Positions 1 to 64,000 of a stretch of DNA of 64,000 bases are shown here, piece after piece. The translations under genes were made by a program, and so were the position numbers. Source of the stretch: Amyelois transitella (Eukaryota; Arthropoda; Insecta; Lepidoptera; Pyralidae). The stretch covers positions 6,448,001 through 6,512,000 of the forward strand of contig NC_083513.1 in assembly GCF_032362555.1 (NCBI RefSeq). Direction: 5' to 3'. The notes beneath the pieces are model-generated. The model did no database searches. It was not told where the DNA came from and saw only the letters and a program-made list of their open reading frames with translations. How positions within the stretch are numbered: position 1 is the first letter of the stretch; each line of letters begins with the position of its first letter.

Positions 1-2957
1 ATCGTTTGCTAAATCTTTATTTCCAGCGAGTGCAATTTTTCTTCTCCATTGGCTTCGAGTTCCGCCTGTTTGTAGATGATCGGGGTCTCTCGCTTATTGA
101 ATATTTTTCGAAGGGAATTAAATCGCGGCCGATCGGTTCGACGAAGCGTCGTTCATTAATGGCGCTTCATTTTCGCAATAAGTATTCATTTCTCCCTCCG
201 CCGACGGCCGCCAATGAAAATCTGATTGCGCTTCCTTTGCATTATGAATATCTATCAAATCCCGCCGTATCTTGAGCGATCCCTTTATTGAACTCAGATC
301 GAGTGCTAAGCAAATACTTAAACGAAAACGTTTTATTAATGTGTATATTTTTTCGCCTTCACAAAGCGCGGTTTGTGTGAAATGTGGACGTAACAAAGGT
401 CTTTGAAAAGTCATTTCGATGTATTCGCGCCTTCATTTGCAAACGCTTTGGAAAATGTTAATTTCCGGAGGGCGGGAGAATGTAGTTATTGCCTAGGACG
501 GCCGTGTGCTATTATTGCGCGAACTATTGTCCAATTTTCTTTAATACCCTCGTAAGTAGGTCTAATTGCTAGTATTGCGCTTTGAAAATATTGACTTGTC
601 ATGATGATTTATTGCCTACACTAATTGCCAACTGATTCCCTGTGCCTGTTTATTAGCATCGATTAAGGCGATTGTATTTAAGTCTCTTAATTTGTATTAC
701 TATTATTAAAAGTATTTAAAAAGTTACCGGATAATAAGATTTAAGTACCCGATATCTATAGGCAACCATGGCTCAAGTCAACATAAAAAATACTATACTA
801 ATTAAATATTTATTACTTTTATTGTAATATTTTACTGCATAGGTATGATCACGCCTCTTTCCCGGAGGAATAGCTACATCTTTTCACTTGCCATGAACAC
901 GGCATACTTTTAATAAAACACATTTCTCTCACAACATACAAACCACTTTAAATAATATGTACTTAATCAGGTTTAAATAGCCAGCCATTTTTAAATTGCT
1001 CTCATACCCTGCACAAATGCTAAGTGTGGCCGTGGCCTTATCTGGCTCTGATCGCTACATTACTCGTACCAACCAAAGTAAATGGTATTGGCGCTAACCA
1101 GTGCCACCGTTTCGTATTATTAATGAGGTATTGGATGTTAGGACCCCGTTATGGGCACTTGACACCTAAGCATAGCAAGCTACAAAAGAGCTTTTTAATT
1201 AGTAGTTGATCAAATAATACACTTTGGTAGTACAAGTTGGTAAAAGAAAGTTGTGAGCGCGCGTTGTTTTACCAAATGCAATAAATTAAAGAAGGTACCT
1301 ACGCGTCTTTTAGTTGGTAGACAGTGCACGATTCACAAAATTAAGGTTGAAAACATATTAAAATTATTCCAAGAGTTATTGCGTTCTCTGATGATCAATG
1401 GCTCAAACAACGATGTATAATTGAACTTTTCGATTTTGAATTTCTGAGAAATTACTGTTATCTCCGTAAGCTTGTTTTTCCTGAACGCGGACTTTTTCGA
1501 TTGCGTGAAAATATGCCAATCGGAAGCTCGCTCACTTTTTTCACCGCCGAACAAACGGATGTTTTTTAAGTTCAGCGTGCCTTTTAGTTTACATGATACT
1601 TTTACTGTAAAATAATTTCATTAAAGTTGATATCAAACAATAACGCAAATTAACTTACGTCATCGTCATAAAATGTACCACATTAAATCGCCCTTATTAA
1701 AAAATAATCTACCATTAAAATTTATACCTTTTCCAACGACTAGGTAAATTCAGAGATAATTCAATTTAAACGTACCGTACTCCACAGAAACAGTAAGTAC
1801 CATTAAAAAAGGCTTGCTTTCATAAAATCTACTTAAATGACATTCTGAAATAGATATCGGTAAGTTATATGGTAAGAATATCGAATAGGGAAATGAAGAG
1901 TGTCGTCCATTTTCTATTACCAGCACTTTATTCCGAGCCATTTAACTTTTTCACTGTAAAGTTGATCGTGCCGGCCTTTGGCGGTCGCCTGTGTCCTGGG
2001 ATTTCAACTTCGATATTAAATGAAGGTAGTGCCATCCGTTATTGAGTTTTACGAAGTAGGCCGAATTTTCACTTTTTTATAGCCTCGAAAATTCCTCGTA
2101 ACAGCGCCTTTTAACTTGCAAATTGAAATTCACAGAACTACGTTTTACCTATGTTGGTTTCGATCTCCCTGTGGATTTAAGATACCACGGAGTTCTGATT
2201 TTGTGGATGTCTTTTGTATTCGTAGTAATTAAGTAATGCTCTTTGGTTTTAGTAGTCACCTACTGGCTTTGAATTGTACTTTGATAAAATAACATAATAA
2301 TCACAATTATTGCTACCTATAACTGAAAAGATGCATTAAATAAACCAGTCTTGTGTGTATCAAGTATCAACAGACAGTTAACGTTACGAATAAGTCATTA
2401 TTGATTACACGGGACCAATGCGGAAAAAAAAATTGTTTTATAAAAAAAAATAAACGTTGTAGTTAGTTTATTACTATAAATATTTTAATTTACTTAAGTA
2501 CTTTTCTTTAAAGGCGGGTCAGAATTACCGCAAATACAGTATCTACCATAATATACACTACGTACCTTTCTATCGAATATCTATCGGTCACAGTTATTAT
2601 TGTGAGTGAACGATGCTAATTAATTAAAGATTTATTTTTGTACCTTTGGTATATCGAACATCTACATGCGGTTTCTCTGATACAATATTTCAATATTATC
2701 ATGTCCTGACTTAACACCCAATTCAATGTACCAACCCATTTACACAATAAAGAGGAACAATCCATTATACCCCATTGTGAAGCCTACAATGCGCTCAAGT
2801 TTATTCTAGAGTGGTGAGCTCTAGCACGAGATCTCTGGAAATGTATCTTCATTTTATGCTATACTAGCTTTTGCCTAGACCTTCGCTTCTGTGGGAAATC
2901 TTAAAAAGAAAATGGCTTAGATAAATAAAAGACACTAAGTACTTAAATTTAACTTTA
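1..2957. other. Intergenic region downstream of WDR36, no gene recognised
   Basis: No open frame here resembles a known protein and none has a convincing exon structure. The only identifiable content is a short RTE-type LINE 3' tail in minus orientation near 843-905 and a possible remnant of the CTAG-type interspersed repeat near 2862-2905. The rest is AT-rich sequence in which I see nothing further. Confidence 0.5.
843..905 (-). mobile_element. RTE LINE 3' tail fragment
   Basis: On the plus strand this reads GATCACGCCTCTTTCCCGGA followed by a degenerate run ending in CACTTGCCATG. That is the reverse complement of the last ~60 bp of the RTE element at 6857-9483. It is a short, diverged, 5'-truncated copy. 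Confidence 0.75.
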
Positions 2958-5900
2958 TTACATATCTTTTAAGGCTTTAACAACACAAATATTATACAAC
3001 AACTGACTTTGCAACTTAGACCACGATTGCGCAGCGGTCTCTTCTACCGACAGTAGAGTATTTCTCAAACCCTCATCCGACGCTACCAACTTCGTATGCA
3101 TTTTTAAAAATAAACTTAAATACGACTGAGCTAATTCAAAATCTCTATTGCTAGTCATCATTACATTGACCATTTCAAGAAAATGACGCATAACCTCAAC
3201 GGAACCGCCCGAGTCGGGAGCCATGCTTGTTACTTCAGCCTCAATGGCTGCCGGAGAAAGCGTTTTCAACCTTTCTATACATTGTAAATAATCTTTACTA
3301 TCCTCACTCGCTACTAACTTCTTAGCAAATACTGTTAAAGTAGATAATGACTCTGGTATTAGCAACTTCGTATTTTTGTCATCCTTATCTTTTTCCAAAT
3401 CAAATTCTAACTCGAGACTTGGAATAGTTGGTAAGAAGAACGGTGCAGATTTAGGAACTGTCAGAGGTGTTTTTGGTTTATTTCTCTTTTTAACTACATC
3501 AAGATGCAATAAATTTAGCCATCTTGAAGTTGGCTGGTCTGAAAGTGTGATGAGCTCTTCGCTTATTTGTTCGGGAGATTTGTACTCCGGTTCTTCTCCA
3601 AGGTCAATGAGGCCAATGTCTTCGATGTCAGGTTTCTCTGGAACTGTAGCTGGTAGACCTAAACAAAAATTTAGACATTAAAATCTGTTTGATTTGACAG
3701 GTTCGGAAGTTTAACACAATAATATCAAACCTTCTCGAAATCTCTTCACTCAACCTCAAAAATATACCTATATTCACAGAACTGTCTACCGTCTTAGAAC
3801 TACAACTGTTATCCGAATGCCTAAAGATCACATCATATTAAACGCATGCAAATATTTTAGAAGAATAATTATTATTTCTTTCACGTTTGTAATATTTTAT
3901 AGTTATATTTAAAAGTTATCTTAATAGTTTACTATGTATAGTTTACTATATATAAACTAAGTATTACGTAACAAAGCTATTATTTAATATAGAAAAAAAT
4001 ACACAACAAACAATACAATATAATAAATAGTACCAACAAGAGTAGTAAAATTTATAAATTATATATATTCGTATATTAATAAAAACCTACCAGCAAATAA
4101 AATTTACAGAGAATAGAAACGAATGGAAGACACTTCACTTAAATCCATCGAGAAGAGTAAGCTCTTAAATTTAAAAAGAATAAAAACTTACGCAATGTTG
4201 GGACGGAATCGGCCCTGTCTATGGGTTTGAGGAAAACTCGTTCATACAAAAGTCTATTGGCCCAGAGGAACACTCCTAGTTCCCCGACATGTGTCGTGGC
4301 AAGGAAGTCTCCAGTAGGAGACATGCTGAGCGAAGTGCATGGTCTTTCCACCTGTAAAAATATGATTTAAGATTTCGAGCGTAGATAAACCCTAATTGGA
4401 TATATTTATTAATTTTTTATATCTAAAAAGGTAATATTAAAAAAAAACATGCCAGGATGCTGATAAATAAACTGCGAAATTGTTTGCTCTGGTCGCGCTA
4501 TGCAGAACACAATTAATCGTAGGCAACCTTGTATACTTAACCCAAACAAATACTTATTTGTTAGTTAAAAAATATTTCTAAATCGCATTAAGATGTTCAG
4601 AGTTCAAACCTAATGACGCTTTCTCCTCTCTCATATTGTTTACGTAATTCCGTTTAATTTAACCGTAAAGGTACGTCGTAAGTAATATTTTGGTTCACCT
4701 GCTAAAATCTAACTTAACCAATCCAGGTTCGATGCATAGATGCAACTCAGGCTTGACATAAGTACTTCAAGACATAACTGGGACTAACAACAATAGAATA
4801 AATTGACTAACTTACCGAAAATATATCCACGAGTTGCGAGCTCGGTATGTCCCAGGTGCAAACAGTGCAGTCCATTGAAGTGCTAATTAGCCACCTGCAA
4901 ATAAATACTAGACTCATCAAACTATTAATTAAATCACCCATACAACCCAAATTAGACTAATTAATTGGGAAATGCAAATAGTCATTTCGCTTTAAAATAG
5001 CCTTTGGCTGTAGTTTTGTTTAGTAATAAGTGAATTACACTATTTTATGGGGATATTTTCTTAAAATATTATTCTGTCAGTCAGGGATATTCATTTCCTT
5101 TCATCTTTCTATAAACAAAATAAGCTAACTAACATATTATAACAGACAGTAAAATCCTCTGAACGACTTTCATTCGCTGAGGTGTTTTGTGAATCCTTAC
5201 TGGATCAAAAGCGCGCGAAAGACAAATGTCAACATGTTTATTTTAATACCTTGGTAAAAAGTAGACATGTTTTAAAATGTGCACTGATAAATGGCCCAAA
5301 TTTCAGCCTTACCATAATTAAAATATCTAATTAAGTAGCAATTAAGAACTTCATAATCCCAAAACTATTTAAAACCCCATAGGTATACATTTACAAAAAC
5401 TACTGATATATTCATGTTAGCTTTCGTCAACATTTACTTATTGATAAATATTTTCCACTACTTTACCCTCCGGGTTATACGCCGCATCGCGAACGTATTC
5501 ATCATACCGTGGGCATATTCACTACATCGACGGCCCTCCAAAGCCGAGGTCCCGCGCCTTTATACAATTTACACGGGCCTATTCAATGAGCTCTTCATTG
5601 TGAAACACTTGCGTGAATGATGTTCCGAGTTAGGGAAAGAAAATACGGCGGAAAAAAGGGACATCCGGAACGGTTTTACGTAGATCGTGTCGAATGAAAA
5701 AGTAAAGTACGGTCGACTATTTGTTGTATTGATTGTATTGTAAAGTTACTAATGAGTAAGCGATTCTTTCTTAAGTCATTAATGTACACTTTATTATTGA
5801 TTGTGTTTATTAGTTTCTACCTACCCCTCCGGGAAAGAGGCGTGATTTATTGTTTGTAAGTATGTTAATTTTTTTTCATTATAGTATAAGATTAACGGTA

Positions 5901-8900
5901 GCGGCAGGATCAAACTCTTGCTAATGTCCCTCCGGACGATCATATGGACTAACTATAGAAATCCGAATAGTCTATCCCAACAATGAAACAAAATGGTTCA
6001 ATTAAAGACTGGTATTTTGATAATTATTTTACATAGCCTGGTAAGCTTAATAGCTGGTAAGTCGTGAGAACACATTGTTGCTATTTTGTTTGTGTTCATT
6101 TTGATACATTTTGTAAAGCAATGTTGTCACTTTATAATCACTTCTGGCAAAGCATTGAAATGTTTACGCACGATCGTGCACGGACCTACGGCTCGCACGC
6201 ACGGCTACACACGTTGCTCCGGGCACGGATTACAGAGGTGTTAGGTTTCAGATGGGTTTCACTGAAATAATTCTGTTATCAAACTGTACCTAATACTTAC
6301 ATTTATTTTTAGCCCTACAAAAAGTGTAAGTACTTACGTAATATTATGAAAGGAATATCTGTCTATTTGTGTTACGCTTTACGAGACTAAACCGCTTGAC
6401 CTTTTTGAATCTACTTAGTTCTCCGTATGAGTTCGTAATCAAACATAGACTACTATTTTCTGAAAATTTTCTTGGGAACTGGATAAACAGAATTTTTTAT
6501 ATGACACGCGCAACTATACAATAAAGGAATTTGATAATTATTTCTTCAATAGCATTTACTACAGCAGACTAAGGAGAGTCACATATGAAGATTATGACGG
6601 TAACCAAGAATTTTATCTTAAGCAGTAACTTAAGGCAAGATCATTCTTATCAACATAACTAATACATTCAGTCAGAAAAGTATCGGGAATGGATTATTTA
6701 TTTATGGTTCCAAATTCAAATTTTTGTTTTTTTTGTTGTTGTTAGATTGGCACAACTGTTTTCCATTTTGGCGCGGAGTTTGAGTTGCATCTGTTGTTTA
6801 CATTAAATACAGTGCTATTTTTAGTTATATCATATCTAGTGTGTATTGCTAATTTCGAAAGTTACCAAGCCAAATGAGAAGATTATTATGTTGGGTGATT
6901 TTAATGGATGGGTGGGTGTAAAGCGTGATGGATATGAAAAGGTGCTTGGTGCGTTTGGTGACGAAAAGGTGAATGATAATGGAAGAAGTGTATTAGAAAT
7001 TTGTCTAGAGTGGGATCTTTTTGTGTCGAACTCAATGTTTCAACATAAAGAGATCCACACCTACACAAGAGTGGAAGGTATTTTAAAAAGTATGATAGAC
7101 TTTGTGATTGTAGATGAAAGATTGAAGAACAAAGTGCTGGATACCCGTGCATATCGCGGTGCTGGCATTGACTCGGACCATTTACTGGTGATATCCCGGA
7201 TAAGGGGTATCTTCAATCGCTGGCGGCACAGGGTAAGGGAGCAAACCAGCGCTTTGGAAAGAGTAAAAGTAGAAAATTTGCAAGATATGGATGTAGGTAA
7301 GAAGTATATTAATAGACTGAAGGATGAATTTGTAGATTTAGAGGAAATGAGCGATATTGAAGAGGGATGGAAGGAATTTAAAGAAAGAATTGTGAAAGTA
7401 GCTGTTGAAGTGTGTGGTGTAAGTAGAAGAAGGAAAGGAAAAAATCACAAAAATGCGTGGATGAGTAAAGATGTGCAAGAACTTGTGCGATTAAAGAAGA
7501 AAGCATGGCTGGATTTGTTAGCAGCAAAAGCTAACTTAAGAATGCAAGAGGTTATAGATGAAGATGTGAATGAAGCACGTAAGGAATATAAGAAAATGAA
7601 AGATTTGGTTAAGAAAGCTGTGATTAGAAAGAAAGAAGAGTATAAAGAGGATTTTGATAAAAGGCTATCAGAAGACTTTCAGTCAAATCTGAAAGTATTC
7701 TGGAAATCCGTAAGGTCAGCCCGAGGAAATACTATAACCAGAGAGCTGACTAGGATCAGATGCCAGGATGGTAGCGTTGTGAAAGGAGAAGAATGTGTAC
7801 TAAAGATATGGAAGGACTATTTTGAAAGTTTATTTGAAAAAAAGGAGGGAAATAAGAAAGATTTCTGCTATAGCGAAGAAAAAGAGAATGAGATGGAAGG
7901 CGAAATTGAAATGTTCGAAATTGTGGAAGCACTTAAGAGTATGAAAGCGGGAAAGGCTGCTGGGTGTGATAGAGTGTCGGTCGAGATGCTTAAAGCAGGA
8001 AAAGGCGTAGTAGCTAGTCAGTTGTACTGCCTTTTCAATTTGTGTTGGAGAAGCGGCCGAGTACCAAAAGATTGGTGTAAGGCTGTTATCGTGCCACTTT
8101 ACAAAGGAAAAGGGTCACAGCTGGACTGCAAAAATTATCGTGGTATAAGCCTGCTTAGCGTCGTCGGCAAATTGTATGCTAAGGTATTGATTAATAGAGT
8201 CAGGAATGAAACTGATGACAAAATATGGGATGCTCAAGCGGGATTTCGAAAGGGAATGGGATGTACTGATCAGGTCTTTTCCTTGCGGTGCATAGCCGAA
8301 AAGTTTTTGGCCAAGAGTCAAAAAGTCTATTGCACATTCGTAGATCTGGAAAAGGCCTATGACAGAGTTGAGAGGAATGAATTGTGGTCAGCACTTTCTA
8401 TGCATGGGGTGAGCAGTCTCTTAATACGAGCACTGAAATCCTTATATGAGGATTCGAGTGCTTGTGTCAGGATAAACGGAGCGCACACTGAGTGGTTTAA
8501 GATTGAGAAAGGCGTTAGGCAAGGATGTGTTGCGTCACCGTGGCTGTTCAACCTATTTATGGATAGCTGTTTGACAGATTTGAAAGAGTCTAAAAGTGGA
8601 TTAAGGATGAATGAGTTACTCGTCAAATGTCTGCTCTATGCCGACGATCAGGTTATACTGGCGTCATCAGCGGAGGAGTTACAGGAGATGGTAAACTGTA
8701 TGCATGAAGCTTTAAAAGAGAAAGGAATGAAAGTGAACGTAAGTAAAACTAAAACACTGGTTTTTGAAATGGAGAAAGAAATGACAGCATGTAATATTTT
8801 GATTGGAGGAGAAAAAGTGGAGCAAGTGAAAGAGTTTGTATATCTAGGATCAAAGTTTACATCAGATGGCAAGTATGATAGTGATATTGAAAGGAGAGTG

Positions 8901-11900
8901 AACGCGGGGAACATGGTGAATGGAGCTTTGCATGCCTTTATGAGCAGTCAGAAACTATCCAAAAAGGCTCGACTGGCTGTGCACAGGGGCGTGTTGGTCC
9001 CGACATTAATGTATGGGAGTGAAAGTTGGGTATGGCAAAAGAAGCATGAAAGCAGAATAAATGCAGTGGAAATGAGAGCGTTAAGGAGTATGATGGGTGT
9101 GAAATTGAGTGACAGGATAAGGAACAGCGTGATAAGGGAATGTTGTGATGTGAAAGAAGATGTAGTTACAGGAATAGAAAAGGGTATGTTAAGATGGTTC
9201 GGTCATGTGGAGAGGATGAATGAAAGCAGGTTGACTAAGCAGATATACAAGGAGAGTGTGGAGGGAAAGGTCGGAGTGGGAAGACCTAGACGAACGTATC
9301 TTGATCAAATTAAGGACGTCCTGGTAAAGGGTCAGGTCAAAAGTACCCGAAACCGCCGAGCTTGTATGAAGAGAGTTATGAATGTGGACGAAGCGAAAGA
9401 AGTATGCAGAGATCGTGGCAAGTGGAAAGAGGTAGTCTCTGCCTACCCCTCCGGGAAAGAGGCGTGATTTTATGTATGTATGTATGAGTGGTACAAAGCG
9501 TTCAAAAGCGGTCGAGATGTGATGGAAGATTTGCCTCGCTCTGGTAGGCCATCAACGTCTGCAACTGAAGTTAACATCGCAAAAGTGAAGGAAATAGTGA
9601 CTGAAAATCCTCATTCAACTTTGAGAGAGATAGCCACCGAACTTTCTGTATCTCACGAGTCGATCCGTACCATTTTAACTAATAATTTGGGTATGAAACA
9701 TGTTGCCGCTCGGCTAGTCCCAAAAGACCTGAATTTTTTTCAAAAACTCAATCGCATGAGAGTCGCTGAGGACATGCTAGAACGAGTCAATTCCGACCCA
9801 ACATTCATGAAACGCATTGTTACTGGTGACGAGACGTGGGTTTACGAGTTTGACATGCAAACTAGTCAACAAGCTTCGGAGTGGCGCCTTCCAACTGAAC
9901 CGAAACCGAAAAAACCACGCCAAAGTCGTTCAAAAATCAAAGTCATGTTGACTGTTTTCTTTGACTATCGCGGTGTTGTGCACTCGGAATTCTTGCCGGA
10001 AGGACAAACGGTAAATAAGGAATATTATTTGAGTGTTATGCGGCGTTTAAGAGAGCAAATCCGACGAAAAAGGCCAGATTTGTGGAAAGAAAATTCTTGG
10101 ATTTTGCACCATGATAATGCACCTTCGCACAAGGCCATCATTGTGAACGAATTTTTAACCAAACACTCAACAAATACCATCGAGCAACCACCATATTCAC
10201 CAGATATGGCTCCAGCCGACTTTTTTCTTTTTCCTAAACTCAAATTACCACTTCGTGGCACCCGTTTTTAATCGGTAGAAGACATAAAAGAGAATTCGCG
10301 GCGAGAACTGACCTCAATTCCGGAAACAGCGTTTAAAAAATGTTTTGATGATTGGATTATTCGTTGGCGTAAGTGTATCGTTTCTAAAGGAGCATATTTT
10401 GAAGGTGATAAAATAAATTTGGATGAATAACAAACAGTTTGTGTATTATTGATCTTTTCCTGCTACTTTCTTGACAGAGTAGTATATTCAAAAAACTTAC
10501 CTGCTCTGAGCATCAAAAGCGATATCATTAATTCTATTGCAATGGCCTCCAAATTTCCTTACAACATTCATTGTGTCAATATCAATGAGAGTTATTGAGA
10601 AATCTTCATTTGCTAAAGCAAGTAATCCACTTTCCCTGTGGCATTTTGTAAGGGCAACAGATTCTTCTAACCGGATGACATGATAAGGTGTGGTAGCTAA
10701 AAACAAGAAATAAACAAAATTTATTTAGCTTTAAGTAGTAAATAAAAAAGGTTTTTATGTAACTAAAAGCTTTTTAAAAATTGTTGGCTTTGTCTTCCTC
10801 TAAGGAATAAAACGTGATTATATATCTTTATATAGCAGCAGTGAAAAAGGTCTATATTTTAACCAATATGTAGATATGAAAACTTCAAATTTCAAGATTA
10901 TTTTATTCCTTACATTAATTAATGACAGTCTTTTTCATAACAAACATACATATATGTATATTTAAATATTATCAGATATTGTGATGGATCATTTATATTA
11001 TATAGTTATCAACAGAATTTTCGAAATATTATCATATTTCTGCACAAGGTTCATATTTTTGTAATCCAAGATAAATTGGAATATAATTTTCACCATGCCT
11101 ATTTTACAATGCTGAATTTTAACTAATTCTTATTCAAATTATTTTTCCTTGCTCACCTGCTTTGAAGTGCCAGAATTTGACGGTATCATCAGCACCAGCA
11201 GTTATTACTCTTTGGTTACACAAGTCAGTCTCCACACCCCTCACTGCGCCCTTATGTGCTATTCTCTTATCTTCTTTACCATAAAATCCTCTATGCAATC
11301 CAGATTGCATGTTAAATTTGTGTACTTGTCCATTGCTGTAACCTAAAATAAAAACATAAACTTTGTTAAAAACCAAGGTAACTGTTAACAGAATGTTAAA
11401 CCACAAATTAATTTGATAAATAAATTACTATTTTTAGGTTAACATTGTGTTCATCGTCTTTGAAGATTGACTTTATTTAAATTCTGTTTCTTACAGTTGA
11501 GATCATAAAAGGTTATTATAAAGTCAGTTAAAATAAAGTCAGTCTATAAACCTTTCACATATATTTGATTTTTGTTATTTAAAAATAATTCAATCTAAGA
11601 AATTTGACTTTGAGCTAAATGAAATTACTTCAAATCTTAGCATCCCAACGGAAGGACTCTTTAATTAATTCTTACAAAGAGTATTGAGATTTACCTATAA
11701 CCACAAAATTCCCACAATGTGTCACAGTCAAGCATGTTGCCTCGGTTCCCTTCTCAAACCCATCTGGCTTGAGTTTATGCTGTCCCATACATATCCGGTT
11801 GTATGACCATGTGGTGGCTATGTACATGCCGCTGTGTAAGGCTGCTATGCTGTCCCACTGTTTGTCTCTTTGCATGCATGAACTGAGTTTCATGATTGGC

Positions 11901-13640
11901 GGTAGTGCTAACCGATCTTGTTCGAACCTCTCTGTAATAAAAATCATATTTCATCAAGGACTTTTTGGAGAAAATATAAATTACTTAAGCAATGGCAATT
12001 CACAGGTTTAAATGAAAATATGTCATATCATACCATGTTGTATAAATAATATTCCTTGTATTCAAACAATTTTTTTTTTATTAATTATTATGGGACATTT
12101 CATCATGAACAACACAATATTTTTTGAGTTCAACTATTCACTGCAAAATGTTGTACATCATTTTAGTGTGAAATTATTTCTACATTCGCTTGCTGAATTT
12201 GCTCTTTCCTTTTTGTAAATAACAATTAAAAATAATAATATTATACTCACTTTTTTTTTTAGATTTCTTTCTGTCGTAAGATCCTTTTCCCATATTTTTG
12301 TTGAATGTTTCCGTAACTGTATTCATAATGTGAAGACTTCTGTCTGCTCCAGCAGCCAAGATATTTTCTCCTGTTGGTTCACAGTGCCGCACTAGGGTTG
12401 GTGGTAATGAATGGCCTTCCCTAAAACATTCATAATAATAATCCATTTAGTTTATTCAAGTACAGGCATGAACTTACTTGGTTTGTTTTTAGTTACTTAA
12501 CTATGTAACATAACCATACAGACGTTAAGACAGTTATAGGATCTGAAAGGTTGCTTAACCTTTCAGATCCTATAACTGTCTTTCGACCAATTTCGTAACT
12601 TCTTATCTCTTCAAAAAATTGGCAGAATCACCAAAAGTCTGGTGGAAGCCATAATATAGAAAAGAAAGAAAGAAAAAAATAAATTAATCTACATACCTTT
12701 TACGTAACAGTCTTGCACCACCATCGGGCATGTCAAAGATCCACAATTTCAATGAGTTATCTCTTGAATTGGTCACCATCAAGGGCTCTGACATCAAGCA
12801 CTGCATACCAGCTATCCGAGATGAGTGGGCCGATTGCACTTGTGACATTACCCTTCTCTCTTCCAAGTCCCACATCACAATGTGACCTGTAGTGCTTCCT
12901 GACACCATCACTGGTGCACCATCCATTCTAAATGACAAACATGTCACTTTGCCCCAATCATGAACAAATTCAACAATTGTTTCATCATAGCGTAAATTAT
13001 GAAGCACTATCTTGTTGTTACCAAAAGCTATAGCCACAACATCCACAGCCGGAGCTGGCTCTATAACAGTCACTGGAGACTTCCATTTCTCAAAAGTATG
13101 GACTAATTTAGAAGTTCGGATATTCCATAACTGTAACTGTCCTTGTCGACTTCCAAGCAATATTTTATTTAGATATGTAGGTGGATGACACATTGTGGTA
13201 ATTTTAAACTGACTTTCGTCAAAATTCAGCTCCAGAAACTCTGTCTCATCTTTGATATCGAAGATTTTTAATATGTTGCCTTCATCTATTGAAATAAGAT
13301 GGGCAGCAAAAGGAAAGAGCAAATGAATGGGCGCTTCATGACCTTTGTAAACGTGTTTTAGCTCACATCCTCGTCTCCATGCATAAATGTTGTTCTCACT
13401 AGCTGTATAAACGTGGTAATTGTCGCCGGCCATACATGTTATGGGGCCTGGATGTTCACCACTCACGCTCAGCAGACGAAACTTGTCGCACCCATAGGTA
13501 TGAAACCACTTTCCTACACTGGTACATAACAAGGTTTCTCCTCGTCTTCTGATATATCTTGCAACAAAAGGCACATGTGTACTAACATAACCTAGAACTC
13601 GCGATCCTGTAAATATTCGACTACTCGACTGTTCTGACAT
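2958..13640 (-). CDS. WDR36: WD repeat-containing protein 36 (UTP21), 8 exons
   Basis: A component of the small-subunit processome in the nucleolus, needed for 18S rRNA maturation; it acts as a scaffold with WD40 beta-propellers. Exons joined by GT-AG sites: 13640-12697, 12420-12251, 11931-11695, 11342-11157, 10696-10501, 4894-4816, 4351-4192, 3658-2958. They sum to 2673 nt, an open frame of 890 aa, close to the usual length for the family. The N-terminal exon contains SRVLGYVSTHVPF and repeated WD-type blades. Exon 7 contains SLSMSPTGDFLATTHVGELG. The last exon (VPKSAPFFLPTIP, PDSGGSVEVM, RDFELAQSYL) is the Utp21 C-terminal domain. I chose the MSEQ start; an in-frame ATG lies 27 nt upstream (13667). 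Intron 5 (about 5.6 kb) carries a nested mariner/RTE insertion. An AATAAA overlaps the stop codon. The family assignment is strong; the splice sites are read by eye. Confidence 0.93.
5806..5852 (+). mobile_element. RTE LINE 3' tail fragment
   Basis: The sequence CTACCCCTCCGGGAAAGAGG followed by CGTGATTTA matches the 3' end of the RTE element at 6857-9483. Only about 45 bp are recognisable. It lies in WDR36 intron 5. Confidence 0.7.
6857..9483 (+). mobile_element. 5'-truncated RTE-type non-LTR retrotransposon
   Basis: This element is inserted inside a mariner. Its open frame runs without a stop from the upstream junction to TGA at 9465-9467, about 870 codons, with no ATG start of its own. The N-terminus retains only the second half of an AP-type endonuclease: GDFNGW near codon 17 and DSDHLL near codon 110; the first catalytic blocks are lost. 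The reverse transcriptase has AGKAAGCD, KNYRGISLL, AGFRKGMG, a YADD active-site box near codon 598, and a C-terminal RWFGHVERM block. The 3' end is CTACCCCTCCGGGAAAGAGG CG followed by a few TATG units rather than poly(A). The open frame implies a recent insertion. Clade assignment to RTE is from family knowledge; a related clade is possible. Confidence 0.9.
9480..10430 (+). pseudogene. Mariner transposase, N-terminus lost, one nonsense codon
   Basis: A D,D34D mariner transposase remnant. The frame begins in the RTE tail and enters mariner at YEWYKAFKSGRD, the end of the helix-turn-helix DNA-binding region. The catalytic blocks TGDETWVYEF, HHDNAPSH and YSPDMAPADFF are all present, with 34 residues between the second and third aspartates. 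A TAA at 10269-10271 interrupts the frame where the minus-strand copy has CAA; the remaining C-terminal frame then runs to TAA at 10428-10430. The N-terminal ~40 codons were lost with the RTE insertion, so this copy cannot encode a full enzyme. Confidence 0.88.
10780..10828 (-). mobile_element. Remnant of GGTAGACAGAGCC-type interspersed repeat
   Basis: A short segment reading TTGGCTTTGTCTTCCTCTAA on the plus strand, then AAACGTGATTATAT. It resembles the reversed 5' part of the repeat seen at 25731 and 46226. Very diverged, in WDR36 intron 4. Confidence 0.35.
12527..12582. repeat. Perfect 26-bp inverted repeat (hairpin) in WDR36 intron 1
   Basis: The arms 12527-12552 and 12557-12582 are exact reverse complements, separated by a 4-base loop (GCTT). 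The arm begins AAGACAGTTATAGG and ends CTGAAAGGTT. A 26-bp stem with no mismatch is far beyond chance for a local window. It could be a recent foldback duplication, the core of a tiny palindromic element or a structured RNA segment; nothing here decides between these. Confidence 0.9.
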
Positions 13641-14428
13641 TTTACGTGTGATGTGATGATGGCTCACAGTAAGAAAATTTAAATCACAGACGAATTATTT
13701 ATTCAATAACTCTGACAAATTTACAAAAAATAAAATCACGTTATTCACGCAGAAAACAACAAATTCAACAACAAACTTCTGTCAAGTCAAGTCAAAAAAT
13801 GACGACTTCATTTCATTTACTCAATGACACACATTGACATTGACGTTATTTGTGGTTGTAGGCAGTGTTGCTCACTCAGATTTTGAAAAAGCGTGTGTTG
13901 AATTAGACACTGAAAAATATTACATTTATTTTGAATTCTTTGATAACTGTAAATCTACTTGTACCACTTCTGGGATGCGCAGCAGCATTTTTCACATAAA
14001 AAAATCTGCGCAGCGTTCATTGAGTCCATTTATTTTGTTCATCATTCGTGCTGGACACTATAGTCTTTTTTAAAGCGAAATGACGACTGTAGAGGAACTA
14101 TGAGAAAAGTAAAAATGCATAAAACGACAATTCTTATTTTTTATTTCATTCAAGTTAAGAGATCATCTGCACGGACAAATATTATATTGTAGTAACCGGT
14201 ACGAATAATAATTTTATTAGTATTTTCATAAAATCGAAGAAATAAAATCGAAGTCGATCTAAACTATAAGAATATACCTGCATACTTTAAAAATTCATTA
14301 AATATTATCAGCTGACTCGTCTGTCATTTCAGAGGATTTTATAAAATGTTACGAAATAAAAGTATGAAAGTAAATGTCACATCTGTTTTATTTTAAAATA
14401 TACACAATTGCTTAAATAAGTTTTATTT
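13641..14428. other. Spacer between WDR36 and SF3A3
   Basis: This 788-bp stretch separates the WDR36 start from the SF3A3 stop on the same strand, so it should hold the WDR36 promoter and the SF3A3 3' flank. I see no further gene. An 80-codon plus-strand frame here shows no resemblance to any family. Confidence 0.5.
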
Positions 14429-17400
14429 TTACAGAAGTCCTTGGCGTTTCAAGTCTTCGTAAGTTTTCCTGTTCACAACATTGCCCTGAGAATCTTCAAA
14501 TTCTTCGTCATTTTCGGCGACAAATCTCTCGCTCTCCTTCTGGTGTTTAATTTTCTCCCACACTGAAAACGGAATCATTAATGATTATATATCTCGTAGC
14601 TACCATAAAATAACTAAAACTCACAGATGATATTACAGCAAAGGAAAACATGGTGACGGAGATTCGCTTGCCCCGGTAGCACGGCAAGCGAGACGCCGTT
14701 TACGCCATAAAGCGATAGTTTTTCGCGCCATGAAATCGGCGTCGCGCGTATAAAGCTACGGGGGCTGAACAAGGGGTCTATTTACTAGGTCAATCTTTAT
14801 TTTTACCTCACTTCCCCACTTTTTGATACGTTAGTACAATTTTTACAAGTGAAAATCAACTTGCTCGTGTAAGACAACGTATGGCATGAGCATGCCGCTA
14901 TTCTATTAACTCTATGGTTAGATGCTAACACATAAACAAATTTACTTATAAGCAAAATTACATTAGCAAAAAGCGCGGTATTCGAAATACTGAGACAACG
15001 CATGTCGTGAGCGTGCCGCAATTCTACCTTTTTATTCTAACGCCTCTGATCCTTCATTAGTGCTATTCTTAACTCTATGGTTACATATGAACAAAATTAT
15101 AACTTACACGCTAGGGCATCCTCAATCTGCGTGACGTTAGCAAAGTGAGCAGTGTTTGGTATTCCAAGACAACGCATGCCGTGAGCGTGCCGCCATTCTG
15201 CGAAGTGCCGTTGGAACGCCTTGGGCCCTTTGTAAGTGTAATTACCGCAGATTTCACAAGTGTAGCTGATATTCAGACCGTGGAGCTTGTACAGCCAGTA
15301 TGGGATGGGCTGTGAATGCGAACGAAATTATGGTAAAATTAATTATGCAATAATTACATTCCTTTATGAGAAGTAGGAGGGTATTAAGTAAGGGACAGGT
15401 CAAGAGTACCCGAAACCGCGGAGCTTGCATGAAGAGAGTTATGAATGTGATGGGATGAAGCGAAGGAAGTATGCAGAGATCATGGCAAATGGAAAGATGT
15501 AGTCTTCCCCTCCGGGAAAGAGGCGTGATTTTATGCATGTATGTAGGAGGCTATTAAAAAAATTCTCCCATTGGCATTCGGATATTTCCATAATGGTGTG
15601 TTAATGCCTACACTTATATACGGGAGTGTGTAATCATTTTGGGTAAAAATTATTTGGTTGGAAAAACAAGGAGTGACTGATCAATCAACGCAAAGTCAAA
15701 ACTATTGGTAAAAATAACCAGAAATTTATCATTAATGGAAATGGAAAATTACAACTAAGAGAGTTTCATGAATACTGTATGAGTGTGCTAAAGCATCGCT
15801 TTTTGCTGCCGTTCGCCGGCCGGCGATATTACGGCTTTCTATATTTATTTTAGTAAAATAGCTGACAATACCTTGCCATCCCAGCCCAGCGGCAGATTCT
15901 TAGGGTTGTACGGCACTTCGTCATCGTCAGAGTCGATATCAGGCGCGGCTGAAGCGTCACTTTCATCTCCGCTGTCGTCTCTGCGCTCGCCGGCCGCGCG
16001 AGCCGCACGACGCGTCACATTCTCTATGGTCGCCGCTCTTGTACTGCTCACTATGCTTGCGAACCTGAGAAAAGTTTTCGGATTGAGAATGGATTGGTGA
16101 TTGAAAAGGTCTACTTACGAATTACGGATGTCATAAAAAGGAGAAAAGTTATTTAACACATGAAATAGTAAAAAGTGGAAATCATACCAAATGCTTAATG
16201 AAAAACCAACTATTTCAATATTTTAAGCAGCGAAGTTCCATGGTTCTACTTTTGAAACGTGAAGTTCTTACAGGGACTGTTTATAAATAGTAGCTAAGTT
16301 TATAATAATTCTGCGTAAGTATATAAATCAAGGCTAATTTACCGATAAACTTGAGCTTCAATAGCAGCAATATCTTTATGCCTTTGTTGAGTAGATGCTT
16401 TAGCTTTGTTTGCGCCTTTCTTTGCGACCAATGACTTATCTAGGGCTGTTTGGCCTTTCGTGATAAATAACCTGAAATTATATGTAAATATAATTGTAAA
16501 AAAATATTAACTAAGTGTAGTAGCGTCTTAAATTCTACTTGGGATTATTATGTTTTGAAAAAAAAATTGCAATAATTACATAGGATTAGTGACACTTTAC
16601 AATATGCCCATACAATCCGTTTTAAAACCTTTACCCTCTTAATAAACAAATAAGCAAGTCATTTTTTTACCTTTGAGCTCTTTCTTCTAAAGTTCCACCA
16701 CACTTCAACCCAAGGGCCATGAGAGCAGACTTTAATCTATCCAGACCTAACGATGCTAACTCTTCCCAAGACGAAAATGCTGACAGATCCAAATGGGCAC
16801 CAACATTTGTTAAGGCACCGCCTGTTTCTTTCTGAAATCGCAATTAAATTTCTCAGAGTATAATTACATATAATTTTAAGGAAAATACAGACAGACATAC
16901 CTACAATATGTACAATTGTAGACATGGTTCAGGAGATACCCACGCCACATCACATACACCAATCAAGGTGAGGTGACACAGCTATGTCCAGAAACAACCG
17001 TACCTTGGTTGAACCTTTTGCATCAGATACTTTAACCTAAATCATGAATGCTTCTTTACTTAAACTATCTTTGTTTCATGTTAGTTCAAGTTTGGATGCC
17101 AAATAAATTTTTTTTTACTTACCGGCCAGCCTGGAAATGTTCCAGCTTCCCATTGCTTAAGAAACTCTTGATGAGCAAGCGCCATTTCCTGGGCCTGATC
17201 TTGCAACGGCTTCACTCTACTCACAAAGTCCTTCAGGTATGTAAGCAATGCTCGGATGTAGTTCCTGTATTCTCCATTCTTACGTTCCCTTGGAATGTCA
17301 AACAGGTGGTCAAATATACTGAGGTAGGTTATGTAGTCTACTTTCTGTAAAAAATAAAAAAAAAACATGTGAATTATATGTCTCAAACTGTTCTCTGGCG

Positions 17401-19885
17401 TGATTATAAATTTACATGGCAACAAAATCTTTAACAGAAAAATTAAACTCACCTCAATTCCTTTTAAATTTATATATTTTTCATAGCATTCATGCAAATC
17501 CAAGTATTTTCCATAGCCTTCCTCATCAGTAAACTCTACAGGAGCTGCAAAAACAGATTTAATAAATTTAATATATAAATAATATTCACTGATTGAGAAA
17601 TAATGTATGGAAATGTTGAAAGGGAAAAGCTTTGATAAAGAGGTTATTTATCAAATTGGCTAATTCACAAATCAGGCCAAAATTATGGCCAATCCTGACA
17701 AAGCTTGCATAAAGAGATTGATAAATGTGGATAAAGCAAAAGTATAAAAATGGAAAAACAAGAGTTTCTGTGGTCACATAACATAACATGGGTTTCCATT
17801 CACCAATTGTTAATTTAAAAAACTCTCTGAACAAATTTTTTTGTCACTTCACACAATCTTCTGAACAAATCATCTTGAAATTATATATAATTTAGAGTCT
17901 GGAGAAGAACATACTTTTTGTACCTGTACCTTCTTTGTGTTCTTCCTGTACAAGCTAGTGAATATTTAAAATTATCTTTCTTTCATCCTAATAGTAAAAT
18001 AAATGATTGCTTACTTGTAAAATCTTCTGCTGGGTTTTCCCTAAGCTTTGCCAACTCCTCAAATTCAACAGACATTGGCACACATATCTGAAAAAGTTAC
18101 AAGTTTAGTGCAGACAACCTTCTTTATGTATATTTAATTTGATATATATTGCCATTGATTACTTGTTTGGTTAGTGGAAAAATATCATTATAATATTTTT
18201 TTTGTCAAATATTTTTATTTGATTTCCAAAAATATGTGCTTTTAATTTGATTATTTCTCTCCTCTGTTCTCTTTCTGTCTTCTGTAGTGTATATTCCTGA
18301 ACTTTCCACTATACTTCCTACATATAATAAACAATTTTTAAACCAAATATCAGGTTTATTCATCATAAATAGTTCATCAGGAAAAATATATACATACATA
18401 TAATAATACATCTTTATCACTTAGAGGATTGACAGATTAAACATATTGTACTTAAATTTTTTTAAATGGGAACTGTGATTGAGTAAGAAAATAATTAATT
18501 TCCAAAATATCATTGTGGTCATGCCACAGATATAAAATAAATACCTCATTAGGATGTTTCCTATGAAACTCCTTAATTTGCTTCAACCTAGAATAAAATT
18601 CCTGAAACTCATTAGGGCCAGACAGAGCAGAGATTTCTTCTTTTCTCAAACCATCTTTGTCTTCATATAGATCCTTGAGTCTTATTGTTGCTTCTATGTA
18701 TCTCTGAAATAAATTTATTTAATAAGTAACAACATCTAAAGTTATACAGATAGATATAAGTTTTTACGACTTGTAGTTAAGTGTTATTGAGATCCAGAAT
18801 TAGAATCAATATGCAAAGAAGATACTTAGAAATTTGATTCCAAAAATCTCTTCTTTTACAATTCTGTTATTATCTTTTATTCATGTCATATGAATAAAAC
18901 ATTCAAGTCATGAATAACAGAATGAGTGAGGCTACTAACATAATTATCATCATTATTTATCATAGTGCAATTAATATCACAAACATTAATAATTACTAGT
19001 ATTTTTAAGTAATGAAATCTGACAATGATATGCATTTGATAATTCACATGTAAATATTGAACTACAAAAATTTTGTCTAGAGATCCCATACAAAGTTAGT
19101 CTGGCAGCAGAGATAAATTTATTACAAACTTTTTTAGACAATGGATTGTTACTTACATCATGCAGATTTTTCAGTCGGTGATCAGCATTGATTGTCTCTC
19201 GGTGCTGGAAAAAAATACGCATTAATAACACATAGATTTGCCAGGTTACAATAAGAAAATGGCCAGACAGACCAGCAAGTTTGGTCTAACTGCCTCTCCT
19301 CTTGGTATGTTGCCAGTTGCACTGTCGGCTACCAATCTTCCAAACCTAGTGTCAGACTCACATTTATCCTACATTAGATATTTTTATTTCTTTTCACTAA
19401 AATCTTTGAGATACAGAATTTCACGACTATGCTTGACAAAATGAACTTTTTGGTTGGTAATTACATGAAATTCCTCTGAAAACTGTAAACACCATTAGCA
19501 ATCCAAGTCATAATCCATATGTCGAGAAGGGCAGGCTAAGTGTACTTGGTATACACATTAATCACACCTCTTTCACAGAAGGGTAAACAGAGAGAATTAG
19601 CTCATTAACAACGGCCTTTTGCATTTTGTCACTGAAATTATAAACACACTTTCGGATCATGGTAATATGCGGAATCAGGTAGGATTCTATAGGAACAGGC
19701 GTGATATATTTCCTAATATCGTAAATATGATTCTAGGTTATGAATTATTAGAGGTTACATTAAAACACAACTACTGTATAAACACTTACACCAGTTTTTT
19801 TGTGCAGTATTTCTTTTACCATAGCATCCATGGTACGTTCTCTCTCTTCATGATAACTTCGTTGTTGTTCTAGTATTGTATCCAT
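14429..19885 (-). CDS. SF3A3: Splicing factor 3A subunit 3 (SF3a60), 11 exons
   Basis: The 60-kDa subunit of SF3a in the U2 snRNP (noisette in flies, Prp9 in yeast), required for pre-spliceosome assembly. Exons: 19885-19790, 19204-19157, 18703-18545, 18087-18015, 17544-17453, 17344-17123, 16831-16671, 16471-16343, 16064-15872, 15309-15108, 14562-14429. The phases agree at every junction; the sum is 1509 nt, 502 aa, essentially the family's normal length. Diagnostic stretches are [67 protein letters not shown] and the C-terminus [14 protein letters not shown]2H2-type zinc finger lies at Cys409, Cys412, His426 and His432. An AATAAA lies just after the stop. Decayed copies of part of exon 10 lie in intron 10. 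Confidence 0.95.
14640..14780. other. GC-rich block in SF3A3 intron 10
   Basis: This ~140-bp block, rich in CG dinucleotides, contrasts with the AT-rich intron around it. It contains short facing repeats (CTTGCC ... GGCAAG). I recognise no coding content; it may be a fragment of a mobile element. Confidence 0.3.
14840..15027 (-). pseudogene. Two decayed duplicates of part of SF3A3 exon 10
   Basis: Segments at about 14954-15027 and 14840-14905 repeat the middle of exon 10 (functional copy 15108-15309). The better copy still reads [20 protein letters not shown] on the minus strand against [19 protein letters not shown] in the real exon. Both are followed by a shared phrase AACTCTATGGTTA that also occurs beside the real exon's donor region (15070-15083), so the duplicated unit included intron sequence. 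The copies have stops and no good splice sites. Confidence 0.75.
15385..15545 (+). mobile_element. RTE LINE 3' fragment in SF3A3 intron 9
   Basis: About 160 bp matching the last part of the RTE element: GTACCCGAAACCGC, GCTTGCATGAAGAGAGTTAT, then TCCCCTCCGGGAAAGAGGCG and a TATG-rich end. Several small indels have destroyed the frame. Confidence 0.85.
15590..15640 (+). mobile_element. Diverged LINE reverse-transcriptase remnant
   Basis: The stretch TTAATGCCTACACTTATATA followed by CGGGAGTG reads LMPTLIYGS, matching the VLVPTLMYGSESW block of the RTE element at 6857-9483. The surrounding sequence has lost the frame. Low-level similarity only. Confidence 0.4.
17660..17750 (+). mobile_element. 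Old RTE-like 3' remnant in SF3A3 intron 4
   Basis: AAAGCTTGCATAAAGAGATT followed by GATAAATGTGGATAAAGCAAAAG is a diverged version of the RTE 3' coding end (GCTTGCATGAAGAGAG...GTGGATGAAGC). There is no intact tail. Confidence 0.45.
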
Positions 19886-20137
19886 TATGCTGGGAGAAAG
19901 TTAGATACAATTTTAATTTGTATGGAAATAATGAAATTTAATCCAAGATAACTGTGCTTTAATAGGTATGTTTTTGAAAACCAAGAAAAGAAGCGAAAAA
20001 TTCGGGAGCGTCCTGAACGTCAAGAAAGACTTTGACGAATGCATTATATGAACGTCAAGTCAATGTAATGACTTTTATGTTTCTTTTAGTCCTTATTGCC
20101 AAGGCTGTGACCTTGCGGCTATCAATCTTATTAATTA

Positions 20138-20390
20138 ACTAGCTCGTGCCCGCGATTTCGTCCGCGTGGAATAGTTATTTTGGGCTTCATTGAAGCCCTC
20201 AAGGATGAATAATTTTCCCTGTTTTTTTTCCATTTTCCATTATTTCTTCGCTCCTAATAGTTGCAGCGTGATGTTATATAGCCTTAAGCCTTTCTCGATA
20301 AATGGTCTATTAAACACAAAAAAAAAATTTCAATTAGAACCAGTCAAACAAACAAACAAACTCTTCAACTTTATAATATTAGTATAGATA
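20138..20390 (+). mobile_element. CTAG...CCCGCGACTTCG-type interspersed repeat
   Basis: Begins AACTAGCTCGTGCCCGCGAT, continues TTCGTCCGCGTGGAA, and ends CTTTATAATATTAGTATAGA. The same start, middle (CGCTCCTAATAGTTGCA, CTCGATAAATGGTCTATT) and end occur at 47500-47942. No coding capacity was recognised; likely a non-autonomous retroelement. Confidence 0.7.
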
Positions 20391-20437
20391 TTACTCGTGA
20401 CCGTGGAAAATGCACTTCAGAAATCGGTTTGTTCCCA

Positions 20438-20590
20438 TTCAGTCACACCCCGATCTGTAACACTGTTACTCAATGGGAAAAAAATTCCCGTTGTGTAGCA
20501 GTGGTACACATTGCAACTATCGTTTTCCCAATGAGTAACACTGTTACACAGTAGCACTTTATATTCCCGATCAGTAACACTTGCGAAGGT
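20438..20590. repeat. Palindromic cluster of GTAACACT motifs
   Basis: Segment 20456-20481 (TGTAACACTGTTACTCAATG and on) is the reverse complement of 20523-20548 with two mismatches, around a ~40-base loop. Further GTAACAC or near copies occur at both outer sides. It may be a small inverted-repeat element; a regulatory role near the two divergent genes is possible but unsupported. Confidence 0.6.
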
Positions 20591-20983
20591 TAAATAAAAC
20601 AAGTGGAAGGATTAAAAATTCATTTAAAATATATATGTGTAACAGAATAAGAGTGTAATATAATAGGAAAAAATATGTGGATAGAATATAAATACACAAT
20701 AAAACAAACTATTCATATGTTTTGTTCGTGCCGTGTGGTTCCCGGCACCAATACAAAAATTAGATTATATGTATTCAGATAGTAAATGTTTACTAGCCCT
20801 TTACAAGAAAAAAATTTGAAGCATTTCTACTACCACTAAGAATCAACATAATTATAGTCGTCATGATGTAAAGTAAAAATGCCCTCATTTAAAATACGTG
20901 AGTCTTAACTTTGGCACACCCGCTAAACCCACATCACTTCATAACGGTTTAAAGTTTTATGCTTGGCAGCATCACCTTCGAAG

Positions 20984-21122
20984 GTCAAAAGTACCCAAAA
21001 CCGCCGAGCTTGCATGAAGAGAGTTATGAAAGTGGATGAAGCAAAGGAAGTATGCAGAGGTCGTGGCAAGTGGAAAGAGGTAGTCTCTGCCTACCCCTCC
21101 GGGAAAGAGGCGTGATTTTATG
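20984..21122 (+). mobile_element. RTE LINE 3' fragment just upstream of glucosidase II beta
   Basis: About 140 bp closely matching the final coding codons and tail of the RTE element at 6857-9483 (AGCTTGCATGAAGAGAG, GTCGTGGCAAGTGGAAAGAG, CTACCCCTCCGGGAAAGAGG CGTGATTTTATGTAT). It ends about 215 bp before the glucosidase start codon. Confidence 0.9.
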
Positions 21123-21336
21123 TATCTCCTTCGATGAATCATGTCGAGTATAAAAAACCTCAATTGATGTTGACATTTGTCACACGTTGACTGACAGCTG
21201 ACAGACAATGACATAATTAGGACTTGTTAGTTTTGTTTTGTCATTTTCTACACGTCTGCTGTTTAATGTCGCCGACAAAATATTTAAACCCAGTTTTGTC
21301 CAAGTAACTGATTATTTTTAAGAAAAGTTACGAATC

Positions 21337-22911
21337 ATGATTTACTCCACTTGGTTGAGTCAATTTCATTCATCATTTATCATTATTAGTTCTTTTGTGT
21401 TATATGTCCATTCAGATGTGCCGAGGCCCCGCGGTGTATCTTTATCGAAAGCATCTCTTTATTCACCAACGAAAGACTTCACATGTTTTGATGGAACAGT
21501 AACTATACCGTTTAGTTACGTAAATGACGATTACTGTGACTGCTTCGATGGCAGCGATGAGCCAGGTACGTCTGCGTGCTTGAATGGTATATTTCACTGT
21601 ACCAACGCCGGTCATCGGCCTCAAAATATTCCCAGTTCAAGAGTCAATGATGGAGTGTGTGATTGTTGCGATGGTACAGATGAGTATGCCACGCCCGATA
21701 TTTGTACTGACATTTGTAATGAACTTGGTAAAGAAGCTAGAGCTGAATATCAGAGGTTAGCTGAACTACATAAAGCTGGTAGTCATTTAAGAGTAGACCT
21801 TATTGAAAGGGGAAATAAAAAGAGACATGAAATGGCAGAGCAGTTGTCACAATTGGAGAAGGATAAAGCAGAAGCTGAACAAATCAAAGCTGAGAAACAG
21901 GCACTAAAGGATGAAATAGAAGCTAAAGAAAATGAAGCTCTCAAAGTTTATAGAGAAGCAGAGGAGAAAGAAAAACAAAGGCAGGCTGAAGAAGAAAAGC
22001 AGAAGAATGTGAAAGAAGCCTTGGACAATTTTGATAGGTATGATTCAAACAAGGATGGGGTTTTATCAATTGATGAAATAAAAGTAGCAAATGTATTTGA
22101 TAAAGATAAGGATGGCCAAGTTGATGAAGAGGAAGTGAAATATTTCTTTGGTGAGAATGAGAGTGTTGATAAAGATGCTTTTACCAGTGTTACCTGGCCT
22201 TTGCTCAAACCTCTGTTGATGATGGAACAAGGTATGTTCAAACCTGCCCAAGATGAAGAGCATGTAGATCCAGATGTTGATGGTGAAATGGATGATGATC
22301 TTGATACTGAAGATACTGGAGCTGATTTAGATGAAGATCATGCTGAAGAAGAATCACCTAGAGAATTTGATGACAGAGACATATCTTCACATGATTCTAA
22401 AGTGTATGATGATGAAACACAGAGATTGGTAGATGAAGCCACTGAAGCCCGAAAACAATACACTGAAGCTGAGAGAACAGTTCGGGAAATAGAATCTAAC
22501 ATCAGGAATATTCAACAGAACCTTGAGAAAGATTATGGCCTCCAACAAGAATTTGCAACTTTAGATGGACAATGTTTTGAATTTGAAGATAAAGAATATG
22601 TATACAGGCTGTGCATGTTCCAAAAAGTGACACAGAAGTCAAAGAATAGTGGTTCTGAGGTTGGTCTTGGCAATTGGGGTGAATGGGCTGGAGAAGACAA
22701 TAGATACTCTGCCATGAGATACACCAATGGTGTTGCCTGCTGGAACGGACCTAACAGAATGACTATAGTTAATATTCACTGTGGGTTAGAAAATAAAGTG
22801 TTGTCAGTTGCTGAACCATATCGCTGTGAATATAAAATGGAATTGAGTACCCCTGCAGCTTGTGATATGTCAAATGTAAACCAAGATCATTCAGCACATG
22901 ATGAGCTGTGA
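21337..22911 (+). CDS. PRKCSH: Glucosidase 2 subunit beta (GCS2beta / PRKCSH)
   Basis: The non-catalytic subunit of ER glucosidase II, which trims glucose from N-glycans; it retains the alpha subunit in the ER and binds glycan mannose. The 524-aa frame is uninterrupted. Residues 1-26 are a hydrophobic signal peptide. Residues ~50-127 form two Cys-rich LDL-receptor-A-like modules (DDYCDCFDGSDEPG, DGVCDCCDGTDEY). A charged coiled coil follows (~130-228), then two EF-hand-like loops (~232-271; DSNKDGVLSIDE, DKDKDGQVDEEE), an acidic stretch (~305-350), a second coiled coil, and an MRH lectin domain (~408-508). The C-terminus is HDEL, an ER-retrieval signal. The AATAAA at 23275-23280 would give a ~370-nt 3' UTR. 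The absence of introns is unusual next to its intron-rich neighbours. Confidence 0.95.
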   Translation: MIYSTWLSQFHSSFIIISSFVLYVHSDVPRPRGVSLSKASLYSPTKDFTCFDGTVTIPFSYVNDDYCDCFDGSDEPGTSACLNGIFHCTNAGHRPQNIPSSRVNDGVCDCCDGTDEYATPDICTDICNELGKEARAEYQRLAELHKAGSHLRVDLIERGNKKRHEMAEQLSQLEKDKAEAEQIKAEKQALKDEIEAKENEALKVYREAEEKEKQRQAEEEKQKNVKEALDNFDRYDSNKDGVLSIDEIKVANVFDKDKDGQVDEEEVKYFFGENESVDKDAFTSVTWPLLKPLLMMEQGMFKPAQDEEHVDPDVDGEMDDDLDTEDTGADLDEDHAEEESPREFDDRDISSHDSKVYDDETQRLVDEATEARKQYTEAERTVREIESNIRNIQQNLEKDYGLQQEFATLDGQCFEFEDKEYVYRLCMFQKVTQKSKNSGSEVGLGNWGEWAGEDNRYSAMRYTNGVACWNGPNRMTIVNIHCGLENKVLSVAEPYRCEYKMELSTPAACDMSNVNQDHSAHDEL

Positions 22912-24985
22912 GAGACCAGTGACTTTTACACTTAAATGTGTGCTAAGATATAAGTTAAACACAAGGCAGGATATAAGAACATTTTCACAATGGCGAATCG
23001 TCACAACACTTATTGTTATTATTTTGGATATTCATTATGTGTAAAAACATTTGTATTTGTCAAACATAATTATCAGATAAAACCAAGCTGTTAAACACAA
23101 GGCATCTAAATCTTTGGAAAAATCTAGTTATAATGGCTATTTTCTGATGTAGGTATTTATGAGTCATTTTAATTTTCTCAATTCTGTCACTTTTTACAGT
23201 AACTGGCTATGTTTTGCATTTATCTATAAGAATTATTATTTATGTATCAAAGTGAAATACCAATGCAATACAAGAATAAAATTAATTTATTACATACTTT
23301 AAAAAATACTAAATTCACAATCTGGTATATTGGTTTTGTTTCACACAAATAATAATTATACATTTTAGATCCGGTTTTTATAATAATGTTTGGTCATGCT
23401 GTTTCAAGAAAATAGGCTGTGTTAGTGGATGGCTGGTTTTTTTGTGAGATTCAAAATCTGCCTAGTAGCATAAGTAGAGTTTAGTCTTTAGTCATGAAGT
23501 TGATCAATTTCAGGTTTAAATTTTTTCCTATTTATGCAATAAATCCACTTTAATTTATGTATCCACTAATGTTTTAAAGTTAAGACTGATAATAAGAGCA
23601 TTATAACATAATATCACACATTCCTTATGTTAAAGGCTGTTTTAAGTTCCAGTGAATGGATAGATTCATAGAAATGAACAAAACATTGTGAAAGATTACA
23701 GTTTGTTTTGATTAATATTATTTTTATTTATTTCCTAGGTCCTTGTATTGTTAATTAGGTAGGTACCATTCAATCCCAATCCATATTTAATAAGATTTTG
23801 TTTGTTATCAATGAATATAAATAATTAATGTGGAACAGATTTTGATAACATGGTAATAAGATTAGAATTTAAGAAAAACTTTGGCTACATTCATAGTTTT
23901 GCAAATAAGTTCTTCATCGATACACTCTTGACAGAGTGGCCAAGCTCGTCATGTAGTCATGAAAGTGGAGGGGGCAGATGAAACACACCGCACGATGCTT
24001 CGCCATTTTTCTCCACTCTAAGTCATCCTACTGAACTAGTTAATGAACTGGTCCACAATAGACTTTATTTGGTTGGTCCAGCGCATTTAGTGCCTTCTAC
24101 TTTTCCCTGGACACACCTTATTTGCAAATATGGATGAATGAAAACAGGTTGATTAACCAATTACCTAAACAAGGCGAGTATGAATGGGAATGTTGGGAGG
24201 AAGGTTCCTTGATCAAATTGAGTATCTAACTTTAATCTTACAAAAATGTCAAATGGACGACTTTGCCAAGAGTGGTAAAGATATGAATTTGGATGAAGTG
24301 AAAGAGAAAGACGAAGGTATCGTGGTAATTGGAAAGATGTAGTTTCTACCTGTTGTATCTTTACATATACCATCAGTTTGCATAAGTATAAAATTTATCT
24401 AAATAATGTATTCATACTGAAGTTTTTAGTCACATGCTAATGTTAAGCCAACAGCACGGCCTTGGTTTATTAGCACATCTATATTACACGCTGAGGCATG
24501 TGTCCAACGAGGTAGGATGGTATTTAAAGCTCGTGCTCTATTTTAATACCTGGCAGGATTTCTGAACGATTGTTGGGCTTTTTATCTTAAATCATTACCG
24601 TGCTCTTTTAATGGAGGGTAAAAAATATAAGAAGAAACCGTTCCGTTTCACAATGAGTAATAGATTTTTAATATGGGTACGACAAGTTTCTTTTTTGATA
24701 GCAAAAACATAGGTACCTACCTCAATTCGAATGTCATTGTCATTTGACTGATATTTACTCACACAAACATACAAAAATAATTCTGTCAATTTCACATTGG
24801 CTGCTTCTGAGGTGTGAGATTGTTTACATGTGTTTACCTAGTACCTAGTTACTATTTTGTGGTTATGTACCTAGATAAAGTTTTGAAATAAATTTATCTT
24901 TTAACTAAATAATAGAATAGCTAACTCAAGAATAGCTACGCCTAATAATCTATGTCTCAGGTTTTATTTAAAGTCAGTCAGTACA
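22912..24985. other. Intergenic region, mostly unassigned
   Basis: It holds the 3' UTR of the glucosidase gene up to about 23280, then AT-rich DNA. A more GC-rich block near 23920-24120 (GACAGAGTGGCCAAGCTCGT) looks repeat-like but I cannot name it. An old RTE-type 3' remnant lies at about 24200-24360. I see no other gene. Confidence 0.5.
24200..24360 (+). mobile_element. Old RTE-like 3' remnant
   Basis: GATGAAGTGAAAGAGAAAGA followed by GGTATCGTGGTAATTGGAAAG and TGTAGTTTCTACC parallels the RTE end (GACGAAGCGAAAGAAG...GATCGTGGCAAGTGGAAAG...GTAGTCTCTGCC). The terminal CCCTCCGGG block is absent. Confidence 0.55.
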
Positions 24986-27900
24986 ATGGATGTAGAGGCA
25001 TTACTATCTAATTGCAATTTTTCAATGTTAGAAGGTAAAGTAGACTCCCGAATTTTGAAGTCCGTAAAATGTATGGGTTTCGTCAAGCCAACGAGAATTC
25101 AAGCTGAAGTTTTACCACACCTTATGCTGGGTAAAGACGTTATAGGCGCAGCTAAAACTGGAAGTGGAAAAACACTAGCGTTTCTTATTCCCGTTGTTGA
25201 CAAATTATTAAAATTAGGATTCACTAAGAAACTTGGTAAGTTTGCACTTTGCAAATGAAACTAATTCATCATCTATTTATTTTCTTTTGCTACTGCATGA
25301 TTTTTGCTTTCATACTATTTACTGATTCCTTCTTTCCCTTATAAATATGATCAATGTTATTTCTAGGAACTGGGTGCATAATACTTTCACCGACAAGGGA
25401 ATTAGCCTTACAGACTTATACTGTGTTGAAGAAATTATTAACCGAAATTGATTTGTCACATTGTCTTATAGTAGGTGGAGAGAAAAAGGTTAAAGATATA
25501 TTGGCTTTACAGCGAGGTAGGTTTATTTGACAAGACTAATATAAATTTTTGGCAGAAAATAGAGCAATCACAATATATTATACAAAATGTTTTAGACATA
25601 ATTTTTTTTTATTTTGCTACAATAGTGGTCTGGTAATGAAAAAACATAGTATGAGCTAGTTGCTACCCTTTCGGAGCAGATTGTAAAAGTCAATCATGTT
25701 AGGTTTATACATATAATAAGGAAGAGGTGGTAATATACATACATACATACATATGGTCACGTCTATATCCCTTGCAGGGTAGACAGAGCCACCAGTCTTG
25801 AAAAGACTGAATAGCAGCTATTAATGATAGAATTGAGATTCAAATAGTGACAGGTTGCTAGCTCATCGCCTAAAAAAGAATCCCAAGTTTGTAGTTTGTT
25901 TGTAATATTAAATATAAATATTTCTTCATATGTTCCTTATCCAGAAGTGGAACTTCTAAATCATGATCACATTCAGAAAGGGGATCAACTGAGACCAAAT
26001 GTCAGTTTTGTTCAATTCTACAACACAACTGGTAAAATCAATATTATCCACTAGTTTAATAAAGATAATAAATATTTCTTGTAACAATTCAATTTTTGTT
26101 GGAACAATTTTTTTTATTTTTTTTTATATACGGGACAAATTACCCAGATTGAGTTAGCTTCAAAGTAAGTTCGAAACTTGTGTTAGGAGATACTTACTCA
26201 ATGAAACTATATTTTTTTTATAATAAATACTTATATGGATATAAACATCCAAGACCCAGGCCAATCAGAAAAATTTCTTTTCCCTTTTATTCGAACCCGG
26301 GACTCCAGTGTCACAGACAAGCGTACTCCTGCACAGCCGCAGAGGCCGAGAATTTTTGACGAAATTTGATACAAAGAGACAATTATATGCTTGAAATAGT
26401 TAAGTTTAAAAAATAAATCGAATGTTTTAGGATCAAACATTGTAGTGAGCACCCCAGGCCGCCTGCTAGACCACCTTCAAAATACAGAATCATTCAGATG
26501 TTACAATCTTAAATGTCTAGTGGTGGATGAAGCTGATAAATTATTGGAAGCTGGCTTCGAGAAACATATCACAGGAATAATTAGTTTACTACCAAGTAAG
26601 TTGTTGTCTGTTATCTACAAACAATAGTATATAAAGTATAGTGAGTAGTGTATCACCCACACAAAGGTCCCTGCTTAATCTAATGGTAGATTGTTAGATA
26701 ACTAACAATCTATTATTTAATAAAGTTAATATAGTATTATTACTATAAGCATTAAGTCCGCCTATTGTACTTTATAAATTGTCATTGTTAAAATAAAGAA
26801 TAAACAAATAAAAATAAATAATAATATTTGATAGATAGATTGTAAAATATACTTATTAGAATAGTCATGATAGTGGTACAATGTACAATCACAAGCAGAA
26901 AATTGACTTTTAAAAATAGAGGCTCATATTTCTTTGCAGGCGACTGTACAACAGCTTGTCTGCATTGTGATGCATAATTTTCTTATCAGTGGGCTGATGG
27001 TACTGAAGCTAAAACTCTTCCTTGTTGTTTTTGTTTAACCGTTCGTTCTTGTTCTTCGTTGTTGTTTAACCTTCATAAGTGTGTTCAAAATAAAAATAAC
27101 AATCCAGAAATACCCATAATAAGCTCAAATCTTCCACCACGAGTCTGATATTATGTATAACTTAAAATTAAGTAACACCACACACAATATTTGCCTATGC
27201 TGAGAATCAAACACCTCTGCCTAGCGAAGCACAATGCTACAGAGGGCGACCTACAATATTGTTACTTGTTTCAGGTAAAAGACAAACACTATTATTTAGT
27301 GCGACAATTGATAATAAAGTGAAGAGTTTAGTTAAATTGGCGCTTCATGCTAACCCAGTGCTAGTGTCAGTGAATGAAGATAGACAGTCAACTGTTACTG
27401 GGCTACAACAGGGGTGGGTATATACCTTTTGTATAATGTTACCTTATTTATAATGTTTCCAAAATTAGTACATACTAGAAACTTTTATAAGTTTCTCATG
27501 CAAAATCTACTGAAGGAATTTGTGTAAAACTTTATCGTTATAATAAAAAAATAAGAGTAACATATAGGCTACATATACGTAAATGAAGCCGCAGGAGGAT
27601 AATAGTATTTTTATATGTTTAAAATGCCGATCTTTAATAATATTAGAAAGTAAGCAAAAAAAGCTCATGTAAGTGCTTATCCTAGCGGTTCTCGAAATAC
27701 TGAGGGCTTAACATTTTCTTGAAGATTTTCTTTCTTTTTTAATTTTCATTAATTTCATCATTTTTCATTAATCACTTTTGTATTTTTTAAGATATTGCAT
27801 ATGTCCAGTGGAAAAAAGGATACCCTGGTTGTATAAAATGCTCAAGAAGACTAAGAAACTGAAGGTTATGGTATTCTTTTCTTCCTGCAAGTCTGTGGAC

Positions 27901-29486
27901 TTTCATTATGATTTCTTCAAAATTCATTGCAGAGCTGCGGTATTGAGTATACATGTAAGTTCTTTTTTATTAAAACCGCAATTACTGTAGAATTTTTATA
28001 GTTACCTATCTTTACCCTTAACGCTGGATAATGCTAGATAGGATGCCTCAACTTCGTGCATATTAGATTTATCTCATGGAAACCTTTCATTGGATAAAGA
28101 TATGATACAAAAACATCACATCTAACGAAGTCAAACGTAATTTTTTTTTAAATTTCGTGTCTCAAATTATTTTTCACTGGAACACCTTTATTTTTTCGTT
28201 GAACTAAGCGTTATTTAACTTTTGAAAGGGAAAACAAAGTCAGTCCAGAAGAAAAGAAGCCTACCAGAAGTTTGTTGAAGCGGGTAATGGTGCCTTGTTC
28301 TGTACTGATGTCGCCGCCAGAGGACTGGATATACCATCTGTAGACTGGATTGTACAGTACGACCCCCCTACTGATCCTAAGGTAACTGTACAGTATCATT
28401 GAAATATTTAAACGTTTCATACAAATTGACATATTCAAATAAATCTCAGGTAACATTTACATTACCAATTTTAAATGTATTAATCGGCGTTCTTTTGGCG
28501 TTAATCTCAACGACATCTTAACCTCTATACTATAGGGTACGCCTTTAGACCATGAAATTTGATTGATTGAGTCAGATCTTTACATAAAACCTCTCCTGTC
28601 TGCCCCCGCAACCTTCATAGGGCATCCTTTCCCATATTGTATTAGGTAGGTACAAGCTGCACTAAATGAATATGCCTATCCTTAGCGAAGAGAGGGAGTG
28701 GCCCTATTCTTTATTACCGAGAACCACACGGCCATTAGAAAGCCATTTTTTTTTTAATTTATAGTACAATACACAGAACATAATGCGAGTGTTTTGTTGT
28801 GGTGGCTGTGTTAGGATAAATAGACTGCTTAATATGTTAACAGATTTTTCGCAGTCCTTGTAAAATATGTTTTTATTATTGTTTTATCAGGAATATATCC
28901 ATAGAGTTGGGCGGACAGCAAGAGGTTTGAATCAAAAAGGTAGCGCCGTAATACTTTTAAGGCCAGAGGAAGAAGAGTTTATAAAATATTTGAGGAAAGA
29001 AAAAGTATATTTGGATAAATATAGTTTTGGAGATCCACCTAATGAAGTTCAAGATATGGTAAGATTACCTTTGATATAAAATAAGTTGAATAATACGTGA
29101 CATTGAGTCGAGTCACGTGGTTAAGTAAAACGTATTATATGTAGAACCGCGCACATACTACTTATTAAACATTATTTGAAGTGCTCGTGCTGCGTTGATT
29201 TTCATCGATTTCACCTAACAACCTTGGCAAATTATAACTGATTTTTTTTATTGCGCTTGTTAATTATTGTAATCGCTTACTTTTACAGTTAGAAGATTTG
29301 GTAACAAAGAACGGTGTGGTAAAAACCTTAGCGAGAAAGGCTTATCTATCATTTCTAAGGTGTTATAAAACTCATCCTATGAAGAAAATCTTTAATATCC
29401 AAACAATGGATTTGAAATTAGCGGCGAAGGCCTTTGGCTTCCTGGAACAGCCTGATGTGGATTTTTGTATCCTTTTCATTTTCTAG
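24986..29486 (+). CDS. Divergent DDX18/Has1-type DEAD-box RNA helicase, 8 exons
   Basis: By family, a nucleolar ATP-dependent RNA helicase of 60S ribosome assembly. Exons: 24986-25235, 25367-25516, 26431-26595, 27275-27413, 27792-27954, 28229-28381, 28891-29058, 29289-29486; all phases match and the sum is 1386 nt (461 aa). Motifs: Q-motif region (GFVKPTRIQ), motif [10 protein letters not shown] (55-63), [19 protein letters not shown] (166-169), [14 protein letters not shown] and HRVGRTARG. Exon boundaries and phases equal those of the minus-strand DDX18 gene at 36267-30932, so it is a DNA-level paralogue. It lacks the acidic/basic N-terminal exons and, because of TAG at 29484-29486, the basic C-terminal tail. 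It is convergent with the canonical gene. Every catalytic motif is intact, so I treat it as a probable functional gene rather than a pseudogene. Confidence 0.85.
25731..25895 (+). mobile_element. GGTAGACAGAGCC-type interspersed repeat in helicase intron 2
   Basis: Begins in a run of CATA units, then GGTCACGTCTATATCCCTTG, GGTAGACAGAGCCACCAGTC, the small hairpin AGTCTTGAAAAGACT, and GAGATTCAAATAGTGACAGG. The same order is seen at 39823 and 46226, and reversed at 50844-51045. No coding content. Confidence 0.75.
26680..26830 (+). mobile_element. LINE 3'-end-like fragment in helicase intron 3
   Basis: Contains GCATTAAGTCCGCCTATTGT followed by an AAAGAATAAACAAATA-type A-rich end. A parallel segment occurs at 57438-57552. 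This looks like the 3' UTR of a non-LTR retrotransposon whose coding part is absent. Confidence 0.5.
28600..28737 (+). mobile_element. Fragment of the CCACACGG-ending interspersed repeat
   Basis: Contains TATGCCTATCCTTAGCGAAG, GGAGTGGCCCTATTCTTTA and ends GAGAACCACACGGCC, matching the right part of the repeat family seen in full at 46226-46500 and 50844-51045. Confidence 0.55.
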
Positions 29487-29558
29487 GTATATTTTAGAAT
29501 TAAGATTTCCCGACGTCCCATACGAATTTCAAGAAAAAAAGTAAATTTCATTTCTTGA

Positions 29559-30931
29559 GACAACTTCTATGCCTTAAAGTAACAAACGTAAGAGATTTTC
29601 CTGTAAATAAGGACGGAACGAAACGAATAAATCAACTCAAATGCCAGTATCTGAGTTGCATTTGTGTAAATAGATTTTCCGATTTCCGATTTTTTGGAAC
29701 GGGCGTTTTCTGGCACGAGGTTTTCCATTCCGTGCACTCTAGACTAGACCACATAAAGAACCTACATGCCAAATTTCAAATCTCTAGACCCAGCAGTATG
29801 TCAGTCTAGTGTACTCTTTTATATAATTTTTAGATATTTGTGTTTTGCTCTCGGGTTCGATAAAAAAAATACAAGTCGTTACAAATACGCATTTATATCT
29901 TATTATCTATATATTATACAAAATTATTTCCAACTACGATTCATTACAGTAAAATCTCAAAAATCGTGATTCCAGTTTTCAAGAAAAAGAAAATCTTTAC
30001 CTAAAATTCGGAAAATGTGAAAGACGACATCGAAAACAACATAATTATATCGAATTTCGTTATTATTTCTAAGGGGTACTACTTTCCTCATTATTGTCAA
30101 TTTGTAATTTCCCACGTGAAGTTCCCTAGTTATGAGGAAAATATAAGCCATTTGTGATAATTATTATATTTTATCTGTATACATATATACATATATGTAC
30201 CTATGTGTTTTGTCTGTACACAAACTTGCAATAAATTTGTACATAAGTTTTCTATAGCTGTTTTATTTTTTCGTCTATTTTCTTGTCCCCATTTCACTGC
30301 TGTTAAAATTATTTCTTTATATTATTTACATTCATTCAAATATCTACGAATAAACAATCAAATTCAAATTTATCAAACTATTTTTAAATACGAGTATAAG
30401 GTCCGTGGCACAGATTAAACACAATTAAAATAAATCTTCAAACATTATCCTCCTCTTTTTTAAAAGTCGCGTAAATAAACCCTTTGTATTTGGAATGGAA
30501 AGTTACAACAGAAAATAAATCAAATAGCATAATATGACGAAATGTAATTAGATAACGACACTGTTGTAGTTCATAATTTATCTGTTAATAGTCGTTTTGA
30601 TATGAAATACACAAAAGATTTACATATTACCTTTAGGAACACAAAATGTATATCTGATATATATGTTTAAGATGGATTTACTGTCTTCTTCTAGAAATTG
30701 TTATCGAACGAATATAATGTTTGGGTTTGAGGCGATTGCATTTTCGCGCATCGCGCCGCTGCCTCCCGTGTCTCGCTTCTATGTCGCCGGACACCTCTTT
30801 AAAACTCCTATGTAAAGAGATGAGGATGTAACTGGAATCAACGCCAGGTGTAAAAAAGGCTTTCCTTACCAATTAAAAAAACCACAAAATTATAAAATAC
30901 AGTTTTATTATACCAATATAATTATTATCGC
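29559..30931. other. Spacer between convergent helicase genes
   Basis: No gene recognised. A repeat-like phrase ACCTACATGCCAAATTTCAA at 29760-29780 suggests an old mobile element. The AATAAA for the canonical minus-strand gene (TTTATT on the plus strand) is at 30904-30909. Confidence 0.45.
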
Positions 30932-33900
30932 TTAACTAACGGACCGTTTATTACCACCTTTTTGTCTGTATATCTTAGTTTTCTGCGCCTTATTCCTCTG
31001 GCTTGCTGGTGCATTTAGTGAATTAAAATAGCCGTAACCACCGCCTCCTTTCCTTTTTGAAGGCGGGCCTTTATTTGTTATCTTTAATTCTACAGCTGGA
31101 GGTACAATGAAACCAAATGATTTTGATACTTTAGCCAAATCAATCTTATCGATGTCGAATATAGTTTTCAAATGGTGAGAATCGTAAGCCCTGAGATAGC
31201 TCTTGAATGCTTCCTTGGCAGATTGATTCAGGAAATAGTTTTTTGATATTAATTTTTCCAACTGAAACGAAAGGTGTTTGATGTTACAAGGGATAATGTA
31301 ATGAATTAAGTTAGCTCGTGGATCCGACCAACAAAAACATTAATGCAGACCAAATTATATAAATATTTGCGTATTGCGTATGTCCCAGCTGGGAATGGAA
31401 TCCAGGCCTCTCCTAGTAGCGGGTGTAAAATGCAGCGCCAAGGAGTTATTGATGTTAGTTTGAAGTCATTAAGGCTGTCTATTTCTGTCTATATAATAAC
31501 TTCAAACTAACATCAATAACTCAGTTAAATTCCGAGATAAAATCAGTAAGGCAGCCACAAGAAAAAGAAAATTTGTAAACATCCCATTTTGACCTAGGGT
31601 ATAAATGTAAACACGAAAAATATATAAGGGTTTCCAACCAACCTGCAACTGAATATTAGCAACTTTGTTCCAAGAGAATTCGTATTCATTGAGGGTGACC
31701 TTCGACTGCTTCAGATACCTAAGGAATCCCAATTCCTCGGGTCGCAAGAACAACAACGCGTGCCCGTTGGTACAGAGACCCCTCGCTGTTCTGCCCACAC
31801 GGTGAATATATTCCTGAAAGAAAAATAAAAGACGGTTATTTTTAATTCGGCTAAAATTCCGGGTTAATGGTGTAATTTGTCCCGTATATACTCGCGGTTA
31901 AATCCCCGCGTTTGTTTACCGAGGAATTCAATCTCGTTCAGCAACATATCATGCATTACCTTAGGATCATCAGGTGGGTCATATTGAACGATCCAATCCA
32001 CAGCTGGAATGTCTAGGCCTCTAGCCGCTACGTCCGTACATAAAAGTATACCGGACTCCGCATTGCAGAACTGGAAGAAAGTTGTGGTACGCTTCGTTTG
32101 CTGTTGTTTGCCCTAAAAAAAAATTGAGATTGATATTATTTACTTACAATCATTACCTGCATTACTAATCTTACAAATAAACAATTTTATAAATCCCCAA
32201 TTTGTATGTGTATAGTATTGTACTACTTAAGCCCTTCCATTTAGTATATTCTGTCAAGATATATGTAATCAGACAGTTATCGTGGTGGCCATCTTCAACC
32301 GATTTTCATAATACGTAGCTACAAACACTTCTGCCTGACTATGGGCCTTCACCTTCGAAACAAACCAAACGTACTTCAAACTATTTGAGCATCAAAAGGG
32401 ACATAAGTAGCGTTACAAAATATACTTACATGTATAGACATCACAGGCAGGTCGATGTAGTTAAACAATTCGTGATGGTATTTTACGGACATACAAGTTG
32501 AGAGGAAAACCATAACTTTCTTCTTCCTGTTCTTCTTTAGAAACGTGAATAAGACCATCATACGCATCTCTGAAGGGCACACAATGAACCTGGGAAACGA
32601 AATAAGATAATCAATATCTAAGTTAAAAAAAAATACTTCTTTTTACTTGAACATTTCTATGGCTATAATCCATAGGAGCCAAAGTGGCCATACTATTTTT
32701 ACAGCAATGTAGATATTCTATGTCCTTGAAAGCGACACTGTTATGTGAAAGATAAAGTGAATGTGTTTGTGAAAGACAGAGGGAAATTTACTTAGAGAAG
32801 AATAAGTATCACAAAGCCTGTCCTGCAAAGTCAATCAAAACTTACCCTTGTTCCAAAGAGTCCACGGTTGCTTGTTCTTTCTGGTCATCAACGCCTACAT
32901 AAATTGGTTCTTGCTTTACCGCAAAGGCTGTCAGTGCTTCAGTCTTCTTGGTCTGAGTGGCACTGAACAGCATAGTTTGACGGCGTTCTGTTGGAATTTT
33001 AAATTGTAGCTTCAGAGCTTAGCTTTAGAGATAAATAACTTACCTATGTTACTTATTATAGGGACCAAATTGCAGTTTAGAAAAGTAATGAAGAGATTGA
33101 TGATGATGAGAGAAATAAAAATGGACAGTTGTGGCTAGTGAAAGATTCTGCATAATTTACTCGTTTTATATAACAAGTTAACTATGCTGTGAAAGAACTT
33201 AAAAGTAATGGTGTAATGTTTAAGATAATATTAATTGGGACAAACTCGAAAATGACCACAATCTCTTTCTATGAATCTAAGTAACAATGCCATAGCAATA
33301 TCAAGAGTTCTAAAGAGAGTCAGGTAGGCGCCTGAAAGAATAAAAAAATGCAGTTTGTATGTGTGTTCAAATCAAACTTCAGCAATGTATCAATGACTAC
33401 CATTCCCGTGGGATTGTTTATGAAGGACAATGTGCCGAGTTTAACCACGGGAAAAGCTATTTCATTTAAATATAAATACTTACTGTCTTTGTTCCTAAGA
33501 CAGTGTAGTGAACACTTATGGGATTTCCGATATTCCCACGAAAGCGGAAAAACGGGTCACCGTACATACAAATTTGCGGGTAAAAGTACTGACTTCTTGT
33601 CAGTACTTAAGTACCTTAAACCTTTCATCCAGGAAAAATACTGTATTTGCAGGATTTGGGCTATAAAACAATGTGTGTGATCGAAGATGCGGGCAACAGG
33701 TTGTTAACTATAAAGAAGTGACACAAAAGAGAGAAGTAAAAGGAAGTTATGAAGATAAACTTACTGGGCAATAGTCTGATGATCTGCTTGACTTCCTCTT
33801 CAAAACCAATCTCAAGTAATCTGTCTGCCTCATCAATGACGAGACACTGAAGATTTTTGTACAAGAAGTCTGGTGTATTTTGCAAGTGATCAAGCAATCG

Positions 33901-36267
33901 ACCTGGTGTTGCTACTAAAATGTTGATTCCTGAAATAATAATTAACTTATTGCTATCATTTTGTTTATTTTTAAAGAGAACGTCAATGTTTTTTATAAGT
34001 GTTAATGGTTAAGGTATGTGATTCTGGAAGAGAGTATACAACATGTGACTATGAATGACACCTCAAGGTTTCAATGTTTCAGTTTCAGCTAAATGTTTCA
34101 ATCATTTAGTGATGTAAATTATGTTAAAATTTAAGTTGACATCAACCATCAATATTAATTTTCAATATAGGTCTGATTTATTACATCACTGCGTTTACGC
34201 CATTGAAGTGAATAAAAATAAGATTAACCTTTAGATAACTTCTGGGCTTCTGTTGTTCTGTTAGCTCCACCCATCACCATCCCATAAGTGTGATGATGAT
34301 ACTTCATCAGCTCCATCAATACTCCAAAAGTTTGCATTGCCAATTCCCTTGTCGGCGAAAGAATAATAACACCAGTTCCTTGAAAATCAAAATTTTATTA
34401 AATTTAAAATATTAATATAAAAGGAAAAACGGTTATATCTTACATTTAAAATGATCAGATATCCATTCTGTGTTCATAAAACGACTCTAATACATACTTC
34501 TCAGTCTCAAGCATTTGTTTTTAACCAGCAACAAATAAATCTCATCATTAGAGGCTCAATTTATTGATGTTAAAGAACAAACACCCAGGAAGTACGGAGT
34601 TCTCACATTCGCCTTTTTGTCATCACTCATTTAAAGATTATTTTGAGCCATACAGCTTTTTAGTCTTTTTTTTTGGTCTTTAGAGAGACTGTTTGCTCTG
34701 CTTGCCCTTATGAGATAAAGAAGTGATTGTATGTTTGTAAAAAAGAAGATTTCATGAGTTAAGATTATTAACTAAATACTCATGTGTTTGGATAATTAAC
34801 TAAATACTATGAATTTCTAGAAATGCAGGGTGGTGTCTGATAGCAAATTTATTTTATATTATAATATATTATATTTACCAAAGAAATTTATTTTATATTA
34901 TAATATATTATAAAAATTTATTTATGTTGTAATTAGTGAATTTTATGCTATGATATAAAAAGCTTAAATACAACCAACCAAAAATACTATGTTAAGACTT
35001 ACGGACAAAAAAGAAAAGTAATTACCATTTCTAGGCTTGAACTCCAGCTTATGAATAAGTTCAATTGCAGGAATTAAAAATGCGAGGGTCTTCCCAGATC
35101 CAGTCTTTGCTGCTCCCACGAGATCTCGACCCTCCAGCAATGGTGGTATTGCTTTGGCTTGGATTTCTGTCATGGTGGTGAAGCCCATGTCTTTTATGGC
35201 CATAAGAGTAGGCTCACACACTTTACCTTCCAAAGAAGAGAATTTCTGTTCTGATAAAATGCTGAGACTTAAACTGGACCCAGGCACTGGAATGAAAATA
35301 ATATCAGTATTATTATATAATTTGGTTTCTTGAATATAGTTACCAAGGGTGGAATTTACATTTAGTACCAAAAGTGTTTATTTAAATTTAATGTGGTAAT
35401 AAGTTAAGAGGATTAAAGATCATTATCAAGAAAAGGTAAATCTGCTGCAGAATTTACAAACAAGATTATTATAAAAAAAAATCAATAAGCTAGTAACTAT
35501 ACATACATTGGCTTTCATCATTTGTCTTTATTTCTATTTCATTGTCAGAGTCTGCTTCTTCACCATTATCATTTTCTTTTTTTACCTCAACTGGTTCTTC
35601 TTTGACATCAGCCTTTTTCTTTTTATGTTTTTCTGAAATATTAATTTGTCAATTATGAATTATTGATTTGAAACAATTATGTCAATGATTATGATTATAT
35701 ATACTTGAAAGGTTACATGGGAAAGATTACTTTTAATGGTTTTACTTTATGACAATATGGTCAAAAAGTTTGTCACCCAAAAAATTATGGCCAAATGAGC
35801 TTGAATGAAAAGGTAAGTTAAAAAGTTACAACTGGAAAGATGTATCTCTGCCTTACCTTTTAGAAAAAGGAGTATTTGTATACATGTACTAGGTATAATG
35901 ATAGTGTGACTAATGACTAAGTATGTATATATACACGGTTAATTTCGCTACAAAAGACTTACATTTCATAATATACTTACTTTTAGAATCTGGTTTAGAA
36001 TTGTCTTCATTGATTTCATGTGGTCGTTTCTTAGCTTCCTGTGGTTCCGATTCTGAAAAATTGAAACCTAATGTAATTAAAACAAAAAATTAATAACAAT
36101 ATTTACAAAAAAGGGTTATTTAAGTAACGTTTTAGAAAGAGTGAAGAGGTTAGATTCACTCAAAATTTACCTGCATTCATTGCATTAGATTCCTTGCTCA
36201 TAAGATGCAGTTTCCTCTTTTCCCTTTTTTTAATTTTACGCATCATAATCTTGTCTGGCATAACCAT
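30932..36267 (-). CDS. DDX18: DDX18/Has1/pitchoune DEAD-box RNA helicase, 11 exons
   Basis: A nucleolar RNA helicase acting in pre-60S ribosome maturation. Exons: 36267-36171, 36052-35981, 35632-35507, 35286-35026, 34378-34229, 33929-33765, 32987-32846, 32589-32430, 32112-31960, 31813-31643, 31261-30932. Sum 1827 nt, 608 aa, phases consistent throughout. The N-terminus is Lys/Arg-rich then acidic (residues 1-98). RecA-like domain 1: GFTTMTEIQ, motif [10 protein letters not shown] (157-165), [20 protein letters not shown] (268-271), SAT (299-301). RecA-like domain 2: [11 protein letters not shown] and HRVGRTAR (446-453). The last exon has the family's C-terminal extension and a basic, Gly-rich tail ending [15 protein letters not shown] near twin lies in tandem at 50241-38998. 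AATAAA follows the stop within ~25 nt. Confidence 0.94.
31443..31522. repeat. Perfect 24-bp inverted repeat with 32-base loop
   Basis: The arms 31443-31466 (starts GAGTTATTGATG) and 31499-31522 (starts ACTTCAAACT) are exact reverse complements around a 32-base loop. It lies in intron 10 of DDX18, about 120 bp downstream of the exon-10 donor on the minus strand. The total length of 80 nt and perfect stem would allow a hairpin RNA, but no other evidence supports one. Confidence 0.88.
33350..33625 (+). mobile_element. Possible repeat fragment in DDX18 intron 6
   Basis: The segment includes CCATTCCCGTGGGATTGTTT, GATTTCCGATATTCCCACGA and a 10-bp palindrome AAGTACTGAC/GTCAGTACTT at 33584-33608. 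It has no counterpart in the paralogous intron of the tandem copy, so it was probably gained after duplication. The family is not recognised. Confidence 0.35.
34655..34742 (-). mobile_element. Old interspersed repeat remnant shared by both DDX18 twins
   Basis: GACTGTTTGCTCTGCTTGCC ... GATAAAGAAGTGATTGTATG is a reversed, diverged part of the GGTAGACAGAGCC repeat. The matching intron of the tandem copy has a parallel remnant at 48012-48085, so the insertion predates the duplication. Confidence 0.5.
34844..34912. repeat. Short tandem duplication in DDX18 intron 4
   Basis: The phrase AAATTTATTTTATATTATAA followed by TATATTA occurs twice, ~40 bp apart. A simple recent local duplication. Confidence 0.7.
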
Positions 36268-36429
36268 TTAGGAAATTGAGATAGTAAAATAAAAGTTAAA
36301 ATTAAAAACGTGGGTCAACAATAAAGTTCAATAAACACGACGACAGTTACGACTACGACAGGAGTACCTACAGTACAGGACAGATCCAGACAGTGTTGCC
36401 AACCCCAAAAAGCTAAAAAGCAACTCGCC

Positions 36430-37079
36430 TAGGGATGATCGATATTCATCGATGTTGAATAAATATCGATGTTAGCTGGAAAACATCGATGTCATGATTT
36501 CAATATTATCGACACATCGATGTTTTAGGAATAAATATATTGAAAAAAAAATTATAAATTTGTTATAAAAAAGAATAATAATTTGTCTGGTCAACGTGAC
36601 ACAAATATGCCTTTGGAATCACAATTTTATTTAAAAAGTCCGGTAGCTGAGTTAAAAAAAGACCCATTACTCCTATGGAAATGCTAAGATCCACCTATCC
36701 AAATTAGAAGAAAATAGCTCTTAAGTATATTTTGTATTGTACAGCTACATCCACAGCTTCAGAAAGGCTTATTTCTAAAGCTGGCCAACTCCTATACCAG
36801 CAACGTAACCGATTGAAGGAAAATATCTGTCAAAGTAATTTTTTTTTTACAAAGTGTGAACAAAAGATACTGAGATTTTTAATATTTTTGTTTAACGTTA
36901 TTACAATTATAATAAATAATTTTCATAAATATAATAGACAGCTTTATTTTATTTTTAAAAAACATAAATATTTTACAGATTTCGATGTTTTTGAATCGAT
37001 GTTTATCGCACATCGATACTTTTGATTCGATGTTAACATCGATGTCAACATCAATGTTTTTTAATATCGATCATCCCTA
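36430..37079 (+). mobile_element. Internally deleted hAT-type DNA transposon
   Basis: The ends are a perfect 17-bp inverted repeat, TAGGGATGATCGATATT at 36430-36446 and its complement at 37063-37079. Inside each end are many copies of CATCGATGTT-like subterminal motifs. The internal frame near 36741-36880 reads ATSTASERLISKAGQLLYQQ then RNRLK, the conserved C-terminal dimerisation segment of hAT transposases. The catalytic part is missing. I found no clear 8-bp target duplication, so one flank may have changed. Confidence 0.82.
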
Positions 37080-37699
37080 AATGTTAAAGTAAGCGGATTA
37101 TTTTCTTAGTTACAAGAACTCACATACATTGACATATTTGTAATTTTGATTTTTGTTCTTTTGTTGTAATAAAAGAGCAAAAATTAAAGTATTATTATTT
37201 TTCAGTTTCAATTGCCTTATCTTCAATGTTTTCAGACTCATTATTATTTTTAAAATCATACATATTTTCGTTGAATTTCTTCATGTGCCTTTCTGTGGCT
37301 TCAAATGAATAGCAATCAGTTATTTCGGATTTAGTGTGTCTAAGGAATTTACCATCTAGTGTCATTGTGTTTTATTATGTAGTGGTTATCAAAAAATGTT
37401 TGCAGTATAATAGATGGCGCCGAACGCTAGTTGAAAAAGCAAGCAAGCGTGAGGAAAAAAAGTGTCCATTTCCATAAACTAGAGAGTTGTGTAGTTGTAC
37501 ACCCAGTGTTGTCCTATCGCTTTTATTGATATCGATTGTATTAAATTCTTTAATTAACAAACAGTAACAAACAGTCGCACACATTGACAGCATAACGCGG
37601 CGGGCTAGTCAGCAAATGGAATCTAATAAAATCTGCGCATCCACCCGTTGCTCATATCCCACCATTAAGTATAAAGTGTAATGTATTTTTGTACATGGA

Positions 37700-37765
37700 T
37701 ATGTCACGTCTCTTTCCCAGAGGAGAAGGCAGAGACTACATCTTTTGACTTGTTACTACTTTTTC
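37700..37765 (-). mobile_element. RTE LINE 3' tail fragment
   Basis: GTCACGTCTCTTTCCCAGAG followed by GAGAAGGCAGAGACTACATC is a slightly diverged reverse complement of the RTE 3' end. Confidence 0.75.
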
Positions 37766-37986
37766 AAAAGTGTAAACAAAAGTCAAAATATGGTGAAATT
37801 TAAAAGTAAACGATTAAGTGGTAAATGCGACTGGTGGTCACGGAAAACAACACAAACATTGCAGATATAATAAAACTATATTTGGTACTGAATTTTAGGG
37901 ATAAACTACACAATTTCGCAGACAACAAAAAAAACGCGCTAGTTTCTCCGCGCGCGTACTTGAGACGACGCCTTCGATATTTGAAT

Positions 37987-38595
37987 TAGGAATGTGAAAA
38001 AATAATCAATTATGGAAATAAACGATTAAAAATTTTTTAAAAGTAAAAATTGATTTTCATACCTGATTTTTTTTAAAATTAGTAATCGATTTTTTTTATA
38101 ATCATGCAATAAATGCACTCCGACATTACGTTTGGTCTTCTGGCTTGGAGCCCGGAACGCAAATTGCAAAGAATACAATCATAGCTCCATAATATTACAT
38201 AAACACCAACTGTGCATGCTTCCTGTGTTTTTAAAACAGTTTAGATGATTCATTTAATCAACCATTCACTAGATGGATAGTCGATGAACTGTATTTTACC
38301 GACATTTAGTTGGTATGTTATTAATTATTCGTGGTTGAAACTTCATTTTTCAAGCTTGATTGTTTTAAAACTTTAATTTTTGTTGATTATATAAGAAAGT
38401 ACTGTTTCTGTTGTTTATTTTACATTAATTATATATTTTTTATGACATTAATTGAAAAATTAGGAAAAAAGTTATCAATATAATAATATCGATTATTTTC
38501 TTAAGAAAATCGATTTTTTATTAATCGAGTTTCATACATTAGAAATAAACCGATTAAATAAACATTGATTTTTTATCAGCAATGTCTCATCCCTA
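37987..38595. mobile_element. Non-autonomous hAT-type element with 8-bp target duplication
   Basis: The element begins TAGGAATGTGAAAAAATAAT and ends TGTCTCATCCCTA; the ends are imperfect inverted copies (TAGG-ATG). It is flanked on both sides by the same 8 bases, ATTTGAAT (37979-37986 and 38596-38603). An 8-bp duplication and TAGGG-type ends are the hAT signature. The 609-bp interior is AT-rich with repeated ATCGATT-like motifs and no coding capacity. Confidence 0.85.
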
Positions 38596-38997
38596 ATTTG
38601 AATGTAGGGCGCAGTGGGTGTTACCATAAAGAAACTAGGTTTCCTTTTTTCAAAACTTCAATGAACCCTAGAGCGCCACAATCTTTGTCGATACTTGACA
38701 TGTCTTTTTAAAATGACATTTTAAATTTCGCAGTATTTTCAAATACATAATTATTTGCCAGCGCGTTGTTTTCTTAACAAGTGGTATTTTAGAAATTATC
38801 GTGTGTTGAATAAATATATGTGTATCTATCATTTTGTTCATGTTATTTTGGCAATAATTTTGGGAACATTTAGGGGTTTCAGACAAAATACATACACCAG
38901 TATAGTGTGCAGATGGATGGATACTTAACAATAATAAAACAACTACAAAATTATAAATTAGTTTTATTAAAAAACCTATCTAATTATTACTTGTCAC

Positions 38998-41900
38998 TTA
39001 ATTATTAAAGCGTTTATGACCACCTTTTTGTCTGTATATCTTAGTTTTCTGCTCCTTATTGCTCTGGCTTGCTTTGGCTTTAACTGCTTGGAGGCGGGCC
39101 GTCTTTGTTATGTTTAATTTTACAGCGGGAGGGAAAGCAAAACCAAATGATTTTGCTACTTTAGCCAAATCAATCTTATTGATGTCAAATATATTCTTCA
39201 ATTTGTGAGAATCGTAAGCCCTGAGATAGCTCCTGTATGCATCCTTGGCACATTGTTTCAGGTAATAGTTTCTTGATAATAACTTTTCCAACTGAAAAAA
39301 AAAGAGTTTGATGGTTATTTGTGATTTTAATGTAATGGCATTAAATTTGCTCATGGGTCTGACAAACAAAAACTAATGCAGACCAAATCATATAAATATT
39401 TGTTTATGCCCTTGGGAATCAAAACCAAGACTCTCGTAGTAGCCAGGTGTTAACCGCAGCGCCAAGGAGGTTGACTATTTATAAAACATAGATGTTAAAA
39501 TATGTTAGAGATAAAAAAAAATATTTGTCTTCAAAATATACACAAAAATTTTGAAGACAAATAAAACCCATTTTGACCTAGGGGAGTAATAATATATGTA
39601 TAAGGATTTCCAACCAACCGGCAACTGAATATCAGCCACCTTGTCCTGAGAGTATTCATATTGATTTAGGGTGACCTTCCACTGCTTCAGATACCAAAGG
39701 AATCCCAATTCCTCGCGCCGCAGGAACATCAACGCGTGCCCGTTGGTACCGAGACCCCTCGCTGTTCTGCCCACACGGTGAATGTATTCCTGGAGCAAAA
39801 GTTAATATATATATAAGTTAGTACATACATACATACACAAATATAATCACGTCTGTATCCCTTGTGGGGTAGACAAGACCAACAGTCTTGTAAACAATGA
39901 TAAGTCACATATAGCTGTTTGGCTTAATGACAGAATATAAGTAAGTAAATATAAAATAATAAAAAGTAAATACATATATAAGTTGAAATATGCATAAAGT
40001 AGGTTTCTTCACTGACTAGTTTTGTTTTATTCAAGCCAGTGCCAAAGTAAAGTTTAAGATTAGTGTAATGAGAAACTAACTCAACAACATTTTAGTTAGG
40101 GCCCAAACCAGGCCAATAAAAAAGAAACATTCATCATAACTTGACCAAGGTTATTAATGCTAAACAATGTGAGTCTGTGACAACAATCCAGTAAGTAAAT
40201 TGCACATCTATATACTCATTTAGATAACTAGAATATTATTTATTACCTTAGGATCATCAGGTGGGTCATATTGTATAATCCAATCTACAGCTGGAATGTC
40301 TAGGCCTCTAGCCGCTACGTCCGTACATAAAAGTATACCGGACTCTGCATTGCAGAACTGGAAGAAAGTTGTAGTGCGCTCTGCTTGCTCTTGTTTGCCC
40401 TAAAAAGATTGAGAAATATTATTTAATTACAATTTCCTGCACTAGCAATCTTACAAGCCTTAGTAATTAAATAAATGTAAAATAAAACATTTGCTATCCA
40501 TAATCAAATCAAATCAAATCAAATCAAATCAAATCTATTTATTGTGGAGCACAGGTAAAAAGATAATATAATTATATAGAGTACCACTGAGTCCTGTCTT
40601 TACAGACGTACAATAATTAATTACATACATTTATATAAAATAAAGTCAACATAAAAATTTAAATTAAATTGAAAATGTCAGTACACGCATCAAAAATAAG
40701 AATTATATAAATTAAATCGAATTATTATGTCAAATTGTCTTGTAGAAAATCTTTAACACTGTAATAACATCTTTCTATTAAAAGCTGTTTAATTGTCTTT
40801 TTAAATGTCACTAAATCTTCGGTCTTATAACTATCTGGCAATTTATTAAAAATCTTAGGAGCCATCCCGATGACATTATTACTGATCAAAGATTTTTGAT
40901 GTCCTCCAATAACCAACTTTTGCTGGTATTGAGGTCTCACACGATCTGGCCTCATTCTTATGTCCGCTATTTTTGTAAACAAGTGGGGATTAGATTTTAC
41001 AAAAAGACAAACTTCTAATATATAAATACTGGGTAATGTTAACATTTTATGTGCTTTAAACATAGGCACACAGCTGTCTCTAGATTTCAGTCCACACATC
41101 GATCTGATACATCTTTTTTGGGCCTTGAAGACTTTGTTAACTTCTACCGCATTACCCCAAAATATTACACCATAGTTTAAATGAGGGGTGACTAAACCAT
41201 GATAAGCCACCAATGCAGCTTCTAATTTAACTTTTTTAGATATCCTAAATAACGCATAAGCCGATTTGTTTAGTTTTTTACATACTTCTTCGATATGAGA
41301 AGACCATGATAATTGACTGTCAACAGTAAGGCCAAGGAACTTTGTCGTTTGAACTTCGTCAATATTTTGACTATTATATTGTATGTTAAGATTAGGTGGT
41401 ATTTTTCTATTATAAAATTGCATAACTTTAGTTTTCATTAAATTAATTTTTAAATTATTAGTTTCTAACCATTGAATTATATCATTTATTGTATTATTTA
41501 TGTCATATTCGTACTCCTTCGGGTCGTCACATTTAATAATTGCAGTGCTATCGTCTGCAAATAGTACCATTTTTTGCTGTACTTTTTGAGGTAAATCATT
41601 AATATAAATGAGAAACAGAAGCGGCCCAAGGACGCTTCCTTGAGGAACGCCGAACTTGTTTATTCTATATCCTGACAGATGATTGATTTCTTGCTTTTTT
41701 TTGGGACAAATACTGGTTATTTCCACGCATTGGCTTCTGTTATCTAAGTAAGATTTTATTAAATTTAATACATTTCCTCTGATGCCGTACGTATTTAATT
41801 TGTTCAATAGTCTATTGCGATTAACAAAGTCAAATGCTTGTGTCATATCGGTATACACTACGCATACAGGGTTCCTCTTATCCACATTTTTCATTACAAT

Positions 41901-44900
41901 GTCCAGCATATCATATATCGCCATACTAATTGTCTTATTCTTTCTAAATCCCTTTTGTTCGTCACATAAAATTTTATATTTAGTCAAGTAATTGTAAATG
42001 GAGTCATATAAATATTTTTCAAAAATCTTTGTAAAAATTGTTCCAAGTGCCACTGGCCTAAAATTAGACATAATTTTTTTATCCCCTTTTTTATGTAGTG
42101 GTTTTATAATAGTTGGTTTAAGTTTATCAGGATAAATACCAGCAGAAATGCACATATTGATGAGAAAACATATATGTGGGGCAATATCTTCACAAACAGA
42201 CTTAACCACTTTTGTGGAGATATCATCGTAACCTGTACTATTGGTGTTTTTTAGTGTTCTTACAATTTTTATTACTTCCTCAGTCATAATTGGCATTAAA
42301 AACATAGATTGTGGCTGAAATATTAGATCAACTTTATCATATAATTTATTCGAAGAGTTTTCAATTTTTTCAATAAAGTACGCATTAAAAGCCTCTGCTA
42401 TTGATTTAGGATCTGATATTGAGTTATCATCGTGTTGAACTTCTGATATGTAGTCTTTTTTTTTATATTTATCATTTATTATTTGCCAAGTTGCTTTAGA
42501 TTTATTTTGTGCGTTGTTGATGTAAAATGTATTTTGAGCCTTCTGTGTTAAATTGATTATGGTTTTAAATTTTTTTGAGTAATTTTTTAAATTAATTTTG
42601 TTCTGCCTAGATGGCGCTGTTCTATGTTTCCATAATAAACTTCTTTTTCTTCGACTGCAAATTTTTATTCCTTTTGAAATCCATCTCAATTTCTTCTTAC
42701 TTTTAAATATTTTTATTTTAAGCGGAAAACAGAGATTGTAAATCATTTGAAAATTATCAAAGAAATGATTGAAAGCAGTATTGGGATCATCTGTATTATA
42801 GATACCAGAAAAGGGAAAGTTTTTTATGTGGTTTTCAAAAAGTTTTAAATATTCAATCGACAAATCTCTTTTTTTAGCACGCCATTGACTTAATTTGTTG
42901 ATTTTATCCATCGGTATCACTATGATTTGAGCTGAATGGTCCGACAACGCGAATTCTATTACCTGATTTTTACATTTGAGTTGTAAGTTGTGGGCAAAAT
43001 TATCTAAGCATGTTTGAGAACTCGGTCTAGTTACTTGTCTTATTTGTAATTTGAGATTATAACCCATTAGAAAATATTCAAATTCCTGGGCTAAATTCGT
43101 TTTTTTTAATACGTCAATATTGAAGTCTCCACACATAACAATTCTTTTATTACATTTTTTAAATAATCTTTTAAAAATTAAATCTAACCTATAATAAAAA
43201 GTCTCAAAATCCTTTGAAGTTGAAGGTCTGTATACACATAATACAAATAAATTACATTGAATTAATTCAACCGCACAGCACTCTACTATATCAGGCACAG
43301 ATAGTTCCGCAACATAATTCAACTCATTGAAACTTACATCATTTTTTACTAAAATGCATGTTCCTCCACGTTTAATATTTTTTCTGGAATAGATGGCCGC
43401 AGAACGATAATTTGGAATGTTCAATTCTTCTTCATCACCAGATTTTATGAAATGTTCAGATATACAAATAACATCTACATAAATTTTTTTATCGGCTAAC
43501 TCTTCCAGATGTACTGACAAAAGATCTGACTTATTTATCAAACCCGCAATATTTTGATGTAAAATAGTCAAGTTTAAATTATTGTATTTATTTAGGAAAA
43601 AAATCAGAACTTGAAGCAGGGCTTACTTTATCCATAATATCATATTCGTCACTGTTTAAATTTTCATTATCAATTATATTCAAAATTAATTCCTGTAAGT
43701 CCCTAAATATTTGCTTAATACCATTATTATTAATAGTACCAGATCGTATGGAAAACATGTCATAATCATAGGAAAGATTCAAATTTGAATCAAGCAAATA
43801 TGCGTAATTATGCGTATGAATATCTAGGTATAACAGATTGTTGAAACATTCAAGTCGCCAATTGAAAATCGTGGAGTTATTGTTACATACAAATGTCGGC
43901 AAACATAGTACAATATTAGTATGTGTTATTAATTGTAATTCTTCTCTTAAGTTTAACACTATATCAAAATAATTATTAGTTTTCTTGAAGTCTTCATCTC
44001 CAATAAAGATGACGCAGCAGTCTTTGTTAGTGTATTCTTTTAATTTATTATTTAAGTCTTCAATCATATTCTTGATTCCACAATTCGGCTTTAAATAATG
44101 ACATATCCTGTAATTTCCAAAAGTACTTTCGGCAATGGACAGCATCTTGTTATTTTTATTAGTACTTATTAAGCATATTTTTGTTACACTCTTTGTATCA
44201 CTTACGTCTGGTTTCTGAAGTTTTTGTTTACTTCTGTTATTGTCTTCTTTTTCTATTTTATCTTCTGCTAAATTTGAAATCGATTTAGAAGATTTATGGT
44301 CATCTTTATCATTAATTAATTGAATACCTGTCTTCTTATTTTCGTTATCTTTATCACTAATTTTTTTAATTTTGTTATCTATCTTTTTATTTTCGTCATC
44401 TTTATCAATAAAATCATGATCTTGTCTATTTGCCAAATTTAATTTTGTAGGACTTTCTTGATAAAGCCTTTGGGAAAGTGTCGATTCTTGAAACCTTTTT
44501 TTACTTTTCTTTTTTACAGAAGCAGGAGATAAAACTTTTTCTGTACAAATTTTTTTATATGTTTCTATTACTTTTTGGCATCTATGTACTTCATTTTTTA
44601 ATTTTATATTTTCCTCGTTCAAATTATCTATTTCATTGTTCGCTGAAAGTAATTTCGATTCAAGATTTTCAATCCGTTCCTGAATTTCAATCTGTGTAAC
44701 ACTGTTGTTAATAGATGTATTAGGTAGGCTCATTATCGTCGAATCTAACAAAGAAGAGTTATCAGAATCATTTAGTGAATTTGATATTTCTGGTCGCCTA
44801 AAAGTAATATTTTCTGAGTCCATTTATGTTTCTAAAGATATTCTTCTATTGGAACGGAACGTTTTGACTGGCAAATATGCAGGAACTCAAATTTAAAAAA

Positions 44901-47900
44901 GTAAATATTATTTGTTATTGTGTCAATGTCAACGTCATGTCATTCAATTGACGTATATATTTATGCCTGCCGGCTGTGACGAAAGTTTTGTGGGATGTGG
45001 TTTAAATGTTAAATTTGCTCTTATTGGCTGAATTTCGTAAAAACATACAAGTTAAATTCAAAATGTTTCAGTTGTTGGATTTTGGCAAAATTAAGATATC
45101 GTTTTGTGGTAAAATAGTTATGTTATTACGTTAGATTCAGTGTCATACCTTTGCCGCAGAAGGTTGAGGTTATAATTCTCAGCCTGTTTTCACTTAAAAC
45201 TTGTAAATAGTGCACTAAATCTTCACTTTTATCAGGAGCAAACAATAACAGGTCTTACTCGCGTGACCACCGGAAGTACCAGCTCATCATGACAGGATGT
45301 ATGTAATCCGACATTTTGTGGTGGTGGCCATCTTAGATTGATATACATCATACATAGCTAACAAACACTTCTGCCTGACTATGGGCCTTCACCTTTGAAA
45401 AAACAAAAATCTAATTTGGTTCGAGATTTTAATCAGGTACCCATATAATTTGGGGGTGTACTTCAAACTATTGGAGCAGGCAAACCGGACATAAACAGTG
45501 GTACAAAATATACTTACATGTATATACATGACAGGCAGGTCGATGTAGTTGAACAATTTGTAATGGTATATCACGGACAAACAAGTTGAGAGGAAAACCA
45601 TAACTTTCTTCGTTGTGTTCCTCTTTAGGAATGTAAATAAGACCAGCATACGCATCTCTGAAGGGCACAAAAGGAACCTGGGAAACGAATATGTATAAAA
45701 TAAAATTTAATGATATCGTTTTTTACCGATTGAAAGAAGGGGTATGTATCTCGCGCGTATCTTGTAAGTTCTATAAAAAAAATTACTACTTACATTTTAC
45801 TTGAACATTGAGTAATTAATTACTCATACAATCTAGTTTATTATGTCAAATAAGCTTTAGTGTTATAGTCATATAAATCGGAATAATATAAAATACTATA
45901 TACTATAAGGCATTCCAAATAATATGGTTATAATCCATATCATCATCCTTTGTCATACTTTTTTTCAAAGCACACTGTTATGTGAAAGGTAAAGTGAACA
46001 TATATGAAAGATAGAGGGAAAGTTACATGAAGAATACATAAGTATCACAAAGCTTAAAGTCAATCAAAACTTACCCTTGTTCCAAAGTTTCCACGGTTGC
46101 TTGTTTTTGGTCCTCAACGCCTACATGCATAAATGAGCAATTTCCAATGGCTTTAATAAGTGCTACAGTCTTCTTAGTCAGAGTGGCGCTGAATAGAATG
46201 TTTTGTCGTTCTTCTGTTGAAACATACGTACATACATATAGTCACATTTTTATTACTTGTGGGGTAGACAGAGCCAACAGTCTTAAAAGACTGATATGCC
46301 ACATTCACTTTTTTGGCTTGATAATAGAATTGAGATTCAAATAGTGACAGGACAGGCAAGCCCATCGACTAAAAGAAGAATACCAAGTTTATATGCCTTT
46401 CCTTAGTCGCTTTTAACGGCATCCATGAGAAAGAGATAAGGAGTGGTTATTTCTTTTCATTATTAAATAAAATTTTATAATTTACGGGAACCACACGGCA
46501 CTGCACGGAAATTAGATTTTAAATAATAAATTTTGACTTTAGAGCAGAGCAGTAAGGAAGTTATGATTACTATGAAGAAATGACAAAAAGAGAGAGAAGA
46601 CACTGTTAAAGTTACAAAATTGAACTTACTGGGCAGTAGTTTGATGATCTGCTTGATTTCCTCTTCATAACCAATCTCTAGCATTCTGTCTGCCTCATCG
46701 ATGATGAGGCCGTAAGCATGTTTGTGCACGAAGCCTGGTGTGTTTTGCATGTGATCAAGCAATCGACCCGGTGTTGCTACTAAAATGTTGACTCCTGAAA
46801 TAAAAATTTTCATTATAACTATAATTTTATTTTTAAAGCGGCGTTTACGCCATTGATATGAATAAAATTAAGTGAAATACCGTGAAGTAACTTCCAAGCT
46901 TCTTTTTCTCTGTTCGCTCCACCCATCACCATCCCATAAGTGTGACGATGATACTTCATCAGTTCCATCAAAACTCCATATGTCTGCATTGCCAATTCCC
47001 TTGTCGGCGTAAGAATAATAACACCAGTTCCTTGAAAGGAAAATCAAAATTGTATTAGAAACTGTTATTAAAATAAAAAAGGTTATATTTTATATTAACA
47101 ATAGGGACGATGACAAGGTTTTAAAACAATATTAATTAGTTAATAACATGATAGAATACACGTAATTATTTTATGTTTTATATTCATTCAATGTACGTCG
47201 GGAAAGTCCATTTAAAAAATAATAACTTTTTTAAGACATCATATCCATAAACGCAATAATTAACGTAGCTGTCATACAAATACATATAAAGTTCATGACG
47301 CGAACAAGATATTCAGATGTGACGTTTGCGTTTTGTAAGAAGCGTTTTGAAGGATTCCAAATAATGTGTTGTTTTTTCGTATATCTCAGGTAGATTATTG
47401 TTTATTGATGCCATTATTTGACCAACGTTTTAGTTATGAAACTAAATTAACACAAAAAAAAAATTGTCATCATGCCTATTACACTGATCCTATATCAATA
47501 ACTAGCTATTGCCCGCGACTTCGTACGCGTGGAAGAGACTGTCGTGGTTATTCTCCGTTGTATGTTGTACAAGGTGTTCTCATAAATGTATTTTTGTACA
47601 AACTTATTTTTGACGTACGTTACCATAAAAACGGTTGTAGTCAGTTTATCTTAAAAGATACATACTGTCGTGGACATTTTTTTAGATTTTTTCAAGAGGA
47701 ATAATTCTTTCATACATATATTTTTGGTATCTTGAACCGTTTTCGCAGCGCACGCAACGGAAGCCAGGTTAAATTATTTTCCCCATTTTCATTATTTCTG
47801 CGCTCCTAATAGTTGCAACGTGATGTTTTATAACCTAAAGCCTTCCTCGATAAATGGTCTATTCGAACCAGTAATTCTTGAGATTAGCGCGTTCAAACAA

Positions 47901-50241
47901 ACAAACTCTTCAGCTTTATAATATTAGTACATATAGATTTTACAAATGATGTCATCATAGTACCATGATGTATAGATTTTTGAGATTATTGAGTACAGCT
48001 GAACATGGCCTTTTGTTCTTTAAAAGAGACTGTTGGCTTGGATTACCTCATTAGTGATAAAGAAGTGATACTTAGTACATATGTAAAAAAAAAATTATGT
48101 GATCAGATTATGAACAAAATGCAATTATAAAAAAATTCGTCATCCCTTCTTATGGATATTTTCCTGATGAGTTTGATGCTTGGAAAATTAACCTATAAAA
48201 TTTTATAAGATTAAATAGAAATAGTTTAATACTATCACCAATCAAAAATACTATGTTAAGACATAAGAACATTAAAAAATAATAATTACCATTTCTACGC
48301 TTTAACTCCAGCTGATAAACCAATTCAATTGCAGGAATTAAAAATGCCAGGGTCTTCCCGGAGCCAGTTTTAGCTATTCCCACGAGATTTCGCCACTTCA
48401 GCAATGGTGGTAACGCTTTGGCTTGGATTTCTGTCATGGTGGTGAAGCCCATGTCTTTAATGGCCCTGAGAGTACGCTCACACACTTTGCCTTCCAAAGA
48501 GGAGAATTTATTTTCTTGTGAAATGCTGAGACTTAAACTGGACCCAGGCACTGGAATAAAAAATAATATTAGTATTTCATTTGGTTTCTTCCTTAACAGT
48601 ATGAATCAATTTTTTATTTACATTTTTAGTTATTACAATCTGTCTGTCTTGGGAAATAAATTTTATAATCTACATCTACACACTAACTTAAAAATAAAAA
48701 ACAAATACAGTTATTAACCATAAAGCTAGTATACATACATTGGCTTTCATCATTTGGCTTTATTTCTATTTTATTGTCCGAGTCTGCTTCTTCAACATTT
48801 TGTGAATCACCATTTTCATTTTCATCTTTTACCTCAGGTTCTTTTTTGACGTCAGCCTTTTGCTTTTTATGTTTTTCTGAAACAATAATTTGTTGATTAT
48901 TGATATATTGATACATTTACATCGCTTGTAGAAATTAAGTGTATCTTAATTATGATGATAAGGGCAAATTATATGCCAATCAAGCTGGCGAATGTCACAT
49001 GATTGTATGGCGAATATTGCGCTAACCACAGTGCAATAGTCAGTCTATCTCACTTATGCAATTTTGTAAAGAGAAAGAGTAGGTATAAAAAATATATCTT
49101 GTTTGGATATTCTAGTGAACATTGAGGTCAAATGAGCTTAAATAAAGAGGTTGATGAATTTAGATGAAATAAATGTTACACCTGGAAAGATGCAAAAGAA
49201 GAAAGTGTAACATAAGACTTATGATTAGGTATGTATTATTGTGCCTGTACTTGACCCATGTGGTTTTGGTTTATATGTATAAACTCAACGTTGTTTCTCT
49301 GCAACTTGTGACTTACATTTTATAATATACTTACTTTTAGTATCTGTTTTTGCACTGTCTTCATTGATTTCATGTGGTCGTTTCTTGGCTTCCTGTGGTT
49401 CCAAATCTGGAAATATAAAGTATATGTAATTAAAACTAAAAATAATAACAATATAAACAAAAAAGGTCTTAATTAACCCCATGTGGTTTTGGTTTATATA
49501 AACTCACTTTGTTTCTCTGCAACTTGTGACTTACATTTTATAATATACTTACTTTTAGTATCTGTTTTTGCACTGTCTTCATTGATTTCATGTGGTCGTT
49601 TCTTGGCTTCCTGTGGTTCCGAATCTGGAAATATAAAGTATATGTAATTAAAACTGTGGTGTGGTGCAATGCTGGTAGTTTTAATTAAGAAAAGGGTAGG
49701 CATAAAAAAAATTATCTTGATTGGATATTCCAGTTAAAATTGCGGTCAAATAAGCTAGAATAAAAAGGTTAATGAATTTAGATAAAATAAAAGTTACAAC
49801 TGGAAAGATGCAAAAGAAGAAAGTGTAACATAAAACTTATGATTAGGTATGTATTATAGTGCCTGTAGAAAAACTTGACTCCATGTGGTTTTGGTTTATA
49901 TAAACACGCTTTGTTTCTCTTCAAGCTGTGACTTACATTTTATAATTTACTTACTTTTATAATCTGTTTTTGCACAGTCTTCATTGATTTCATGTGGTCG
50001 GTTCTTGGCGTTCTGTGGTTCAGATTCTGGAAATTAAATGTATATATAATTGAAACAAAAGAAAATTATAATAGTCCTAATTATTTAACTATAGTGTTAT
50101 AAACGCACATTTGAGTGAAGAGGTTATAGTCATTCAAAACTTACCTGCATTATTTGCATTATATTTTTTGCTCATAAGTTGCAGTTTCCTTTTTTCTCTT
50201 TTTTTAATTTTACGCATTAAAACCTTTTCTGGCATAACCAT
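38998..50241 (-). CDS. Second DDX18/pitchoune-type helicase gene, tandem duplicate
   Basis: A near twin of the gene at 36267-30932. Exons: 50241-50145; exon 2 in three copies 50026-49955, 49624-49553, 49406-49335; 48876-48739, 48550-48290, 47030-46881, 46794-46630, 46213-46075, 45677-45518, 40399-40247, 39789-39619, 39291-38998. With all three exon-2 copies the sum is 1944 nt (647 aa); with one it is 599 aa. Both keep frame. All motifs are present: [50 protein letters not shown]; the tail ends [13 protein letters not shown]. Changes from the twin include [10 protein letters not shown] for [10 protein letters not shown] and a 4-residue longer acidic exon. Intron 8 (40400-45517) holds a full-length LINE. 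The absence of stops and preserved splice sites argue for a functional gene; expression is unknown. Confidence 0.85.
39523..39562. repeat. 15-bp perfect inverted repeat in second DDX18 copy
   Basis: The arms 39523-39537 (ATTTGTCTTCAAAAT) and 39548-39562 are exact complements with a 10-base loop. It lies in the same intron (between exons 10 and 11 of the canonical numbering) as the 24-bp hairpin of the twin gene, but the sequences differ. Confidence 0.8.
39823..39950 (+). mobile_element. GGTAGACAGAGCC-type repeat fragment
   Basis: CATA-repeat start, ATAATCACGTCTGTATCCCT, GGGTAGACAAGACCAACAGT and AGCTGTTTGGCTTAATGACA follow the order seen in the fuller copy at 46226-46500. Truncated on the right. 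Confidence 0.65.
40502..40535. repeat. (AAATC)n pentanucleotide array, LINE 3' terminus
   Basis: About six and a half copies of AATCA on the plus strand, which is (GATTT)n in the LINE's own direction. Such short tandem 3' tails are typical of CR1-group elements. Confidence 0.85.
40725..43571 (-). CDS. LINE ORF2: AP endonuclease and reverse transcriptase
   Basis: 948 aa. The N-terminal AP-like endonuclease shows [27 protein letters not shown] and LSDHS, i.e. all expected catalytic blocks, within residues 1-215. The reverse transcriptase follows, with [57 protein letters not shown] and the FADD active-site box near residue 670. A C-terminal conserved region contains [10 protein letters not shown]. 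The length and motif order are normal for the CR1/jockey superfamily. It carries out nicking of target DNA and reverse transcription of the element's RNA. Confidence 0.93.
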   Translation of the reverse strand: MTILHQNIAGLINKSDLLSVHLEELADKKIYVDVICISEHFIKSGDEEELNIPNYRSAAIYSRKNIKRGGTCILVKNDVSFNELNYVAELSVPDIVECCAVELIQCNLFVLCVYRPSTSKDFETFYYRLDLIFKRLFKKCNKRIVMCGDFNIDVLKKTNLAQEFEYFLMGYNLKLQIRQVTRPSSQTCLDNFAHNLQLKCKNQVIEFALSDHSAQIIVIPMDKINKLSQWRAKKRDLSIEYLKLFENHIKNFPFSGIYNTDDPNTAFNHFFDNFQMIYNLCFPLKIKIFKSKKKLRWISKGIKICSRRKRSLLWKHRTAPSRQNKINLKNYSKKFKTIINLTQKAQNTFYINNAQNKSKATWQIINDKYKKKDYISEVQHDDNSISDPKSIAEAFNAYFIEKIENSSNKLYDKVDLIFQPQSMFLMPIMTEEVIKIVRTLKNTNSTGYDDISTKVVKSVCEDIAPHICFLINMCISAGIYPDKLKPTIIKPLHKKGDKKIMSNFRPVALGTIFTKIFEKYLYDSIYNYLTKYKILCDEQKGFRKNKTISMAIYDMLDIVMKNVDKRNPVCVVYTDMTQAFDFVNRNRLLNKLNTYGIRGNVLNLIKSYLDNRSQCVEITSICPKKKQEINHLSGYRINKFGVPQGSVLGPLLFLIYINDLPQKVQQKMVLFADDSTAIIKCDDPKEYEYDINNTINDIIQWLETNNLKINLMKTKVMQFYNRKIPPNLNIQYNSQNIDEVQTTKFLGLTVDSQLSWSSHIEEVCKKLNKSAYALFRISKKVKLEAALVAYHGLVTPHLNYGVIFWGNAVEVNKVFKAQKRCIRSMCGLKSRDSCVPMFKAHKMLTLPSIYILEVCLFVKSNPHLFTKIADIRMRPDRVRPQYQQKLVIGGHQKSLISNNVIGMAPKIFNKLPDSYKTEDLVTFKKTIKQLLIERCYYSVKDFLQDNLT
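43588..44823 (-). CDS. LINE ORF1 protein with coiled coil
   Basis: 411 aa. Residues ~45-95 form a strong coiled coil ([20 protein letters not shown]). The middle (~125-205) is a low-complexity Lys/Asp/Asn region with repeated DKDDENKK-like units. The C-terminal ~200 residues ([33 protein letters not shown]) resemble the esterase-like fold found in ORF1 of CR1-group LINEs, though I cannot confirm the catalytic residues. ORF1 proteins bind element RNA and form particles. ORF2 starts 16 nt after the stop. Confidence 0.8.
   Translation of the reverse strand: MDSENITFRRPEISNSLNDSDNSSLLDSTIMSLPNTSINNSVTQIEIQERIENLESKLLSANNEIDNLNEENIKLKNEVHRCQKVIETYKKICTEKVLSPASVKKKSKKRFQESTLSQRLYQESPTKLNLANRQDHDFIDKDDENKKIDNKIKKISDKDNENKKTGIQLINDKDDHKSSKSISNLAEDKIEKEDNNRSKQKLQKPDVSDTKSVTKICLISTNKNNKMLSIAESTFGNYRICHYLKPNCGIKNMIEDLNNKLKEYTNKDCCVIFIGDEDFKKTNNYFDIVLNLREELQLITHTNIVLCLPTFVCNNNSTIFNWRLECFNNLLYLDIHTHNYAYLLDSNLNLSYDYDMFSIRSGTINNNGIKQIFRDLQELILNIIDNENLNSDEYDIMDKVSPASSSDFFPK
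46226..46500 (+). mobile_element. Near-complete GGTAGACAGAGCC...CCACACGG interspersed repeat
   Basis: About 275 bp: CATA-rich start, GGGGTAGACAGAGCCAACAG, AGTCTTAAAAGACT hairpin, GAATTGAGATTCAAATAGTG, CGCTTTTAACGGCATCCATG, AAGAGATAAGGAGTGG, end GGGAACCACACGGCA. No ORF. It lies within intron 6 of the second DDX18 copy and is absent from the twin, so it was inserted after duplication. Confidence 0.75.
47500..47942 (+). mobile_element. CTAG...CCCGCGACTTCG-type interspersed repeat
   Basis: Begins TAACTAGCTATTGCCCGCGA, continues CTTCGTACGCGTGGAAGAGA, and ends AGCTTTATAATATTAGTACA. Shares internal blocks (CGCTCCTAATAGTTGCA, TCGATAAATGGTCTATT) with 20138-20390. Located in intron 4 of the second DDX18 copy. 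Confidence 0.7.
48012..48085 (-). mobile_element. Old repeat remnant parallel to 34655-34742
   Basis: GAGACTGTTGGCTTGGATTA ... GATAAAGAAGTGATACTTAG matches the remnant in the twin gene's same intron and in turn the GGTAGACAGAGCC repeat in reverse. Confidence 0.5.
49335..50026 (-). repeat. Tandem triplication of a 72-bp exon with flanks
   Basis: Three copies of the same exon (50026-49955, 49624-49553, 49406-49335) each encode a variant of [16 protein letters not shown] and each keep an AG before and GTAAG after. The two downstream copies are nearly identical; the upstream one is more diverged ([16 protein letters not shown]). Intron phase is 1 on both sides, so any number of copies keeps frame. 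Flanking intron text such as CATGTGGTTTTGGTTTATAT is repeated with each unit. Confidence 0.92.
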
Positions 50242-50843
50242 TTTTGAAATTGAAATAAAGTGTTAAAACGTTGTTCAATAAACACGACAAATCTAAAAAT
50301 AATGATCACTCCGTATTTTATTTTGACTGAAGAAGACAGACTATGACAGATAAAATGAAAACAAAGAAAGTTACACAGCAGAGCAGGAGCGTGAGGAAAA
50401 AAACGTGTCGGCCTGTCAGCTTCTATTAAACTTCCTTATAGTTGTAAAAGCAGTGTTGTCCAATCGCTTTAATGATTTCGATATCGATACTGGTCTACTT
50501 GTCTTTGGGACACCTTAGTCATAACTAATAATAAACATACATTTTAATAGAAAAGTAAGTTTATTTTTTTGTTACATCTTCACGCGTTATCTTTTTGAAA
50601 TATCATGAAATAAAAAAAAATATCACGTAATATAAAATGACGAGTCTGGAGAAGGATATAAAGTACCTTTTATCAAAAACTAAAGTTCCAATGGGATTTG
50701 CCAAAAACATGTATTCTTTCGTAGGTTTAGCTAAATTCGTCGCTTTTTGTAGGTGGGGTTTAATTAATTAAAGAAAAAATATATTGATTATACCTACAGG
50801 TTTTTATTTTAAAATTATTTTATTTTTATAACCTTTAATGTAG

Positions 50844-51045
50844 GTACTGGTGCCGTGTGGTTTCCGGCACCAGTACAAAAAAGAATAGCAGCACTCCATC
50901 TCTTTCCTATGTATGTCGTAAAGAGCGGCTAACGAATAGGCTTACAAACTTGGGATTCTTTTTTTAGGCGATGGGCTAGCAACCTGTCACTATTTAAATC
51001 ATTAAGTCAAATAGCTGAGGTTGGCCTATATGTATGTATGTACAA
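50844..51045 (-). mobile_element. GGTAGACAGAGCC...CCACACGG interspersed repeat, reversed
   Basis: Starts GGTGCCGTGTGGTTTCCGGC, then CCATCTCTTTCCTATGTATG, AACTTGGGATTCTTTTTTTA, GGCGATGGGCTAGCAACCTG; this is the reverse complement of the right two-thirds of the family. Confidence 0.75.
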
Positions 51046-51509
51046 TATATACGCTTTAAGAAGCATTATTTTGAGACCGCTTCAATAAATTGTGGGTATA
51101 TTTAATAACAATCTATATATTTTACTTTAAAAATAATTTGTTTGCTGTACATTTGGAATTGATTGTGTTACTTAAATCGATAAAAATATATGTTTATTAA
51201 AAATCGATTTTATGATCTGGCAACACTAGTGGTCAGACCAACGCGAAGTTACGTTTGAATTGAACATCGCTCAGTCAGACGTCACTCCAACGTCACTCGT
51301 CCGTTCTTCCGTTCGTTGTTTCGTTGAGCTTTTTATCTGATATTTATATTGTTTTGAGTAATGATTTTTAATCGGCGGTGCCACTAGTTTCACATAGGGG
51401 AGCCCCTTAAACCTGCTATACGTTCAGTTCAGAGTGTATTTGAATACATGCTGGTTGTTTGTGTTGATAGAATTCTCACATACATTACCTACAAATAGAC
51501 ATATATTTC

Positions 51510-51560
51510 TTTAATATAAAGAATAACCACGCGGGCGAAGCCGCGGGGCAACAACTAGTA
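51510..51560 (-). mobile_element. CTAG-type repeat end
   Basis: Plus strand ACCACGCGGGCGAAGCCGCG followed by GGGCAACAACTAGTACC is the reverse complement of the start of the CTAG...CCCGCG repeat. Confidence 0.55.
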
Positions 51561-51837
51561 CCACTTATATATACCACAAATAAATACAAACTGCAATGGT
51601 ACGTTGATTCATGTTCGCACCAGACTAGTTAAGTGATGTGTATGCGACAGTAAAAACTCCTGAATAAAAACTTATAGCAAAAGCATTTTATAAGAAGTTT
51701 GCTAATTAATTGAGCCAGTAGATGAGGAAGTTTATTTTTAAGATTGTAGACATTTAACAAGTTCCTGAAACTTTTTTCATAAAAAATATGAATATACAGC
51801 GATTCAAGATTATATAAGAATAGTAGTTTTGTGTATA

Positions 51838-53158
51838 CTACTCTGTCAAGAAAGTAGCAGGAAAAGATCAATAATACACAAACTGTTTGTTATTCATCCA
51901 AATTTATTTTATCACCTTCAAAATATGCTCCTTTAGAAACGATACACTTACGCCAACGAATAATCCAATCATCAAAACATTTTTTAAACGCTGTTTCCGG
52001 AATTGAGGTCAGTTCTCGCCGCGAATTCTCTTTTATGTCTTCTACCGATTGAAAACGGGTGCCACGAAGTGGTAATTTGAGTTTAGGAAAAAGAAAAAAG
52101 TCGGCTGGAGCCATATCTGGTGAATATGGTGGTTGCTCGATGGTATTTGTTGAGTGTTTGGTTAAAAATTCGTTCACAATGATGGCCTTGTGCGAAGGTG
52201 CATTATCATGGTGCTAAAACCAAGAATTTTCTTTCCACAAATCTGGCCTTTTTCGTCGGATTTGCTCTCTTAAACGCCGCATAACACTCAAATAATATTC
52301 CTTATTTACCGTTTGACCTTCCGGCAAGAATTCCGAGTGCACAACACCGCGATAGTCAAAGAAAACAGTCAACATGACTTTGACTTTTGAACGACTTTGG
52401 CGTGGTTTTTTCGTTTTCGGTTCAGTTGGAAGGCGCCACTCGGAAGCTTGTTGACTAGTTTGCATGTCAAACTCGTAAACCCACGTCTCGTCACCAGTAA
52501 CAATGCGTTTCATGAATGTTGGGTCGGAATTGACTCGTTCTAGCATGTCCTCAGCGACTCTCATGCGATTGAGTTTTTGAAAAAAATTCAGGTCTTTTGG
52601 GACTAGCCGAGCGGCAACATGTTTCATACCCAAATTATTAGTTAAAATGGTACGGATCGACTCGTGAGATACAGAAAGTTCGGTGGCTATCTCTCTCAAA
52701 GTTGAATGAGGATTTTCAGTCACTATTTCCTTCACTTTTGCGATTTTAACTTCAGTTGCAGACGTTGATGGCCTACCAGAGCGAGGCAAATCTTCCATCA
52801 CATCTCGACCGCTTTTGAACGCTTTGTACCACTCATAAGCACGAGTTTTTGATAAAGTCGATTCACCGTAAGCCTTCTGTAACATTTTCAGTGACTCCGA
52901 ACACGATATTCCATTGGCAATGCAAAATTTAAGACAAACTCTTTGTTCGATGTTTTTATCCATTATGAAATTAGCAATACACACTAGATATGATATAACT
53001 AAAAATAGCACTGTATTGAATGTAAACAACAGATGCAACTCAAACTCCGCGCCAAAATGGAAAACAGTTGTGCCAATCTAACAACAACAAAAAAAACAAA
53101 AATTTGAATTTGGAACCATAAATAAATAATCCATTCCCGATACTTTTCTGACTGAATG
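51838..53158 (-). mobile_element. Complete mariner element, 1321 bp
   Basis: Ends CATTCAGTCAGAAAAGTATC (at 53158) and CTACTCTGTCAAGAAAGTAG (at 51838) are imperfect ~30-bp inverted repeats, each flanked by TA. Length and structure are typical of mariner. The sequence is almost identical to the copy split by the RTE LINE at 6665-10482. Its transposase has one internal stop. Confidence 0.92.
51890..52963 (-). pseudogene. Mariner transposase with one nonsense codon
   Basis: From ATG at 52963 (MDKNIEQRVCLKFC) to TAA at 51890, 357 codons plus stop. The N-terminal helix-turn-helix region ends in GRDVMEDLPRSGRP. The catalytic blocks are TGDETWVYEF, HHDNAPSH and YSPDMAPADFF (D,D34D). A TAG at 52214-52216 falls just before the HHDNAPSH block; the corresponding codon in the other copy is TTG. 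Otherwise the frame is intact, so this copy was active recently. It cannot make a full-length enzyme as read here. Confidence 0.9.
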
Positions 53159-53199
53159 TACATTCCAGGGCAGTCGTCCATACTTCAATTGGGCCATCT

Positions 53200-54190
53200 C
53201 CTTTATACAGCTATTTACACATGTATTTGTGTTTCGTTAACCGTCATTAATTAGTTTCTTTTTCTTCTTATTTTCTGTTTGGGTTACTCTGTTTACAAAA
53301 TGGGAAACTTGAAATATCGCGTTATTTGCGAGTACGAGTTCCACCGTGGCACCAGTGCTGCGGAAATGGCTCGAAGGGTTATTGATGTGTATGGCGGTCG
53401 TGTCGCAGGAGAAAACAGAGTGCGTTTTAGGTTACAAAGTTTTCGTTCTGACCTGCAGAACAAGCCCCTTGGACGGCCGGAGACCTTAGTTGATAATGAA
53501 GAATTGTGGAAGCGTAACCATCGTAAACCACGTCTGAGTTAGCTTCAGGTTCGGTGTTAGCAATAAAACTAACTTAATTCACTTGAAGCAAATTGGGAAG
53601 ATTAAGAAACTTGAAAGGTGGGTACCTCACGAATTGAGTGCAGCAAACCGGCAAACGCGTGTCGTCTGCTGCGTTACATTACTTAACCAGCATAATAATG
53701 AAGGGTTTTTTAATCAAATCATTACCTGTGACGGAAAGTGGATTCTCTACGATAATCGGAAATGTTCATCACAATGGCTAGACCCTGGCCAGCCAGCCAA
53801 ATCCTGCTCCAAGCGAATTTGACCCAAAAAACTTACTTGTATGCGTTTGGTGGACTAGTGCCGGTGTGGTCCATTACGGTTTTCTTAAATCTGGCCAGAC
53901 GATTACGGCAGACGTCTGTTGTTAGCAATTGCAAACTATGATGGCAAAACTAGCTGCTAAACAACCGAGGCTGGTGAATCGCTCCACGCCGCGCTGCTTC
54001 ACGACAACGCTAGACCACACACTGCTTAAAAGATGGCTACCAAATTAGAGGAGCTTAAATTGGAATATCTAAGACATCCACTGTACTCCTCGGACCATGT
54101 TCCAAGAGATTATCATTTTTTTTCGAAATTTAGATAACTTCAATTGCGATAGTCCAAACCGCCTTCAAAGATTTGATTGAAAGTGCATAG
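53200..54190 (+). pseudogene. Decayed mariner transposase of a second type
   Basis: The frame at 53298 reads YRVICEYEFHRGTSAAEMAR then RVIDVYGGRVAGE, the N-terminal DNA-binding region of a SETMAR/cecropia-type mariner transposase. Further downstream are KKLERWVPHELS, FFNQIITCDGKWILYDNR (first catalytic aspartate block, DEKW altered to DGKW) and LHDNARPHTA-like and HPLYSSDHVPRDYHFF-like blocks in shifted frames near 54000-54120. Many frameshifts and stops make it inactive. The terminal repeats were not recognised. The intact mariner at 51838-53158 lies directly beside it. Confidence 0.82.
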
Positions 54191-54391
54191 ATAATAATGG
54201 TTCTACCTTGTTTAAATAATATTATATTAAAAAATATTCGACATTTTGTTGACTCCAATACCAAATACCAATTTCATATTATGTCTTACCACAAGGCCTG
54301 CCGGTTACATACTCATTTGTCTATAAACTATCAAATGACTTGTCATCTTGGTACAATGGTTTTAGACTGTATGTACCATACATAATATGTA

Positions 54392-54460
54392 CATACATAA
54401 AATCACGCCTCTTTCCCGGAGGGGTAGGCAGAGACTACCTCTTTCCACTTGCCACGAATT
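54392..54460 (-). mobile_element. RTE LINE 3' tail fragment
   Basis: CATAAAATCACGCCTCTTTC, CCGGAGGGGTAGGCAGAGAC, TACCTCTTTCCACTTGCCAC is an almost exact reverse complement of the RTE 3' end. Confidence 0.88.
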
Positions 54461-55204
54461 GCTAATAGCATTAAAATTAATAATAAATTCCACTTGCCAT
54501 GTAAAATTAACTTTCGAAAATTTAAACATTGTGCCGACTTTGTGTCTTAGACATTTTAAATTAAGATCTGTGATTTTATACGAGGCTTTTCGTTAACGTC
54601 ATGTTATTTATTTGTGCTGTAATATTTTTTTCCAAAATATGTGTTTGATCGACTATCAATGATTTATAGGTGTGGGTTATCAATTATTAAGTGTTTGTTT
54701 GTAGATAAGCTGAGTGTTGAGGAGTGTAACAATAACGGATTAAAGTGACTTTTGATGTTGACGCAAAAAGGCCGAGAAATTTATTTTTTATTTATTTATT
54801 AAGTAAAGTACGAGTAGTAAAGGCAAAATAAAGCACCCACAGCTATTTCTTTCTTCATTATACGCGGACAGGAAAAAAAAACTTCGAAAGAAAGGAAGAC
54901 GGACAGACTATACTATAAATGTAACGTGTACATTTATAAAGCCTAGTGTAACGACCCGCGATCGACGTCTTGGTAGTGGTCACAGATATTACTATCTTAA
55001 TGTGTAGTCTTGTAGATCTGCAAAGACTTGTCTGAGCTGAACGACTACCAGTGCAGCCAACTTAAATGTGAAACGCGTTTCCATTTCAGGGTAGAGCACA
55101 ATTTTAAAGACACATCTCTAAAAGAAAAAGAACGATTTCGCATGTCTCTTAAGAGAATAGTGAATTCACGTGAATCTCTTCTAATACAACAATTGCACTA
55201 TTTT

Positions 55205-55295
55205 CCGTCCGTAGTACCCAGTGGTTCACGGCACTTTAGAATAGAACCACTCCACCTCTTTACTATAGATGTCGTAAAAGGCGTCTAAGGAAATA
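55205..55295 (-). mobile_element. CCACACGG-type repeat end, diverged
   Basis: GTACCCAGTGGTTCACGGCA, CCACTCCACCTCTTTACTAT, GATGTCGTAAAAGGCGTCTA follows the reversed order of the repeat seen at 50844-51045. Confidence 0.5.
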
Positions 55296-57437
55296 CGCGC
55301 ACATTAATCTAGTGTAATTTTCTATTCTGGTATGGTAGTGAAGAAAAAACAATGCAGCTAGTCTTCTGGACACATTAGGTTCAGATCTTAAAAGCTCAGC
55401 ATGTGCTTGTGTATTTGAAATTCTCTGCCCTCTAAAGTAAATACTGTATGAATGCACGGTAAAAGGTCCATGTAAGGTAACTTAATATGTGGTTAACTGT
55501 ACTTTTCTATGATTCCAAATTAATGATGTAGAATTTTTTTTTCATTACAATTATTTTGTGGCGGCAGCAATGATTCGGCTCAACCGCCACCCAAAGGGAA
55601 GATCTTCCGCCAGGCTAGGTGTTATTGCCTGGGGAACCGCGGCTCCAACGATGTTGTGTCGGAGATTGTATATATAGCTCCAATCCGTGAAAACTTTAAA
55701 ATCGCGATTTAGATTCTTCGCTGCTATTGGTTGAGCGCGTCTATTTCTTCACGATGATTGACAGTAGTTGTTTGATTGGATGTTGTGACGAGTTGCGTAG
55801 AGATGTCGCCACAATTTTATAATTTTCGTTAAAAGTTTGCATGTAACTTGCAACTGTAAAACACACTGACATTGTTAGGTAGCAAATGCAAGTTGGTAAC
55901 GTGGCAGTCCTATTAAACTCTTAATTGCTTCGCGTCTTTAATTACTGCGTGTTTTTTATGTTCTATTATCAATTATGGGATATGTGTCCCTGTATTTCTA
56001 GTCGAAACGTACTAAATCTAAACTGCGAATTCAATGACTCTCATTACATGAAAATAGCACACGTACACATGGCAATACTTTTTACGTGTATTTCCTTTAG
56101 ATCCCAATTATCATTCTAGTCATTTTCGTTTCTGAATGACCACAATTAAGGGGGGAGAAGATCAAGTCTAGTCTACTTTTTTTTTAATTCTCACAGAAGA
56201 GGGAATATGTGAATTTTAGTTTACCTCAGGAGTTGCCGTCAGAAGCTAGTAATAAAACTATTGACCCACGAGTTTGCATGGATAGTCATAAATGTATGCT
56301 ATACTTACTTGTACCGCGAATGATGATATGGACAATGGACAATGGACAGGTATTGGCCTTAAAACTGAAAATGCCGAAGATCGGACACAGAGGAGAGGGA
56401 AAAGACGTAAGACGAAAGACGGCCACTTTCGGAGGCAGGCCTATTGGCACACAACAGTACCGGCACGTACCGATCAGTAACGTATCTATCACTACCAGTG
56501 GAAAATTATTTTGTGTCATATAGTACATTCGTACTCGTCAGTGACAGTGATGTCAGTGCTGCACGCTGCACGGACGTTCGCCGTGATCCCACGTGAATTT
56601 TTAGCGGATAATATTTTGTCTGACACTGTCGCAGTATTTTAAGATGGACGACGAAAAGTTGAATTGGTCCGTGTTCATCTATATACTGGTTTGAACCCAT
56701 TGCCTTCTCACATTTTTTTCGTCTCCAACCTACCTAATATTTAAAGCAATCGTTGCTTATTATAATATTGAATATCGAGCTATTTTTAGGTGAAACTATT
56801 GCATATTCACTGAACGCGCCACTATCGGTATGATATGTATATGCATATGCACGTTACGGAACTGTTGGTCACGTGTTTGCACTGCTGTGTGCGGATAGGA
56901 CACACGATGAAAATCACTGATACAAAGTATAAGTTAGTATAATGTCTTTACCGAGAATACGCAAAGTAGAGAGTAAGTACAAGTAGTAAGTTTTAATTTG
57001 AAATATAGAAGACCCAATGTGATTTCGGCAAAACGTACGTTACTTTAAATAAACCTCTTTAATGAGTTTGAAAATTAGATGCGCTTCACTAAATCCATTT
57101 GACTGAGGTAAAAAACGGCAGAGTATCTTTCATTAGCAAATTAGCAAAAAACGATGGAGATACATGAACAGTATTTTGTATCAGCCTTTAATGGAGTTAA
57201 TTAAGTTTAAAATTATTTTTTATTTATTTATTTATTTAGTAATTTGAATTATCAACTGATCGGTAATAATGATAATACAAGTTTTTCTTATATTTAGAAG
57301 AATATTAGGTATTAAACGACAAAACGATGAAAAAAAAGTAGACTAGGTAGAAAGATGACATTTTAACTAAAGCTATTCACTATTAATGAAAATTTTGACA
57401 ACTAAGTTTAAAACCACCTAAAGCAAGGGTTTTTCTA

Positions 57438-57552
57438 CGTAACCCAAATGGTAGACTGTTAGATAATGCTATTAGCATTTAGTTCGCCAATTGTACTTAA
57501 ACAATTGTAAATGTTACAATAAAGAATATACGAGTATAAATAAATAAAACGG
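57438..57552 (+). mobile_element. LINE 3'-end-like fragment
   Basis: GGTAGACTGTTAGATAATGC, ATTAGCATTTAGTTCGCCAA, TTGTACTT and an AATAAAGAATATACGAGTAT end match the fragment at 26680-26830. Confidence 0.5.
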
Positions 57553-58576
57553 TGCATAATAAAATACAAGCTTTTCAGCAGCCTAAGTGGAAGCACTCTT
57601 TTCATTAACAGTTCCTCATGTATCCAACTATACGTTCCTCTTTGAGGCAGGGCTTATTACCATTAAATCACAACTTTAGGGAGAACGCCGAAAAGATAAA
57701 CACAAACATAAATTCATTAGTTTTCAGTACCCATGCATGCTTTTATAGACGGCATAACTCGCTCCGTAAATTATCTAAGCTACGAGCGCTTTCAAAACTT
57801 TTAATGGAGTCAATTTGGCCTCGCATTCAAAACATCTAACGTATAAGTAGAATGGAGAGCGGACCAGGTAAGTACCATTTATACAAGCATTAGTGCGGGC
57901 CTTTCGTGCGAATGCAAACTTAAAAATATTCATGCTGCCTTTAAAATGGCCAGTCAAGGGTATATATCTCTAAAAATCGGAAGCGTACAGCGTGAAAATA
58001 GAATGCGACAAAATTTCTGAAAGCCTGAAAGAATTTATCGTCTATGCTACGAATTTCAATCTTTGCTTTTATATCACCATGTCAGAATTTTTTGGTTTTA
58101 TTTTTAAAACGAGGGCGTCACATTTAGGCCCTCGAATACAGTAGGTACTTTTTGAAATTAGTTTCAATGCAGTTCATGAATAAAGGTAAGAGCGACTGCA
58201 TGTGTAATTGATCCTCAGAGAACGCGGAAAAAGTAGATATGGCTTGTGGCTTTTACGGTAAGAGTTTGAAAGTGAACCAAATAGTAGCTAAAGTTTACCG
58301 CTTCTGGCGCTAGTGATTACAAAGTGTCGAAAAAAAAAACTTTAGTCCAGCGCCGTTGAAAATACGCCAGCCACTGCTTAGTAAAGTTTAGCAAACTTGG
58401 CTAACTTTCAAAACTTTTATCTTTGATGAAATTGGATTTTATGGGAAATAACTTTGGTGTTAAAGCGTTTATATTTGTTCAATTTACAGGGCAAAGAAAA
58501 GACATGAAAAATAAATTTTAGGTAAAGGAAGAACGAAATGGGTTGTGGGCGCGCCATATTTTGATTAAAAGTTTAC

Positions 58577-59036
58577 ATACAAACATACATAAATCACGCC
58601 TCTTTCCCGGAGGGGTAGGCAGAGACTACATCATTTCACCTGCCACGATCTCTGTATATGTACTTCTTTCGTTTCAACCACATTCGTAACTCTCTTCATG
58701 CAAGCTCGTCGGTTTCGGGTACTTTTGAACTGACATTTTGCTAGAACGACTCCGATTTGATTAAGTTATGTTCGTCTAGACCTTTCCACTCCAACAGGCC
58801 CATTCACACTCCCTTTGTATATTTGCTTCAACAACCTGCTTTCATTAATTCTCTCGACATGAGCAAATCTAATCTATATTCTATCTAGGCATTCCCTTTT
58901 CTATTCCTGACCATTTATCTTCTTTCACATCACAAAAATTATTCACCTGTCCTACTCTACTCTCATTTCCACCGCGTGTGTTCTACTTTTGTGCTTTTTC
59001 TGCCACACCCATCTTTCTCGCCCATACATTTAAAGT
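58577..59036 (-). mobile_element. RTE LINE 3' fragment, ~460 bp
   Basis: The longest of the truncated RTE tails. The plus strand starts AAATCACGCCTCTTTCCCGG AGGGG and continues through CTCTTCATGCAAGCTCG, TCGTCTAGACC, CTCGACATGAGC (coding for the HVER block) to CCCATACATTTAA near 59030 (the LMYG block). Numerous small indels break the frame. Confidence 0.88.
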
Positions 59037-59924
59037 TAAGGTGGAGTTTATAATGTTTGCTGATGTTTAAAATAATTTTAATCTTTTAACAATATTTAAA
59101 TCCAATAATCGAGATAATTTTTTTTTCGCCTCTAACTCATAAACTTTGTAACACAGTGTCAGAATTTCAAGAGTAGCATACACTGGCTGAGTATGCTTTT
59201 TTTAAACTGTTCGGTATTCGATATCAGTTGGATGCCGTTAATAATTTGGCTTGTAGGCAGTTAGGGAACTTTTAATAGCGCAATTTGGAAGTGTATTGAA
59301 AACAAGCACTCGAAATTGAACCAACGAGGTGAGCGCTCTAGTTATTCTCACCTCAACCGATTAAGAAAAGCAATTTTAATTCCACGGTTCCCTTTATTTC
59401 TGTTGTCATTTTTACTCTAGAAAGGATGTAATGTAGTGAATTGGTTCCAAGCTGGTCAGGGTTAATTGTAAGGATTTTGGTCTAAACCATAGACATTGAC
59501 GAACCTCGGGTCCAAGTAAAGAACAAATTCGATGATAATAAAGAAAAAAGAGTTGATTTTTTTCTATTTTCTTATATTATAACGTCGAAATACTGCTAAA
59601 GCATCTATAGAAGTTATTAATATTATAAACCTCACCAGCAAAATAATTAAAACACGTTATATACACATGGGAGTGTGAAGTGTAAGAAAAAGGTCTAGAT
59701 GAACTTACCTGGATGAAATCGAAGGTGTTGTAAAAATATGGTGTTTCAGAACATCTTCAACCGAAGAGACAAAGATATTGTAGATGAACCAAAATAAACG
59801 GCCTTTCCTATTGCAAAAGAGTATTTGTATAAACCGAAAACTTTGAAATCTTAAAAAAAGTTGTAGCGTACCATTTTCAGGATAGAAGAGCATTCCAACA
59901 GTTATAAAAGCAAAAATAAGTTTA

Positions 59925-60125
59925 TTTGTTTGTTTGTTTGTTCTCGTCATGCGTTATCTGCTTCAACTTCAACTGCTGAACCAATCTTCTTGCGGTGCGT
60001 ATATTTCATCCCGGTAAAAACTAAAATTCCCATTGGATTTTCGATAACACCTGTATTTTTTTGTAGATGTATTGACTAAATTCGCGTGAGTTAAACTACG
60101 GGTAACAGCTTGTAGCTATATAAAG
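59925..60125 (-). mobile_element. CTAG-type repeat, diverged and reversed
   Basis: TTTGTTTGTTTGTTTGTTCT, AACTAAAATTCCCATTGGAT, CGCGTGAGTTAAACTACGGG and TAACAGCTTGTAG give the reversed order of the family's conserved blocks. Confidence 0.5.
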
Positions 60126-63100
60126 ATTAAATTATGTACTGGTTGCGAAGCAGTTTTGCATGGCGCTGAATGCGGTCCATTAAAAGTTTACTAACATTCA
60201 GTTCAGACTAAACTCTGGTCTTAGTTAACAATCATCCTGATTTCTCGAAGTGCTTGTTAGAAAAGATTGTGGTAAATCTGTTGTGTAAATTTATCAGGTG
60301 AATGTGCATAATACATATTATGTCTTTACAACTTACGAGCTAGATAATGCCAACAGTGACAAGGCCTGAGGGATAAAATATTAGTTTAGCATCGAAAATA
60401 TGAGATTTATTAAAATTATTATAAAAAACATTACAATTTTTGATTAAAATGGAGCGAATAGAAAGTAGTCTTCAGGTCGTCAGTTCCGATATACCTACAA
60501 AACCACCAGTGAAAGAGCACAACAAATGTATTTTACTTTATAAGTAATTCGTTTCCCTCAACCCTGCTGTAAACCGTTTTTGGCCCTCCGTCGCTGCGGA
60601 GTGATCCAATTTGCCTAATATTTGATCTGCATTGAGTAGTCACAGGTTTCATGAAATAGGTACATCACCTATTCCGTTTCAAATGAAATGTTCCAGACGT
60701 AAAAGGAAAATAGACGTGTTTTTTCGTCGAGCTAAAAAGTCGATGGAGTACGTACTTGATATTGATACCTAATACAAGGAGGATTCTATTTTAAGAATTT
60801 TTAAGGTTCGGACTCATACTCGCTATGGTTGGTTTTTCCATACTGCTCCATAATATCTTTCCTTGAAAGAAAGTCTTGTCTTAAGAGATTTAATTTTTAA
60901 TGTATGTGAGTAAGTAGTTACATAGACGTCCTGATTAAAAAAGACAGACCTAGTTAAAAAAGACAGTTTATTTGTGAAAATAGAGCATATAAGGTATTTT
61001 CATTACAAGTTACGAAATCACTCGTCCTGAAAGATTTTGTAAGATAACTACATAATCAAATCATCAAATGAATTAGAATTTAGGCAGTTAATTTTTTTTA
61101 GTTTTTTTACTTGTCTGAATCTTTACCTAAATTGAATCGTTAGGTGTGAATTTCGTCAAAAAGTGCAAAATCTATTATTACCAGAATTCACTGCTTACAC
61201 ATTATGATTTGATAAATGTTGATCTTCAAAGTCTTTCAATATATTGTAACAATGTCGTTGTTTTAAAGAACCGAAAGTGATATAACTTAGTATAAAAATG
61301 TTTCGGAACTTGCCGCGAACTGCTCGGGCGAAAGTAATTCAAACAAAGTAGATAAAAGTTGCGGCGCTAAAGAAGCGATTAAAAGAAAAATTAGCATTCT
61401 TTCAAATTAATTACTTCCATAATAAAAGTTTTTACGAGAAAATATAATCCGAATATTTTTAGCCAACTTCAGATGATTTCTTGTTTCAAAATGTATTGTT
61501 TATTGCTGCACGTCTTTTGGGAACGTCCGAAGTTTTTGTTTATAATGTCTGCTTTCTACGCAAAGGATATTAATCATTTCAGCATGAACTCTTTTATACA
61601 TACAGATACTTATATTATCCCAATTTATACAAATACAAACAGATACTGATGCTATCCCAATTTTAATTAATACCGTATTATGTATACGACAGTTTGTATC
61701 ACTTCTGTAGGTACCATTTAAACAAATTCCTCAATTCACAATATAAATAATAAAATACAACTCGGATTGCAAAGAGTAAAGTTTTCAATCGATCCAAACA
61801 GTTCTATTAAATCGTAGTTTCTTTGCTGAAGTCGGGTTGTTGCACCCATCGATACCTCGTTATGCTTCCGAAACAGATTTTTTTCAAATTTTATTTGACA
61901 AACACTGGTTTTTGCATTCAGATTGCGATGGCCTGTGAGATGACCTTAATTTGTTGGTCGTGTATGTCAACTAGTTCTCAATATTAATTTATATTATACA
62001 AAGGACGGATGTACATGTTTTACTTTTGCAATCAAAACGAAACTCTGTTGAGACAATCATATAGCATCTCGTTTACAACTATTTTTGGCCGTCTATGTGG
62101 ACTTTTAAGTGAGAAATCGGTAATATACTATAATCATACTTAAATTGATCAAAAATCAGCCCCATACTAGTACGAGTTCTCCATTCATCAATCACTGGTA
62201 CAGCCTGACAGATTATGTCACGACACGATGCAGTCAAGGCGTGAGGAGCAATACGTTATTATATCCTTGCACTGGGTCGCTTCAATGTTCCATACTGACA
62301 GTCGATAAAAAGTAATTATTTTATAAATGCGATGTGGTCCGATGTCATTATAAAGATTACAGGGCAACGCTGGACAAGGGAGGCTTCCAACCCGTAAAGA
62401 CGGAAATTTATGGTAGAGGCCCTATGTCTTTGAAGTGGCTTTGCTTGTCTTGAGGTAGAATGGACTAGAGCAAGTCAAGCAATGAGGTTCCTACCAATAT
62501 ACTGTATATAACCTCCAATGGATATTTTACAAAAGCAGTTGATAGCCACCACCGCACGGCTGTGATTGCAGACTCGCATGTTTTGATTCTGTAAAATCCA
62601 TATTTTTATCTTACTTATCGGAGAATTATACATTTTATAAACCTGATAAATAAGGTCAAGTCTTGTCATGTAGTTCTTCTATATATAGGACATAAACCTA
62701 TCTAATAAATAATGTGTTGTATGTTAAGGATAACTACACTGTTGAGGTTTAATTCCATTCTGCTTGTACGTGCAACCTCATTCGAACCAAATAATATATT
62801 TACTTACTATACCCGCGCGTTTCATTGTAAATTTCCTGGAAACTTAAATTAGAACTTCGCTAATCTGGATTATCAGGCAGTACACAGTAAGCTTCGTAGT
62901 GGTGAAACGCTGAGTGTGATAAATTTCGCTCACTTACGCCTGAACAAATACATAAAGTTGCAGACATAACTTATATTTACACCATACAATTGTATTGTAT
63001 AGTCCTTCTGTTTGGGTACTGAAATAAAGATAAATAATCGTGTTTTGTTAAAAAAACATTTTAAAATAAATAATAAAACCGTGAGAAGAACAAACAAAAT

Positions 63101-63607
63101 GAACGTACCTAATTTTAGACATTAATACATACCTACGTAGGTATACAGTACACAGTACCCGCGGGTATTAAAGCCTGTCGTCGTATAAGGCTTAAGTTAC
63201 AAAAATCATACAACAAAAAGACGTATCAAGATTATTAAACTTTATTTCAGTACAAGATGGACTATACAATTACTCCTTGGCTTTACTGTGCTTTAAGAAT
63301 ATGATCTATTACGTTACGTACACCAGTGTTGAGCGAATTGTAGACAAATAAACAACAGTTATGTCTCCTTTGACAATAACAATCATTTTAGTTCCGGGTC
63401 GTTCTCTGAATAACCCCATGACACAAGTTAAGGAAGTAAGAGAACAACGAAATATTAGGAAGTATTTTAAATAAGGTATCTCAGGTAACTTTTAATGCAA
63501 CTAGACAAGGAGAAAAAAAAGACGAATTCTTACGTACGGGCAGAATATTAGGAATATCAGGAAGTACTCTTTCATTAAGCCAAATAACTGAACGAACGTG
63601 GCTTGTA

Positions 63608-63675
63608 AGTCTTTTAAAGATTGTTGGCTCTGTATACCCCGAGAGGGATATAGACGTGATTATATGTATGTACTC
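63608..63675 (-). mobile_element. Fragment of GGTAGACAGAGCC-type repeat
   Basis: AGTCTTTTAAAGATTGTTGG, CTCTGTATACCCCGAGAGGG, ATATAGACGTGATTATATGT is the reversed 5' part of the family, including its hairpin. Confidence 0.6.
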
Positions 63676-64000
63676 TTTGAACAGCGAAGCCAAGCAACCT
63701 ATAAAATAACACAGGTCTACAAAATAAAATAAAAAATTTGGTGCTGGCAATCCTATGACATAATTTCGTTAATAACTTGATACAAAGTCGTACAAAAGTT
63801 TTAGAACGGCAATACTACGTGTAGTTTTTAAACTACCCACATTAAAAATAAATAACCATTTTCTGATGTTTACTGTGTTCGCATTTCGTCAATTTGTATA
63901 ACTATCTGATAATATTATTATGTTGTCGTCTAAGAGAAGTTGTTTAAATAATCCGAATACATTTTGTTATATTTGTGGTGAATATGTGGTGAAAAAATTT

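Follow-up and report, generated by a model that had tools for sequence, protein, structure and literature searches.

A four-gene DDX18/Has1 helicase family in Amyelois transitella: a canonical gene, its fast-changing tandem copy and two old core-only paralogues

DDX18 is, to our knowledge, usually a single-copy gene in animals. The closest described relatives of the genes reported here are Drosophila Pitchoune, human DDX18 and fungal Has1. According to the excerpt cited here, fly Pitchoune is both a nucleolar RNA helicase and a linker between the nucleolus and pericentromeric heterochromatin, built from separable modules: its N-terminal disordered domain is sufficient for nucleolar localization, its PxVxL is an HP1-docking motif, and the protein is required for larval development (PMC12717012). 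An excerpt of a second report gives, for Drosophila Pitchoune, the segment predicted to confer nucleolar localization (PMC10817092). An RNAi reporter screen in Spodoptera Sf21 cells dealt with Sf-DDX18-like, likewise a lepidopteran DDX18/HAS1 helicase, which has a C-terminal DUF4217 and, in the tree presented, has Bombyx as its nearest neighbour and resembles Pitchoune; the excerpt of that report deals with one helicase and does not mention paralogues (PMC4247154).

Here we describe four genes of this kind, P1 to P4, which differ from Pitchoune, human DDX18 and Has1 in lying together on one contig. P2 and P3 share with those proteins the helicase core, the C-terminal extension (CTE), a Pitchoune-like N-terminus and a PxVxL motif, and P3 departs from Pitchoune and DDX18 in having exon 2 tripled and the glycine-rich tail lost. 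P1 and P4 share the helicase core and CTE, and their core introns are as in P2, but they lack the N-terminal domain, their PxVxL is altered (PDVDF, PDVDV), and identity to human DDX18 is 50.7% for P1 and 50.0% for P4. None of the four genes is a new kind of system; each is a variant within a known family. A literature search, mainly of open-access articles, returned no title on insect DDX18 duplication among the matches listed, and annotations of other Lepidoptera may already contain such paralogues.

The gene array and its family identity

The window is the whole 64,000-nucleotide stretch C9:6448001-6512000 (C9 is contig NC_083513.1); positions without a contig name are those of the window, and genome-wide searches covered 327 Mb in 33 contigs. 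A first-pass annotation had described three helicase genes of one family in an array here, and this proved correct to the coordinates; P1, P2 and P3 are complete, stop-free DDX18/Has1 genes whose spliced models are open and have GT/AG splice sites at all internal junctions.

24986-29486, plus strand: P1, core-only DDX18-like helicase of 461 aa in 8 exons, with DEAD, Helicase_C and CTE_SPB4 domains; 3' end provisional
24986-25235, 25367-25516, 26431-26595, 27275-27413, 27792-27954, 28229-28381, 28891-29058, 29289-29486, plus strand: exons of P1, spliced model
36267-30932, minus strand: P2, canonical DDX18/Pitchoune-like helicase of 608 aa in 11 exons
36267-36171, 36052-35981, 35632-35507, 35286-35026, 34378-34229, 33929-33765, 32987-32846, 32589-32430, 32112-31960, 31813-31643, 31261-30932, minus strand: exons of P2, spliced model
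50241-38998, minus strand: P3, young copy of P2 in tandem with it; 647 aa in 13 exons
50241-50145, 50026-49955, 49624-49553, 49406-49335, 48876-48739, 48550-48290, 47030-46881, 46794-46630, 46213-46075, 45677-45518, 40399-40247, 39789-39619, 39291-38998, minus strand: exons of P3, spliced model

The two ends of the array, 24986 and 50241, are the start codon of P1 and that of P3. P1 and P2 are arranged tail to tail and P2 and P3 as a direct tandem, with matching blocks that span 30865-36283 and 38924-50257. Exon lengths from motif I onward are 150/165/139/163/153/168 in P1, 150/165/142/160/153/171 in P2 and 150/165/139/160/153/171 in P3, and the alignment column and phase of all seven P1 introns (7/7) are common to P2 and P3, so that the agreement in exon lengths and intron phases claimed earlier for the three genes holds.

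When compared with solved structures, P2 matched human DDX18 best and fungal Has1 next (837 to 666 bits over five chains, and 354 bits for a DDX18 single-domain chain). P1 scored 490 bits against human DDX18 and 420-426 bits against three fungal Has1 proteins, the five DDX18/Has1 chains covering 490 to 420 bits, as opposed to 240 bits for the best chain from outside DDX18/Has1, a pre-60S RNA helicase chain, and 227 bits for yeast SPB4. Pfam places DEAD, Helicase_C and CTE_SPB4 domains in P1, P2 and P3. Identity to human DDX18 over 444 gap-free columns is 75.5% for P2, 65.5% for P3, 50.7% for P1 and 50.0% for P4. Of 255 positions invariant across human and fungal DDX18/Has1, P2 matches 226, P3 210, P1 168 and P4 162.

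Under the motif names and boundaries that we assume here, helicase motifs I, Ia, GG, Ib, II (DEAD), III and VI are identical in P1-P4 and human DDX18. Motif V is identical in P1, P2, P3 and human DDX18 and carries a V to L change in P4. In motifs Q, IV, IVa and Va the four proteins differ at some positions.

An outgroup is provided by a gene on another contig, which we take to be DDX10/Dbp4-like.

C7:11900614-11901945, minus strand: DDX10-like gene, one open frame over the core; outgroup

This gene was the top single match of P1 and of P2 in the genome among the best candidates scored. Like P1-P4 it is a DEAD-box helicase with CTE_SPB4; it is 35 to 41% identical to them and, unlike them, has no core introns and carries other diagnostic residues. 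A 726-codon open frame covers its core and tail (C7:11899001-11904000, minus strand), without introns there. We defined 110 diagnostic columns, in which four DDX18/Has1 references agree on one residue and the DDX10-like gene has another. The numbers of DDX18-type, DDX10-type and other residues at these columns are 53/11/46 in P1, 55/12/43 in P4, 93/6/11 in P2 and 88/6/16 in P3. Assignment of P1 to another DEAD-box family was rejected on these residues and on the 490 versus 240 bits above. The earlier assignment of all three array genes to DDX18/Has1 is supported by sequence and by the common introns.

Adjoining P1, one long open frame at 21322-22911 (plus strand) encodes a glucosidase II beta subunit (PRKCSH). 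A genome search for genes of the chorion family, which is not known outside Lepidoptera, pointed to 16 places, of which 15 are on contig 28, as expected for a lepidopteran genome. The triosephosphate isomerase gene, Z-linked in Lepidoptera, was located on C31 in a genome search and not on C9, so the contig that carries the DDX18 family is probably an autosome.

A fourth copy and relationships within the family

Genome searches with P2 and with P1, in which the best 72 of 130 and the best 92 of 128 candidates were scored, uncovered a further copy about 290 kb past P3 on the same contig.

C9:6788971-6794745, minus strand: P4, 482 aa in 9 exons, outside the window; matched exons 6789329-6794724

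The exons of P4 cover the core in the same pattern and are 30 to 61% identical exon by exon in these searches. Its introns are the same seven as in P1 plus one after PDVDV, which leads to an extra, basic C-terminal exon. A genome scan with CTE_SPB4, which scored 10 of 10 candidates, rose above the cut-off at seven places, namely P1, P2, P3, P4, the DDX10-like gene on C7, one place on C21 and one on C3. Pieces near the C21 and C3 places match P1 or P2 at 34 to 47%. No sign of a fifth DDX18 copy appeared among the best candidates of the P1 and P2 searches or in the CTE_SPB4 scan; as the searches score best candidates only, four copies is a lower bound. A pattern scan of viral contigs with P1 gave 4 pattern matches and 0 confirmed relatives.

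We inferred a tree with IQ-TREE (LG+I+G4, 457 columns, nine sequences) with the DDX10-like gene as single outgroup. P1 and P4 group together (SH-aLRT/UFBoot 100/98), as do P2 and P3 (97.8/99), and in the best tree P1/P4 fall inside animals beside P2/P3 with weak support (82.3/63 for P1-P4 together, 93.9/79 when human DDX18 is included). Residues private to P1 and P4, absent from the other seven sequences, number 28, as against 2, 2, 2 and 7 for the four cross-pairs. In AU tests (LG+G4, seven trees, two of them the same unrooted tree) placing P1 alone next to P2/P3 was rejected (p 2e-4), as was placing P4 alone there (p 3e-7), and a tree that joins P1/P4 to P2 and leaves P3 outside gave p 0.011. 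The tests did not reject trees in which P1/P4 branch off before animals (p 0.144) or before animals and fungi together (p 0.111); with one outgroup, the latter is the same unrooted tree as P1/P4 beside the DDX10-like gene.

The first-pass annotation had proposed that an older duplication gave the divergent plus-strand gene and that a younger tandem duplication gave the two minus-strand genes. The younger tandem event is upheld by the tree, by a dS of 0.23 and by the direct tandem blocks; reading P2 and P3 as an assembly duplicate was rejected, as they are 78.6% identical with different introns and insertions. The greater age of the other event also stands, but not the single extra gene, because P4 is the sister of P1 and the old event therefore gave a P1/P4 lineage. 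Neither P4 nor the tripled exon 2 of P3 had been part of the first-pass annotation.

Sequence evolution after duplication

Pairwise comparison of P2 and P3 gave dN 0.131, dS 0.232 and omega 0.56 (maximum-likelihood codon model, 593 codons; 2dlnL 12.5 versus omega 1), with dN/dS of 0.125/0.243 by NG86 and 0.129/0.216 by YN00. In the free model for the four genes, synonymous changes could not be assigned between P2 and P3, and equal omega for P2 and P3 (2dlnL 2.05), omega 1 for P2 (2.7) and omega 1 for P3 (0.7) were none of them rejected; the free-ratio omega of 59 for P3 reflects unresolved dS and carries no weight as positive selection. When equal synonymous branch lengths were assumed (449 codons), omega was 0.27 for P2 and 0.79 for P3. 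Equality of the two was then rejected (p 0.0006), as was omega 1 for P2 (p 7e-7), but not omega 1 for P3 (p 0.22).

The asymmetry is also seen at the protein level. Branch lengths in the tree are 0.260 for P3 and 0.054 for P2. The two cores differ at 103 of 456 columns, with 53 differences derived in P3, 10 derived in P2 (binomial p 3e-8 on these 63) and 40 unpolarised. At the 258 columns fixed in four references, 21 are changed in P3 only (G203W and D205N among them), 4 in P2 only and 25 in both. Changes between P2 and P3 nevertheless spare the motifs, with 3 of 82 motif codons changed, all in motif IVa, versus 100 of 374 other core codons (Fisher p 7e-7). Synonymous-only changes fall evenly on the two classes (8/82 versus 42/374; p 0.85). 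In substitution-only neutral simulations starting from the P2 coding sequence, copies acquired on average 6.6 to 13.2 stops, versus none in P3, and none of 1000 copies was stop-free at any of four divergences. The open frame and spared motifs of P3 are at odds with plain neutral decay since the duplication.

P3 also carries structural changes, and all its exon-length differences from P2 are multiples of three.

49335-50026, minus strand: three tandem copies of P3 exon 2, each 72 nt, phase 1-1, with AG and GTAAGT splice sites; P2 has one copy
40728-44823, minus strand: LINE in a P3 intron, between exons 45677-45518 and 40399-40247, on the P3 strand

A single base of 72 separates the exon-2 copies at 49624-49553 and 49406-49335, and since each copy is 72 nt in phase 1-1 with intact splice sites, they could be used in any number in frame. 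The glycine-rich tail of P2 is absent from P3. The LINE looks young: its endonuclease/reverse-transcriptase frame is open over 965 codons and an upstream frame, without a Pfam match, over 411 codons.

P1 and P4 are under purifying selection. Branch omega is 0.070 for P1 (2dlnL 13.7 versus 1) and 0.075 for P4 (2dlnL 10.9), values that are rough and safe in direction alone because deep dS is saturated. Neutral simulations from the P1 coding sequence gave 11.8 and 20.4 stops, with none of 500 copies stop-free at either of two divergences. The first-pass annotation had taken the intact motifs as a sign of specialised paralogues and had set neutral dN/dS against this. A neutral omega does not fit P1 and P4. 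For P3, intact motifs alone do not establish specialisation, as its omega is inseparable from 1, although its frame and motifs are kept.

Targeting modules and what the paralogues may do

The two modules described for Pitchoune can be located in the canonical gene.

36171-36267, minus strand: first exon of P2, similar to the predicted Pitchoune nucleolar-localization segment; P3 likewise
31085-31099, minus strand: PxVxL-type motif PAVEL of P2, residues 554-558, after the CTE

In a comparison of the four proteins, uncorrected for composition, the Pitchoune segment matched the N-termini of P2 (E 3.1e-08) and P3 (E 4.7e-09), and in P1 and P4 it gave chance-level matches alone, in other parts of the protein, the best at E 1.7. 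There are 11 residues before the core in P1 and 9 in P4, versus 113 in P2 and 165 in P3, and a search of the upstream sequence (about 3.0 kb for P1, about 8.3 kb for P4) gave no match to the N-terminus of P2. The PxVxL site reads PAVEL in P2 and PAVKL in P3, which are canonical, PDVDF in P1, which is altered, and PDVDV in P4, whose last residue is not L. It is followed by six residues in P1 and by 29, basic, in P4. The HP1-binding peptide of Pitchoune can be aligned to the end of P4 over 25 residues (52% identity, E 1.7e-06) and to that of P1 over 13 (E 0.002). Because PxVxL is degenerate and the P4 end aligns with the HP1-binding peptide, P4 may still bind HP1. Two chromo-shadow domains were found in the genome. 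A weak donor is present in P1 at the position of the last P4 intron, and a search downstream of P1 for the last exon of P4 yielded no matching exon.

We think it probable that these genes form a family of a housekeeping copy (P2), a young, fast copy (P3) and two old core-only copies (P1 and P4) that have been freed from the nucleolus. P2 would be the nucleolar DDX18/Pitchoune with the conserved role in 60S assembly. P3, its tandem copy, has an open frame and intact catalytic motifs and changes about 5 times faster than P2 at the protein level; it would still be nucleolar, as it has both targeting modules, and would be either specialising or relaxed. P1 and P4, seen as an old sister pair cut down to helicase core and C-terminal extension, are predicted to be active RNA-dependent ATPases that would no longer be stable in the nucleolar granular component or link the nucleolus to heterochromatin. 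Without a nucleolar address they probably act elsewhere or in particular tissues, and they may have other RNAs as substrates. Lepidopteran chromosomes are holocentric. A bolder version of this reading, which we put forward tentatively as a minority view, is that P1/P4 are an ancient, selectively kept core-only subfamily of lepidopteran DDX18, active outside the nucleolus and perhaps in the germline, in which the nucleolar N-terminus was shed and the HP1-docking motif altered, such that a holocentric lineage would have split the helicase job from that of nucleolus-heterochromatin linker.

Other accounts have to be weighed against the four-gene division of roles. P3 might be a relaxed copy on its way to becoming a pseudogene, so that P1, P2 and P4 alone matter. 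The omega inseparable from 1, the 21 of 258 fixed positions changed in P3 only versus 4 in P2 only, the lost glycine-rich tail, the LINE in its intron and the tripled exon 2 all point this way, yet a copy in decay is hard to square with 0 stops or frameshifts where 6.6 to 13.2 stops are expected from substitutions, with exon-length differences that are all multiples of three, with motif codons that are spared (p 7e-7) against an even spread of synonymous-only changes (p 0.85), and with a P2-P3 omega of 0.56 that differs from 1 (2dlnL 12.5), and we consider this account somewhat unlikely. We give less credence again to simple dosage or buffering, in which all four proteins would do the same 60S assembly and would have diverged by drift as constraint weakened, without taking on a new role. 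Catalytic motifs and CTE are kept in all four, P3 keeps the N-terminus and PxVxL, and its omega of about 0.79 under equal synonymous lengths would suit such drift; against this, P1 and P4 are without the nucleolar N-terminal domain, and they agree at few fixed residues (168/255 and 162/255, with 226 in P2 and 210 in P3) yet have low omega, which suggests different constraints and not backup.

It is quite improbable, finally, that P1/P4 are no DDX18 paralogues at all and instead represent a separate, older branch within the DDX18/DDX10 group, one that has disappeared elsewhere. The AU tests allow P1/P4 outside animals (p 0.144) or outside DDX18/Has1 (p 0.111), but the best tree sets them beside P2/P3 within animals, albeit with weak support (82.3/63), their diagnostic residues are DDX18-type at 53/110 and 55/110 columns versus 11 and 12 that are DDX10-like, all 7/7 P1 introns are common to P2 when the DDX10-like core is intronless, and they are physically linked to P2. 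If the favoured division into P2, P3 and core-only P1/P4 is right, retained paralogues in which modules are missing or altered and the catalytic core is kept would be a natural test of module roles. P2 and P3 have evolved asymmetrically since their tandem duplication, and the fly orthologue of this gene is, in the excerpt cited, required for larval development (PMC12717012).

Upstream blocks common to P2 and P3 lie at 37536-37492 (with 50482-50439) and 37466-37438 (with 50409-50377), about 1.0 kb farther from the start codon in P2 than in P3.

36708-37022, plus strand: remnant of a hAT dimerisation domain, between the P2 start codon and the blocks common with P3

The sequence TATCGATA, which we take to be a DRE-type core promoter element, lies upstream of P3 (at 248 bp) and of P4 (at 375 bp) and is absent within 1500 bp of P1 or P2; the shorter ATCGAT[AT] is upstream of all four genes. 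This motif pattern is suggestive at best. Transposase frames lie upstream of P3 at 51890-53077 (minus strand): the frame at 52217-53077 matches Pfam Transposase_1 (mariner-type), and that at 51890-52213 (minus strand) adjoins it and looks like its continuation.
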